A stretch of 64,000 nucleotides of DNA from Phlebopus portentosus (taxonomy: Eukaryota > Basidiomycota > Agaricomycetes > Boletales > Boletinellaceae), in assembly GCA_037892935.1 (NCBI GenBank), contig JAYXKI010000012.1:496001-560000 (forward strand), in the 5' to 3' direction. Positions 1-64,000 of the stretch are shown piece by piece. Below the pieces are notes generated by a model that saw only the letters and a program-made list of their open reading frames with translations, was not told the origin of the DNA and searched no databases. The position numbers were made by a program, and so were the translations under genes. Each line of letters opens with the position of its first letter. The stretch's first letter is position 1.

Positions 1-403
1 GAGTATACGTTCCATACTCAGCATGTTGGCCTCGCAGCTGCTGTGCGTTCGAGGGCTTCTGCGACTTTATGAGTGCCGCAGTCAGAATAGAGGGTTTGAT
101 TTCATATAGACGCCCGCACGGAATTAGGTATTGATCAAAAGAACTGAAGATCGAGAAGGCGAATAGTAGTGCGTACGAAAACGTGGTGAGGAAGAATAAA
201 AACATTACTATACGGAATCGCCAGGCATTTGGGTTTGGAAGTCCATCAAGGCCAACCTGTGCTGTCGAGATTCGCAGCGTCTTGAGTTCTCTCTCTGAGA
301 TACTATAGGCTTCTTTTCTTAGAAGTGAATAATATATTGAAGATCCTTCCACAGCAGTCTCCAATCCCGCCTAAGCAAGCTATCTATTTATCAAATCAAC
401 GAT

Positions 404-2689
404 TCAAGCTGCATTAACAATACCCTCAGACCATTCTACTCTGACTTTTCTTGCTGCGTGTTCTTCAGCTAAATCAAATGTCGCTCCAATCCCCGTAGCG
501 ACTACGTTCCCATCAACTAGAAAGAGATGAGTCAGCGACAAATCTCAGATCCTCAGTGGATTCGTAGAAAGGGACAGACAACTGAATGTTGTCTTAAATA
601 TCAATTCCCCAGTGCCTTCAGGCCTCCGTTCTACTGTAGTAGACCATGTTACTCGAGAGGCAAAATGGCTTTTTTCAAGATATTCTTTGAAAATGGGCAA
701 ATATCGGAGTGTATTGAAGTGACTGGGATTCTCGACGTCTGAATTATAACTTTGAGAATACACTCGAGCGACAGGAATGTTGACGTACGTACATAACCTG
801 TGCAAGGCTACAAAGGCAGCTCTTTCCTTAGCCTGTCTCTTCTTACCCGAAGCGACCCCTACTCCATATACTTCACCATTCACTGTCGATGTAATGAATA
901 ATATTATAGAATGGGAAATTGGGTGCTAAGAAACTTGCCCCTGCATGTCACGACATGTTCCGGAGGTTGAGACGAACTGGTGGACTCGCCGTCAACATAT
1001 TTTATTGTAGTATTCGTGACCATAGCAAACTCGTTCAAGATTATTGGGGGAACTAGACAATACTACGCTCAACATGAACCTCAGTACGACTGGCATAATA
1101 CATACTGATACGACGGGCTTTCAAGATATCCTCTAGTGATGGCGGAGGTGGAGATGGAGCCGCTTTCAGCGGGGGCGCTTCTTCTGGAAAATCTACGATT
1201 ACCGGTATTTCGACGCATGGGTAAGATTGTTCAAGACCAGAAAGGAGAAACAAGGCTTTGCTTGCCTTCGATTCTAGGTGGAGTTCCAAGTACTGTCAAT
1301 TCGGAGGATGAAAGAGATCGCAAGCTATCCATGAGAGGGTTCACAGGACTGATCCCGCTTTCGCCACCCTCGCTGGGAAGTGAATACTCCTGTCTCGGGA
1401 AAGCGGCTACCGGAGATACCACGTCTTGCTTTGTGCCGTCGGTAACAGTTTCCTTCCAGAAGTCCGAGCTTGGAAAATATTCGGCGTATGAATACCAGAT
1501 GTGTACATAACTGCTTACCACGCCAGTTCCTCAAGCATACGCATTTGCGGTCTAAAATCCGGGTCCTTCATCCAACATAAATGACAAAACGCAACAATAC
1601 CCGGCCTGTATTTTTCATGATCTGGTCTGGACGCAATAATAGGAAATTTTGGAAGCTCTCCTTGCGAGAGCCTGATGGTCACTTCCGCCTCTATGGCATC
1701 GTAGAATGGCCATTTTCCTGAGAATAATTGCTAGGTGGGATTATTGGAAAGTGCTTCATTACATGACTAGTGTGCAGCTCACCAGAATTGTGCAACCAAA
1801 GCTCCAGACATCGGCAGGCTTGGTGGGACCAATGATGCGAGTAGGGAATTTGAAGTATTCGACAGCGTGCCAGCGATGGGATCGGTTGGCGTCTGTCGTG
1901 GTCACTTCAACTGGTAGACCATCTGTCCCCAACATTCTGGAAAGACCAAAGTCTGCGATTCGCGCTCTGCCATCGCCACCAACCAAAATGTTGTCCTGTT
2001 GTAGACAATACCGTATCACACTTTAGTTAGTTCATTTATGTACTTATCGGCGCAGCATTTACCCCTTTGACGTCCCCATGAGCAATCTCTCTCTCGTGTA
2101 GATGTGATAAACCCTTTGCGGCATCGCGAATCTACGGATGGACTTAAGTTGCGCGTACGAACAGATACGACCTGAGGAGCTTGACGCCTACCACGTCCAC
2201 GAGATTAGCATTTGGGCAGCACCTGAGATACTGCTCCGCCGTGCCCTTTTCCATGTAATCTGCCACCAAAGAAGGTAGCGAATTATTACTTCTGTATAGT
2301 AGTCCGTGAAGTTTCAAAACATTCTCATGATTGAGTGAGGCCCAGACACCAGTTTCCCGATGCATTCTCTATCCACAATTGTCAGTTTCCTCGAGAACGA
2401 AACTGTATTATATGCTCACAGCAATTGATTTATGTCTATCACCCATAGCGAACTTCATCCTAGGTGTCTTCACAGCAAACACAGCGTTTTCGATTTCTGG
2501 TCCGAAAATGGAAGTACAGCATCTGTACTTGTACAGATCTGCATAGCCTCCGCAGGCAAAGGGATTGCCATCGATTTCTTCTAAGTGCGCAGTCAAGTCT
2601 ATCACCTGATGCTCTTGAGATGATACAGAGATGTTTTCAAAGCTTAAAGCATGCGTAGAGGAAGGAGTTGATTGAGATGGAGTATCCAT
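404..2689 (-). CDS. Kinase-dsRBD fusion protein, gene A
   Basis: Predicted multi-exon protein with an N-terminal protein kinase domain and two C-terminal double-stranded RNA-binding domains. The start ATG (2687-2689) sits at the same place as in gene B. Kinase signs in order: nucleotide loop FACGGYADLYKY, beta-3 lysine in FAVKTPR, catalytic loop IAHGDVKG with DNILV in the next exon, IADFGLSRML, and a DVWSFG helix-F motif. HGD replaces HRD, as in many fungal TKL-like kinases. A Ser/Pro-rich linker ending PPPPSLEDI follows. dsRBD1 has NGEVYGVGVASGKKRQAKER; dsRBD2 ends DGNVVATGIGATFDLAEEHA and stops at 404. dsRBD1 keeps the helix-2 lysines, dsRBD2 lacks them. All catalytic residues I can see are present, so activity is likely. 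The ligand is inferred as dsRNA from the domain family only. Confidence 0.8.
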
Positions 2690-3543
2690 GGTCGGGACGC
2701 GGCGATGCTCGTACAAGTCTGGAGGCCTAGGATGAGTCGCCAGATGTCGTTGTTGCATCTTCATCCCAGGCCAATAAGTAACTTCTCACGTTAGTGGAGC
2801 AGAGCGGTATCGAGACCGGTAAGCCGATCTCATCCCGGGGAAGTCCAGCTATTTGCTAATGCCGGGTAAGTACCCTCCTCTGGCGTGGTAGAAGGATCGA
2901 GACGGGGAAACCGCAATGTATCGCGGTGGGAAACTTCCCCTAAAGATGACCACGCAGCTCGTCCACCTTGACGAGGGCTGGTGCACCACGCTATTCCTGG
3001 CGGCGACCGAACAAATTCAACGCCTTAGGCTTCGTCATATAAGTTCTGCTTGTAGGATGAACATTCACAGCATAGAAGGCTAGTTAATATTGAAATTTAT
3101 CCACGTCAACAGCTTTTCGAAATCGCTTTTCATGCGCATCCTATCCTTTCCGAGTATTTGTTATATACTCAGCATGTTGGCCTCGCAGCTGCTGTGCGTT
3201 CGAGGGCTTCTGCGACTTTATGAGTGCCGCAGTCCGAATAGAGGGTTTGATTTCATATAGACGCCCGTACGGAATTAAGTATTGGTCAAAAGAACTGGGG
3301 GCGAATAGTACGTACGAAAATGTGGTGAGGAAGATAAAAGGCACTACTATACGGAATCGCCGGTATTTGGGTTTGGAAGTCCATCAAGGCCCCAACCTGT
3401 GCTGTCGAGATTCGCAGCGCCTTGAATTCTCTCTCTGAGATACTGTAGGCTTCTTTTCTTAGTAGTGAATAATATATTGAAGATCCTTCCACAGCAGTCT
3501 CCAATCCCGCCTAAGCAAGCAATCTATTTTTTAAATCAACGAC

Positions 3544-5908
3544 TCAAGCTGCGTTGACAATACCATCGGACCATTCTGCTTCGACCTTTCTTGCTGCGTG
3601 TTCTTCAGCTATGTTTTCAGTCGGCCCAACACCTACAGCGACTACGTTTCCATCATCTAAGGAAATGAATCAGTGTCAAGTCTCGATTTTTCTGTACTCA
3701 AAAGAAAGGGACGGACACATGAACGTGGCCCTGTGTTCCCATCTCGTTGGGTCGTCAGGGCTTGGACCTGATTGACGACTCCAAGTTACTCGAGAGAGCA
3801 AGTTATTTTCATCAAGATATGCCCTCAAAATGGGCAAGTAGCGGAGGTTGAAGAGAGCTGGGTTCTCGAGGTCTGGATTCAAAAATTGAGAGTGCATCCG
3901 AGCGACGGGAATGTCGGTGTACGTACATAACCTCCGCAAGGCCACCAAGGCCGCCCTTTCCTTCGCTTGCTTCTTCCGACCCGGAACGCTTCCCACCCCA
4001 TACTCTTCGCCGTTCACTGATAGAATATCAAGTTGTAGTAAATCCACGGAAAGAAAAAGTGAGTCGGGGAAAAGAGAGGAAAACTTGCCCATGCACTTCA
4101 TGACATGTGTTCGAAGATGGGAAGGACCGGTTGACTCGCCATCAATGTATTGTATCTTGAACATATGCGTTGTCATAGCGAATTCGTTCAAAATCTCCTG
4201 AGGTGCTAGAAAAGATTCTCAGTATGACGTCCGGTTTGATTAGTATAGTACACACTGATGTGCCTGGAACTCAGAATATCTTCTAGTGACGGCGGAGGTG
4301 GAGAAGGTATTGTTGCCGGCGAGTTCACTGGGGCTGCATTCTCACCATTTGCCTCCGCCTGATCCACAGGAGTATCCTGGGGCGGATTGACTGGGTTCGT
4401 TTCTTCTGGAGGATCTTCAACCACTGGTATCTTGATGTCTAGAGACAGGCTTATTCAAAATCAGAATGCAGAAATAACGCTTTGCTTACCTCCGACTTCG
4501 GGAGGAGTTCCGACTACCGTCGATTCGGATGACGAACGAGAACGTAAACCATCCTCCGGGAGAGGTTTTGTAGGGGTGGTCTCGCTTTCGCCATTCTCGT
4601 CCGAACGGGAAGATTCCTGTCTCGAGAATTCTGAAGACACCGTGTCTTGGTTGGTGCCGACCATACAAGTTTCCTCCCAGAAGTCCGAGCTTGGAAAAAT
4701 AATCGGTGCATGAATACTAGATGTCCACGGGACGGCTTACCATGCTACTTCCTCAAGCACACACATTTGTGGTCTTAAACCTGGGTCCCTGACCCAGCAT
4801 AACCGACAAAAGGCGACAATGCCTGCTCGATGCTTCCCAAATTCCGGATTACATGCGTACGGAGGAAACTTCGGAAGTTCTCCTCTTGAAAGTCGGAGTG
4901 CGACTTCCGGCTCTACAGCATCAAAGAATGGCAACGCTCCCGAAAAAAACTGCTAATAACACAGATTAGACAGGTTCAGTAAAATTGACCAACGTAGCTT
5001 ACTAGCACCGTACATCCAAAGCTCCAGACATCAGCGGGCTTTGTGGGACCAGTTGTGCGAACAGGGGCGGTGAAGTCGAAGTATTCAACGGCATGCCAAC
5101 GACTGGATCGGTTGGCATCGGTCGTGGTCACTTCGACCGGTAAACCGTTTGTTCCCAACATTCTGGAGAGACCGAAGTCTGCGATTCGCGCTCTGCAATC
5201 GCCACCAACCAATATGTTGTCCTATTACGGACAATACCACACCGCATTTTAATTAGTACATTCATGTATTTTCCCGTGCAGCACTTACACCTTTGATGTC
5301 CCCATGAGCAATACCTCTCTCGTGTAGGTGCGATAAACCCTTTGCGGCATCGCGAATCTGTGGATGGACTTAAGTTGAGCGTACAGATATGACTGGAACT
5401 TGACCGCTTACTAGTTCTATGAGATTGGCATCCGTACAGCACTTCAGATACTGCACCGCCGTACCCTTTTCCATGAAGTCCGATACCAAAGAAGGTAACG
5501 GATTATTATTTCTATATAATATTCCATGAAGTTTCAGAATATTCTCATGTCTAAGAGAAGCCCAAACACCGATTTCTCGATGCATTTTCTGTCGTGTGAG
5601 AGTCAATTTCACTGAAGGCGGATGGACAGTAATATATTCACAGAAATCGATTTATCTCGATCCATAACGAACTTCATTCTCGGTGTCTTCACTGCAAAGA
5701 CGGCATTTTCGGCACCTGGATCAAAAATAAAAGGGCGGCATCTATACTTGTAGAGGTCCGCATAGCCTCCGCAAGCGAAAGTAGTGCCATCGATTTCCTC
5801 TAAATAGCCCGTTAAGTTCACTACCTGATTCTCCTGAGGTGATGTAGAGAGATTGGCGAAGTTAAAAGCAAGTGTTGAGAAAGGAGACGACTGAGGTGAA
5901 GTAGCCAT
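3544..5908 (-). CDS. Kinase-dsRBD fusion protein, gene B
   Basis: Tandem paralogue of gene A with the same exon plan. The kinase has FACGGYADLYKY, FAVKTPRMKF (Lys of VAIK), LRHENILKLHG, AHGDIKG then DNILVGGDCRARIADFG, KPADVWSFGCTVL and a C-lobe LPFFDAVEPEVALRLSRGEL. A PPPPSLEDI linker precedes dsRBD1, whose beta1-beta2 turn carries a canonical GPxH (STGPSHLRTHVMKC) and whose helix 2 is GRKKQAKERAALVAL. dsRBD2 runs from YLPILRAYLDENNLLSRVTW to ENIAEEHAARKVEAEW and stops at 3544. Intron 1 (53 nt) joins SIS to KMHRE. The donor before the last exon is GTCCGT, matching GTCTGT in gene A. All frames join, so the gene looks intact. The second copy at 43.7-46.1 kb is badly damaged. Confidence 0.83.
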
Positions 5909-6639
5909 GGGTTGGGACGCGAGAGTGCTCGTACAAATCTGGAGGATAAGTCGCCAGATGTCGCTATCATTGTACCAGCTCCCAGGCCTATAAGTACCTT
6001 CTCACGTCCTTCCATCATAGCGGACCAGAAGACCAGTGTCTAGACCGGCAAGCCGACTCCGTCCCGAAGAAGTCCAGCTATTTGCTAATGCCGCACAAGT
6101 TGTATCCACTGGCGTCCTAGGAGAAGCAAGACGGAGAAGCAAGAAAGCACCGCAATGGTAAACAGCCCCTAAAATCGGACACGCGTCCTGTACATGTAAC
6201 TTGTATGTCCTGATGAATGATGAAGGCTGGCGCTCCGCGTTATGCGTGGTGGTAATTAAACAAAGCGAACTTTATCATTGTCACTTCAAGTTAGGCGCCG
6301 GTCTCATAGGTGCCGCTTACATAACGGAAATAGTAAAAGACGGAGAATCAGTGAAGTCTATCCGTTCGGCATGTTCCAACGGAGAACAAAGGGAAATTGC
6401 ATAGGAAAAAGAGGAAGGAAAAATTATGAAACACGGGATTGGGAAGGAGGCTGGCATCGCGAATTTGACTAGACTTGAAAACCGCAGAATCAGTCCGAAG
6501 TCTAATGCCAGCCAATTCAGCTGGTCTAAATATCAGAGTCGAGTCTGACCATGTTCCATCCACGTCTCTTCATATCGTTTCGTTGACCTGGTGTCAGCGT
6601 CTCCCTTGGATTGATATAAACAGAAAACTAAAACAAAAA
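5909..6639. promoter_or_regulatory. Divergent intergenic region between gene B and the alginate-lyase gene
   Basis: 731 bases between two divergently read genes, so it should hold both promoters. The short open frames here have no recognisable protein features. A TATAAA-like stretch near 6614 is only about 26 bases before the alginate-lyase ATG, which is closer than usual. No other motif is convincing. Confidence 0.5.
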
Positions 6640-8995
6640 ATGCGGTCTTGTCTATTATCAGCGGGACTTGTCAGTCTCTACGCGCTCGGGGTAGCTGGTG
6701 AGCATTCTTCGTATCCACTGAACTTTTGGGAGAATGAACTGAAACGTCACAGCGGACGGAAATGACTGGGTCGACCCTGCCTTTGTATTGAAGAAAAATG
6801 GCATGCCGAATGCACAGAATAGGATCATCAACTTTGCCAAGTCGACAGCGAGTAACGGTCCATGGAGTAAGTCGTTTCATGAGTCTTGGATCAACGTGTT
6901 TTGGCCCATGGCTCAATGATTTGCGACTGCACTTTTGAACAGCCGTTTTCGGTGGTACGACAATATTACCGCCAAACGGTGACAAGCGCGACTACCTAAG
7001 CTGGGCTCCTTAGTAAGTCATAATTGTACCGGAGAGACTAAACCCATAAATCATCTCGCTCTTGCAGTCATTGGCCGAACTGCAATTGGTGCACCGGAGG
7101 CCGTGCGCACCTGGCCACAGGCGGGAATCGGACTGACTCCGAAAACAGCGGCGATGGAAGCAATTCGGACTCGAATACGAGTGCCAATACCTATGACGAT
7201 GGCGCTCCCGAAGACGGCGGGGAAGATAGCGGAGGGGATGATGGAATTAGTGATGATGGAATCACGATTCCTGACCCGTCAGAGGTATATCTGCCTCTAT
7301 CGACATCAACCACAGTCCCTATCGCGCAGAGGAAAATGATGAAGCGCGTCAGGAGCTTCGCGGATTCCGAGCAGCAGGGAGCACTTGTCGCTGACGGGGA
7401 CGCTCCGAACCTTCCTTCTATCTTAGCAACGACTGTCATCCCTGAAGCTGAACCGACATCTACGGAGGATAACGTCGCAAATGGAAGTACCGGTGTACAA
7501 AACGCGAGGAAGACGCAGACGCAGACGCAGCAGCACGCCAAGACAACTGGTACTCCGAAAGGCGAAACGACGCAGAAAGGCGCGGCGACGAAGACAGCTG
7601 GTGGAGGTGGATCCGATTGCACACCATCTCCGACTAAGAGTCTTGCACCTAGTGCCAGTAAGCTCTCCTGATCATTACTACTACTTGCACGTCTCTAATA
7701 ATCTTTCATCAGCATGGACGATGTGCAAATATGTTGTCAAAGACGGTCATGTCAATCCGGACGTTCGCGACATTACGGGAGTAAGCAACGTCGCCGACGC
7801 TGCGCAGTCCATACTCTACAACGCAGCAGCCGCTGTCCTTGCAGGGTCCCAGGATTACTCGCAAACCGCTGTGCAGTTCATCCAAGCGTTCTTCCTCGAC
7901 TCCAAGAATGGTATGCATCCACGCGTCGCATACGGACAGGTTATTCGAGGTCCCGGAACACAAGAGGGACAATATCTCGGGATTATCGACCTTCGCGGAA
8001 TGGTCAAAGTTGTAAACGCAGTTCAGATCATGAGAACGGCGAAAGATCCTGCCTGGACGAGCGCGTTGGACGCTCAAACGGTCAATTGGGCTGCGCAATA
8101 TGTCAAGTGGATGCAAACGGATTCGTTGGGCCAAAAGGCCCTTTCAGCACCCAAGTGAGTCTTGACAGTTCCCCGAAAGTTCTGGCTGACATCTTTGCGC
8201 CATGCTAAAGTAACCACGGCTCGTTTGCGACAAACCAACTTACGGCGGTGAACATCCTCGTCCAAGACCCGGGTGCGGCAGGAACTGCGCTCAAAGCATA
8301 CTTCGCGAATCAATTCCAGGATCAGATAGCTGCTTCCGGCGAACAACCCTTTGAAGCAGTTCGGACAAGGCCATTCCATTACAGATGCTTCAACCTGGAA
8401 GCCATGATCGTAGGTCTCATCCTCAACTTGTATACGACATAACTGATGTCCATTTAAGACAAACGCGAAGCTTGGCGATCAGCTAGGTCTAAACTTCTGG
8501 ACGGCCAAGTCCAAGTATGGCGCCACCATTAAAGACGCACTCGACTTCGTACTTGCGAAAGGACCTGGAAATGAGGATATCGCAGACATTTTCCCTCACG
8601 TCGCAGCGATTGCCGCAGCATACGGCGATCCGAATGGGAAATATGCATCGTATCTCAAGCAGAAAGACCCACGCTATCAAGTTTCCGCATACTACTTCTA
8701 CGACCAGCCGGCTGCTTTGACGAGGGCTCCGACTTCGCCGAAAAGCAAAGCCGAGCAGGAGATACTCGGCTTAGCGGAACAGCTTGAGAATTTTGAAGAT
8801 CTCGCTCAGAGTCTCGAAGCAACGGAACAACCAACGCCTACAAGCCTTCCAATCGCGACACCAACAATCCCCTGGGAATGTCCGGTTGCATTCGCGACGC
8901 AGACGAGAGTGGAGTTGGATGACGGCGTTTATGTGACGTGCGATGAACTGAAGCCTCTTTATGGATATGCAGACGAGGCGGGAGATGATGTGTAG
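6640..8995 (+). CDS. Secreted alginate-lyase-domain protein (PF05426-like)
   Basis: About 669 residues in seven exons (6640-6697, 6753-6866, 6943-7012, 7068-7657, 7713-8154, 8211-8409, 8459-8995). It starts with a signal peptide, MRSCLLSAGLVSLYALGVAG. The first part carries the family landmarks DYLSWAPYHWPNCNWC. A low-complexity insert of about 180 residues rich in Ser/Asp/Gly/Thr follows. The main domain then has VVKDGHVNPDVRDI, SILYNAAAAVL, YGQVIRGPG, the NNHGSF catalytic-type motif and RTRPFHYRCFNLEAM. It is expected to be extracellular and to cleave a uronate-containing polysaccharide by beta-elimination. The real substrate in fungi is unknown, and alginate itself is unlikely. Copy 2 has a 2-base deletion near the end. 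Confidence 0.9.
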
Positions 8996-9074
8996 CACGC
9001 TGACTGAGCGAATAGATCGAAAGCCGTGAATAATGTATAGTACGACATAATACAATAGACATACATGTAGAAAA

Positions 9075-9938
9075 TCATCGGACGAAAAGCTTCTTCCCCC
9101 GCAACGGTCTCGCGGCACCAACTCTGCCAGTCTCTTTCTGGTATTGGCGATATGCTTCGCGCAAGTGGTCGGGCGCCAGAGGACCAGTCTCTCCCCGCCT
9201 TTCTTGCACCTTTCGTGCCTTCTCAACGATCTCCCCAACAAAGACCTTTGAGAAACCTGCTACAATCTGGGCAACTGGAGCGGAAACCTGTGCTCCGAGG
9301 GATTGCTGAATAACCTACGACAAAAGAACATAAGAACAAAGAGAATTTTGGGGGGCGAGACGTTACTTACCCTTCGCACGCCTTGCTTTGGCAAGGCATT
9401 CCGTCTGTACGCCTCGTAACGATCATACTGATCAGGCGAGAAGTTATCCATCAGAACTCTGAGAACCACAGTCAACACGGAAACGCATGGGATAAAAGAA
9501 GCGATAGGCATACTTCAGGTTGTCTTTGGACTGACTCTGCCATGACAATTGCGCAGAGTAATCATCGTCCGCCATGTCAGGAAGCAAGTCTTCTTCGCCT
9601 TCGACATCTTCGTCCATGCCAGCTCGCCCAGAACTCGGAGGAACAGCACCCCCAGATAGCGGATCGGTGAATATGATTGGACCGCTGGTTGTAGCTCCAT
9701 CTTTACTCGCACCTGCTGCATCTGAAGTAGAGGCCTGGATAGGCGTAGCCCATTGAATTGCTGTGGTTGTTGTCCCAGATTGTGAATCTGCGACAGATGG
9801 TGCGGTGCTAGCAGCGCGCGATTTCCTCCCCTTCTTGGTACCTGCAGTTGTCTTGCGACCACCTCCGCCAAGCAATGGTGTCGATGGCGCAGGCGTTGAT
9901 GCTTGTAATGAACTTGTTTGTCCAGGAGGTGAGCTCAT
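9075..9938 (-). CDS. TAF11: TFIID subunit TAF11 (histone-fold TBP-associated factor)
   Basis: Three exons. The N-terminal half is a low-complexity Ser/Thr/Ala segment with an acidic patch ([19 protein letters not shown]). The C-terminal half is a TAF11 histone fold: [28 protein letters not shown], then [38 protein letters not shown] and [20 protein letters not shown]. In yeast and human TAF11 this fold pairs with TAF13 inside TFIID to position TBP. The start [10 protein letters not shown] is the first ATG, and the stop is at 9075. The gene is tail to tail with the alginate-lyase gene (79 bases apart). Copy 2 is intact. Confidence 0.93.
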
Positions 9939-10166
9939 CGTCGTTCGTTATCAAGTGCAGGACGGTCACGTGCTTCTTAATAACTCTAACTTAATTTAAT
10001 GATGAAATCAATCAGTTTCTCGTCAATAATAAAAACTAAAATATACAAGTTACGCCCAAGAAAATGCGATCGAACAAGAAAACTACATGAGTACACAATA
10101 AATAATGCAGTAATATGACGCAAAACACATGAAAGCAAGAATCAGTGCCTGGGCAGCAAACAGCCA

Positions 10167-11302
10167 TTATGAACCATTCATTCTAGAAGAGTAACTAGAC
10201 GTTTCCTGAGGGGTACCATACATGAGCGGAATCTGAGGCTGTTGGATGAGGAATTCAGCTTGCGGACTATCACGAAGTCAGATTAACATCAGCTTCTGGG
10301 GAAACGTATGGCTAGACTGACCCAAGTTGGATTCGAATCATTTCATCCAGTGCTTGCTCTTTCAGTTCCCTTGCTCGTAGTTCTTCCGCACGGACGACCC
10401 GAAGCTCTTCAAGAAGACTCTCATGTTGCTCTAGTGCGAAACGGTGCTTCGCTTTCATGACGAGGTACCGCACCATGGCGGGGGATCGGCCAAAGATCTT
10501 GCCTGTCGCTGGATCCTTGTGCTGCAGGAGATGTTCTGGAAGCGCGTCTTCGCGTTCTTCGTCCGATGTGGAGCTCAGAGCTCCAGGGCTTCTACCTCGA
10601 GGGTTTCCAGAAGGATTGAGATAGTCGGAACGTTCGTCTTGCGGTGTGAATCCTATCCTTTCTTCATCACCCCACATAACCCCAGCACTCAGGTCAGTCG
10701 GAGAATTGCCTTCCACCTTCAACACGGGGGTAACTTCGGTTTCTGCTTCTTCGTCACGTTTTCGCTTACGGCTTCCGCCACGGCCAGGTGCAGGTGGTGA
10801 CATGTTATGCTGGAGACGCATGTGCTTTGCCATCGCATCTGAACGAGTGAAGGACTTGTCGCACTCAGGCAGTGGACATGTGAACGGCTTCTCCCCTGTG
10901 TGAGCCCGAATGTGCGAGATAAGCGCGAAGCGTGATGCCTGCTGTATACCGCGACGAGGACACGTTGACCACTCGCAGGTGTAATTTGATTTGTTCATCC
11001 CGATATGGTCTGGAGGCTTTATTCGTCAGGCACAGCAAAGTTGTCAGTTATGTAGTATCTAGCATACCGTCGTGAATATGATTGATCAGGGCCTGAAGTT
11101 CGGAAAATGGCCGTCTACAGTCAAGCCATTGACATGTTACACTTTCTAGTTCATAATCTCCAATTGGTTCAACGCTGTACACTTCAGCATCATAAGAAGA
11201 ATCATAAGGATCTTGTTCTCCGCCAGCTATGGGAGTGAAGAAAGGCGAGGGAGATCTACCACTGGGCGGGGGCGTAGCACTGCCATGTCTGCTCACAGAC
11301 AT
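10167..11302 (-). CDS. C2H2 zinc-finger protein (GLI/ZIC-type fingers, possibly INO80-subunit Iec1-like)
   Basis: Three C2H2 fingers. Finger 1 is CQWLDCRRPFSELQALINHI; finger 2 begins YTCEWSTCPRRG and ends HIRAHTG; finger 3 begins FTCPLPECDKSF and ends HMRLQHN. The linker HTGEKPF between fingers 2 and 3 is canonical. A basic stretch GSRKRKRDEE could be a nuclear signal. The tail has a conserved-looking block (HLLQHKDPATGKIFGRSPAM) and a Glu/Arg-rich helix. A last small exon after a donor in CTTGGGTCAGTC extends the frame to a stop at 10167; without it the frame would end at 10312. The fingers plus this tail remind me of the fungal INO80-complex subunit Iec1, which is a tentative match from memory. 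Confidence 0.8.
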
Positions 11303-11804
11303 GGTAGATGGTAAATAAGAACTGAAGAAGCCCTTAGCACCTGTCGTTTGACCCCACGCCGCGCACGTGGCAGTCCTTAGGACTGGTATTAAGTAAGAGC
11401 TGATAAAGTGGCGGCTATTCCATCTCTCTCTCCATCAGACATCGCCTCATCGAAAGAAAAGGAGAAGCGGGGAAGTGAAACGTTTTTTACGTCGTTCCAT
11501 ATGCAGGCCGTCCTTGCCGGATTCAAAGGAACAGAAGAAGCCTCGAAATTCGGCTGTGCTTATCTCCTACCCTAGATGTCCTTCTTTACCTAGCCGACTG
11601 TCGGGTATAGGCTCTTAACTTGCTGGGAATTGTTTCGCCGCAATTGAATGCTAGAAGCCAACCTAAATGACGAAAGCGCCTGGAATATTCACCCAACGGA
11701 AGTAAATTGCCTGGATGGAGACTGTCCCTGGGACGTATATGATAAATCTCTACCCGACATCACCGCGCACGCTCTGGCAGATTATGCCCTCATGAGTGTG
11801 CGCC
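11303..11804. promoter_or_regulatory. Divergent promoter region between the zinc-finger gene and kinase gene C
   Basis: About 500 bases between two divergent genes, with no convincing coding exon assigned. An open frame from 11648 to 11830 (start MLEANLNDESAWNIHP) overlaps the start of gene C in another frame and might be an upstream exon, but I could not join it cleanly. Confidence 0.4.
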
Positions 11805-13957
11805 ATGTCAGGTCCTCGAGAAACAGTTGATTACGATATCCCTTCCTACGTCACTGACTTTTCCGCTTACTTTGATCACTCAGACTTTCGATTGGAGTGC
11901 CAGGCAGTCGGCGGGTTTGCAGATGTCTATTCCAACGTGCTCGGTATTCAGAAATTTGCGGTCAAGGTGCTTCGTCCGTGGATTCGAACGGCCACAATGA
12001 AGAAGGTAATTCCGATTCATTTTTATACCAAAGGTTTCTGATGATCCATCCAATGTGGCAGGATTTTAATTTCGAGCTAAGCTCTTGGGTAAAACTTGGA
12101 GAGCATACGAACATCCTCAAGTTTGTCGGAATATGCTACACGACGCTCTTGTCGGAGGTTCCGCAACCTTGTCTGCTTTCATTCTGGCAAGAGAATGGAC
12201 AACTCGGCATTTACTTGAAGAGTAAACCAAATGTAGATCTACTGGAAATCGTGGGCCACTTTTACGTGCATTCACGTGTGCTCATTTTGACAATGATGAA
12301 AGATTCGAGGAGTCTTTGCGGGTGTGAAACACATGCACGGAAAAGGAGTTATTCATGGTGACATTCGTGGTGTAAGATGCTGTATATTCTGTTCCCAAAC
12401 TACAGCGATTGACGAGCACGGAACAGGGAAATATTCTGGTTTCGAGCTCGGGCATTCCGCTCATCGCAGACTTCGGTCTGTCAAAGCTAATCGGCCGCGA
12501 ATCTTCAATATCAATCGGTGCCGGTACGACTCGATGGATGGCACGAGAGCTTCTTCATACAGACCCGTCATCACTCGGAACAGGGATAAGCTACAGGAGA
12601 TCGAAAGCCAGCGACATATGGGCATTAGGGATGACAATTTTGGTACGGACTGATGTGATGTTGACTTTCAGCACTTGTTGATAGACCTCTAGGAGCTCCT
12701 TTCTGGTCAGAAGCCATACTGTGACTATGCAAATGAGTGGCACATTCCTCAAGTCATATTTCGAGGGGAGAAGCCGAGATTCCCCGGTGTCTTTCATGAG
12801 AGCTGGGCATCTTTTGAGGACATACTCCTAGAGATATGCAAAACTTGTTGGGTGGACAATCCTTCTGAACGCCCCACGATAGAGAGGCTATCTGATGATC
12901 TCGAGTGAGCTGCAAACGCGATCTTTTATTGCACAAGTTGACTTAACATTCCTATTCAGGGACCTGCGCGACTTCGGGATTATCCAAATCAGTGAGGATA
13001 CTAGCTCCAATGATTCGTCCGCAACTCCACGAGCACGACCTCAAGACGACCATGCGCAGCTATTCGATAGTATTGAAGCTCTTAGTCTATCTGATCGAGA
13101 TGGTACTTTCAGCAATTCTGGGTTCTGTGGATCTCAGCCCAATAACCGAGACGCAGACCGAGCAGCCGAACAAGGTACAGCGAATCATCCACCATCGAAT
13201 TCCCAAATCGCGGATCCCAACTGCGGTTTCGAAGAAACCAAGAATCGGTTGTCGGATGGTTACAAGATATGTACGCCTTGGTAATTTCTCATTAACCATC
13301 GCTTATACTCATTCTTCCTTCCAATAGCGTATATGACAGCCTTTTCCAATCATCTAGTCGCCTCCAAGCGACTCAGAAAGCATGTGTTTAATTGTCGCTC
13401 CGAAGGCCCTCCGCATGCTCCGAGGTGGTACGTGTCAATTTCGGGTGCGTATTCCATATCGTTCCTTTATTCTATTCGTTTCTCTGAAACGTAGAAGTTG
13501 AAGACCTGTTATATGGGGAAGCATTTGGCCCTAGTAAGAAGCTTGCGCAAGAAGAAGCAGCAAAAATAGCGTTCGTTGCCATAGGTTGACCTAAACTCGT
13601 TTCTCTTAGATGACCGAGTTCACCGACGTGACTCTTTTTCCGTTAGAAAACGAAGAAATTGGTCCAGAAGTACCATATCTTCCCATTTTCTTGAACCGAT
13701 TGAATGTCCGTGGATTGCAATGCCATGCCCAATTCCGATGGAAGTCGGAACGCTCCATTGGAAAGCAATGCGGAGAATGGGTTTCCACACTCTACTGTGA
13801 GCTATTCATTGAAAACTGAAATTTTATTTTCAAAGGCACGACTAATGTCCGGCTAGGGAAGGGAATAGCGGTCGGACGAGGTAAAGGAAGGTCAGAGCGC
13901 TGTGCGCAGGGAGAAGCTGCGAGAGCTGCCCCTTTGAATCAAATATTGTTATCTTAA
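11805..13957 (+). CDS. Kinase-dsRBD fusion protein, gene C
   Basis: Starts MSGPRETVDYDI at 11805. The kinase has AVGGFADVYSNV, FAVKVLRPW, GEHTNILKFVG, GVIHGDIRG, an intron, then GNILVSSSGIPLIADFGLSK, TTRWMARELLHT and ASDIWALGMTIL. The C-lobe holds SGQKPYCDYANEW and ends NPSERPTIERLSDDLE. A Ser-rich linker leads to dsRBD1: SYMTAFSNHLVASKRLRKHV, a GPxH turn in RSEGPPHAPRWYVSIS, and helix 2 SKKLAQEEAAKIAF. dsRBD2 starts YLPIFLNRLNVRGLQ and ends CAQGEAARAAPLNQILLS with the stop at 13955. The join between the two dsRBDs (near 13580-13610) needs an unusually short intron and is uncertain. Catalytic Lys, Asp, Asn and DFG are all present. Confidence 0.78.
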
Positions 13958-14862
13958 CAATTATTTTTTTGGGTTCCCGCATTTACAAATCTTGTCCCTG
14001 GATGTCCCTGTTACAAGCGAAATTAGATATGTCCAGTCCACACTTTGGTCCGCAAAGTAAAACTGAGGCCCTGGCAAATTCATAAATATATGTACACCTT
14101 ATTTTGAAATCCTCAGGTCAAGAGGCCTTGACGTAATTCCTCTGAGAAGGGGCTTCTGGTGTCCTAATCCGGTTCTTCAGGCACACAACGTCACCGTTAC
14201 TCCATCTACAAGTACACACTCCGATCAGACACTGCAACTCGGTTGGCTTACGAAGTCGAGCCAACCTAAGTAGATATACAAGGTTAAAGAACACAATATT
14301 AATGGCTGTGGATTTGGATATTTGGGTCACTTCAGGGCCACTTCTAAACGCGTCTTGAAAAAAACGAGCTTCGTTGGCACTGCCCCCTCGTAAGAATCCA
14401 GGGTCGACACAGTGTGGGCACATGCTGGGCCTTGTTGGCGCCTATTCAGAGTTCAATTGCAGTTCAGTGTATCATTGTATCTCCGCCTTGATGTACGTAG
14501 GGTCTATCGATTTCATTAGAACTGACCTTTAAATTTTGAATCGGAGATTTATCGGCGTATAGATAGCTTCATTTGGATCGGTGATCGGCAACTTCCAATT
14601 ATATACCAGGGTGTGTCACTGGATTCATCGTTCGTTCTCATCCAACTTGTCCAGAAACCAGAATCGTGAGGTTGTCTCATAAACACCTTTCTTTCGTATG
14701 ACCAGCAAGGTGGTCTCCTTATCGTGATTAGCATTTACCTATACTTCTGTCTGCTTAAATCTCGCTTGTTCTCCTTCGTAACGCGCGATCGAGGTCTACA
14801 TTTAACTTCAGCTCCGTTTTCCCGCACTAAGCACAATACCAAGCCGCTACCACCACCTCGAA
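13958..14862. other. Intergenic stretch between kinase genes C and D
   Basis: About 900 bases without a supported gene. A minus frame of 101 codons (14118-14423, starting MCPHCVDPGFLRGG) is uninterrupted and identical in copy 2. The whole area is near-identical between copies, so this is no evidence of selection. No domain is recognisable in it. Confidence 0.4.
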
Positions 14863-17196
14863 ATGGGCTCACCACTAGATGATTTTGACCTCGCCGCGCT
14901 GGTAAACAATATTACCGACAGTCTCGGCGTGGACACACCGCCCGTGTCCTCATCTCCAACAGCTGGCTTTACTTTGCATAAGGCCACAATGGGACGCGCC
15001 CCTGTTCTAGTCAAAGTCTTCAGTGGAGTCCCGCAAGGCTCTTTGACTCCAAGCGAAAGCAGAAAAGTATCTAAAGTGAGCGTCTTTTTAAGAATACCTA
15101 GGCACAACTCATATGTTCTATTGTAGGCCTTTCTCTCTGAACTTGGATCCTGGAAGTTCCAATTCAGTTTAAAGTCCTTCGTAAATATCATCGGGTACAG
15201 TGAATACGTTGATAGTATATTGCCAAGCCCTGTATACGAGCAAACAGAATTGGCAAGGAGGCACCTGAAGAAACAAAAAGATGTGGACCTCTTGGGATTT
15301 GTTCGTTTTCTGGTGTATGTCGATCTCGAGGCCTCGAATTGATCTTTCGCAAATAGATCCAAAAGATAATCGAAGGCGTAGAGATTATCCATCGAAATAA
15401 TGTTGCGCATGGAGACCTCAGAGCCGTCCGTATAAATGATTTGTGCGTCGCCGCATTGTCTGAGTTTTCTCACAGGACAATATTCTTGTTGATTCCTTCG
15501 GTTTTCCGCGGATATGCGATCATGGACTGACGCGGATTATCTGCTTGCTGGACAAACACAAGCTTCGAGGCAAAACGGATGTTGAGCCAGCCATGAGGTG
15601 GATGCCTCCGGAGTATCTTCACCTTGACGATGATGCTCCGTTTATCCTAAGCAAGCAAGGCGATATCTGGTCTTTGGGAATGACAATTTTTGTAAGTTTT
15701 TGATGCCTCGACGCCGTTCTGAATTATTGCACTGCTGTACAGGAATTATGGTCTGGTAATATGCCGTACTATGGAACTCCGGTGGACAGAGTCGCAGGCA
15801 AAATACGTCGAGGAGAATCTCCCATCTTCCCGAAAGTCCTTTTACCCGGTCTAGAAAGCCTGAGAGAAGCGGTCTCCTTCTTGTGCGGTTTGTGCTGGAA
15901 GTCTAACCCTGCAGACCGCAGAACAGCTCCAGAACTTACTCATATCACACAGTTAGTCGTCGATGTTTCAATCTGGTTCTGCATCTTCATTTAACTTTGT
16001 CGAACAGAGAGCTGAGAAAAGGGAATGGGATTCCTTCCATTATCAAAGAATATGAGATGGGGAATAAACGCATGCCGTTCACTTCCAAGGAGGGCTCGAC
16101 GACAAATTCATCCACATTCGCATCTCCAGGAACTCGGACATTTGAAGTTCAAAGCTTCAAAAGTCCTTCGGACGGATACGATTCGGGTTATAACACTACT
16201 TCAGGTACTGATTAAGCGTCCAACTTGTCCTTCATCGCCACCTCACAATACTTTGTAATCTCCATACAGAACCAGATCCTTCCAGAAGGAACGAGGTGAA
16301 GACGGAACCGAGCGAAGTCGAGACGTCAGTGTCGGGTTGGTCCCATTCCGGTCCGCCACAAGGTTGGCCTACAAATGTGCCCGCTCCTCCGCAAGCAGTA
16401 CGTGGTATCGAGCCCGTCCATCAGGCCAAGCTCGATCAGCAAATGGGGAGTTCCACTCAAACACCGTTTAGCGCGTTTCCGCCTCCACCGTCTCCGGATT
16501 CTCCTTTGGGCTCTATTAACTGTAACCTCGTTTCATTCCACTAACTTTGTTCTTATACTCATTCATTCGCGCGCAGCGTGGATGACAGCTCTGCTGAACT
16601 ATAAAGCCAAACACAAGTTATCCTCGTTAGATATCAAGAGGAAATCGTCTGGTGAGGACCACCAACCAACTTTCACGACGATTTGCAGAAGTATGCACGA
16701 CGATCCATCGCGATCCTGTACATATGAACTGATTTGTTCAATTTTAGTCGATGGAAAGGAATACGCACGCTGTACGGATGCAAAGAGAAAAGGTGCCGAT
16801 GAGAAGGCAGCCCGGGATGCATTGACTAAACTCTGTAAGAGTGCAATAACATATGAAACATTTTTAACCACTGATTGTTATTTAGATGAAGAGAATCCAT
16901 CATTGGCGATTGAATCGACTCCTTCCTATCTATCGGTTTTCAAAAGCTATCTGGCAGAACATGACTTGACGGATCGTATCGAAATGAGGTACGTCGCGAT
17001 GGGAGAAGATCATAATCTAACCTGGTCGTGCCACTTATACAGTACGTCTCCTTTCTTCCGAGCAATTCGGAGTAGAAGGTGTTAATTTCTCATGGAAGGA
17101 GACGGAACGTCACTCGCGACTGGACAAGCCGCATCTAAGCAGAAGGCAGCAGAGGTCGCGGCAAGAAATGCGGCGACAAACTGGAACTCCAGATGA
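14863..17196 (+). CDS. Kinase-dsRBD fusion protein, gene D (atypical DHG kinase)
   Basis: Starts MGSPLDDFDLAALV after a good AAATGG context. The kinase N-lobe is divergent: no clear glycine loop (HKATMGRAP), but VLVKVFSG supplies the lysine. The catalytic loop VAHGDLRA continues as DNILVDSFGFPRICDHGLTR after an intron, so the DFG motif reads DHG. MRWMPPEYLHL and QGDIWSLGMTIF mark the activation segment and helix F. A proline-rich linker (PPPPSPDSP) follows. dsRBD1 runs from AWMTALLNYKAKHKLSSLDI, with GEDH in place of GPxH, to VDGKEYARCTDAKRKGADEK. dsRBD2 has SYLSVFKSYLAEHDLTDRIE and GDGTSLATGQAASKQKAAEV, with the stop at 17194. The kinase may have weak or altered activity. The frame is broken in copy 2. 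Confidence 0.76.
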
Positions 17197-17479
17197 AACG
17201 TACTCATTTCTTTGTACCATACTTTAGGTAACACTACGTTTGCGTGTACTTGTCCGTATTCAGTATTTTGTCGAGTCTCTTACACTCATTAATTTACATG
17301 TACGTATGATCGTCGAAGTGTCTGTCACACGGATACCTATTGTTGCCCCTACTGGTGATGTCGTCAAATTAGCAGATCACGTGCTTAGTGATGGTCCACG
17401 CGATTTATTTTGGAGTCGCTGGCCGTTCTTTTGAGCTCGTAAAGTCATGGCGGTCTAGCTAGCGAATGCTTTCTCTCTT

Positions 17480-20400
17480 ATGACAGACTTCAAGTGGACG
17501 CATTACTGGAAGCAGATTCAGGCGGCTCTCATAGCTGGTCACTGGAATTCATCTTGTCCAGGAAAGACACCCAATGGCACCTTGCTGCCCTGGTCTGAAC
17601 TCTTCCGCAAAGCCAAGAAACATTCAAAGCATTCAGGTATTTGAAGATGTTGTTTTTCGCCGTGTTGAAGCTCTGATTCTCTGCTTGCTTGGATGTCAGA
17701 TGTGCCGGAGGCGGCGCTTCAAACTTATTTTCTCTCGTTACTGTTAAGCACCACAAAGGCTGCTGCGCGCGATGTCGAGGAAAAGAGCCAAGTAGATGGT
17801 GATGGTTTTGGTTTGGGAGATGAATGTGTCCTTCTGGAAGAAAGATGCGAGGATGCGTTGAAAGTCTACGAAGACCTGCAACAGTTAAATTCTTCAGACG
17901 AAGTACGTGTCAATCCTAGATGTTTTGCCGGGGTGATTCTCAATATCTGGTCCTCCAGTATGTAAGGCAAGCATTGGCATATTTCGCGTACGCTCTCAAT
18001 CGGCCTTCGGAATGTCTTGAATACGTCTCAGGTGTCGCTTTCGGAGAGCAGCTGCTATCCTCGAACCCTAGTATTTTCGTCACGTCCGAAGATGAGAAGA
18101 TAGAGAGATTGTCACAACGGTCAAGTCATTCAGCACCTGTGGAAGTTTCGGATGACAGCGTTTGGGTATTCATGGAGGCGCTTCGTAGTGCCTGTCTGGA
18201 AGGCAAGTGATTCAATCTTTCCCCTGACAATTTAGCAACCTGATGGGTTTTGATTTGTAGGCATGGCTCATGAACGTATATCTCCAGGTTCTCCCTCTCA
18301 AGCTTTAGCCTCTTATGACAAGGGAGTTCATCTTCTTCAGGCATTCTCTGTTCCGAAATCTCCTCCACCTCGTGCAGGCAGGGCAAGCTTTGAATCTTTC
18401 AACAAGTACACCGAATTATGGCGGTGGACCGAGCGGCTCTTGTGGCGCAGTGTCATTCTCTCTGCACAACACAGGAGTATCGAATCAATTATGCCTCTCT
18501 TCCAAACCTACACCTTCCACAGCGTACACTGGCCTCCTAGTTTTCAGCCAGATCACCGTTCAACAATATTAACGTTTTATTTACGTGCGCTTATTCTACT
18601 TTCGTCTCAATCAAACCAGTATCAAGCAAAAGCTGCTTGGACTCATGAAATGCGCAATGTGGTACACGAGTACCGCGCGGTCTTGGGCGCATCAACGCAT
18701 TTCCCGACCGCTGGTGAACACAACGTGCTTGTGGAAGAATTCGTTGATTATTGTGTTGCTGGTTGGGAGGCGGGTGGAGCAGTATCGGAACAAGCCTCTT
18801 GGGTAATTGACGTACGTTATTCTCCTCGACTGAGAGGGTAGGTCACTTAATCCAACTTGTTCGTTTTCGAACTTTTTGAAGGTTTTATGGTGGGCGACTC
18901 GACTCACTTTCAATTCACCGCGTGTGTTGCGACATATGTTCCGGCTGCTTCATGTGTCTGGCGACAATGAGCTAGCGAAACGCGTCTTACGCTTGTACGT
19001 GCAAATTGTCAGGAAGGCTCGCGAGACTGGCACAATGAATGACCAGGGTGAGGACACTCACGACACTTCGACAACAGAATTGGATGTGCGATGGGTACAA
19101 ACGCTGATTCAGGGTGCGCGGATGTTGTGTAGAATTCCAGGGGGTGTCAAAGAGGCTCGTGAAGCGGCCGAACTCGTGGCATATGCACGAGATCGTGTTG
19201 CAAATTTGAGTGACGAGCTCGTAGCAAGTGTAGACCTCGCCGACGGTATTTGCATAGCTGTTCTTGCAATAAGAGGTATCGCTTGTGTATTTTCTCTTAT
19301 GGACCACATACTGACTGTTCCTTAGAACAAGAGCCTACGACGAGAGGCCCTCTATTGTCCATTTCTGTTGATTTGCTGCTGCGCGCGGTTGAGCGGAATC
19401 CGACGCCTTCTGCATGCTTCCATACCGCCATCGCGCTCTCCCGTCCCATTCCTGAACGGAATCTTCAGAAAGCTGTCGAGCTGTGCCGACGAGCTGTGGA
19501 AGCAGAGCCAAAAGATGTACGGTTTTGGCATCTTCTTGCACTTCTCGCTGCCAAACAAGGGGAATGGAAGAAGGCAGAAGGTGTTTTACAGGCTGCTCTT
19601 GAGATCGTAGAAGATGTAGAATTTCGATCACAGGAAGAAGAAATAACAAGAAACGGGGTAGTTTCTAGAGATTTCGCGGCTACAAATGGACACCAGACAC
19701 CTACTTCTACCATACCTTACCCCGAAGGCAATGGAATAAACGGTTCGGCTGTTCGAACAGATTCCCTACCGGATACTTTGATTGATCCAGATGCCCGATC
19801 CCTTCCACCTGCCGCGAGCCTTTTGCAGCCTATACCAGATCACCCTCCTCCGACTCGACGTCAGCTTTTCGAGCATGTCCTCCAGTTAAGAATGACGCAA
19901 ATCGCCATTGCGGAGCTTGTCGAGGGTCCGGAGAGTGTTGAAGCATGTTGGCTGGAAGTATTTGAGTGGTATTCCCAAAGACGGGATACGATCCCGCAAG
20001 TCGGTAAGTCCATATCGCGCGGTGTCTACAGAGTTTCTATCTCAACATGTTAAATTGCAACAGGCTCAACAAGACCTTCTTCGGATGCTCGTCGTACTCC
20101 CACTCCTGCATACGCTGAAAGCGCAGCGCGTGGATCTTTGCAGGCACCAAGTGAAGTCGCGGAAGGGTCCTCGCTCAGTGTTTCAAACAATCAGTCTACT
20201 GCTTCTACATCAGTGGAAACTGTCACGGTCCGATCACCTATTCGTTCTTCAGCGGATCGAGCCACGGAAGTGGTTCAATCGGGGAGAAGGAGCAAAGAAA
20301 GAAATTCCACCGAATCGCAGAACAGCGATCGTGACAAGAAAGGAAAACGAGTACAACGGATGCTTAAAAATCAGGTGCACAAGCAACAGGCTCGGATGCA

Positions 20401-21285
20401 CACGATATCAAGGAAGATTGGACATGGGGTCGTGAAGGGCAGTATGAATTTGTACCGGTCAAATTCTGCTCCAGGTATGAAAGTCTTCTGTGACCAGCCT
20501 TCAACTCCGTGTCTCTTACACGAACGTTCTATCAGATCTCCATTCAATGTTAGTGCATGCGGGTCCTTATCAGGCTTCATCTATACACTCTCGAAGGCGC
20601 ATCTCATTCAGCTCAAGGGTACCTCGGTCAGAGAGAGGGCGCGAAGCATACTCTCCACCACCATCCCCACCTCCGCCTGCTCTTCTTCCCACGACCACAC
20701 AAGAGAGTTCACACAGCATTGGAAACGCTCGAGAAAGAAGACTACTCAGTGACTTATGGTTGATGTCGGCGGCGACGTTTAGGCGCCTGGAGAAGATCGA
20801 TCAAACACGAGGCGCTATCCAGGAAGCAGAGACGCTCGATGAAGAGAATGAAGCTGTGTGGGTGCAGGTGTGTGAGAAGTTCCCTCTGGCTTCTTAAGTT
20901 ATTGACAAGTACTGCCCTGCAGCTGGGTCTGTACTTCTCTGCACAGGGCGAAGAGAGCAAGGCGATTGAAGCCTTTCAGAAGGCACTGTTCATATCACAA
21001 GATGACGTACCCGCCACTATTCATCTCTGCAACTTATATCTCACTTCCCGATCACCTCTCATCCGATCCGATTCGTACGGTGCTGTAGATATCGCTGTCG
21101 GAATGTTGGAAGCAGTTACTCGAGGATCGGGCTGGGATGTAGCGGAAGCGTGGTATCTGTTGGCTAAAGCTTACAATATTCAAGGCCGAAAAGACCGTGA
21201 GAGAGAATGCCTGATGTTCGCTCTTGGACTCGCGGAAGTACGTGGTGTACGTGACATAGGCACCGCCATTGGCTGGTCCCTGTGA
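17480..21285 (+). CDS. TPR-repeat protein related to Ypp1/TTC7 (PI4-kinase scaffold)
   Basis: Large multi-exon gene starting MTDFKWTHYWKQIQAALIAG. Helical-repeat segments are seen at RHMFRLLHVSGDNELAKRVL, at KAVELCRRAVEAEPKDVRFW with a following GEWKKAEGVLQAALEI, and at LGLYFSAQGEESKAIEAFQK. The last exon, ending RDIGTAIGWSL, has AEAWYLLAKAYNIQGRKDRE. These match the order of the Ypp1/TTC7 family, which with Efr3 recruits the Stt4 PI 4-kinase to the plasma membrane. A Ser/Arg-rich low-complexity segment precedes the last TPRs. The assignment rests on the TPR tail and overall build, so a more distant TPR protein remains possible. Copy 2 carries several frame-breaking changes. Confidence 0.72.
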
Positions 21286-21944
21286 ATTCTTATCCGCGGA
21301 TGGTATATTACACTACTGGCTTCGGAACGATACCAAAGTGAGTAGCGTCCCTGAACCTGTGTACACTGGCAGATGCGAATACTCACATTTGCTTTAGAAT
21401 TCTATAATGACACCTAATTTGATACTTGATTGCATCAACGCCTCGTTACTACCGAACTTAGTGCAGTACTTATCATATCGGATCACTAGACTTTGTTGGC
21501 AGTATAATTCATCAAGGAAGGAACGTTCGAGAATGGAAAGAATCTAATTTCGTCCAAACTCCCGTGGCTTGCTTCTAGGATCAAAGGTGCATTATCCTCA
21601 TGTCCGAGTGACTATTGACGCCCAGTGCTTGGGTTCGAGAAGCTCTGGTCCTTAGAAAGCAGTGCGCTGATTTGGGGTGCTTGACAATGACTAGTCAATA
21701 TCACCGAACTCATCAAATTTGTTTCGAAGTCGGCTTCGATCGGTCTGGCTACTGCTGTTTTGCTTACCGCACATGCAGTGGGTTATGGACGTAAAGTTAC
21801 TTGGTCTGTACATGTTTGCTTGGGCGTCCAACGCCAGGGCGGCCAGCACCGGTTCTAATTCAAGTATGTCAACATCAGATCAGCGTCTCTTCAGGCAAAT
21901 GTATATATTCAAAGACTCAGAAACAGTTCTGACCTATCATCGTT
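21286..21944. other. Intergenic region upstream of kinase gene E
   Basis: About 660 bases. An open plus frame (21719-22030) contains a hydrophobic run (RSVWLLLFCLPHMQW) and overlaps the gene E start in another frame. I could not link it to the kinase and see no other feature. Confidence 0.4.
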
Positions 21945-24116
21945 ATGATGGGTCACGTCGCTCACCCTGCTCTTTCCCAATTCCCGTACGCCTTCGATTA
22001 TACGAACCGACTGACGAAAGAATCATGTGAAAGGAAGGGCTATGGTGGTTTTGCCGATGTATATCAATTCCGCAATCCTCGAAACGGATTGCTTTATGCG
22101 GTCAAAGAAATTGTAAATGCTCCGCGTAGTCTTACATTGCTTGAGGTGAGCGATTGCAATCGCGGATGCTTGTCAGGTATCGCTAATACGATTGTAATAT
22201 CAGGTAGCAAAAATAGAATATGACATATGGCACCGTCTTAGACATCCGAATATTCTTCAATTAGAAGGAATATACTTGGCGCCTCATACTCCAATTCCCA
22301 GTTTTGTTACTCGTTGGCAAGAAAACGGGCGCGTCAAGAATTATGTTCAAGGCAAACCCGAAACGGATTTTCTCGGTTTGGTAAGTATTTTATCACAGTT
22401 GGGTTTCGATTTCTGACCATTTCTGTCTAGATAGAGGACGTAGCAGAAGGCGTCACCTATCTTCATGGCAATGATATTATTCACGGAGATCTGCGGGCCG
22501 TGAGTACACGTTCTCCAAAATGTCATGAATCATGACACTCTTTTCCTTTAGGCCAACATCTTGATATCAGACGATTGTCGAGCACTAGTTACGGATTTCG
22601 GAATTTCTAAACATGATCCTGGTGATGGAATCACACTCTCTCGAGCTCGCCAAGGAAACTGTCGCTGGATGGCTCGTGAGTTCTTCGTGGCTGGTACCGC
22701 TCGTCGGTCCAAGGCAAGCGATATCTGGATGTTTGGTATTGTTATGCAGGCAAGTTGCATCGTTATTGCAACAAGTTCGGTATTTACCACAACCGTTGTT
22801 AGGAGATACTCTCTGGGAAGAACCCATATTATTACATAAGCAATGAACGGCTCATCGAGAGTATGATTGAAAATGGGGAGCTCTCTGAGTTCCCAAATGC
22901 TCAGCATACCTCATGGAGAAAATTTGACGATCCTGTACAAGAGCTTAGGCTGCGTTATTGCGCATCAGAGCCAACAGATAGACCAACGATTACTTCAGTA
23001 CTTCAAGACATCAGGAAAGTCCTCTTCAATGTTGCTAGTTTCGAACTTGCATTTACAGACCTCCAGAACATTGAGGAACAGGTTTCCGAATATTTCCTCC
23101 TTTGAGAATGTATTAAATATAAACTCTGGATCATCTGCGACGTTTGTTGAAGGGAATGTGTCGACTAGTGCTCGTTCAGAAAGTGCATCAGAGACCGATG
23201 AAAGCACGATACGTCTTTCGGAAGGTTTCTCCTATCTGAACTTATCAACAAACTCTAGAACTTCTAGTGCCGACAGTTCTAGAACAAGCACAAGTCCGAC
23301 CCGAGGATCTGCGACCTTGGCATCCAACGCGGCTCTAAATGGTTCGGGCACCACCAGTCCGAGACGCTTGCAAGATCGGAACGAAAGAAATATGAACCCA
23401 GGAAGCTCACATGGTAACGGTGAGCAATCGACGCCAAATTATGTGACGAGTGAGTCTTGTTCAATAATGTATGCATTCATGGCAGAACTGACCAATTCGT
23501 GTGATTCAGTTGATCTCGATAATGAACTACACAATTATATCGCGCGCAAGGGACTGACCTCCCGGTTTACTGAGACTCAGTATCCGACCGGTCCCGATGA
23601 AATGAGGACGTGGCATTATGTAATGAAATGTCAATTATTTTAGCCCTTGTCCCGGCTGTCCGTCTGTCTAACTCGAGTTTTTCTTTTGTCGGCAGTGGAT
23701 GGTAAAGTCATAGCCACAGCCAAGGCACGCCAGCTTAAACAGGCAAAAAAAGAAGCAGCGAGGATAGCTCTCGCAAGATTACGTTCGAGTCTCCGTTTAT
23801 TCAGAAGCCGCTCAACGTATTGATAAAGCAAACAGACAGCGATACTAAACCACCTACTCCTGTGAGCAACCCCTCCCAATCAAGTAGTCCACCCGAACCG
23901 GACACGTACCGAAAGGAAGGATTACCTCATAATCCCACATGGATTTATACCCTTTACAGTTGAGTAGTCTTCGGTTCTGAGGGTGTCTGTCACAGCTGAC
24001 GGAATATGTTGATATTCGAAGATAAAGGAAGGATGGTGGAAGGACGCGGAAAGAATAAGACCGAGGCTAGACAAAACGCGAGGTTCCAACTCACTTTATC
24101 CCCAAGCCGTTCTTAG
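21945..24116 (+). CDS. Kinase-dsRBD fusion protein, gene E
   Basis: Starts MMGHVAHPALSQ. First exons are 21945-22145, 22204-22380 and 22431-22499, with the fourth starting at 22552. The kinase has KGYGGFADVYQF, LLYAVKEIV, LRHPNILQLEG, DIIHGDLRA, an intron, ANILISDDCRALVTDFGISK, CRWMAREFF and KASDIWMFGIVMQ. The following intron has a GC donor (CAG|GCAAGT). The C-lobe ends TDRPTITSVLQDIR. A long Ser/Thr-rich linker leads to dsRBD1, with LHNYIARKGLTSRFTETQYP and DGKVIATAKARQLKQAKKEA. dsRBD2 has EGLPHNPTWIYTLY and MVEGRGKNKTEARQNARFQL, and stops at 24114. Its last 21 bases overlap the 3' end of the convergent glycohydrolase gene. Near 23050 a GTCCTC donor is needed to keep the frame. Confidence 0.78.
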
Positions 24117-26219
24117 GACATAGGCTGGCGAGGCTGTTGCATCATCAATTTCTCCGGTTACATACCGTCGTTTTGCCGATGATAACAATGCCCTGTCCAC
24201 GAGCATGTCAAAGGTCTTCTCGAGGATATATTTTTGCTGTAGAGCATTTAGCCATTTATCTGGTATAGATTCGATTCCGTAGAGTGCCCCGGCGAGTTGT
24301 CCATAAATCGCGCAAACAGTGTCGACGTCAAAACCCAGGAGCAAGAGTAAGAGCATTCCCTAAACCAGGAGAAATGAGATGGTATCGAGTTTGAGCATGA
24401 ACAATGGAAAGGTTCAGCCAAGTTCGATAACACCCTACCTCTTCAAATATCGTGGAGTTCCAAAGCGCCCACAGCGCCGCCTCGTGCGAGTGGATCGCGA
24501 AACCAGAGGTCTTGATCTGATTCGCAGACTTCGTCTTCCAAGTTCCCGCTCTCAAAGCCTTCGCTTCCTGTGTGACGAAATTTAACTCCTCAACGTTGAC
24601 ACCCTCGGGAACGTACTGCGTATCTAGAACTTGCTTCTTCCTTTCCTCTATGGAGGATGACTCTGTGCCAGCGAAGAAGCCAAGCAATTGCGCAGTGGTC
24701 AATCTACACGAGTCGATACACATCTACGAAGCGTGTATTATCTTGCTTTATAAATCAGACATGGCGAGTGCCTCCATCGGATTGTTATGACAGAACGCCG
24801 GGACCGGAGCGAGGCGCATGAGAGAACCGTTTCCCCATGAAAGCGGATTGCTGGAACCAGCGAGTGTAAATTGCGCATCTCGTCGAAGAGTGCTTGAGTA
24901 GATCGCGAGAGCTTCTCGCCTCGCATTGCCTGTGGTATTCGAAATTTTCACTTGAGTCGGTCGCCGAGATGGAGAAGAATGGACATGAAACGAGCTGCTT
25001 ACCGATGTCGAAGCAATAACCAATAGAAGATAAATATCCTATGTGTTATTCAATCAATATGGAGGAATACACCAAGAAATCAAGAATCCATTACCATTTC
25101 GTACCAGCTAAAAAGCTTCTTAGCCACGTCTTCCCAAATGAGTACGCCATTCTCGTTCAAGAACTCTGCTAGACAAAGCGCTGTGCTAGAAATAGCACCT
25201 AGTATATTACTGCCTTTTTCATATGTATTGTCACTCGCGACTTCTGTGATTTTTGTCACACAGAACACCTCAAAATATAAAAACCACCATATCTCACTCA
25301 ATTCTTGACCGTTTTACATGATCTAAGCTGGTAAATCCATAGTTTTAATATCCGTTTCAAACTCCAACAAGGATGGAGAGAAATGAGTAAAGAATGAGTG
25401 AGATATGTCGTGAAAGGCCGATTTTAGATACATCTTTCATGTGCAGTTTTTCCTGCCCTCATCCCTGCTTCTACAGTCCTACAGGCAAGTCCAAAATGAT
25501 ATGATTATTTTATTGTAAATTTACAGGCTGACTTTGAGCTCTATTCCATGTTGTATCTGCTGGTTTGATACATGTCTGAGCTGAGCTCAAACCTACCTTT
25601 TCTCAAGGGCCCCCAGATCTCAAAATAAATTCATTCTTAGGCAATCTGATGTCTGTAAATTCATATTATGCCAATAGCACCACTCTGGTGCAGTCTAGGT
25701 TGCTGTAGCACCCAGTCTGAGGGCAGGAAAAAATGCACATGAAGGAAGTGTCTAAAATCAGCCTTTTGTGACATATCTCACTCATTCTTTACTCATTTCT
25801 ATTCATCCTTGCTGGAGTTTGAAACGGATATTAAAACTATGGATTTACCAACTTAGATCATGCAAAACGGTCAAGAATTGAGTGAGATATGGTGGTTTTT
25901 ATATTTTGAGGTGTTCTGTGTGACAAAAATCACAGAAGTCGCGAGTGACAATACATATGAAAAAGGCTGTAAATACATCGGTAGTCGCATCTTCATTACA
26001 AAATATTAAGAGCGATGCGGATTACCTAGTATCATCTGTCCACGTTCCAGGCGGCATCGGTTGACAACCTTTGCCTACGAAGGTAGCCGAAGGTTCTATG
26101 TTCCCGGAAACAGTATAAGTCCCGCGACCTCTGAATTCGTACGGTGCTCCTAGTACATCCCCTACTACGAGACCGTAGAGCGCACCCTTCAAGCGGGACT
26201 TTAGAGAAGCAGTAGACAT
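24096..26219 (-). pseudogene. ADP-ribosylglycohydrolase (ARH/DraG family, PF03747), probably disabled
   Basis: Exons read by eye: 26026-26219, 25095-25185, 25003-25038, 24439-24929 and 24096-24359. Family landmarks appear in order: LKGALYGLVVGDVLGAPYEF, the metal site PGTWTDDT then STALCLAEFL across intron 1, GYLSSIGYCFDIG, GNARREALAIYSS, WGNGSLMRLAPVPAFCHNNP, and the second metal site GFDVDT with YGQLAGALYGIESIP. Such enzymes remove ADP-ribose from proteins or other targets, and the Asp/Thr ligands are mostly kept. Two in-frame stops, TAA at 24748-24750 and TAG at 24724-24726, fall where the family has its SRTTH stretch, and no ordinary intron removes them. The gene is thus probably dead. 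Intron 1 (840 nt) contains an inverted-repeat element. Confidence 0.75.
25210..25969. mobile_element. 760-bp foldback/MITE element with 252-bp terminal inverted repeats
   Basis: The left arm (25210-25461) and right arm (25718-25969) are nearly perfect inverse complements, starting CTGCCTTTTTCATATG on the left and ending CATATGAAAAAGGCTG on the right. They differ at a few positions, including the second base. The central 256 bases carry no open frame. TA dinucleotides flank both ends (25208-25209 and 25970-25971), consistent with a TA target duplication as for Tc1/mariner-type elements. It sits inside intron 1 of the glycohydrolase gene and leaves the donor at 26025 and the acceptor at 25186 untouched. 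Confidence 0.88.
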
Positions 26220-27295
26220 GGCAGGTAAATCAGAAGGCGTCTGAGTTTTATAGGCCGTGCGCTTCTTTCAATTGAGGCCTGTGCGATATTGATGGATTCT
26301 CGTTTGCTGGAGTCCAGGCTTTGTTTATGTCCTCTTTGCAAATAAGATGCAACAGTGACGGAAGGGGTTGGATCGGAGCGAAACCGTTATAAGCTCCAGG
26401 ATCTGTGACTCTCAGAGCTGTTTCGTTGTATTGTTTTGTTTTGTTTTGAATAGCGATGGTTCGTGATCACGAACAATAATGAGTGCCAGATATGGCAGTG
26501 GCGCAAATCACACCAAATAGCCGTAAATAATATGAGTTTAGCACCGAAATTGGAAAATTGGTCCCATTCCCAACTACACTGTCATGGTCCCATATCGGTA
26601 TGCAGCATATCGGCACCATGAAGAGCATAACGCGATAGATTTCAACTCGGCTCGACTAATTGGGCAATAAAAGGCAGAGCCATTCGTGGAATCTGGACGA
26701 AACGGTGAGAAACCCGAGTAAAAATGGAGCGGAAATGGCAGCAGTTTTAGGATCAGGATCTTCTTGGATGGAGGACTCCCGTTGTCTTATTCTGCGAGCC
26801 TTATATCATTATCGGAGCCCGAACATGTGAAGATGGACGAACTTACGGGTGCTAGGGCGAACAAAAGCATCATTCCGAGACGCGGTTCCAATCATTCATC
26901 GGCATGGGATCTTTACGACGCATAACAACCTCATCAAAGATTCACCATTGGTCGCATCTTTTGTCCTCGTCGTATCTGTCTATCTGTCCGTTGCGCTACG
27001 AGTATACACTGCTTGTGTCGCGTGGAAGACTTGTTGACAAAGAGTAAAGAAAATGATGTATATACATAAATAAATAATTTGAAGGTGCGGTGACCACGCT
27101 GCATGCTTCTCCCTTTGTGCAGTTACCCACGTTCACATTTAGCACCGCCATACGCCACGCAGACGGCGTTCTCGGCAATCTATTCCTATTCCCAGTCACG
27201 TATAAGAATTAGACGCGCCGTCGCCTGCTCGCGTTCGCAACCCTATTCGAACGTCCACGACATCATTCGCCCGTTCTCCTCGTCCAGCGCCGTCC
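26220..27295. promoter_or_regulatory. Divergent intergenic region between glycohydrolase and DUF3433 genes
   Basis: About 1.08 kb with no supported gene. A short TTTTG-type repeat lies near 26425-26450. The open frame at 26849-27037 (MLGRTKASFRDAV) shows no domain. Both promoters should lie here. Confidence 0.45.
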
Positions 27296-29848
27296 ATGGC
27301 CATGCAGGACCTCGCCGGTCCCCTCTCCCCACCGCTGACGGCCTCGACGAAGAATTTCCGAGATTCTATTCAGCTTATTCCCACAGTTAGACGAGAAGAG
27401 AGACCAAAATCCTATGTATGAGCCATTTGATTCGAATCACTTTGTCGGTGATTGATCTCCTTTCGCCTCTTTCTCTCTTCATATAGGAACCTCCACAGTT
27501 GAAGTTATGGGTTGTGTTGCCTGCCTCGTTGTTCATGATGGCTCTTGGAATCGCATTGGAGGTGGCATTATCGATTTCACAAAAGAATACAGGTGCCCAA
27601 CCCTTGAATTCATTCTTAGCAATAATCAGTTGACCATATCTATCGCAGGCTTCCACGTCAAGGAGGAAAATGTATTCAAATTCGTTTCAGCTCAATTCTT
27701 GACCGTACGTTCTGCCGTGTCTTTGAGAATTGTGAACGGAGGCTCAAATTCACGATCAGTCGTTTTTCCCCATTCTTCTCGTTGCTCCACTTGGGCTACT
27801 CTGGGAGTCAAAGAATTGGCTGGTAAAACGATACCAGGTGCGTGGTCTTTGTCCTGGACGTTGCTTTAGGCTGGAATTCGCATTGACCTTAGCCGTATAT
27901 CAATATGTCAAGAGGAGATGCGACGGCAGAGGATTCACTACTTCTTGACTACGTTTCAATCAAGTGAGGGCCGATCTCAGTCTCTTATATAGTCCGATTA
28001 AGCTAATTTCACACCAAGCACTCTGTATTGCGTATTTCTTGCTCTTTCAAAACGCCACTGGCTTGTCTTCATTTCGGCGGTAGCTGGGCTCGTGACTATT
28101 CTCCTTCAGCCTCTCGCAGGCGCAATATTCGACGTTCAGCAAGTACCAATGTCTTCTGCATCGACAGTTCAAAGCATCAGAGCGCTTGGGCTTGATCCGG
28201 ACCGGTTCCAGCTTACCGCATTCTTAGCCGCTGCGGGTGTAAGCCCTTATTGTATTCTCTTTGCACCCGATATACTGATGATCAATGGACGTCTAGTACG
28301 TTCTTGCCGCAGTCAGCAATAACTTACCAGATCCACCTTTTGTCCACAACAACTGGGCTACTGCGGACTTTGAGGTGAGATAGATCAGTGACCTTTTAAT
28401 AGTCTTTGCTCATATCACCGCAGTTCCCCAGCGGTAACTATCTGAATGGGACGGTCACCACGAATACTACCGGCATTCGCACAAACGCAACTTGCTCCGC
28501 ACCAGCACAAATTAATATGGATACTTCAAACCCTTCAAGTTTTGTCATCGGTGCAGCGAGCCTCGCAAACTTTGCACAGGGTTCCTCAAGCTGCAGCGTC
28601 ACGGTCAGTTTCGATCCAAGTAACGCAAATCAGCAGTACGGCGTAAGTGGGGTTGACAACTGCGGTCCTAATGCTGGCGGAAACCGAACGTTCTTGCCCG
28701 TCTTTTTCTGGTTTTACCGTAACAATAGTGGCACTTCCCAGGAGGCGGGCGTATTTTGTTCTCCGACACTGGAGGTTTTCAATGTCGCCGCAAATGCCTC
28801 TATGAATGATGGATCGCTTGGGAACGTGTCGATTATTGCGCCTATAGATAACTATGCGAACAACAACGTCACAGGCGCTCCGCAAAATGCTGTTCCTTTC
28901 AACGGGTAAATTTCTGCTCACTGTTGTTGTCTTTAATCGAGGCTGCAGCTCTTTTCGTACAGAGTCGTCTTCGACGCTTCCCCGGACGATTTCGCTGCAG
29001 TCAGAGCCAACGCCACTAATAACGGGGTACCCGGTGCCATTTTGCGAGCTGTCACTACGAATCAATCACTGGTGAACGCGTTCGATTCTCAAGATGGTTT
29101 CGTAGAAACAACGTCAAGAATTTACGTTCGTAGGCTTCTTTTCTCTCGTTTATACTTTTCTCATCATATGTTCTCATGGTTGTGTAGACCCAGCACTTGG
29201 CATTAGTCGCGAAGAACACCTATTTCTTGCCTACGAACGAGACTTTTTCGGCAGTTGCCATATCGCTGAAGCCTCGACTGGTCATTGAGTAGTCTCGCCG
29301 CGCCTGGTGAAGAAGACGCACTTATCGGAGTATTAATTAGACCGCTTGCCGCACATGCACTTTCCGTGCTCCTCTTAATCATTGGAGGCATCATGTTCAT
29401 CATTGGCGTAGTGCACCGCCGAATACGCAAGGGCGTCTTCCTCGCCGCTCCGCCAGGTTCAATTGCAAGCGCTGTCGCGCTCACGTCACATTCGGGCTTC
29501 GGGATGTTCCTCGTACCGTACGACAACGAGACGAGCATCGCGACCAAGCTTGCTCCGCTTCGATTCCGAATTGATGAGCGGACGGCTGCAATAGTTGCTA
29601 CTGACGCACCTGGGTACGACTTTGCGCGCGGAGATGAGAGTGACCAGGATGATAATGAGAAGACGCCGGCTTTGAGTCGCGGATCGACTGCTGTGGCTGT
29701 CCCTGGTACAAGTAAAGGTTCGCAAGAGGAGAAACGATTGCTTGGGCACCAGCGAGACTCTACTATCGCTCCGTTGACGCAAGCAGGGTATGCTGTGGAA
29801 CCGTTTACTCCCCCACAGCGCACATCCGATTCTGGGCACCATGTTTAA
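27296..29848 (+). CDS. DUF3433-family multi-pass membrane protein
   Basis: The start ATG at 27296 (context CCATGG) gives MAMQDLAGPLSPPLTA. The first exon ends at 27415 and the next begins at 27487 with PPQLKLWVVLPASLFMMALG, a first membrane segment. Family landmarks follow: the stretch ending ILLVAPLGLLWESKNWLVKR before PY, the block DATAEDSLLLDYVSI, then PLAGAIFDVQQVP. A large, presumably external domain is rich in Asn-X-Ser/Thr sites and Cys. A 52-nt intron (29289-29340) restores the frame from KPRLVI to EPLAAHALSVLLLIIGG, the last membrane segment. The tail has PPGSIASAVALTSHSGFGMF and an acidic end. DUF3433 proteins are fungal and of unknown function, likely at the plasma or vacuolar membrane. 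Confidence 0.87.
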
Positions 29849-30231
29849 AGTCTTCTGACGAATTTTACCTCGCATTTTCCTGCCTCCGGAGGTTTCTGCC
29901 CTGTTTTGTTTAATACCCTCGCATTCGTGTGTACCATTTTACCCCGCCCTCCGTTTCGACGATCCTCGGACTAAGCTGCATTCTTTGGACTAAGTTATGT
30001 ACCGGTATCCACACCTTTATGTCTTGAACGGATTTGTACTGTTTCTGTTGTTACGCATGATACTGCATTATTGGGATGTTTACGTTACATTAAATACATT
30101 TATCTTTTAACCAAGTGGCGGAATGGAGGGTAATTTGAGCCTCGGATATGACGTTAGGTTACGAATGATATAGTCAACAACGGAGGCGTCCAAGCCTCTC
30201 GCCACGAGCACAAAGACTTCGTGCCCTGCGC

Positions 30232-30259
30232 CACCACCACCACCACCACCACCACCACC
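30232..30259. repeat. CAC trinucleotide microsatellite
   Basis: About nine uninterrupted CAC units followed by imperfect ones. On the minus strand they read as poly-glycine in an open frame (30107-30313) with no other protein-like feature, so I see no gene here. Confidence 0.9.
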
Positions 30260-30360
30260 TCTACCACCATTGTCGTCATCAGCTGTGCCTGCATCATCGC
30301 AAGGAAGTATCATCGTGCTAGCCTCGAGGCTGTAAGACCGCCAAGCTGGAGGTTTACTGA

Positions 30361-30920
30361 GTTCTCACGATTCTTTGAGTTGTCAACAGAGCCTCCAGTT
30401 ATCGACCAGTTATCAACTCAGTGGAGCGTGAGATTTCTTGACCAGAGCCTTTACTGTTTGGCCTGACCTCTCAGCCTAAATTACCACTACTCCTTGCCAT
30501 TTAATGCCGGGCATATTTATGCAGGGGTCTATAATACTCACGAATCTGCTACGCATCTTTCCTTTTTGCAGTCTTTGAACGGAATTCGTTCGAGCTCTTA
30601 TACTTGATTTGGCTTGTCGATCACAAGAAGATTCTCACGATGCTTTGAGTTGACGAATCAAGTTTCCAAACACAAACAACCTCGGATTTCAACTTGAACG
30701 AGCGTGAGAATCTTTAGACCAGGTGCTTCAAGTTCCAAATTAATCTCATCTCTTCAAACTCTCGATGCACGTATTACACGACTTGGCTTGTCAATCGCAA
30801 GATGATTCTCACACTGCTTCATACTGACAACTCTGCGCTGAGTTTTCAACAAGTTTCCAACTTTTGGAGAAACGTGAATCTTCACATCAGGGACGGCTTC
30901 TCACTTTCATTCCTCAACTG
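30361..30920. repeat. Three degenerate non-coding repeat units
   Basis: Units start near 30361, 30631 and 30803. Each has a TTCTCAC..GCTT..GTTG block and, about 65-70 bases later, a GCGTGAGA.TC...GACCAG block. Two also share an upstream GGCTTGTC.ATC.CAAGA.GATTCTCAC. Spacing is unequal (about 270 and 170 bases). Function unknown. Confidence 0.55.
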
Positions 30921-31232
30921 CTTTCTTTTGCAAACAATAGGCGAAATTCAAGAGCTGTGCCCGACTGACTCGGACAAAAAAAAAAGTAAGACATGACTAG
31001 GACGAAACTGGGCGGGTGGTTTCGCACTAGCGACGGCCACAGAGGAGCCACCGACGCAGAACGACGCCTCCCAGTGTTTAAAAGGGACTTTAGAATGAAA
31101 CGTCTATCTATCTATCTATCTCTTCTCGAGGACAATCAATCATCTCGTCTCTATCGTCTATCGATTTCCCATTGCGAAATTGTCGCAAAATTAACTAGTT
31201 GCTCTGCTCTAATTTGACTTCGTTCGCCTCCA

Positions 31233-31969
31233 ATGGACCGAGATTCGGACGGTTATCCGAGCAGTCCGCTTTCACGGCGCGCTGGTGTGCAGACCCCCTC
31301 GTGGGTCACTTTCCGAGAGGAAGAGCGTGCGAGCAATACTGTTCGTTTCCCGGAGGCCCGCGAGGCGAATTGGGCTGAGCGGGCTCTCTACGCAACAGCC
31401 AAGGCGCGTTCATTCTTTCCTCGCTCGCCACAATCGATACTCGATTAACATTCAGTTCCGCCCTCACAGGTTCTATGCTTCCCTTTGAAGCCGCTGCGCG
31501 ATGTCAGGCTCAGTCGCAAAGATAAGTTCGAGATGAGGGAGCCGACCACGACCCGGCCTGTTGCAGTTGATCCCAGTGCGTCATCTTTTCATTTCCGGAC
31601 TTATTCTATTCTCACCAGCATCCCTCAGTCGAAGCATACAAAACCAAAGTCAAGCTTCTCGAAACCGAGCTGGAGCGGCTCAACAAGAAACTGGAAGATC
31701 TGAGACGCGATTACTCCAGGCTGTACACGCGCGCGCAGCATTCAGATGCGCGCTGCACAGATGCTAGGTGGAAGTTCAAGCGGCTTCGCGAAGCGTACGA
31801 GGATCTAGCTAGGGTCACGTACGAGACGTACGGCAAAGAAGAGTTCCGCGCGCTGAAAGAGAAGATCGAGGCGGACAAGCAGCAAGTTGCAAGGAAGAGG
31901 TTTTTGGCCTCTCAGACGATGTTGGTTATCAACACGGATGATACCGATACGGAGAGCGCAGCGCATTGA
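31233..31969 (+). CDS. Small coiled-coil protein, function unknown
   Basis: 211 residues from three exons (31233-31407, 31456-31565, 31619-31969). The first intron has a GTTCAT donor and a TTAAC branch-like site; the second has a GTTGAT donor. The N-terminal half is disordered and basic (MDRDSDGYPSSPLSRR). The C-terminal half is a charged heptad-type helix starting VEAYKTKVKLLETELERLNK, with further Lys/Arg/Glu-rich helix to KKLEDLRRDYSRL and beyond. The last residues are acidic (NTDDTDTESAAH). I recognise no family. The frame and coiled coil are clear, the intron choices less so. Confidence 0.65.
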
Positions 31970-32276
31970 GCTTCGTGCGGTATTCACAAGACCGCTCTTT
32001 TTTGTGTATGCGCTGCCAAGGTAAAGTTGATTTTGTTTAGTTTTCTTCAATTCTGTCGCACTGTATCCTAAAATACCTCGAAATCGAGTAATGTTGTGTT
32101 TCCGTTGCAAACCATGAGAGATTTTAGTTCATGACCACCATCGTAACCAATTCTACCATTTATAATTCCGAACAAACAGACAAAGAGACCGAACCATAGC
32201 TAATTAAACCCGATTTATCAATAACATAACTTTGCCCAGCAGCGAGTACAGTCTCTTCAACGCGCCAAGCGTGTTA
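31970..32276. other. Convergent 3' intergenic region
   Basis: About 300 AT-rich bases between the coiled-coil gene and the secreted proline-rich gene. Probably both 3' untranslated regions; no other feature seen. Confidence 0.5.
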
Positions 32277-33231
32277 TCAGACCTGAGGACGGGGAGGAAC
32301 TGGAGTAGTTGTCGCAGACGGTGGCGCAGGCTGGTTATTATTATTCCCGTTAGCGGTCTGAGGAGGCGGGTTCTGGTTCTGGTCCGTGTTCGGCGACAGG
32401 TTCTGAGGCGGAGGGGTCGCCTGGGCGTCGCGCTTCCCATTCGCAGGAGGCGGAGCCTGACCCTGCGGTTGGTCAGTGGTAGCAGGGGGCGGCGGGACGG
32501 TGCTGGTAGTAGTCGTCGCTGGCGGCGGCGGTACTGTATCGTTGTTGTCCTCAAAGTCGCCCGGAGCGGCTCGGGGACCTCTTCCATTGGCGGCGGCGTT
32601 GTTCCCGGCCGGAGCTCGTCCACCCGCAGCAGCGTTGTTGTTTGGACCTGATGCTCCTTGACGTGGCGGCGGGTTGTTATTGTTGTTCTGGGGAGGTTGC
32701 CGAGGAGCCTGACGAGCATGTACTTCACCAGCTACGGGATCCTGGACGTCTCTCGGGCCTCTTCCTCCAGCAGCAGCGTTGTTTCCTCCTGGAGCTCTCC
32801 CTCCAGCCGCGGCATTATTATTACCCGGTGGTGGTCGATTGTTGTTCTGAGGTGGCGGAGCCTGGCGAGGATGAACAAAGTCCGCAAGATCCTGAGGCGG
32901 CGGAGTCGTGGATGTAGTAGAGGGTGCTGGCGGTGGCAGAGGTACAGCCAGCTCTTCGCGCTTACCGAATGCTGGACCATTAGCCGGAGCAGTCTGAGTC
33001 GAAGGCGCCGGTGTTACGGTGGCAGGAGGTGCGACTGCATTTGTCGGAGCGGCTGAAGGCGGAGGTACTGTCGCAACATCCCCATTCACAGCCGGACGCG
33101 CATCAAGCGGAACCTAAATTAGGATTCAGTTAGCAACTTCATGTAGAAATCAAGAGATTGCAAACATAACAAACCGGTACAGCAGAAGCTACAGCTACAA
33201 TGGCCAGAAGAACAAATTGCTTGAAAAACAT
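32277..33231 (-). CDS. Secreted Pro/Asn/Ala-rich low-complexity protein with dibasic sites
   Basis: Exon 1 encodes a signal peptide, MFFKQFVLLAIVAVASAVP. A 60-nt-class intron ends TTTAG before VPLDARPAVNGD. The mature part is almost entirely Pro, Asn, Ala, Gly, Thr and Gln, with recurring blocks NNNAAAGGRAPGGNNAAAGG, RQAPPPQNNN and VPPPPATT. Likely protease sites are FGKREELAV and NGKRDAQAT (KR), plus arginine sites in HPRQAPPP and HARQAPRQ. Cysteines are absent. It is paralogous to the gene at 35166-36309: same signal-peptide pattern, same intron position, same GKRD(A/G)QA motif. A cell-wall or released peptide-precursor role is inferred. A TATA box lies 100 bases upstream of the ATG. Confidence 0.85.
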
Positions 33232-33330
33232 ATTGGCTTAGGAAACGAAGAGGAGTAAAGAAAAACGAAAGCAATAGTAGAAGAAGGTCCAGCCGCCAGC
33301 GACTGCATTTTCCTGACCAGGCAGACAACT

Positions 33331-33338
33331 CTTTTATA
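33331..33338 (-). promoter_or_regulatory. TATA box (TATAAAAG) of the secreted proline-rich gene
   Basis: A perfect TATAAAAG on the minus strand, 100 bases before the ATG at 33231. The paralogue has the same octamer 105 bases before its ATG, which supports both. Confidence 0.7.
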
Positions 33339-35165
33339 CCAGACCATGCAAATGCAGATTGCGCCATTGCGACATGGCTCGTGCTGCGGACCGCCGTTTC
33401 TCTGGAAAGGTTGCAAGGAACTACTGGCGCGTTGTCCTCCGAAACGACTTGGTTGTACGTAGGTCACCGTAGTTCTGAGGAGACACTAGTGCCCGCTGAA
33501 GATCCAGTCCAAGAAAAATTCTGTAAAGTCCTGCTAAACAACTCAGTTGTATATGCCTAGACAGCGCAAACTTTTCGACCAAAGTGAGTAGAAATCTTCA
33601 TCATAAGTTCTTCAGCTCGAGTCTTGTTGACCGAGACTACATTGGCGTTTAGTGTGAGAGGACTCCGAAACGACTCTCCTGGACCAGTTAAGCGGGCTAC
33701 GGCCGCCTCGACAAAGGTTACAAATGTGAGCAAAGCGCCTGATCGCGAGAAGAGAAGAGCATGCATTCACTACCGGAAGCAAATACTATTGGGGAACGAG
33801 TCGACAAAACACGGAGTTCGTCGTTTGATCCACGGAACCACTGTACAAAACTCCAACATCACAAGGAAGATATTTTTGACAACGAATCGCTGTCGCGAGG
33901 CTGTGTCCCAAACAGAGCAACAAGAAGCATCAATTGACGACGCTCTAGGCGCCGTGCGCTTCTTTTCAATACTTGGGTAAAGTCTTCCAAATCAAGCCAA
34001 AAAGCTGCTCGCAATTTGCAAAGGCGACTCAGTGAAAAAAATGCGTCCGCGCGTAGTAGGCAACCCTCGTTGGCATTCTGAAGTCCGAAATTCCGATCAG
34101 ACCACAGTTGTGGTCCAGAGTAGACTTCAAAGAAATTGGATGTTTCATCCTGTTAGCTTTCAGGTACCGTGATGGAGGTAACGAAGAGAAGACCAGAGCA
34201 AACTTCGACCTGGAATTTGGGGGAAAAGCATGACTGACGCGACAAGTAACAGTCACGGATAACGTCACTGTTCAAGTCGCCGCCCGGTGTCACCAACCCA
34301 ATCTGGACGATCACGAATACCGACCTATATTCCAGGCTTGTTTTTTTTTGACTCGGTTTTCGCAGCTAAGGTGATCCTGGGCAGCGGCCATTGCCTCCTC
34401 GTTCAAGCTTCCCGACTTGGCGTCAGATTCGTGCTTCGAAGGGTTCCTATCGTAGTTCTATTGTACTACTGAACCCAGCCAGCTATAATCGTGCACGTAA
34501 ATATGCTCAGCGACACGAAAGCACATCAAATACATTGATTATGGTATCATAGCTTACTGCCAGTGTGACGCCGATTTGAGCGTGTAAACCTCTCCTGCTG
34601 ACTTCAAGATCAGCATGGCTGGTGTCCTCATTATCTTACATCCTGAATGTTTCGAAAGAGGGGCCACAGTCGGCATCAACTCTTGCCTTCCTCCGTGAAA
34701 ACAAGCAAATCATATTTAGTTGCTACATCTGTGCTCTGTTATTCGAATCCAAGCGCAAGTAAGAAGTGAAGAGAAGTGTCTTGTTCGTTCGTCCAGTTAC
34801 CAGAATGTGCGCAGCGATAATTTATGGTGTCATACACGGAGAGAATGATCCAAATGTAGACTCGCACAAAGTAACAAATGCCACGTACGAGACGAGCAGG
34901 ATTTGAACGAATCACTAGAAAATTTGACAAATGTCTGACATTAACGCTCACGAAGGGACAGCGATGTATACTAAGGAATGACTATTCCATAATAAAGGAA
35001 AAGAGAGGAAAATCTGAAGATATATGCGTTTTGTGATTAAGATCATGTCCGTCGAGAAAAGTTTAGATATTATAATTCGGGATCTCCCCACTTTGATACG
35101 ACCGCCGGTCTGCTGGAGCTGCACAAGCTATCCTACCAGAAACTAGGCGTGCCATCTAACCGCTT
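33339..35165. other. Intergenic region between the two secreted proline-rich genes
   Basis: About 1.8 kb. A minus frame at 33557-33766 has a signal-peptide-like start (MHALLFSRSGALLTFVTFVE, then AAVA) followed by a 45-residue tail; it could be a tiny secreted protein or chance. The other frames lack protein character. No tRNA fold was found. Confidence 0.4.
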
Positions 35166-36309
35166 CTAAGCGGCGTTCCTTGGAGGGAGAGGGACAGGAG
35201 AGGTTGCCGGGGGCGGAGCAACGGGAGCCTTATCGTCGCGCTTTCCCCCAGCTGGACCTTGCGGCGGGACCGGAGAATTCGCTGGCGGAGGGGGAGCCTG
35301 TCCATCACGCTTGCCATTAGGCGGGGGCGAAACTGGCCCGGTAGTCACAGGCGACGGAGGTGGAGCCTGGCCGTCACGCTTCCCTCCAGCAGGAGCCTGA
35401 GCCGATGGAGGAAGAGGAGTCGTGGTCGGCGGCGGAGGGGGAACGTCCTCGTTGTCGCGTTTTCCACCTGCTGGTGGAGGGACTGGAACAGTGGTGGGCG
35501 GGGGCGACGGGGGCGCCTGACCATCACGCTTACCGCCCGCCGGTCCCTGTGGAGGTGGAGAAACCGGTGAAGTCGCAGGGGGCGGAGGAACTTGATCGTC
35601 ACGCTTGCCGCCTGCCGGTCCCTGCGGAGGAACCGGCGAGGTCTTTGGGGGCGGCGGAACGGCATTGTCGTCACGCTTTCCACCTGCAGGTCCTTGAGGT
35701 GGAGGAACCGGTGAAGTCGCAGGGGGCGGAGGAACTTGATCGTCACGCTTGCCGCCTACCGGTCCCTGCGGAGGAACTGGCGAGGACTTTGGGGGCGGTG
35801 GAACGGCATTGTCGTCGCGCTTTCCACCTGCCGGTCCCTGAGGCGAAGGAGGAACCGGAGAGGTGGTAGGAGGCTGAGGCGGGACCGCCTGGCCATCACG
35901 CTTACCACCCGGTGGAGGCGGCGAGACTGGGGACGTCGTCGGGGGAGGCGGAGGGGCCGCCTGTCCGTCACGCTTTACGTGCGGCGGTGGGACTGGCGAG
36001 GTTTTGGGGGGCGGAGGGACTTGATCATCACGCCTGCCTTTTGCTGGGGGAGGCGGCGGTGAAACTGGCGAAGTCGCAGGAGGCGGCTGAGAGTCATGTC
36101 CATCACGCTTTCCACCGACTGGACCCTCAGATGGTGGAAGGAGGGTCGTCGCCGGAGGTGAAGCTGGTGGAGCGACACCGTTTGGATCCTGTGCAATCTA
36201 CAGCAGCAGTCAGTATTTGTCTTTCCAAAAAAAATTACTCGGTAACGCTCACCGGAGCTGCAGTAGCAGCAGCGATAACCGCCAGAAGGACAAGTTGCTT
36301 AAGCAGCAT
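35166..36309 (-). CDS. Secreted repetitive protein with 13 dibasic sites (Kex2-processed peptide precursor candidate)
   Basis: Two exons. Exon 1 gives the signal peptide MLLKQLVLLAVIAAATAAP. A short intron then leads into IAQDPNGVAPPASPP. The whole mature protein is a tandem array of proline-rich units of about 20-30 residues, each ending in a dibasic pair followed by Asp: typical unit DDQVPPPPATSPVPPQGPAG then GKR. I count 12 KR and one RR (KGRRDD). The central part shows a 144-bp (48-codon) tandem duplication (units at 35569 and 35713). Kex2-type proteases cut after KR in the secretory path, so the architecture predicts release of a set of near-identical proline-rich peptides. There are no Cys residues and no known pheromone or RiPP core motif. 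A TATA box lies 105 bases upstream. Confidence 0.88.
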
Positions 36310-36413
36310 AACTAGACTAGTCGAAGAAGTTTGCGAGTGTGTTTTTGCGAGGGAGTTAGTAGAGTAAGAAGTCGTTGAAGACTGCTGTCTCTTCCTCGAC
36401 CAAGATTCAGTTG

Positions 36414-36421
36414 CTTTTATA
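36414..36421 (-). promoter_or_regulatory. TATA box (TATAAAAG) of the repetitive secreted gene
   Basis: TATAAAAG on the minus strand, 105 bases before the ATG at 36309, mirroring the box of the paralogous gene. Confidence 0.7.
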
Positions 36422-37938
36422 GCCTTTCAAGTCCTACCATCTCGTGATGTTCAAGAACTGCTTCAAGCAACAGCGTTGCTGCGGAAACCCGTAGACTCCA
36501 CTCCCAATATGTGCGCGTAAACGTGTGCAACTGGTTCGAATCCGAGCCGACGTGATTCGCTTTAGCACGCAAATCGAAGCTCAAATTCGCAAGCTTAAGT
36601 TGCTGCTCTGTATATTCGCATAGAGAAATGCAGTGCTTTTCCCGACCTTCACTCCTAGCCACCGTCTTAGAGCTCAAGCACCAGTAACAAGGGGCTATGT
36701 CATTCCCTGTATAGTATCGCCCTCCCGAGCCACATGTCAGAAAAGTGCGAGAATAGTCAACTCTTGCGTCAGAGGTTGCACGAGCATTTCCGAAGCATCG
36801 CATTCGCCCAACATACAAATTGGGGGAGAGAGAGAATCAACGGCGCGCGCCGCGACTGCGGTGAATGTCAAAAAAATACTCGTTAGAGCAGGAAGGGACA
36901 GAGAGAGAGAATCGCGCCATAACCGGTTCGTGTAATTTGCCGCCGCTAGAAGCGGACGCGAAGCGAATACGTGATCGAGGGTATCTTCTTTTGTTTGGAG
37001 ATGCGTTTGTCCATGGCTTGCAGCCTGTCTAGACAAGAGCCCTTTCCATGGTGAAATGTCGTTGAGTTTATAGCCATAGCTAGTACGCTGAGGTGGGAAA
37101 AAGCAGCAGATACACATCCTCGCATATCATCAGCCAGCTCGTCGAAATCAAAATCCTCGCAGTGCGACATCGTAACAAGACCTTCGGCAAGATTTGTCAA
37201 GACCAGCTCAGCCACAGACTCATGTACATCATATGTCGGGACGCGTCGACTGCGAGAATACCCATTCGAGTATAGCGAGAGCGGAAAGATTTGTTTTAGC
37301 TGCGTCTGCGAGGGTACGCGTGTTAGCGAGATGAAAGATGTTTTATGAAAGAAGAGTGAATGAAGAAATGGAAAAACATGGAAAATGGAAAGATGCCGCG
37401 ATCGATCTTCATTTTAGATAAAAATAAAACTCCGCAAACTCCGACTCGTGTTACAACTTTTACTTAACAGTGGACTTTTGTTTCGACTTCGAGCTCGTTC
37501 GCCAATCCCGTTTCGTTATTGCGCAATTTCTTCTCCCATTTTTTTTTCGATGCAAAAGGGAGAAGACCAGCCAGTCTCAGAAATAATGTACCGCAGTCTG
37601 ATATATAAGTAATAACGTCAGTCGTGTACCATTGGCTTTATTTATTAACTGCAAAGGAAAGTGCGAAATGAGGGGACTTCCGAGTCATTGACAATCGTTT
37701 CATCCCGAGCTTCCTAGCTCAGGCCCGCGGAGATCCATGCAAAAAGAATGTCCATCAATTTGGACACCACTTTCAACATATCTGTGATTTGATTTACAGT
37801 AAAGCGAACATGAGACGATGGCAATCGTACGTACACTTACGGTAACTTGTCCTGACAAATGCGTCCCAAGGAACGCTTTCAGCAACGAGAATAAGAAATA
37901 ATACGGCATCAAAAGAATAAATTCAAGTTCTTATCCTA
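36422..37938. other. Gene-poor region upstream of the repetitive secreted gene
   Basis: About 1.5 kb. Two minus frames (36417-36818 and 36946-37215) exceed 85 codons but have no domain, signal or compositional support. The tract is AT-rich near 37400-37650. Confidence 0.4.
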
Positions 37939-38151
37939 CAGGTGGGTACATTAAGTCTTCGACCCCCCCTATTTATAGAAGGTGATTTGCATGCCTTCTC
38001 GGGAAACAAACGGCTGTGAAACGAGGTGATCCCTCATCTTTGCCGATATGAGCAAGTTGGCCGATGCTATGACGCTTAGAGTACCATATAAAGCATGCAA
38101 ATCCTCCTTCCTAAAGCAGGGGGGCCGAAGACTTAATAATGTACCCACCTG
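37939..38151. mobile_element. 213-bp foldback (MITE-like) element
   Basis: The arms are inverse complements: it begins CAGGTGGGTACATTAAGTC and ends ACTTAATAATGTACCCACCTG, with inner matches around GGATTTGCATGC/GCATGCAAATCC. TA flanks both ends (37937-37938 and 38152-38153). Like the 25.2-kb element it has a C..G terminus and TA flanks, but the sequence is otherwise different. No open frame. Confidence 0.75.
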
Positions 38152-38153
38152 TA

Positions 38154-38933
38154 ACTGCAGGAGGCGGCGTAAGAAATATGTTGATGTTGTTTCGCCAAGG
38201 ATAGACATCGAGGGGAGAGATCATTGCCTGACGACTTGCCGGTGTTCCAAAAGTACTTGACTACATAAGATTAGTTGGCTGAGACGAAGTAGGAGGGCGC
38301 GATGACTACGAGAGACGGCGTGAAAGAGTGATCCTACGTATATATAAGTTTCAAGTAACAAGACTGCTTGATTTCAGGGTAGCAGAAACTTTGCCATGAG
38401 CAAAGATGATGACACGGGAGTCAAGAATGGCACTTCAATGCTTGGGAATAGCTCTGTTTGCTATGAGCCAGCAAGAGGTAGGTAGAGAGTAAGTGGCAGT
38501 CGTCGCGGCGGTGCTGCGAACTCTCCTCGGTTCTCGCAGACTTGAGGGCCGGCTATTGAACGGAAGTCCGATAGGTCCGAGATTCCATTGATATTGGTAT
38601 TGGTATTGATTGGCTTTCCGGTCCGCCAAGTCCGGTGTGCTGTGTTCTTCACCGCCAGCCAGTCAGAAAGAAAGAGCACAAACCAGCTGTAAACGTGTAT
38701 TCGTGTAAGGTGAATGGCGATAAGACAAGTTCGACATATTGTAATAGATTCGAAAGAGAAAAAAGAAAAAGAAAAATGGCTCAACTCGTTTACGTAATAC
38801 ATCTGTATCTAAACTCCATCAGATTCTATTGCTCGAACTGAGCGAAAGGGAAACACAGCACAGCGAATATCGTGACGTCTCCACATCCGTCTATCATATC
38901 ATCCCTACTTCCTCCCATCCCCTCTCCTCGACA
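38154..38933. other. Intergenic region upstream of the truncated transporter
   Basis: About 780 bases; no supported gene. It contains a TATATATAAG stretch near 38340 and a GAAAAAGAAAAAG purine tract near 38757-38775. Confidence 0.4.
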
Positions 38934-39382
38934 ATGCTATCACGACCCGCGCATTACGAACCTCTGCGCACGTCACCTGTCGATGATACCAGCTTATCCA
39001 TCCTCCCTCTCCCTATACAACAACAAAATGCAAAAAAATGGGGAGATTCAGCGAGGAGGCGCGTTATCGAGCCCGTAGTCAACCTCGGGGAAGCGATATG
39101 GAGAAGATGTACAGAATTGGTGCAAATGAACGCTGGACTGCTGCTCGTCGCGGCCAGCCAGGCGTTCTTCGCGCTCATGAACGTCGCGGTGAAGAAGCTG
39201 AATAGCTTGGACCCGCCTGTGCCTACTTTGGAGGTACATCTGGTTTATTATTATTATGTTTTTTTTTTCGGAGGTCGTGTGAGCGATTGCTAATGACTGC
39301 CTCTTGGTTTGCTTGGTGATTGTGATTGTGATTGTGCATGGATGCGAATGCATTCGCCGTACAGCTTGTTTGTGTGCGAATG
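38934..39382 (+). pseudogene. Truncated EamA/DMT-type transporter (5' exons only)
   Basis: Exon 1 (38934-39233) encodes MLSRPAHYEPLRTSPVDD and onward to a first membrane helix, MNAGLLLVAASQAFFALMNV, then AVKKLNSLDPPVPTLE. Exon 2 (39365-39382) adds LVCVRM, the usual continuation in basidiomycete drug/metabolite transporters of the EamA class. A donor-like GTGCGT follows, but none of the remaining eight or nine membrane helices is found downstream. A small dsRBD gene and the large repeat start there instead. About 106 of roughly 400 expected residues remain, so the gene was cut, probably at a rearrangement junction between 39383 and 39515. Confidence 0.75.
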
Positions 39383-39514
39383 GTGCGTAACTCTGTCACC
39401 TCACAGATACTTCCTAACGGTCAACTGTTAACTTCCTACGTGACGAAAGGTTCTCCGTTGATCTATAAATATTATCAATATCATAGTCTCTCAGGTATAT
39501 ACGAGCAAACTAAC

Positions 39515-39911
39515 TTAGCATCTCGAGAGTCTGACGGCAGCCTCTCTGTCCGTTGACTTCTTACTACCAGCACACGCAGTACCAAACTTCTCGCCGTCAA
39601 CTATCTCCACAACTCAGCAACCCTCTAGAATAGAAGTAGAAGTAAAATGCGCGTACCGGTGCAAGCTGACGTCCACAGTAGCATATGAGCTTTTCCTGTC
39701 TTGTCATACTCCATGATGAGCGTCTTATCATTCGCGACACAGAAATTCGACAGGGCGGTCATGAAACCTGAGAGTGAAAGTGGTAAGAGTATACCTATTT
39801 GCCCTCTATAAATGATGACCACTGACTGATCTTGGGGTTCGTAGGAATGTCCGTCTGAGGTGGTCCCTCCTTGGGTAGATTCTTGAACTCAAATTCGAAT
39901 TTAAAGCCCAT
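39515..39911 (-). CDS. Small stand-alone dsRBD protein (93 residues)
   Basis: Three exons: 39827-39911, 39657-39767 and 39515-39600, with introns of 59 and 56 nt (donors GTCAGT and GTACGC, acceptors CTCAG and GATAG). The protein starts MGFKFEFEFKNLPKEGPPQT. It then forms one dsRBD-like fold: helix 1 FMTALSNFCVANDKTLIMEY, a GKAH turn at the GPxH place, strand LLWTSACTVDGEKFGTACAG, and helix 2 SKKSTDREAAVRLSRC with the two lysines kept. Helix 1 resembles dsRBD1 of genes C and D (YMTAFSNH, WMTALLNY). It may be a remnant of a lost kinase-dsRBD gene or a functional single-domain protein. No kinase exons lie upstream. Confidence 0.65.
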
Positions 39912-40552
39912 AGTATCGATGAGACGAGCCGTGATGAAGTGCGAGACAAGTACGAAGAGGAAAGCTCAACTGAATGGATGATGTCCATCGACAGGCAAGA
40001 AACGAGCCTTATATCCCAATCCATTTCGCAGCTGGCGCTGAATACACAGGCAATCCCTGAGTGCTGTAATTCGGTAGACGCTGGCTGTGCACCACGTACA
40101 CATCGACAGCGCTTCGAAAAACTCTTTTCATGCACATGCTGTCCTTTTCGAGTATACGTTCCATACTCAGCATGTTGGCCCCGCAGCTGCTGTGCGTTCG
40201 AGGGCTTCTGCGACTTTATGAGTGCCGCAGTCAGAATAGAGGGTTTGATTTCATATAGACGCCCGCACGGAATTAGGTATTGATCAAAAGAACTGAAGAT
40301 CGAGAAGGCGAATAGTAGTGCGTACGAAAACGTGGTGAGGAAGAATAAAAACATTACTATACGGAATCGCCAGGCATTTGGGTTTGGTAGTCCATCAAGG
40401 CCAACCTGTGCTGTCGAGATTCGCAGCGTCTTGAGTTCTCTCTCTGAGATACTATAGGCTTCTTTTCTTAGAAGTGAATAATATATTGAAGATCCTTCCA
40501 CAGCAGTCTCCAATCCCGCCTAAGCAAGCTATCTATTTATCAAATCAACGAT

Positions 40553-42814
40553 TCAAGCTGCATTAACAATACCCTCAGACCATTCTACTCTGACTTTTCT
40601 TGCTGCGTGTTCTTCAGCTAAATCAAATGTCGCTCCAATCCCCGTAGCGACTACGTTCCCATCAACTAGAAAGAGATGAGTCAGCGACAAATCTCAGATC
40701 CTCAGTGGATTCGTAGAAAGGGACAGACAACTGAATGTTGTCTTAAATATCAATTCCCAGTGCCTTTCAGCTCCGTTCACTGTAGTAGACCATGTTACTC
40801 GAGAGGCAAAATGGCTTTTTCAAGATATTCTTTGAAATGGGCAAATATCGGAGGTATTGAAGTGACTAGGATTCTCGACCGAATTATAACTTTGAGAATA
40901 CACTCGAGCGACAGGAATGTTGACGTACGTACATAACCTGTGCAAGGCTACAAAGGCTCTTTCCTTAGCCTGTCTCTTCTTACCCGAAGCGACCCCTACC
41001 CATATACTTCACCATTCACTGTCGATGTAATGAATGGTATTATAAAATGAAATTAAGTGCTAAGAAATTGCCCCCGTATGTCACGACATGTTCCGGAGGT
41101 TGAGACGAACTGGTGGACTCGCCGTCAACATATTCTATTGTAGTATTCGTGACCAAGAAGCAACTCTGTTCAAGATTATTCGGGGAACTAGACCATACCA
41201 CGTTCAACATGAACTTCAGTACGGCTGGCATAATACATACTGATACGACGGGCACTCAAGATATCCTCTAGTGATGGCGGAGGTGGAGATGAGGCCGCTT
41301 TCAGCGGGAGTGCTTCTTCTGGAAAATCTACGATTACCGGTATTTCGACGAAGGGTAAAATTGTTCAAAACCAGAAAGGAGAAACAAGGCTTTGCTTGCC
41401 TTCGATTCTAGGTGGAGTTCCAAGTACTCGTCAATTCGGAGGATGAAAGAGATCGTGCGCCATCTAATAGAGGGTTCACAGGACTGATCCCGCTTTCGCC
41501 ATCCTCGCTGGGAAGTGAATACTCCTGTCTCGGGAAAGCGACTACCGAGGATACCACGTCTTGCTTTGTGCCGTCGGTGACAGTTTCCTTCCAGAAGTCC
41601 GAGCTTGGAAAATATTCGGCGTATGAATACCAGATACGCAATATCAGAGTTGATAACCGTTACCACGCCAGTTCCTCAAGCATACGCATTCGTGGTCTGA
41701 AATCCGGGTCCTTCATCCAACATAAATGACAAAACGCAACAATACCCGGCCTGTATTTTTCATGATCTGGTCTGGACGCAATAACAGGGAAATTTTGGAA
41801 GCTCTCCTTGCGAGAGCCTGATGGTCACTTCCGCCTCTATGGCATCGTAGAATGGCCATTTTCCTGAGAACACTTGCTAGGTGGGATTATCGGAAAGTGC
41901 TTCATTCCATGACTAGTGTGCAGCTCACCAGAATTGTGCAACCAAAAGCCCAGACATCGGCAGGCTTGGTGGGGCCAATGATGCGAGTAGGAATTTGAAG
42001 TATTCGACAGCGTGCCAGCGATGGGATCGGTTGGCGTCTGTCGTGGTCACTTCAACTGGTAGACCCATCTGTCCCCAACATTCTGAAAAGACCAAAGTCT
42101 GCGATTCGTGCTCTGGTAATCGCCACCAACCAAAATGTTGTCCCGTTGTAGACAATACCGTATCACACTTTAGTTAGTTCATTTATGTACTTATCGGCGC
42201 AGCATTTACCCCTTTGACGTCCCCATGAGCAATCTCTCTCTCGTGTAGATGTGATAAACCCTTTGCGGCATCGCGAATCTACGGATGGACTTAAGTTGCG
42301 CGTACGAACAGATACGACCTGAGGAGCTTGACGCCTACCACGTCCACGAGATTAGCATTTGGGCAGCACCTGAGATACTGCTCCGCCGTGCCCTTTTCCA
42401 TGTAATCTGCCACCAAAGAAGGTAGCGAATTATTACTTCTGTATAGTAGTCCGTGAAGTTTCAAAACATTCTCATGATTGAGTGAGGCCTAGACACCAGT
42501 TTCCCGATGCATTCTCTATCCACAATTGTCATTTCCTCGAGAACGAAACTGTATTATATGCTCACAGCAATTGATTTATGTCTATCACCCATGGCGAACT
42601 TCATCCTAGGTGTCTTCACAGCAAACACAGCGTTTCGATTTATCCGAAAATGGAAGTACAGCATCTGCATAGCCTCCAGTGTAAAGGATTGCCATCGATT
42701 TCTTCTAAGTGCGCAGTCAAGTCTATCACCTGATGCTCTTGAGATGATACAGAGATGTTTTCAAAGCTTAAAGCATGCGTAGAGGAAGGGAGTTGATTGA
42801 GATGGAGTATCCAT
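40553..42814 (-). pseudogene. Copy 2 of kinase-dsRBD gene A, frame broken
   Basis: Counterpart of gene A. Indels in the dsRBD exon (about 40755-40890 and 40960-41000) and in the first kinase exon (about 42640-42690) break reading frames that are open in copy 1. The second dsRBD exon and its stop at 40553 are unchanged. The catalytic-loop region near 42200-42290 is intact in sequence. Confidence 0.75.
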
Positions 42815-43667
42815 GGTCGGGACGCGGCGATGCTCGTACAAGTCTGGAGGCCTAGGATGAGTCGCCAGATGTCGTTGTTGCATCTTCATCCCAGGCCAAT
42901 AAGTAACTTCTCACGTTAGTGGAGCAGAGCGGTATCGAGACCGGTAAGCCGATCTCATCCCGGGGAAGTCCAGCCATTTGCTAATGCCGGGTAAGTACCC
43001 TCTCTGGCGTGGTAGAAGGATCGAGACGGGGAAACCGCAATGTATCGCGGTGGGAAACTTCCCCAAAGACGACCACGCAGCTCGTCCACCTTGACGAGGC
43101 TGGTGCACCACGCTATTCCTGGCGGCGACCGAACAAATTCAACGCCTTAGGTTTTGTCATATACGTTCTGCTTGTAGGACGAACATTCACAGCATAGAAG
43201 GATAGCCAATACTGAAAATTATCCACGTCAACAGCTTTTCGAAATCGCTTTTCATGCGCATTCTATCCTTTTCTGAGTATTTGTTATATACTCAGCATGT
43301 TGGCCTCGCAGCTGCTGTGCGTTCGAGGGCTTCTGTGACTTTATGAGTGCCGCAGTCCGAATAGAGGGTTTGATTTCATATAGACGCCCGTACGGAATTA
43401 AGTATTGGTCAAAAGAACTGGGGGCGAATAGTACATACGAAAATGTGGTGAGGAAGATAAAAGGCACTACTGTACGGAATCACCGGTATTTGGGTTTGGA
43501 AGTCCATCAAGGTCTTCATGCTGTGCTGCTGAGATTCGCAGCGTCTTGAGTTCTCTCTCTGATATACTATAGGCTTCTTCTCTTAGTAGTGAATAATATA
43601 TTGAAGATCCTTCCACAGCAGTCTCCAATCCCGCCTAAGCAACCAACCTATTTTTTAAATCAACGAC

Positions 43668-46108
43668 TCAAGCTGCGTTGACAATACCATCGGACCATTC
43701 TGCTTCGACCTTCTTTTGCCGCGTGTTCTTCAGCTATGTTTTCAGTCGGCCCAACACCTACAGCGACTATTTCCATCTAAGGAAATGAATCAGTGTCAAG
43801 TCTCGATTTTTCTGTACTCAAAAGAAAGGGACGTACACATGAACGTGGCCCTGTGTTCCCATCTCGTTGGGTCGTCAGGGCTTGGACCTGATTGACGACT
43901 CCAAGTTACTCGAGAGAGCAAGTTATTTTCATCAAGATATGCCCTCAAAATGGGCAAGTAGCGGAGGTTGAAGAGAGCTGGGTTCTCGAGGTCTGGATTC
44001 AAAATTGAGAGTGCATCCGAGCGACGGGAATGTCGGTGTACGTACATAACCTCCGCAAGGCCACCAAGGCCGCCCCTTTCCTTCGCTTCTTGCTTCTTCC
44101 GACCTGAACGCTTCCCACCCCATACTCTTCGCCGTTCACTGATAGAATATCAAGTTGTAGTAAATCCACGGAAAGAAAAAAGTGAGTCGGGGAAAAGAGA
44201 GGAAAATCTTGCCCATGCTACTTCATGACATGTGTTCGAAGATGGGAAGGACCGGTTGACTCGCCATCAATGTATTGTATCTTGAACATTACAGCGTGCT
44301 GTCTTAGCGAATTCAGTTCTCAAAAATCTCCTGGAGGTGCTAGAAAAGATTCTCAGTATGATTTTCGTCCTATTTGATTAGGATAGTACACACTGATGTG
44401 CCTGGAACTCAGAATATCTTCTAGTGACGGCGGAGGTGGAGAAGGTATTGTTGCCGGCGAGTTCACTGGGGCTGCATTCTCACCATTTGCCTCCGCCTGG
44501 ATCCGTTGCAGGAGTATCCTGGGGCGGATTGACTAGAGTTCGTTTCTTCTGGAGAGATCTTCAACCACTGGTGGTCTTGATGTCTAGAGACAGGCTTATT
44601 CAAAATCAGAATGCAGAAATAACGCTTTGCTTACCTCCGACTTCGGGAGGAGTTCCGACCTACCGTCGATTCGGATGACGAACGAGAACGTAAACCATCC
44701 TCCGGGAGAGGTTTTGTAGGGGTGGCTCTCGCTTACCTCCTTCTCATCCAAAACGGAAAGATTCCTGTCTCAGAATTCCATTTCGACTGTGTCTTGGTTG
44801 GTGCCGACCATACCGGTTTCCTCCCAGAAGGTCCGAACTTGGAAAAATAATCGATGCATAGAATACTAGATGTCCACGGGGATTTGGCTTACCCATGCTA
44901 CTTTCCTCAGGCACCACTACATTTGTGGTCCCAAACCTAAGTCCCTGACCTTGTTTAACTAAACAAAGAGCAGTGTATGCCTGCTCGATAACTTCCCAAA
45001 TTCCCAGAGATTACTATGCATCTCTTGAGGAAACTTCGAAGTTCTCTCGTTTTGAAAGCCAGAGGTGCGACTTCCGGCTCTACAGCATCAAAGAATGGCA
45101 ACGCTCCCGAAAAAAAAACTGCTAATCACCATAGATTACGTTCAGGTTCAGTAAAATTGACTTCAACGTAGCTTACTAATACCGTACATCCAAAGCTCCA
45201 GACATCAGCGGGCTTTCATTGCAGACCAATTGTTGCGAACAGGCGAAGGTGTAGGTTTAGAAAGTATTCAACCGGCATGCCAACGACTTGGAATCGGGCT
45301 GGCATCGGTTGTCGTCACTTCGACCGGTAAACCGTTTGTTCCCAACATTCCTGGAGAGACCGAAGTCTACTGCGATCTCGCGCTCTGGCAATCGCTACCA
45401 ACCAATATGTTGTCCTATTACGGACAATACCACACCGCATTTTAATTAGTACATATCCAGTGTATTTTCCCGTGCAGCACTTACACCTTTGATGTCCCCA
45501 TGAGCAATACCTCTCGTCGTAGGTGCGATAAACCCTTGCGGCATCGCGAATCTGTGGTGGATGGACTTAAGTTGGAGCGTACAGATATGACTGGAACTTG
45601 ACCGCTTACTAGTTCCTATGAGATTGGCATCCGTACAGCACTTCAGATGCTTTGACCGCCGTACCCTTTTCCATGAAGTCCGATACCAAAGAAGGTAACG
45701 GATTATTATTTCTATATAATATTCCATGAAGTTTCAGAATATTCTCATGTCTAAGAGAAGCCCAAACACCGATTTCTCGATGCATTTTCTGTCGTGTGAG
45801 AGTCAATTTCACTGAAGGCGGATGGACAGTAATATATTCACAGAAATCGATTTATCTCGATCCATAACGAACTTCATTCTCGGTGTCTTCACTGCAAAGA
45901 CGGCATTTTCGGCACCTGGATCAAAAATAAAAGGGCGGCATCTATACTTGTAGAGGTCCGCATAGCCTCCGCAAGCGAAAGTAGTGCCATCGATTTCCTC
46001 TAAATAGCCCGTTAAGTTCACTACCTGATTCTCCTGAGGTGATGTAGAGAGATTGGCGAAGTTAAAAGCAAGTGTTGAGAAAGGAGACGACTGAGGTGAA
46101 GTAGCCAT
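43668..46108 (-). pseudogene. Copy 2 of kinase-dsRBD gene B, heavily damaged
   Basis: The first exon (45809-46108) is identical to copy 1 and the last (dsRBD2, stop at 43668) is nearly so. The kinase exons and linker between 44.3 and 45.7 kb carry dozens of small insertions, deletions and substitutions not confined to homopolymers. No continuous kinase frame remains there. Such a sharply bounded tract points to poor local consensus as much as to mutation. Confidence 0.8.
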
Positions 46109-46842
46109 GGGTTGGGACGCGAGAGTGCTCGTACAAATCTGGAGGATAAGTCGCCAGATGTCGCTATCATTGTACCAGCTCCCAGGCCTATAAGTACCTT
46201 CTCACGTCCTTCCATCATAGCGGACCAGAAGACCAGTGTCTAGACCGGCAAGCTGACTCCGTCCCGAAGAAGTCCAGCTATTTGCTAATGCCGCACAAGT
46301 TGTATCCACTGGCGTCCTAGGAGAAGCAAGACGGAGAAGCGAGAAAGCACCGCAATGGTAAACAGCCCCTAAAATCGGACACGCGTCCTGTACATGTAAC
46401 TTGTATGTCCTGATGAATGATGAAGGCTGGCGCTCCGCGTTATGCGTGGTGGTAATTAAACAAAGCGAACTTTATCATTGTCACTTCAAGTTAGGCGCCG
46501 GTCTCATAGGTGCCGCTTACATAACGGAAATAGTAAAAGACGGAGAATCAGTGAAGTCTATCCGTTCGGCATGCTGTTCCAACGGAGAACAAAGGGAAAT
46601 TGCATAGGAAAAAGAGGAAGGAAAAATTATGAAACACGGGATTGGGAAGGAGGCTGGCATCGCGAATTTGACTAGACTTGAAAACCGCAGAATCAGTCCG
46701 AAGTCTAATGCCAGCCAATTCAACTGGTCTAAATATCAGAGTCGAGTCTGACCATGTTCCATCCACGTCTCTTCATATCGTTTCGTTGACCTGGTGTCAG
46801 CGTCTCCCTTGGATTGATATAAACAGAAAACTAAAACAAAAA

Positions 46843-49196
46843 ATGCGGTCTTGTCTATTATCAGCAGGACTTGTCAGTCTCTACGCGCTCGGGGTAGCTG
46901 GTGAGCATTCTTCGTATCCACTGAACTTTTGGGAGAATGAACTGAAACGTCACAGCGGACGGAAATGACTGGGTCGACCCTGCCTTTGTATTGAAGAAAA
47001 ATGGCATGCCGAATGCACAGAATAGGATCATCAACTTTGCCAAGTCGACAGCGAGTAACGGTCCATGGAGTAAGTCGTTTCATGAGTCTTGGATCAACGT
47101 GTTTTGGCCCATGGCTCAGTGATTTGCGACTGCACTTTTGAACAGCCGTTTTCGGTGGTACGACAATATTACCGCCAAACGGTGACAAGCGCGACTACCT
47201 AAGCTGGGCTCCTTAGTAAGTCATAATTGTACCGGAGAGACTAAACCCATAAATCATCTCGCTCTTGCAGTCATTGGCCGAACTGCAATTGGTGCACCGG
47301 AGGCCGTGCGCACCTGGCCACAGGCGGGAATCGGACTGACTCCGAAAACAGCGGCGATGGAAGCAATTCGGACTCGAATACGAGTGCCAATACCTATGAC
47401 GATGGCGCTCCCGAAGACGGCGGGGAAGATAGCGGAGGGGATGATGGAATTAGTGATGATGGAATCACGATTCCTGACCCGTCAGAGGTATATCTGCCTC
47501 TATCGACATCAACCACAGTCCCTATCGCGCAGAGGAAAATGATGAAGCGCGTCAGGAGCTTCGCGGATTCCGAGCAGCAGGGAGCACTTGTCGCTGACGG
47601 GGACGCTCCGAACCTTCCTTCTATCTTAGCAACGACTGTCATCCCTGAAGCTGAACCGACATCTACGGAGGATAACGTCGCAAATGGAAGTACCGGTGTA
47701 CAAAACGCGAGGAAGACGCAGACGCAGACGCAGCAGCACGCCAAGACAACTGGTACTCCGAAAGGCGAAACGACGCAGAAAGGCGCGGCGACGAAGACAG
47801 CTGGTGGAGGTGGATCCGATTGCACACCATCTCCGACTAAGAGTCTTGCACCTAGTGCCAGTAAGCTCTCCTGATCATTACTACTACTTGCACGTCTCTA
47901 ATAATCTTTCATCAGCATGGACGATGTGCAAATATGTTGTCAAAGACGGTCATGTCAATCCGGACGTTCGCGACATTACGGGAGTAAGCAACGTCGCCGA
48001 CGCTGCGCAGTCCATACTCTACAACGCAGCAGCCGCTGTCCTTGCAGGGTCCCAGGATTACTCGCAAACCGCTGTGCAGTTCATCCAAGCGTTCTTCCTC
48101 GACTCCAAGAATGGTATGCATCCACGCGTCGCATACGGACAGGTTATTCGAGGTCCCGGAACACAAGAGGGACAATATCTCGGGATTATCGACCTTCGCG
48201 GAATGGTCAAAGTTGTAAACGCAGTTCAGATCATGAGAACGGCGAAAGATCCTGCCTGGACGAGCGCGTTGGACGCTCAAACGGTCAATTGGGCTGCGCA
48301 ATATGTCAAGTGGATGCAAACGGATTCGTTGGGCCAAAAGGCCCTTTCAGCACCCAAGTGAGTCTTGACAGTTCCCCGAAAGTTCTGGCTGACATCTTTG
48401 CGCCATGCTAAAGTAACCACGGCTCGTTTGCGACAAACCAACTTACGGCGGTGAACATCCTCGTCCAAGACCCGGGTGCGGCAGGAACTGCGCTCAAAGC
48501 ATACTTCGCGAATCAATTCCAGGATCAGATAGCTGCTTCCGGCGAACAACCCTTTGAAGCAGTTCGGACAAGGCCATTCCATTACAGATGCTTCAACCTG
48601 GAAGCCATGATCGTAGGTCTCATCCTCAACTTGTATACGACATAACTGATGTCCATTTAAGACAAACGCGAAGCTTGGCGATCAGCTAGGTCTAAACTTC
48701 TGGACGGCCAAGTCCAAGTATGGCGCCACCATTAAAGACGCACTCGACTTCGTACTTGCGAAAGGACCTGGAAATGAGGATATCGCAGACATTTTCCCTC
48801 ACGTCGCAGCGATTGCCGCAGCATACGGCGATCCGAATGGGAAATATGCATCGTATCTCAAGCAGAAAGACCCACGCTATCAAGTTTCCGCATACTACTT
48901 CTACGACCAGCCGGCTGCTTTGACGAGGGCTCCGACTTCGCCGAAAAGCAAAGCCGAGCAGGAGATACTCGGCTTAGCGGAACAGCTTGAGAATTTTGAA
49001 GATCTCGCTCAGAGTCTCGAAGCAACGGAACAACCAACGCCTACAAGCCTTCCAATCGCGACACCAACAATCCCCTGGGAATGTCCGGTTGCATTCGCGA
49101 CGCAGACGAGTGGAGTTGGATGACGGCGTTTATGTGACGTGCGATGAACTGAAGCCTCTTTATGGATATGCAGACGAGGCGGGAGATGATGTGTAG
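46843..49196 (+). CDS. Copy 2 of the alginate-lyase-domain gene, C-terminus frameshifted
   Basis: Same exons as 6640-8995, offset 40203. A two-base deletion near 49110 (GACGAGAGTGG becomes GACGAGTGG) shifts the frame, so the protein ends FATQTSGVG at 49123 and loses about 30 residues outside the catalytic domain. The signal peptide, NNHGSF and FHYR motifs are unchanged. Confidence 0.85.
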
Positions 49197-49275
49197 CACG
49201 CTGACTGAGCGAATAGATCGAAAGCCGTGAATAATGTATAGTACGACATAATACAATAGACATACATGTAGAAAA

Positions 49276-50139
49276 TCATCGGACGAAAAGCTTCTTCCCC
49301 CGCAACGGTCTCGCGGCACCAACTCTGCCAGTCTCTTTCTGGTATTGGCGATATGCTTCGCGCAAGTGGTCGGGCGCCAGAGGACCAGTCTCTCCCCGCC
49401 TTTCTTGCACCTTTCGTGCCTTCTCAACGATCTCCCCAACAAAGACCTTTGAGAAACCTGCTACAATCTGGGCAACTGGAGCGGAAACCTGTGCTCCGAG
49501 GGATTGCTGAATAACCTACGACAAAAGAACATAAGAACAAAGAGAATTTTGGGGGGCGAGACGTTACTTACCCTTCGCACGCCTTGCTTTGGCAAGGCAT
49601 TCCGTCTGTACGCCTCGTAACGATCATACTGATCAGGCGAGAAGTTATCCATCAGAACTCTGAGAACCACAGTCAACACGGAAACGCATGGGATAAAAGA
49701 AGCGATAGGCATACTTCAGGTTGTCTTTGGACTGACTCTGCCATGACAATTGCGCAGAGTAATCATCGTCCGCCATGTCAGGAAGCAAGTCTTCTTCGCC
49801 TTCGACATCTTCGTCCATGCCAGCTCGCCCAGAACTCGGAGGAACAGCACCCCCAGATAGCGGATCGGTGAATATGATTGGACCGCTGGTTGTAGCTCCA
49901 TCTTTACTCGCACCTGCTGCATCTGAAGTAGAGGCCTGGATAGGCGTAGCCCATTGAATTGCTGTGGTTGTTGTCCCAGATTGTGAATCTGCGACAGATG
50001 GTGCGGTGCTAGCAGCGCGCGATTTCCTCCCCTTCTTGGTACCTGCAGTTGTCTTGCGACCACCTCCGCCAAGCAATGGTGTCGATGGCGCAGGCGTTGA
50101 TGCTTGTAATGAACTTGTTTGTCCAGGAGGTGAGCTCAT
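49276..50139 (-). CDS. TAF11: Copy 2 of TAF11
   Basis: Identical in coding content to 9075-9938 as far as I can see, with all three exons and the histone fold intact. A second full copy of a single-copy TFIID subunit so close by fits an assembly duplicate or a very recent duplication. Confidence 0.9.
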
Positions 50140-50367
50140 CGTCGTTCGTTATCAAGTGCAGGACGGTCACGTGCTTCTTAATAACTCTAACTTAATTTAA
50201 TGATGAAATCAATCAGTTTCTCGTCAATAATAAAAACTAAAATATACAAGTTACGCCCAAGAAAATGCGATCGAACAAGAAAACTACATGAGTACACAAT
50301 AAATAATGCAGTAATATGACGCAAAACACATGAAAGCAAGAATCAGTGCCTGGGCAGCAAACAGCCA

Positions 50368-51502
50368 TTATGAACCATTCATTCTAGAAGAGTAACTAGA
50401 CGTTTCCTGAGGGGTACCATACATGAGCGGAATCTGAGGCTGTTGGATGAGGAATTCAGCTTGCGGACTATCACGAAGTCAGATTAACATCAGCTTCTGG
50501 GGAAACGTATGGCTAGACTGACCCAAGTTGGATTCGAATCATTTCATCCAGTGCTTGCTCTTTCAGTTCCCTTGCTCGTAGTTCTTCCGCACGGACGACC
50601 CGAAGCTCTTCAAGAAGACTCTCATGTTGCTCTAGTGCGAAACGGTGCTTCGCTTTCATGACGAGGTACCGCACCATGGCGGGGGATCGGCCAAAGATCT
50701 TGCCTGTCGCTGGATCCTTGTGCTGCAGGAGATGTTCTGGAAGCGCGTCTTCGCGTTCTTCGTCCGATGTGGAGCTCAGAGCTCCAGGGCTTCTACCTCG
50801 AGGGTTTCCAGAAGGATTGAGATAGTCGGAACGTTCGTCTTGCGGTGTGAATCCTATCCTTTCTTCATCACCCCACATAACCCCAGCACTCAGGTCAGTC
50901 GGAGAATTGCCTTCCACCTTCAACACGGGGGTAACTTCGGTTTCTGCTTCTTCGTCACGTTTTCGCTTACGGCTTCCGCCACGGCCAGGTGCAGGTGGTG
51001 ACATGTTATGCTGGAGACGCATGTGCTTTGCCATCGCATCTGAACGAGTGAAGGACTTGTCGCACTCAGGCAGTGGACATGTGAACGGCTTCTCCCCTGT
51101 GTGAGCCCGAATGTGCGAGATAAGCGCGAAGCGTGATGCCTGCTGTATACCGCGACGAGGACACGTTGACCACTCGCAGGTGTAATTTGATTTGTTCATC
51201 CCGATATGGTCTGGAGGCTTTATTCGTCAGGCACAGCAAAGTTGTCAGTTATGTAGTATCTAGCATACCGTCGTGAATATGATTGATCAGGGCCTGAAGT
51301 TCGGAAAATGGCCGTCTACAGTCAAGCCATTGACATGTTACACTTTCTAGTTCATAATCTCAATTGGTTCAACGCTGTACACTTCAGCATCATAAGAAGA
51401 ATCATAAGGATCTTGTTCTCCGCCAGCTATGGGAGTGAAGAAAGGCGAGGGAGATCTACCACTGGGCGGGGGCGTAGCACTGCCATGTCTGCTCACAGAC
51501 AT
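50368..51502 (-). pseudogene. Copy 2 of the C2H2 zinc-finger gene, exon 1 frameshifted
   Basis: The zinc-finger exon (50513-51199) is identical to copy 1. Exon 1 lacks one C (ATAATCTCCAATTGG reads ATAATCTCAATTGG near 51358), which breaks the frame upstream of the first finger. The lesion is a one-base change in a two-C run. Confidence 0.75.
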
Positions 51503-52004
51503 GGTAGATGGTAAATAAGAACTGAAGAAGCCCTTAGCACCTGTCGTTTGACCCCACGCCGCGCACGTGGCAGTCCTTAGGACTGGTATTAAGTAAGAGC
51601 TGATAAAGTGGCGGCTATTCCATCTCTCTCTCCATCAGACATCGCCTCATCGAAAGAAAAGGAGAAGCGGGGAAGTGAAACGTTTTTTACGTCGTTCCAT
51701 ATGCAGGCCGTCCTTGCCGGATTCAAAGGAACAGAAGAAGCCTCGAAATTCGGCTGTGCTTATCTCCTACCCTAGATGTCCTTCTTTACCTAGCCGACTG
51801 TCGGGTATAGGCTCTTAACTTGCTGGGAATTGTTTCGCCGCAATTGAATGCTAGAAGCCAACCTAAATGACGAAAGCGCCTGGAATATTCACCCAACGGA
51901 AGTAAATTGCCTGGATGGAGACTGTCCCTGGGACGTATATGATAAATCTCTACCCGACATCACCGCGCACGCTCTGGCAGATTATGCCCTCATGAGTGTG
52001 CGCC

Positions 52005-54168
52005 ATGTCAGGTCCTCGAGAAACAGTTGATTACGATATCCCTTCCTACGTCACTGACTTTTCCGCTTACTTTGATCACTCAGACTTTCGATTGGAGTGC
52101 CAGGCAGTCGGCGGGTTTGCAGATGTCTATTCCAACGTGCTCGGTATTCAGAAATTTGCGGTCAAGGTGCTTCGTCCGTGGATTCGAACGGCCACAATGA
52201 AGAAGGTAATTCCGATTCATTTTTATACCAAAGGTTTCTGATGATCCATCCAATGTGGCAGGATTTTAATTTCGAGCTAAGCTCTTGGGTAAAACTTGGA
52301 GAGCATACGAACATCCTCAAGTTTGTCGGAATATGCTACACGACGCTCTTGTCGGAGGTTCCGCAACCTTGTCTGCTTTCATTCTGGCAAGAGAATGGAC
52401 AACTCGGCATTTACTTGAAGAGTAAACCAAATGTAGATCTACTGGAAATCGTGGGCCACTTTTACGTGCATTCACGTGTGCTCATTTTGACAATGATGAA
52501 AGATTCGAGGAGTCTTTGCGGGTGTGAAACACATGCACGGAAAAGGAGTTATTCATGGTGACATTCGTGGTGTAAGATGCTGTATATTCTGTTCCCAAAC
52601 TACAGCGATTGACGAGCACGGAACAGGGAAATATTCTGGTTTCGAGCTCGGGCATTCCGCTCATCGCAGACTTCGGTCTGTCAAAGCTAATCGGCCGCGA
52701 ATCTTCAATATCAATCGGTGCCGGTACGACTCGATGGATGGCACGAGAGCTTCTTCATACAGACCCGTCATCACTCGGAACAGGGATAAGCTACAGGAGA
52801 TCGAAAGCCAGCGACATATGGGCATTAGGGATGACAATTTTGGTACGGACTGATGTGATGTTGACTTTCAGCACTTGTTGATAGACCTCTAGGAGCTCCT
52901 TTCTGGTCAGAAGCCATACTGTGACTATGCAAATGAGTGGCACATTCCTCAAGTCATATTTCGAGGGGAGAAGCCGAGATTCCCCGGTGTCTTTCATGAG
53001 AGCTGGGCATCTTTTGAGGACATACTCCTAGAGATATGCAAAACTTGTTGGGTGGACAATCCTTCTGAACGCCCCACGATAGAGAGGCTATCTGATGATC
53101 TCGAGTGAGCTGCAAACGCGATCTTTTATTGCACAAGTTGACTTAACATTCCTATTCAGGGACCTGCGCGACTTCGGGATTATCCAAATCAGTGAGGATA
53201 CTAGCTCCAATGATTCGTCCGCAACTCCACGAGCACGACCTCAAGACGACCATGCGCAGCTATTCGATAGTATTGAAGCTCTTAGTCTATCTGATCGAGA
53301 TGGTACTTTCAGCAATTCTGGGTTCTGTGGATCTCAGCCCAATAACCGAGACGCAGACCGAGCAACCGAACAAGGTACAGCGAATCATCCACCATCGAAT
53401 TCCCAAATCGCGGATCCTTAACTGCGGTTTCGAAGAAACTAAGAATCGGTTGTCGGATGGTTACAAGATATGTACGCCTTGGTAATTTCTCATTAACCAT
53501 CGCTTATACTCATTCTTCCTTCCAATAGCGTATATGACAGCCTTTTCCAATCATCTAGTCGCCTCCAAGCGACTCAGAAAGCATACGTTTAATTGTCGCT
53601 TCGAAGGCCCTCCGCATGCTCCGAGGTGGTACGTGTCAATTTCGGGTGCGTATTCCATATCGTTCCTTTGTTCTATTCGTTTCTCTGAAACGTAGAAGTT
53701 GAAGACCTGTTGTATGGGGAAGCATTTGGCCCTAGTAAGAAGCTTGCGCAAGAAGAAGCAGCAAAAATAGCGATTCGTTGCCATAGGTTGACCTAAACTC
53801 GTTTCTCTTAGATGACCGAGTTCACCGACGTGACTCTTTTTCCGTTAGAAAACGAAGAAATTGGTCCAGAAGTACCATATCTTCCCATTTTCTTGAACCG
53901 ATTGAATGTCCGTGGATTGCAATGCTATGCCCAATTCCGATGGAAGTCGGAACGCTCCGTTGGAAAGCAATGCGGAGAATGGGTTTCCACACTCTACTGT
54001 GAGCTATTCATTGAAAACTGGAAATTTTATTTTCAAAGGCACGACTAATGTCCGGCTAGGGAAGGGAATAGCGGTCGGACGAGAGGTAAAGAGGAACGTC
54101 AGAGAGCTAAAAGTGCGCAGGGAGAAGCTGCGAGAGCTGCCCCTTTGAATCAAATATTGTTATCTTAA
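52005..54168 (+). pseudogene. Copy 2 of kinase-dsRBD gene C, linker and dsRBD2 altered
   Basis: The kinase exons are unchanged. Near 53417 CCCAACTG reads CCTTAACTG, adding a base and a stop in the linker. Near 53770 one base is added before the dsRBD1 end, and near 54080-54115 several small changes shift helix 2 of dsRBD2, so that the frame ends KLRELPL. The kinase could still be made alone if this copy is real. Confidence 0.7.
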
Positions 54169-55074
54169 CAATTATTTTTTGGGTTCCTGCATTTACAAAT
54201 CTTGTCCCTGGATGTCCCTGTTACAAGCGAAATTAGATATATCCAGTCCACACTTTGGTCCGCAAAAAGTAAAACTGAGGCCCTGGCAAATTCATAAATA
54301 TATGTACACCTTATTTTGAAATCCCCAGGTCAAGAGGCCTTGACGTAATTCCTCTGAGAAGGGGCTTCTGGTGTCCTAATCCGGTTCTTCAGGCACACAA
54401 CGTCACCGTTACTCCATCTACAAGTACACACTCCGATCAGACACTGCAACTCGGTTGGCTTACGAAGTCGAGCCAACCTAAGTAGATATACAAGGTTAAA
54501 GAACACAATATTAATGGCTGTGGATTTGGATATTTGGGTCACTTCAGGGCCACTTCTAAACGCGTCTTGAAAAAAACGAGCTTCGTTGGCACTGCCCCCT
54601 CGTAAGAATCCAGGGTCGACACAGTGTGGGCACATGCTGGGCCTTGTTGGCGCCTATTCAGAGTTCAATTGCAGTTCAGTGTATCATTGTATCTCCGCCT
54701 TGATGTACGTAGGGTCTATCGATTTCATTAGAACTGACCTTTAAATTTTGAATCGGAGATTTATCGGCGTATAGATAGCTTCATTTGGATCGGTGATCGG
54801 CAACTTCCAATTATATACCAGGGTGTGTCACTGGATTCATCGTTCGTTCTCATCCAACTTGTCCAGAAACCAGAATCGTGAGGTTGTCTCATAAACACCT
54901 TTCTTTCGTATGACCAGCAAGGTGGTCTCCTTATCGTGATTAGCATTTACCTATACTTCTGTCTGCTTAAATCTCGCTTGTTCTCCTTCGTAACGCGCGA
55001 TCGAGGTCTACATTTAACTTCAGCTCCGTTTTCCCGCACTAAGCACAATACCAAGCCGCTACCACCACCTCGAA

Positions 55075-57408
55075 ATGGGCTCACCACTAGATGATTTTGA
55101 CCTCGCCGCGCTGGTAAACAATATTACCGACAGTCTCGGCGTGGACACACCGCCCGTGTCCTCATCTCCAACAGCTGGCTTTACTTTGCATAAGGCCACA
55201 ATGGGACGCGCCCCTGTTCTAGTCAAAGTCTTCAGTGGAGTCCCGCAAGGCTCTTTGACTCCAAGCGAAAGCAGAAAAGTATCTAAAGTGAGCGTCTTTT
55301 TAAGAATACCTAGGCACAACTCATATGTTCTATTGTAGGCCTTTCTCTCTGAACTTGGATCCTGGAAGTTCCAATTCAGTTTAAAGTCCTTCGTAAATAT
55401 CATCGGGTACAGTGAATACGTTGATAGTATATTGCCAAGCCCTGTATACGAGCAAACAGAATTGGCAAGGAGGCACCTGAAGAAACAAAAAGATGTGGAC
55501 CTCTTGGGATTTGTTCGTTTTCTGGTGTATGTCGATCTCGAGGCCTCGAATTGATCTTTCGCAAATAGATCCAAAAGATAATCGAAGGCGTAGAGATTAT
55601 CCATCGAAATAATGTTGCGCATGGAGACCTCAGAGCCGTCCGTATAAATGATTTGTGCGTCGCCGCATTGTCTGAGTTTTCTCACAGGACAATATTCTTG
55701 TTGATTCCTTCGGTTTTCCGCGGATATGCGATCATGGACTGACGCGGATTATCTGCTTGCTGGACAAACACAAGCTTCGAGGCAAAACGGATGTTGAGCC
55801 AGCCATGAGGTGGATGCCTCCGGAGTATCTTCACCTTGACGATGATGCTCCGTTTATCCTAAGCAAGCAAGGCGATATCTGGTCTTTGGGAATGACAATT
55901 TTTGTAAGTTTTTGATGCCTCGACGCCGTTCTGAATTATTGCACTGCTGTACAGGAATTATGGTCTGGTAATATGCCGTACTATGGAACTCCGGTGGACA
56001 GAGTCGCAGGCAAAATACGTCGAGGAGAATCTCCCATCTTCCCGAAAGTCCTTTTACCCGGTCTAGAAAGCCTGAGAGAAGCGGTCTCCTTCTTGTGCGG
56101 TTTGTGCTGGAAGTCTAACCCTGCAGACCGCAGAACAGCTCCAGAACTTACTCATATCACACAGTTAGTCGTCGATGTTTCAATCTGGTTCTGCATCTTC
56201 ATTTAACTTTGTCGAACAGAGAGCTGAGAAAAGGGAATGGGATTCCTTCCATTATCAAAGAATATGAGATGGGGAATAAACGCATGCCGTTCACTTCCAA
56301 GGAGGGCTCGACGACAAATTCATCACATTCGCATCTCCAGGAACTCGGACATTTGAAGTTCAAAGCTTCAAAGTCCTTCGGACGGATACGATTCGGGTTA
56401 TAACACTACTTCAGGTACTGATTAAGCGTCCAACTTGTCCTTCATCGCCACCTCACAATACTTTGTAATCTCCATACAGAACCAGATCCTTCCAGAAGGA
56501 ACGAGGTGAAGACGGAACCGAGCGAAGTCGAGACGTCAGTGTCGGGTTGGTCCCATTCCGGTCCGCCACCAAGGTTGGCCTACAAATGTGCCCGCTCCTC
56601 CGCAAGCAGTACGTGGTATCGAGCCCGTCCATCAGGCCAAGCTCGATCAGCAAATGGGGAGTTCCACTCAAACACCGTTTAGCGCGTTTCCGCCTCCACC
56701 GTCTCCGGATTCTCCTTTGGGCTCTATTAACTGTAACCTCGTTTTCATTCCACTAACTTTGTTCTTATACTCATTCATTCGCGCGCAGCGTGGATGACAG
56801 CTCTGCTGAACTATAAAGCCAAACACAAGTTATCCTCGTTAGATATCAAGAGGAAATCGTCTGGTGAGGACCACCAACCAACTTTCACGACGATTTGCAG
56901 AAGTATGCACGACGATCCATCGCGATCCTGTACATATGAACTGATTTGTTCAATTTTAGTCGATGGAAAGGAATACGCACGCTGTACGGATGCAAAGAGA
57001 AAAGGTGCCGATGAGAAGGCAGCCCGGGATGCATTGACTAAACTCTGTAAGAGTGCAATAACATATGAAACATTTTTAACCACTGATTGTTATTTAGATG
57101 AAGAGAATCCATCATTGGCGATTGAATCGACTCCTTCCTATCTATCGGTTTCAAAAGCTATCTGGCAGAACATGACTTGACGGATCGTATCGAAATGAGG
57201 TACGTCGCGATGGGGAGAAGATCATAATCTAACCTGGTCGTGCCACTTATACAGTACGTCTCCTTTCTTCCGAGCAATTCGGAGTAGAAGGTGTTAATTT
57301 CTCATGGAAGGAGACGGAACGTCACTCGCGACTGGACAAGCCGCATCTAAGCAGAAGGCAGCAGAGGTCGCGGCAAGAAATGCGGCGACAAACTGGAACT
57401 CCAGATGA
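55075..57408 (+). pseudogene. Copy 2 of kinase-dsRBD gene D, linker and dsRBD2 frameshifted
   Basis: The kinase exons match copy 1, including DHG. In the linker one C is lost near 56323, one A near 56370, and one C is gained near 56570. One T is lost in a TTTT run near 57150, so the frame ends SYLSVSKAIWQNMT inside dsRBD2 helix 1. A compensating G is gained near 57214. Confidence 0.75.
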
Positions 57409-57691
57409 AACGTACTCATTTCTTTGTACCATACTTTAGGTAACACTACGTTTGCGTGTACTTGTCCGTATTCAGTATTTTGTCGAGTCTCTTACACTCA
57501 TTAATTTACATGTACGTATGATCGTCGAAGTGTCTGTCACACGGATACCTATTGTTGCCCCTACTGGTGATGTCGTCAAATTAGCAGATCACGTGCTTAG
57601 TGATGGTCCACGCGATTTATTTTGGAGTCGCTGGCCGTTCTTTTGAGCTCGTAAAGTCATGGCGGTCTAGCTAGCGAATGCTTTCTCTCTT

Positions 57692-60600
57692 ATGACAGAC
57701 TTCAAGTGGACGCATTACTGGAAGCAGATTCGGGCGGCTCTCATAGCTGGTCACTGGAATTCATCTTGTCCAGGAAAGACACCCAATGGCACCTTGCTGC
57801 CCTGGTCTGAACTCTTCCGCAAAGCCAAGAAACATTCAAAGCATTCAGGTATTTGAAGATGTTGTTTTTCGCCGTGTTGAAGCTCTGATTCTCTGCTTGC
57901 TTGGATGTCAGATGTGCCGGAGACGGCGCTTCAAACTTATTTTCTCTCGTTACTGTTAAGCACCACAAAGGCTGCTGCGCGCGATGTCGAGGAAAAGAGC
58001 CAAGTAGATGGTGATGGTTTTGGTTTGGGAGATGAATGTGTCCTTCTGGAAGAAAGATGCGAGGATGCGTTGAAAGTCTACGAAGACCTGCAACAGTTAA
58101 ATTCTTCAGACGAAGTACGTGTCAATCCTAGATGTTTTGCCGGGGTGATTCTCAATATCTGGTCCTCCAGTATGTAAGGCAAGCATTGGCATATTTCGCG
58201 TACGCTCTCAATCGGCCTTCGGAATGTCTTGAATACGTCTCAGGTGTCGCTTTCGGAGAGCAGCTGCTATCCTCGAACCCTAGTATTTTCGTCACGTCCG
58301 AAGATGAGAAGATAGAGAGATTGTCACAACGGTCAAGTCATTCAGCACCTGTGGAAGTTTCGGATGACAGCGTTTGGGTATTCATGGAGGCGCTTCGTAG
58401 TGCCTGTCTGGAAGGCAAGTGATTCAATCTTTCCCCTGACAATTTAGCAACCTGATGGGTTTTGATTTGTGACATGGCTCATGAACGTATATCTCCAGGT
58501 TCTCCCTCTCAAGCTTTAGCCTCTTATGACAAGGGAGTTCATCTTCTTCAGGCATTCTCTGTTCCGAAATCTCCTCCACCTCGTGCAGGCAGGGCAAGCT
58601 TTGAATCTTTCAACAAGTACACCGAATTATGGCGGTGGACCGAGCGGCTCTTGTGGCGCAGTGTCATTCTCTCTGCACAACACAGGAGTATCGAATCAAT
58701 TATGCCTCTCTTCCAAACCTACACCTTCCACAGCGTACACTGGCCTCTAGTTTTCAGCCAGATCACCGTTCAACAATATTAACGTTTTATTTACGTGCGC
58801 TTATTCTACTTTCGTCTCAATCAAACCAGTATCAAGCAAAAGCTGCTTGGACTCATGAAATGCGCAATGTGGTACACGAGTACCGCGCGGTCTTGGGCGC
58901 ATCAACGCATTTCCCGACCGCTGGTGAACACAACGTGCTTGTGGAAGAATTCGTTGATTATTGTGTTGCTGGTTGGGAGGCGGGTGGAGCAGTATCGGAA
59001 CAAGCCTCTTGGGTAATTGACGTACGTTATTCTCCTCGACTGAGAGGGTAGGTCACTTAATCCAACTTGTTCGTTTTCGAACTTTTTGAAGGTTTTATGG
59101 TGGGCGACTCGACTCACTTTCAATTCACCGCGTGTGTTGCGACATATGTTCCGGCTGCTTCATGTGTCTGGCGACAATGAGCTAGCGAAACGCGTCTTAC
59201 GCTTGTACGTGCAAATTGTCAGGAAGGCTCGCGAGACTGGCACAATGAATGACCAGGGTGAGGACACTCACGACACTTCGACAACAGAATTGGATGTGCG
59301 ATGGGTACAAACGCTGATTCAGGGTGCGCGGATGTTGTGTAGAATTCCAGGGGTATCAAGAGGCTCGTGAAGCGGCCGAACTCGTGGCATATGCACGAGA
59401 TCGTGTTAAAATTTGAGTGACGAGCTCGTAGCAAGTGTAGACCTCGCCGACGGTATTTGCATAGCTGTTCTTGCAATAAGAGGTATCGCTTGTGTATTTT
59501 CTCTTATGGACCACATACTGACTGTTCCTTAGAACAAGAGCCTACGACGAGAGGCCCTCTATTGTCCATTTCTGTTGATTTGCTGCTGCGCGGTTGAGCG
59601 GAATCCGACGCCTTCTGCATGCTTCCATACCGCCATCGCGCTCTCCCGTCCCATTCCTGAACGGAATCTTCAGAAAGCTGTCGAGCTGTGCCGACGAGCT
59701 GTGGAAGCAGAGCCAAAGATGTACGGTTTTGGCATCTTCTTGCACTTCTCGCTGCCAAACAAGGGGAATGGAAGAAGGCAGAAGGTGTTTTACAGGCTGC
59801 TCTTGAGATCGTAGAAGATGTAGAATTTCGATCACAGGAAGAAGAAATAACAAGAAACGGGGTAGTTTCTAGAGATTTCGCGGCTACAAATGGACACCAG
59901 ACACCTACTTCTACCATACCTTACCCCGAAGGCAATGGAATAAACGGTTCGGCTGTTCGAACAGATTCCCTACCGGATAGCTTCTGGATTGATCCAGATG
60001 CCCGATCCCTTCCACCTGCCGCGAGCCTTTTGCAGCCTATACCAGATCACCCTCCTCCGACTCGACGTCAGCTTTTCGAGCATGTCCTCCAGTTAAGAAT
60101 GACGCAAATCGCCATTGCGGAGCTTGTCGAGGGTCCGGAGAGTGTTGAAGCATGTTGGCTGGAAGTATTTGAGTGGTATTCCCAAAGACGGGATACGATC
60201 CCGCAAGTCGGTAAGTCCATATCGCGCGGTGTCTACAGAGTTTCTATCTCAACATGTTAAATTGCAACAGGCTCAACAAGACCTTCTTCGGATGCTCGTC
60301 GTACTCCCACTCCTGCATACGCTGAAAGCGCAGCGCGTGGATCTTTGCAGGCACCAAGTGAAGTCGCGGAAGGGTCCTCGCTCAGTGTTTCAAACAATCA
60401 GTCTACTGCTTCTACATCAGTGGAAACTGTCACGGTCCGATCACCTATTCGTTCTTCAGCGGATCGAGCCACGGAAGTGGTTCAATCGGGGAGAAGGAGC
60501 AAAGAAAGAAATTCCACCGAATCGCAGAACAGCGATCGTGACAAGAAAGGAAAACGAGTACAACGGATGCTTAAAAATCAGGTGCACAAGCAACAGGCTC

Positions 60601-61492
60601 GGATGCACACGATATCAAGGAAGATTGGACATGGGGTCGTGAAGGGCAGTATGAATTTGTACCGGTCAAATTCTGCTCCAGGTATGAAAGTCTTCTGTGA
60701 CCAGCCTTCAACTCCGTGTCTCTTACACGAACGTTCTATCAGATCTCCATTCAATGTTAGTGCATGCGGGTCCTTATCAGGCTTCATCTATACACTCTCG
60801 AAGGCGCATCTCATTCAGCTCAAGGGTACCTCGGTCAGAGAGAGGGCGCGAAGCATACTCTCCACCACCATCCCCACCTCCGCCTGCTCTTCTTCCCACG
60901 ACCACACAAGAGAGTTCACACAGCATTGGAAACGCTCGAGAAAGAAGACTACTCAGTGACTTATGGTTGATGTCGGCGGCGACGTTTAGGCGCCTGGAGA
61001 AGATCGATCAAACACGAGGCGCTATCCAGGAAGCAGAGACGCTCGATGAAGAGAATGAAGCTGTGTGGGTGCAGGTGTGTGAGAAGTTCCCTCTGGCTTC
61101 TTAAGTTATTGACAAGTACTGCCCTGCAGCTGGGTCTGTACTTCTCTGCACAGGGCGAAGAGAGCAAGGCGATTGAAGCCTTTCAGAAGGCACTGTTCAT
61201 ATCACAAGATGACGTACCCGCCACTATTCATCTCTGCAACTTATATCTCACTTCCCGATCACCTCTCATCCGATCCGATTCGTACGGTGCTGTAGATATC
61301 GCTGTCGGAATGTTGGAAGCAGTTACTCGAGGATCGGGCTGGGATGTAGCGGAAGCGTGGTATCTGTTGGCTAAAGCTTACAATATTCAAGGCCGAAAAG
61401 ACCGTGAGAGAGAATGCCTGATGTTCGCTCTTGGACTCGCGGAAGTACGTGGTGTACGTGACATAGGCACCGCCATTGGCTGGTCCCTGTGA
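57692..61492 (+). pseudogene. Copy 2 of the Ypp1/TTC7-like TPR gene, several lesions
   Basis: Relative to copy 1 it has lost a splice acceptor near 58470 (TTTGTAGGCATGG reads TTTGTGACATGG). It lacks one C near 58747, changes and loses bases near 59353 and 59407, lacks two bases in GCGCGCGG near 59590 and one A near 59717, and gains three bases near 59980 (CTTTGA reads GCTTCTGGA). From 60 kb on it is identical. Confidence 0.78.
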
Positions 61493-62151
61493 ATTCTTAT
61501 CCGCGGATGGTATATTACACTACTGGCTTCGGAACGATACCAAAGTGAGTAGCGTCCCTGAACCTGTGTACACTGGCAGATGCGAATACTCACATTTGCT
61601 TTAGAATTCTATAATGACACCTAATTTGATACTTGATTGCATCAACGCCTCGTTACTACCGAACTTAGTGCAGTACTTATCATATCGGATCACTAGACTT
61701 TGTTGGCAGTATAATTCATCAAGGAAGGAACGTTCGAGAATGGAAAGAATCTAATTTCGTCCAAACTCCCGTGGCTTGCTTCTAGGATCAAAGGTGCATT
61801 ATCCTCATGTCCGAGTGACTATTGACGCCCAGTGCTTGGGTTCGAGAAGCTCTGGTCCTTAGAAAGCAGTGCGCTGATTTGGGGTGCTTGACAATGACTA
61901 GTCAATATCACCGAACTCATCAAATTTGTTTCGAAGTCGGCTTCGATCGGTCTGGCTACTGCTGTTTTGCTTACCGCACATGCAGTGGGTTATGGACGTA
62001 AAGTTACTTGGTCTGTACATGTTTGCTTGGGCGTCCAACGCCAGGGCGGCCAGCACCGGTTCTAATTCAAGTATGTCAACATCAGATCAGCGTCTCTTCA
62101 GGCAAATGTATATATTCAAAGACTCAGAAACAGTTCTGACCTATCATCGTT

Positions 62152-64000
62152 ATGATGGGTCACGTCGCTCACCCTGCTCTTTCCCAATTCCCGTACGCCT
62201 TCGATTATACGAACCGACTGACGAAAGAATCATGTGAAAGGAAGGGCTATGGTGGTTTTGCCGATGTATATCAATTCCGCAATCCTCGAAACGGATTGCT
62301 TTATGCGGTCAAAGAAATTGTAAATGCTCCGCGTAGTCTTACATTGCTTGAGGTGAGCGATTGCAATCGCGGATGCTTGTCAGGTATCGCTAATACGATT
62401 GTAATATCAGGTAGCAAAAATAGAATATGACATATGGCACCGTCTTAGACATCCGAATATTCTTCAATTAGAAGGAATATACTTGGCGCCTCATACTCCA
62501 ATTCCCAGTTTTGTTACTCGTTGGCAAGAAAACGGGCGCGTCAAGAATTATGTTCAAGGCAAACCCGAAACGGATTTTCTCGGTTTGGTAAGTATTTTAT
62601 CACAGTTGGGTTTCGATTTCTGACCATTTCTGTCTAGATAGAGGACGTAGCAGAAGGCGTCACCTATCTTCATGGCAATGATATTATTCACGGAGATCTG
62701 CGGGCCGTGAGTACACGTTCTCCAAAATGTCATGAATCATGACACTCTTTTCCTTTAGGCCAACATCTTGATATCAGACGATTGTCGAGCACTAGTTACG
62801 GATTTCGGAATTTCTAAACATGATCCTGGTGATGGAATCACACTCTCTCGAGCTCGCCAAGGAAACTGTCGCTGGATGGCTCGTGAGTTCTTCGTGGCTG
62901 GTACCGCTCGTCGGTCCAAGGCAAGCGATATCTGGATGTTTGGTATTGTTATGCAGGCAAGTTGCATCGTTATTGCAACAAGTTCGGTATTTACCACAAC
63001 CGTTGTTAGGAGATACTCTCTGGGAAGAACCCATATTATTACATAAGCAATGAACGGCTCATCGAGAGTATGATTGAAAATGGGGAGCTCTCTGAGTTCC
63101 CAAATGCTCAACATACCTCATGGAGAAAATTTGACGATCCTGTACAAGAGCTTAGGCTGCGTTATTGCGCATCAGAGCCAACAGATAGACCAACGATTAC
63201 TTCAGTACTTCAAGACATCAGGAAAGTCCTCTTCAATGTTGCTAGTTTCGAACTTGCATTTACAGACCTCAGAACATTGAGGAACAGGTTTCCGAATATT
63301 TCCTCCTTTGAGAATGTATTAAATATAAACTCTGGATCATCTGCGACGTTTGTTGAAGGGAATGTGTCGACTAGTGCTCGTTCAGAAAGTGCATCAGAGA
63401 CCGATGAAAGCACGATACGTCTTTCGGAAGGTTTCTCCTATCTGAACTTATCAACAAACTCTAGAACTTCTAGTGCCGACAGTTCTAGAACAAGCACAAG
63501 TCCGACCCGAGGATCTGCGACCTTGGCATCCAACGCGGCTCTAAATGGTTCGGGCACCACCAGTCCGAGACGCTTGCAAGATCGGAACGAAAGAAATATG
63601 AACCCAGGAAGCTCACATGGTAACGGTGAGCAATCGACGCCAAATTATGTGACGAGTGAGTCTTGTTCAATAATGTATGCATTCATGGCAGAACTGACCA
63701 ATTCGTGTGATTCAGTTGATCTCGATAATGAACTACACAATTATATCGCGCGCAAGGGACTGACCTCCCGGTTTACTGAGACTCAGTATCCGACCGGTCC
63801 CGATGAAATGAGGACGTGGCATTATGTAATGAAATGTCAATTATTTTAGCCCTTGTCCCGGCTGTCCGTCTGTCTAACTCGAGTTTTTCTTTTGTCGGCA
63901 GTGGATGGTAAAGTCATAGCCACAGCCAAGGCACGCCAGCTTAAACAGGCAAAAAAAGAAGCAGCGAGGATAGCTCTCGCAAGATTACGTTCGAGTCTCC
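62152..64000 (+). CDS. Copy 2 of kinase-dsRBD gene E, cut by the window end
   Basis: Identical to copy 1 through the kinase domain. Near 63270 it lacks one C (ACCTCCAGAAC reads ACCTCAGAAC), so the linker can be read straight through in one frame without the GTCCTC intron proposed for copy 1. The window ends within dsRBD1 helix 2, so dsRBD2 and any neighbour are not seen. Confidence 0.78.

What the first reader, a model, noticed from the sequence alone, without database searches (positions are those of the whole stretch)
404..24116. Five clustered genes fuse a protein kinase to two dsRNA-binding domains, a PKR-like design in reverse order
Seen: genes A-E each encode a kinase (HGD catalytic loop, Asn, DFG or DHG), a Ser/Pro-rich linker and two C-terminal dsRBD folds with clear marks (GPSH in B, GPPH in C, helix-2 KKxxAKxxAA in A and B, VDGKV/VDGKE strands in D and E). 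Known: vertebrate PKR (EIF2AK2) has two N-terminal dsRBDs and a C-terminal kinase and is activated by dsRNA. Inference: these could be fungal dsRNA-activated kinases, for example against mycoviruses. I recall no described fungal kinase with dsRBDs, but cannot search.
Basis: partly seen in the sequence, partly recalled or inferred. Interest (0 to 1): 0.95.

Follow-up and report, generated by a model that had tools for sequence, protein, structure and literature searches.

The report
Mushroom kinases with dsRNA-binding tails
A mushroom genome carries a cluster of five genes that each join an enzyme of the protein-kinase type to a pair of domains of the kind that grips double-stranded RNA, a layout resembling, in reverse order, the vertebrate antiviral alarm protein PKR.

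Summary
Spliced models A-E (window 404-24116) each encode a tyrosine-kinase-like (TK/TKL) kinase, a Ser/Pro-rich linker and a dsRNA-binding domain above Pfam's cut-off. A second, C-terminal dsRBD is seen by Pfam in A, D and E, weakly in C and not in B; profile comparison supports it. Introns in the kinase and in both dsRBDs sit at matching places in all five, though C, D and E share only 25-37% kinase identity: kinase plus two dsRBDs was probably one ancestral gene. Between A and B, kinase, linker and dsRBD1 are under purifying selection in one frame. Annotated proteins of three Sanghuangporus species carry the same fusion. The kinase is not PKR's kind. Most likely this is an independently evolved dsRNA-responsive kinase family; dsRNA binding, activation and target are inferred. 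Ten open-access literature searches showed no description. Caveats: E's two halves join only through a doubtful 40-base intron; no relative was found outside Sanghuangporus by a search of limited reach; structure models were poor.

The parts
404..2689 (-). Gene A, 10 exons, 586 aa: kinase + linker + 2 dsRBDs
   Evidence: Splice model; Pfam (kinase 5e-33, dsrm 1.3e-13, 2 stretches)
1519..2689 (-). A kinase exons 1-5 (AVK, HGDVKGDN, DFG)
784..1041 (-). A dsRBD1 (approximate ends; KKRQAKERAA kept, GPxH replaced by SSSQ), split by a GC-AG intron
404..714 (-). A dsRBD2 (approximate start), split by a phase-1 intron
3544..5908 (-). Gene B, 10 exons, 618 aa: kinase + linker + 2 dsRBDs
   Evidence: Pfam (kinase 3e-30, dsrm 1.4e-11); annotated relatives P0001-P0004
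4741..5908 (-). B kinase exons 1-5 (AVK, HGDIKGDN, DFG)
3918..4203 (-). B dsRBD1 (approximate ends; GPSH, KKQAKERAA)
   Evidence: PDB relatives ADAR2, RNase III, PKR
3544..3848 (-). B dsRBD2 (approximate start), divergent, no Pfam match
   Evidence: alpha-beta-beta-beta-alpha order in the low-confidence model of relative P0002
11805..13957 (+). Gene C, 10 exons, 551 aa: kinase + linker + 2 dsRBDs
   Evidence: Pfam (kinase 2.8e-30, dsrm 2.6e-9)
13328..13584 (+). C dsRBD1 (GPPH, KKLAQEEAA)
13647..13957 (+). C dsRBD2, weak (14.2 bits)
14863..17196 (+). Gene D, 10 exons, 611 aa: kinase (glycine loop lost, DHG) + linker + 2 dsRBDs
   Evidence: Pfam (kinase 2.4e-24, dsrm 4.7e-11, 2 stretches)
16577..16840 (+). 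D dsRBD1 (approximate end)
16916..17196 (+). D dsRBD2 (approximate start; 22.7 bits alone, cut-off 23)
21945..24116 (+). Gene E, 9 exons, 579 aa: kinase (HGDLRAAN) + linker + 2 dsRBDs; 40-base intron 23019-23058 doubtful
   Evidence: Pfam (kinase 3.7e-35, dsrm 4.4e-15, 2 stretches); relatives P0005, P0006, P0007
23509..23816 (+). E dsRBD1 (approximate start)
   Evidence: the same domain in relative P0006 has PKR as best PDB match, E 1.2e-6
23867..24116 (+). E dsRBD2, shortened
40150..64000 (+). Second, head-to-tail copy of window 1-23794 (A'-E'), with length changes that break frames in A', B', C', D' and one in E'

Best explanation
A-E encode an independently evolved family of dsRNA-responsive protein kinases. 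Shown here by sequence: TK/TKL-type kinase with the catalytic residues kept, Ser/Pro-rich linker, a canonical dsRBD1 and a divergent dsRBD2 in one gene model, matching intron layout that points to one ancestral kinase-dsRBD-dsRBD gene, and purifying selection on kinase, linker and dsRBD1. Inferred: dsRBD1 (GPxH loop plus Lys-rich helix 2) grips dsRNA; dsRBD2, which has lost those contacts, helps pairing or partner contact; several molecules on one duplex bring their kinase domains together and they phosphorylate each other; the activated kinase starts a stress, growth-arrest or cell-death programme. The likely trigger is dsRNA of mycoviruses or transposons. The target is probably not eIF2alpha, since the kinase is not of that family; a stress-MAPK route is one possibility.
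For: Kinase and dsrm above cut-off in one spliced protein, 5 of 5. Four kinase introns and one intron in each dsRBD at matching columns (within one) and phases in 5 of 5. dN/dS A vs B with 95% bootstrap ranges: kinase 0.15 (0.10-0.22), linker 0.40 (0.23-0.66), dsRBD1 0.28 (0.13-0.50), so the linker too is read in the joining frame; the dsRBD pair taken together (0.40, 0.25-0.65) changes faster than the kinase. Four annotated Sanghuangporus proteins hold PF07714 + PF00035. dsRBD1 of E's relative P0006 matches PKR best in the PDB, E 1.2e-6. Multiplication into divergent paralogues is common in defence sensors (general knowledge). Magnaporthe oryzae answers dsRNA of any sequence with Hog1 stress signalling and ROS, with no fungal receptor named in the passages I saw (PMC11762700, abstract and passages).
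Against: No RNA, binding or activity data. dsRBD2 alone is not significantly constrained between A and B (dN/dS 0.59, 0.31-1.10). E may be broken between kinase and tail in this strain (P0007). Gene models were spliced by hand, four introns with GC donors (two in A, one in B, one in E). AlphaFold models were poor (mean pLDDT 35 and 44). A's dsRBD1 has lost GPxH and D's kinase its glycine loop. Of 8 neighbouring ORF pieces searched, 4 matched a Pfam family (alginate lyase, C2H2 finger, TPR, ADP-ribosylglycohydrolase), none an obvious defence gene. No relative outside Sanghuangporus was found, so breadth is unknown. dsRBDs can also bind only proteins.
Confidence: 0.55

Rival explanations
1. The proteins are fused kinases, but the dsRBDs serve as protein adaptors or RNA-dock modules in the RNAi pathway: the kinase is carried to Dicer, Argonaute or structured cellular RNA and tunes them, rather than sensing foreign dsRNA.
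For: dsRBD2 lacks RNA contacts in all five and resembles adaptor-type dsRBDs in that respect (alignment; comparison recalled); the genome holds many Piwi-domain loci (77 exon-level matches); weaker PDB relatives of the E-type dsRBD1 include TARBP2 (E 0.008) and Staufen (E 0.049).
Against: dsRBD1 keeps the dsRNA-contact residues in B and C and partly in D and E; no partner evidence.
Confidence: 0.25
2. Kinase and dsRBD pair are two adjacent genes on the same strand, duplicated together, and the fusion is a product of gene modelling.
For: E is annotated as kinase-only (P0007) in one S. baumii record, and an E-type dsRBD-only protein (P0006) is annotated in S. weigelae; my splice sites were chosen by hand; a dsRBD pair without room for a kinase lies left of A.
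Against: The A/B linker is under purifying selection in the joining frame; same order and strand, close together, in 5 of 5 paralogues at 25-37% kinase identity among C, D and E; annotated models of B relatives in three species join both; P0005 reads through from kinase to linker.
Confidence: 0.06
3. The kinases belong to mushroom development or non-self recognition signalling (like the fungal TK-like FslK group), and the dsRBDs answer cellular structured RNA.
For: [quoted passage not shown] the E kinase alone has 92 exon-level matches in this genome, the cluster's own included.
Against: No expression data; tandem dsRBDs are unusual for a developmental kinase (general knowledge); the dsRBD pair evolves faster than the kinase.
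Confidence: 0.14

Closest known systems
Vertebrate PKR (EIF2AK2)
   Same: One polypeptide with a kinase and two dsRBDs (recalled; N-terminal dsRNA-binding motifs and C-terminal kinase also stated in PMC12394161, passages); sequence match of S. weigelae P0006 dsRBD1 to PKR dsRBD1, E 1.2e-6 for the chain.
   Different: Order reversed (kinase first); kinase of TK/TKL type rather than eIF2alpha-kinase type; fungal; five clustered paralogues.
Fungal TK-like kinases FslK and TKL expansions of Agaricomycetes (PMC3937382, PMC2838846, passages seen)
   Same: TK/TKL-type kinase domain, lineage-specific multiplication in Agaricomycetes.
   Different: 'dsRNA' has no occurrence in the main text of PMC3937382, nor 'dsrm' or 'RNA-binding' in that of PMC2838846; here tandem dsRBDs are fused.
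TRBP, Staufen, ADAR and RNase III dsRBDs
   Same: dsRBD1 sequence relatives; paired dsRBDs with one divergent, possibly adaptor-type (recalled).
   Different: These carry no kinase domain (recalled).
Annotated Sanghuangporus proteins P0001-P0004 ('kinase-like protein', 'hypothetical protein')
   Same: Close relatives of B, same fused domains, 74-80% identity in the dsRBD region.
   Different: Named only as a source wrote them, without a described function; by eye some keep an intron or skip part of an exon.

Membership tests
dsRBD family (PF00035) | Sequence profile above the curated cut-off | tested here: met
   5 of 5 proteins, 37.9-56.5 bits for the whole protein against a cut-off of 23, best stretch dsRBD1
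dsRBD family (PF00035) | Second dsRBD above the cut-off on its own | tested here: inconclusive
   Tested alone: D 22.7 bits (cut-off 23), C 14.2, B none; A and E not tested alone, second stretch at E <= 0.1 in A, D and E; dsRBD1-dsRBD2 profile match 98%
dsRBD family (PF00035) | alpha-beta-beta-beta-alpha fold | tested here: inconclusive
   Right order of elements in dsRBD2 of P0002, pLDDT about 33-60; partial in P0006, whose Foldseek search found no match at E <= 0.001; no dsRBD among the 50 rows shown for P0002
Protein kinase superfamily | Kinase profile and catalytic Lys, Glu, Asp, Asn, Asp | tested here: met
   residues read by eye in the alignment
PKR / eIF2alpha kinase family | Kinase domain closest to eIF2alpha kinases | tested here: not met
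   Best 60 of 256 (B) and of 268 (E) PDB matches shown are TK, TKL and a few other kinases, none an eIF2alpha kinase; A, C and D not searched
PKR / eIF2alpha kinase family | Two dsRBDs N-terminal to the kinase | tested here: not met
   dsRBDs are C-terminal in 5 of 5
PKR / eIF2alpha kinase family | Activation by dsRNA and phosphorylation of eIF2alpha | not testable with these tools
   Needs protein
FslK (fungal TK-like lineage) | Placement in the FslK clade of a kinase tree | not tested
   No reference sequences in hand; only nearest solved kinases were checked

The most novel reading that the evidence does not exclude
Mushroom fungi evolved, independently of vertebrates, their own dsRNA-sensing immune kinases by fusing a tyrosine-kinase-like kinase to tandem dsRBDs; the cluster of divergent copies is a fungal receptor family for mycoviral dsRNA and is the missing receptor for sequence-independent dsRNA responses in this lineage.
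Probability: 0.4. Interest if true: 0.92.

Novelty: new variant of a known kind. Interest (0 to 1): 0.77.

Why it matters
[quoted passage not shown] A kinase with tandem dsRBDs in one polypeptide is a direct, testable candidate for such a receptor in mushrooms, and would be a convergent case of the PKR principle with parts in the opposite order and a different kinase family.

Tried and rejected
Chance match rejected: half-domains are found exon by exon in six frames without any splicing by me, and 13 of 23 genome-wide dsrm matches at E <= 10 fall in C12:495-561 kb.

A as a pseudogene: first modelled as ending at a stop after the kinase; a GC-AG intron gives a full frame. C first modelled with introns of 35 and 39 bases; replaced by ones of 62 and 60 bases with, by eye, better branch-like sequences; dsrm for the whole protein rose from 32.4 to 37.9 bits.

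Ten cluster genes instead of five: outside the A/B patch the second copy is nearly identical to the first, yet has frame-breaking indels (D' has 0 substitutions but two exons changed in length by -2 and +1; A' 5, B' 8, C' 3 exons with lengths changed by other than a multiple of three; E' 1 besides three cut by the window's end). I treat it as an assembly fault or a very young duplication and do not count it; which of the two is not settled.

More kinase-dsRBD genes elsewhere in the genome: the ten dsrm matches outside the cluster are covered by eight loci with 1.5 kb flanks, whose translations I read by eye: RNase-III-like, helicase-like and small dsRBD genes and one tandem-dsRBD gene on C19 (names by eye, recalled motifs); no kinase recognised. 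No kinase profile was run on them.

Structure models: both too poor for a fold verdict. Foldseek of the P0002 model returned tyrosine kinases at low TM-scores (best target-normalised about 0.4 in the rows shown, rmsd above 12 A), that of P0006 nothing at E <= 0.001.

Relatives outside Sanghuangporus: three protein searches, every hit Sanghuangporus: 4 of 980, 1 of 243 and 7 of 7992 candidates scored (7 distinct proteins in all, 4 with kinase and dsrm in the precomputed Pfam list, P0005 and P0007 kinase only, P0006 dsrm only; P0005's dsrm scores 18.3 bits, below cut-off). In the last search only candidates sharing most words were scored. The method needs shared 5-residue words, and it did not return C or D relatives even from Sanghuangporus, so absence is not shown.

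Full report
Setting. The window is C12:496001-560000 of a 38.4 Mb genome in 23 contigs. Gene B is close to a protein annotated in Sanghuangporus baumii (P0001; 89% identity over a 370-aa C-terminal query; differences mostly in splicing by eye), so the source is probably S. baumii or a near relative (Hymenochaetales, Agaricomycetes).

Observation. The introns split every dsRBD, so six-frame searches see mostly half domains. I read all five genes in three frames and joined exons. Final models: A 404-2689 (-), B 3544-5908 (-), C 11805-13957 (+), D 14863-17196 (+), E 21945-24116 (+), of 10, 10, 10, 10 and 9 exons, no internal stops. Introns are 50-73 bases except one of 40 in E; four have GC donors (two in A, one in B, one in E). 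Pfam finds kinase and dsrm above cut-off in each of the five proteins.

One gene, not two. First, in the five-protein alignment introns fall at columns 96/97, 161, 184 and 262 (all phase 0) in the kinase, at 552/553 (phase 1) in dsRBD1 and at 660 (phase 1) in dsRBD2, in 5 of 5; a phase-2 intron at 333-337 closes the kinase in 4 of 5 (E differs). Linker introns vary, and C and E have an extra one between the dsRBDs. Kinase identities are 74% for A-B and 25-37% for the other nine pairs. The layout therefore looks older than these divergences. Second, between A and B dN/dS is 0.15 in the kinase (95% range 0.10-0.22), 0.40 in the linker (0.23-0.66), 0.28 in dsRBD1 (0.13-0.50) and 0.59 in dsRBD2 (0.31-1.10, so not significant alone). 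Third, P0001-P0004 from three species join kinase and dsrm in one annotated protein. Fourth, relative P0005 of gene E reads from kinase into the linker. Against this: in the window E's two parts are out of frame save for a 40-base intron; P0007 ends at the kinase and P0006 of S. weigelae has the dsRBD part alone.

The parts. B's kinase has EGFR, Eph, RIPK1, LCK, HCK and ASK1 among its best solved relatives, E's has EGFR, Eph, BRAF and ITK (60 rows shown of 256 and of 268); no eIF2alpha kinase is among those rows. The loops read HGDVKGDN (A), HGDIKGDN (B), HGDIRGGN (C), HGDLRADN (D), HGDLRAAN (E). D lacks the glycine loop and has DHG. dsRBD1 holds GPSH (B), GPPH (C), GEDH (D), GPDE (E), lost in A; Lys-rich helix 2 in A-C, weaker in D and E. 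dsRBD2 has the helix-2 alanines but neither mark (all by eye). dsRBD1 and dsRBD2 profiles match. The best PDB match of the E-type dsRBD1 (taken from P0006) is PKR, E 1.2e-6; for the B pair it is ADAR2 (6.6e-6), then RNase III and PKR (0.003).

Structure. AlphaFold of P0002 gave mean pLDDT 35, with a helix-strand-strand-strand-helix order at 519-601 and tyrosine kinases as low-TM Foldseek matches. P0006 gave 44, an incomplete dsRBD and no useful matches. I draw no conclusion from these.

Surroundings. A dsRBD pair without room for a kinase lies just left of A at C12:495035-495454; a tandem-dsRBD gene with a Pro-rich linker and no Pfam domain in the upstream pieces searched lies on C19. Window -722..39432 and 39431..78397 form a head-to-tail duplication; 25975-39432 is 99.96% identical to its copy, and 232 of 263 substitutions and 83 of 108 indels between the copies fall in the first 6 kb. 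In the second copy exon lengths change by other than a multiple of three in A' (5 exons), B' (8), C' (3), D' (2) (E' has one such exon besides those cut by the window's end).

Mechanism. I think dsRNA-driven clustering and trans-autophosphorylation most likely (0.55). Domains, order, catalytic residues, shared gene layout and selection are shown by sequence; RNA binding, activation, trigger and target are inferred. The rivals are an RNAi-adaptor role (0.25), a developmental or recognition role (0.14) and separate genes (0.06).

Known or new. Ten literature searches showed no fungal dsRBD kinase that I recognised in the listings or in the passages that I opened (PMC11762700, PMC12394161, PMC3937382, PMC10197012, PMC2838846). 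Most subscription papers and bioRxiv preprints are not held. By working principle it may be PKR-like; by membership it is not PKR (two defining features tested and not met). I file it as a new variant of a known kind.

Noticed in passing
window 1-23794 and 40150-64000 (C12:495278-574397): Head-to-tail duplication of about 40 kb; part 99.96% identical, the A/B part indel-rich with broken frames. Recent duplication or assembly fault.
   Followed up: partly
G000, many contigs (e.g. C4:262141, C6:513044, C12:408507, C1:2306632): 77 exon-level Piwi (PF02171) matches in about 36 places (counted by hand), several groups with identical scores: dispersed near-identical Argonaute-like genes, as if carried by a mobile element.
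   Followed up: no
L032 (C19:77749-80865, minus strand): Tandem-dsRBD gene with a Pro-rich linker like gene D's, but no Pfam domain in the upstream pieces searched.
   Followed up: partly
L014 (C12:495035-495454, minus strand): dsRBD pair left of gene A with under 1 kb to A's stop, so probably kinase-less; the duplication's left breakpoint (C12:495278) lies between its two halves.
   Followed up: partly
C12:446001-492136 (L010-L014): Dense array of repeats, mostly 0.5-6.5 kb and about 85-98% identical, left of the window.
   Followed up: no
window 24748-25038: ADP-ribosylglycohydrolase piece (PF03747, E 1.4e-6) next to gene E on the other strand.
   Followed up: no
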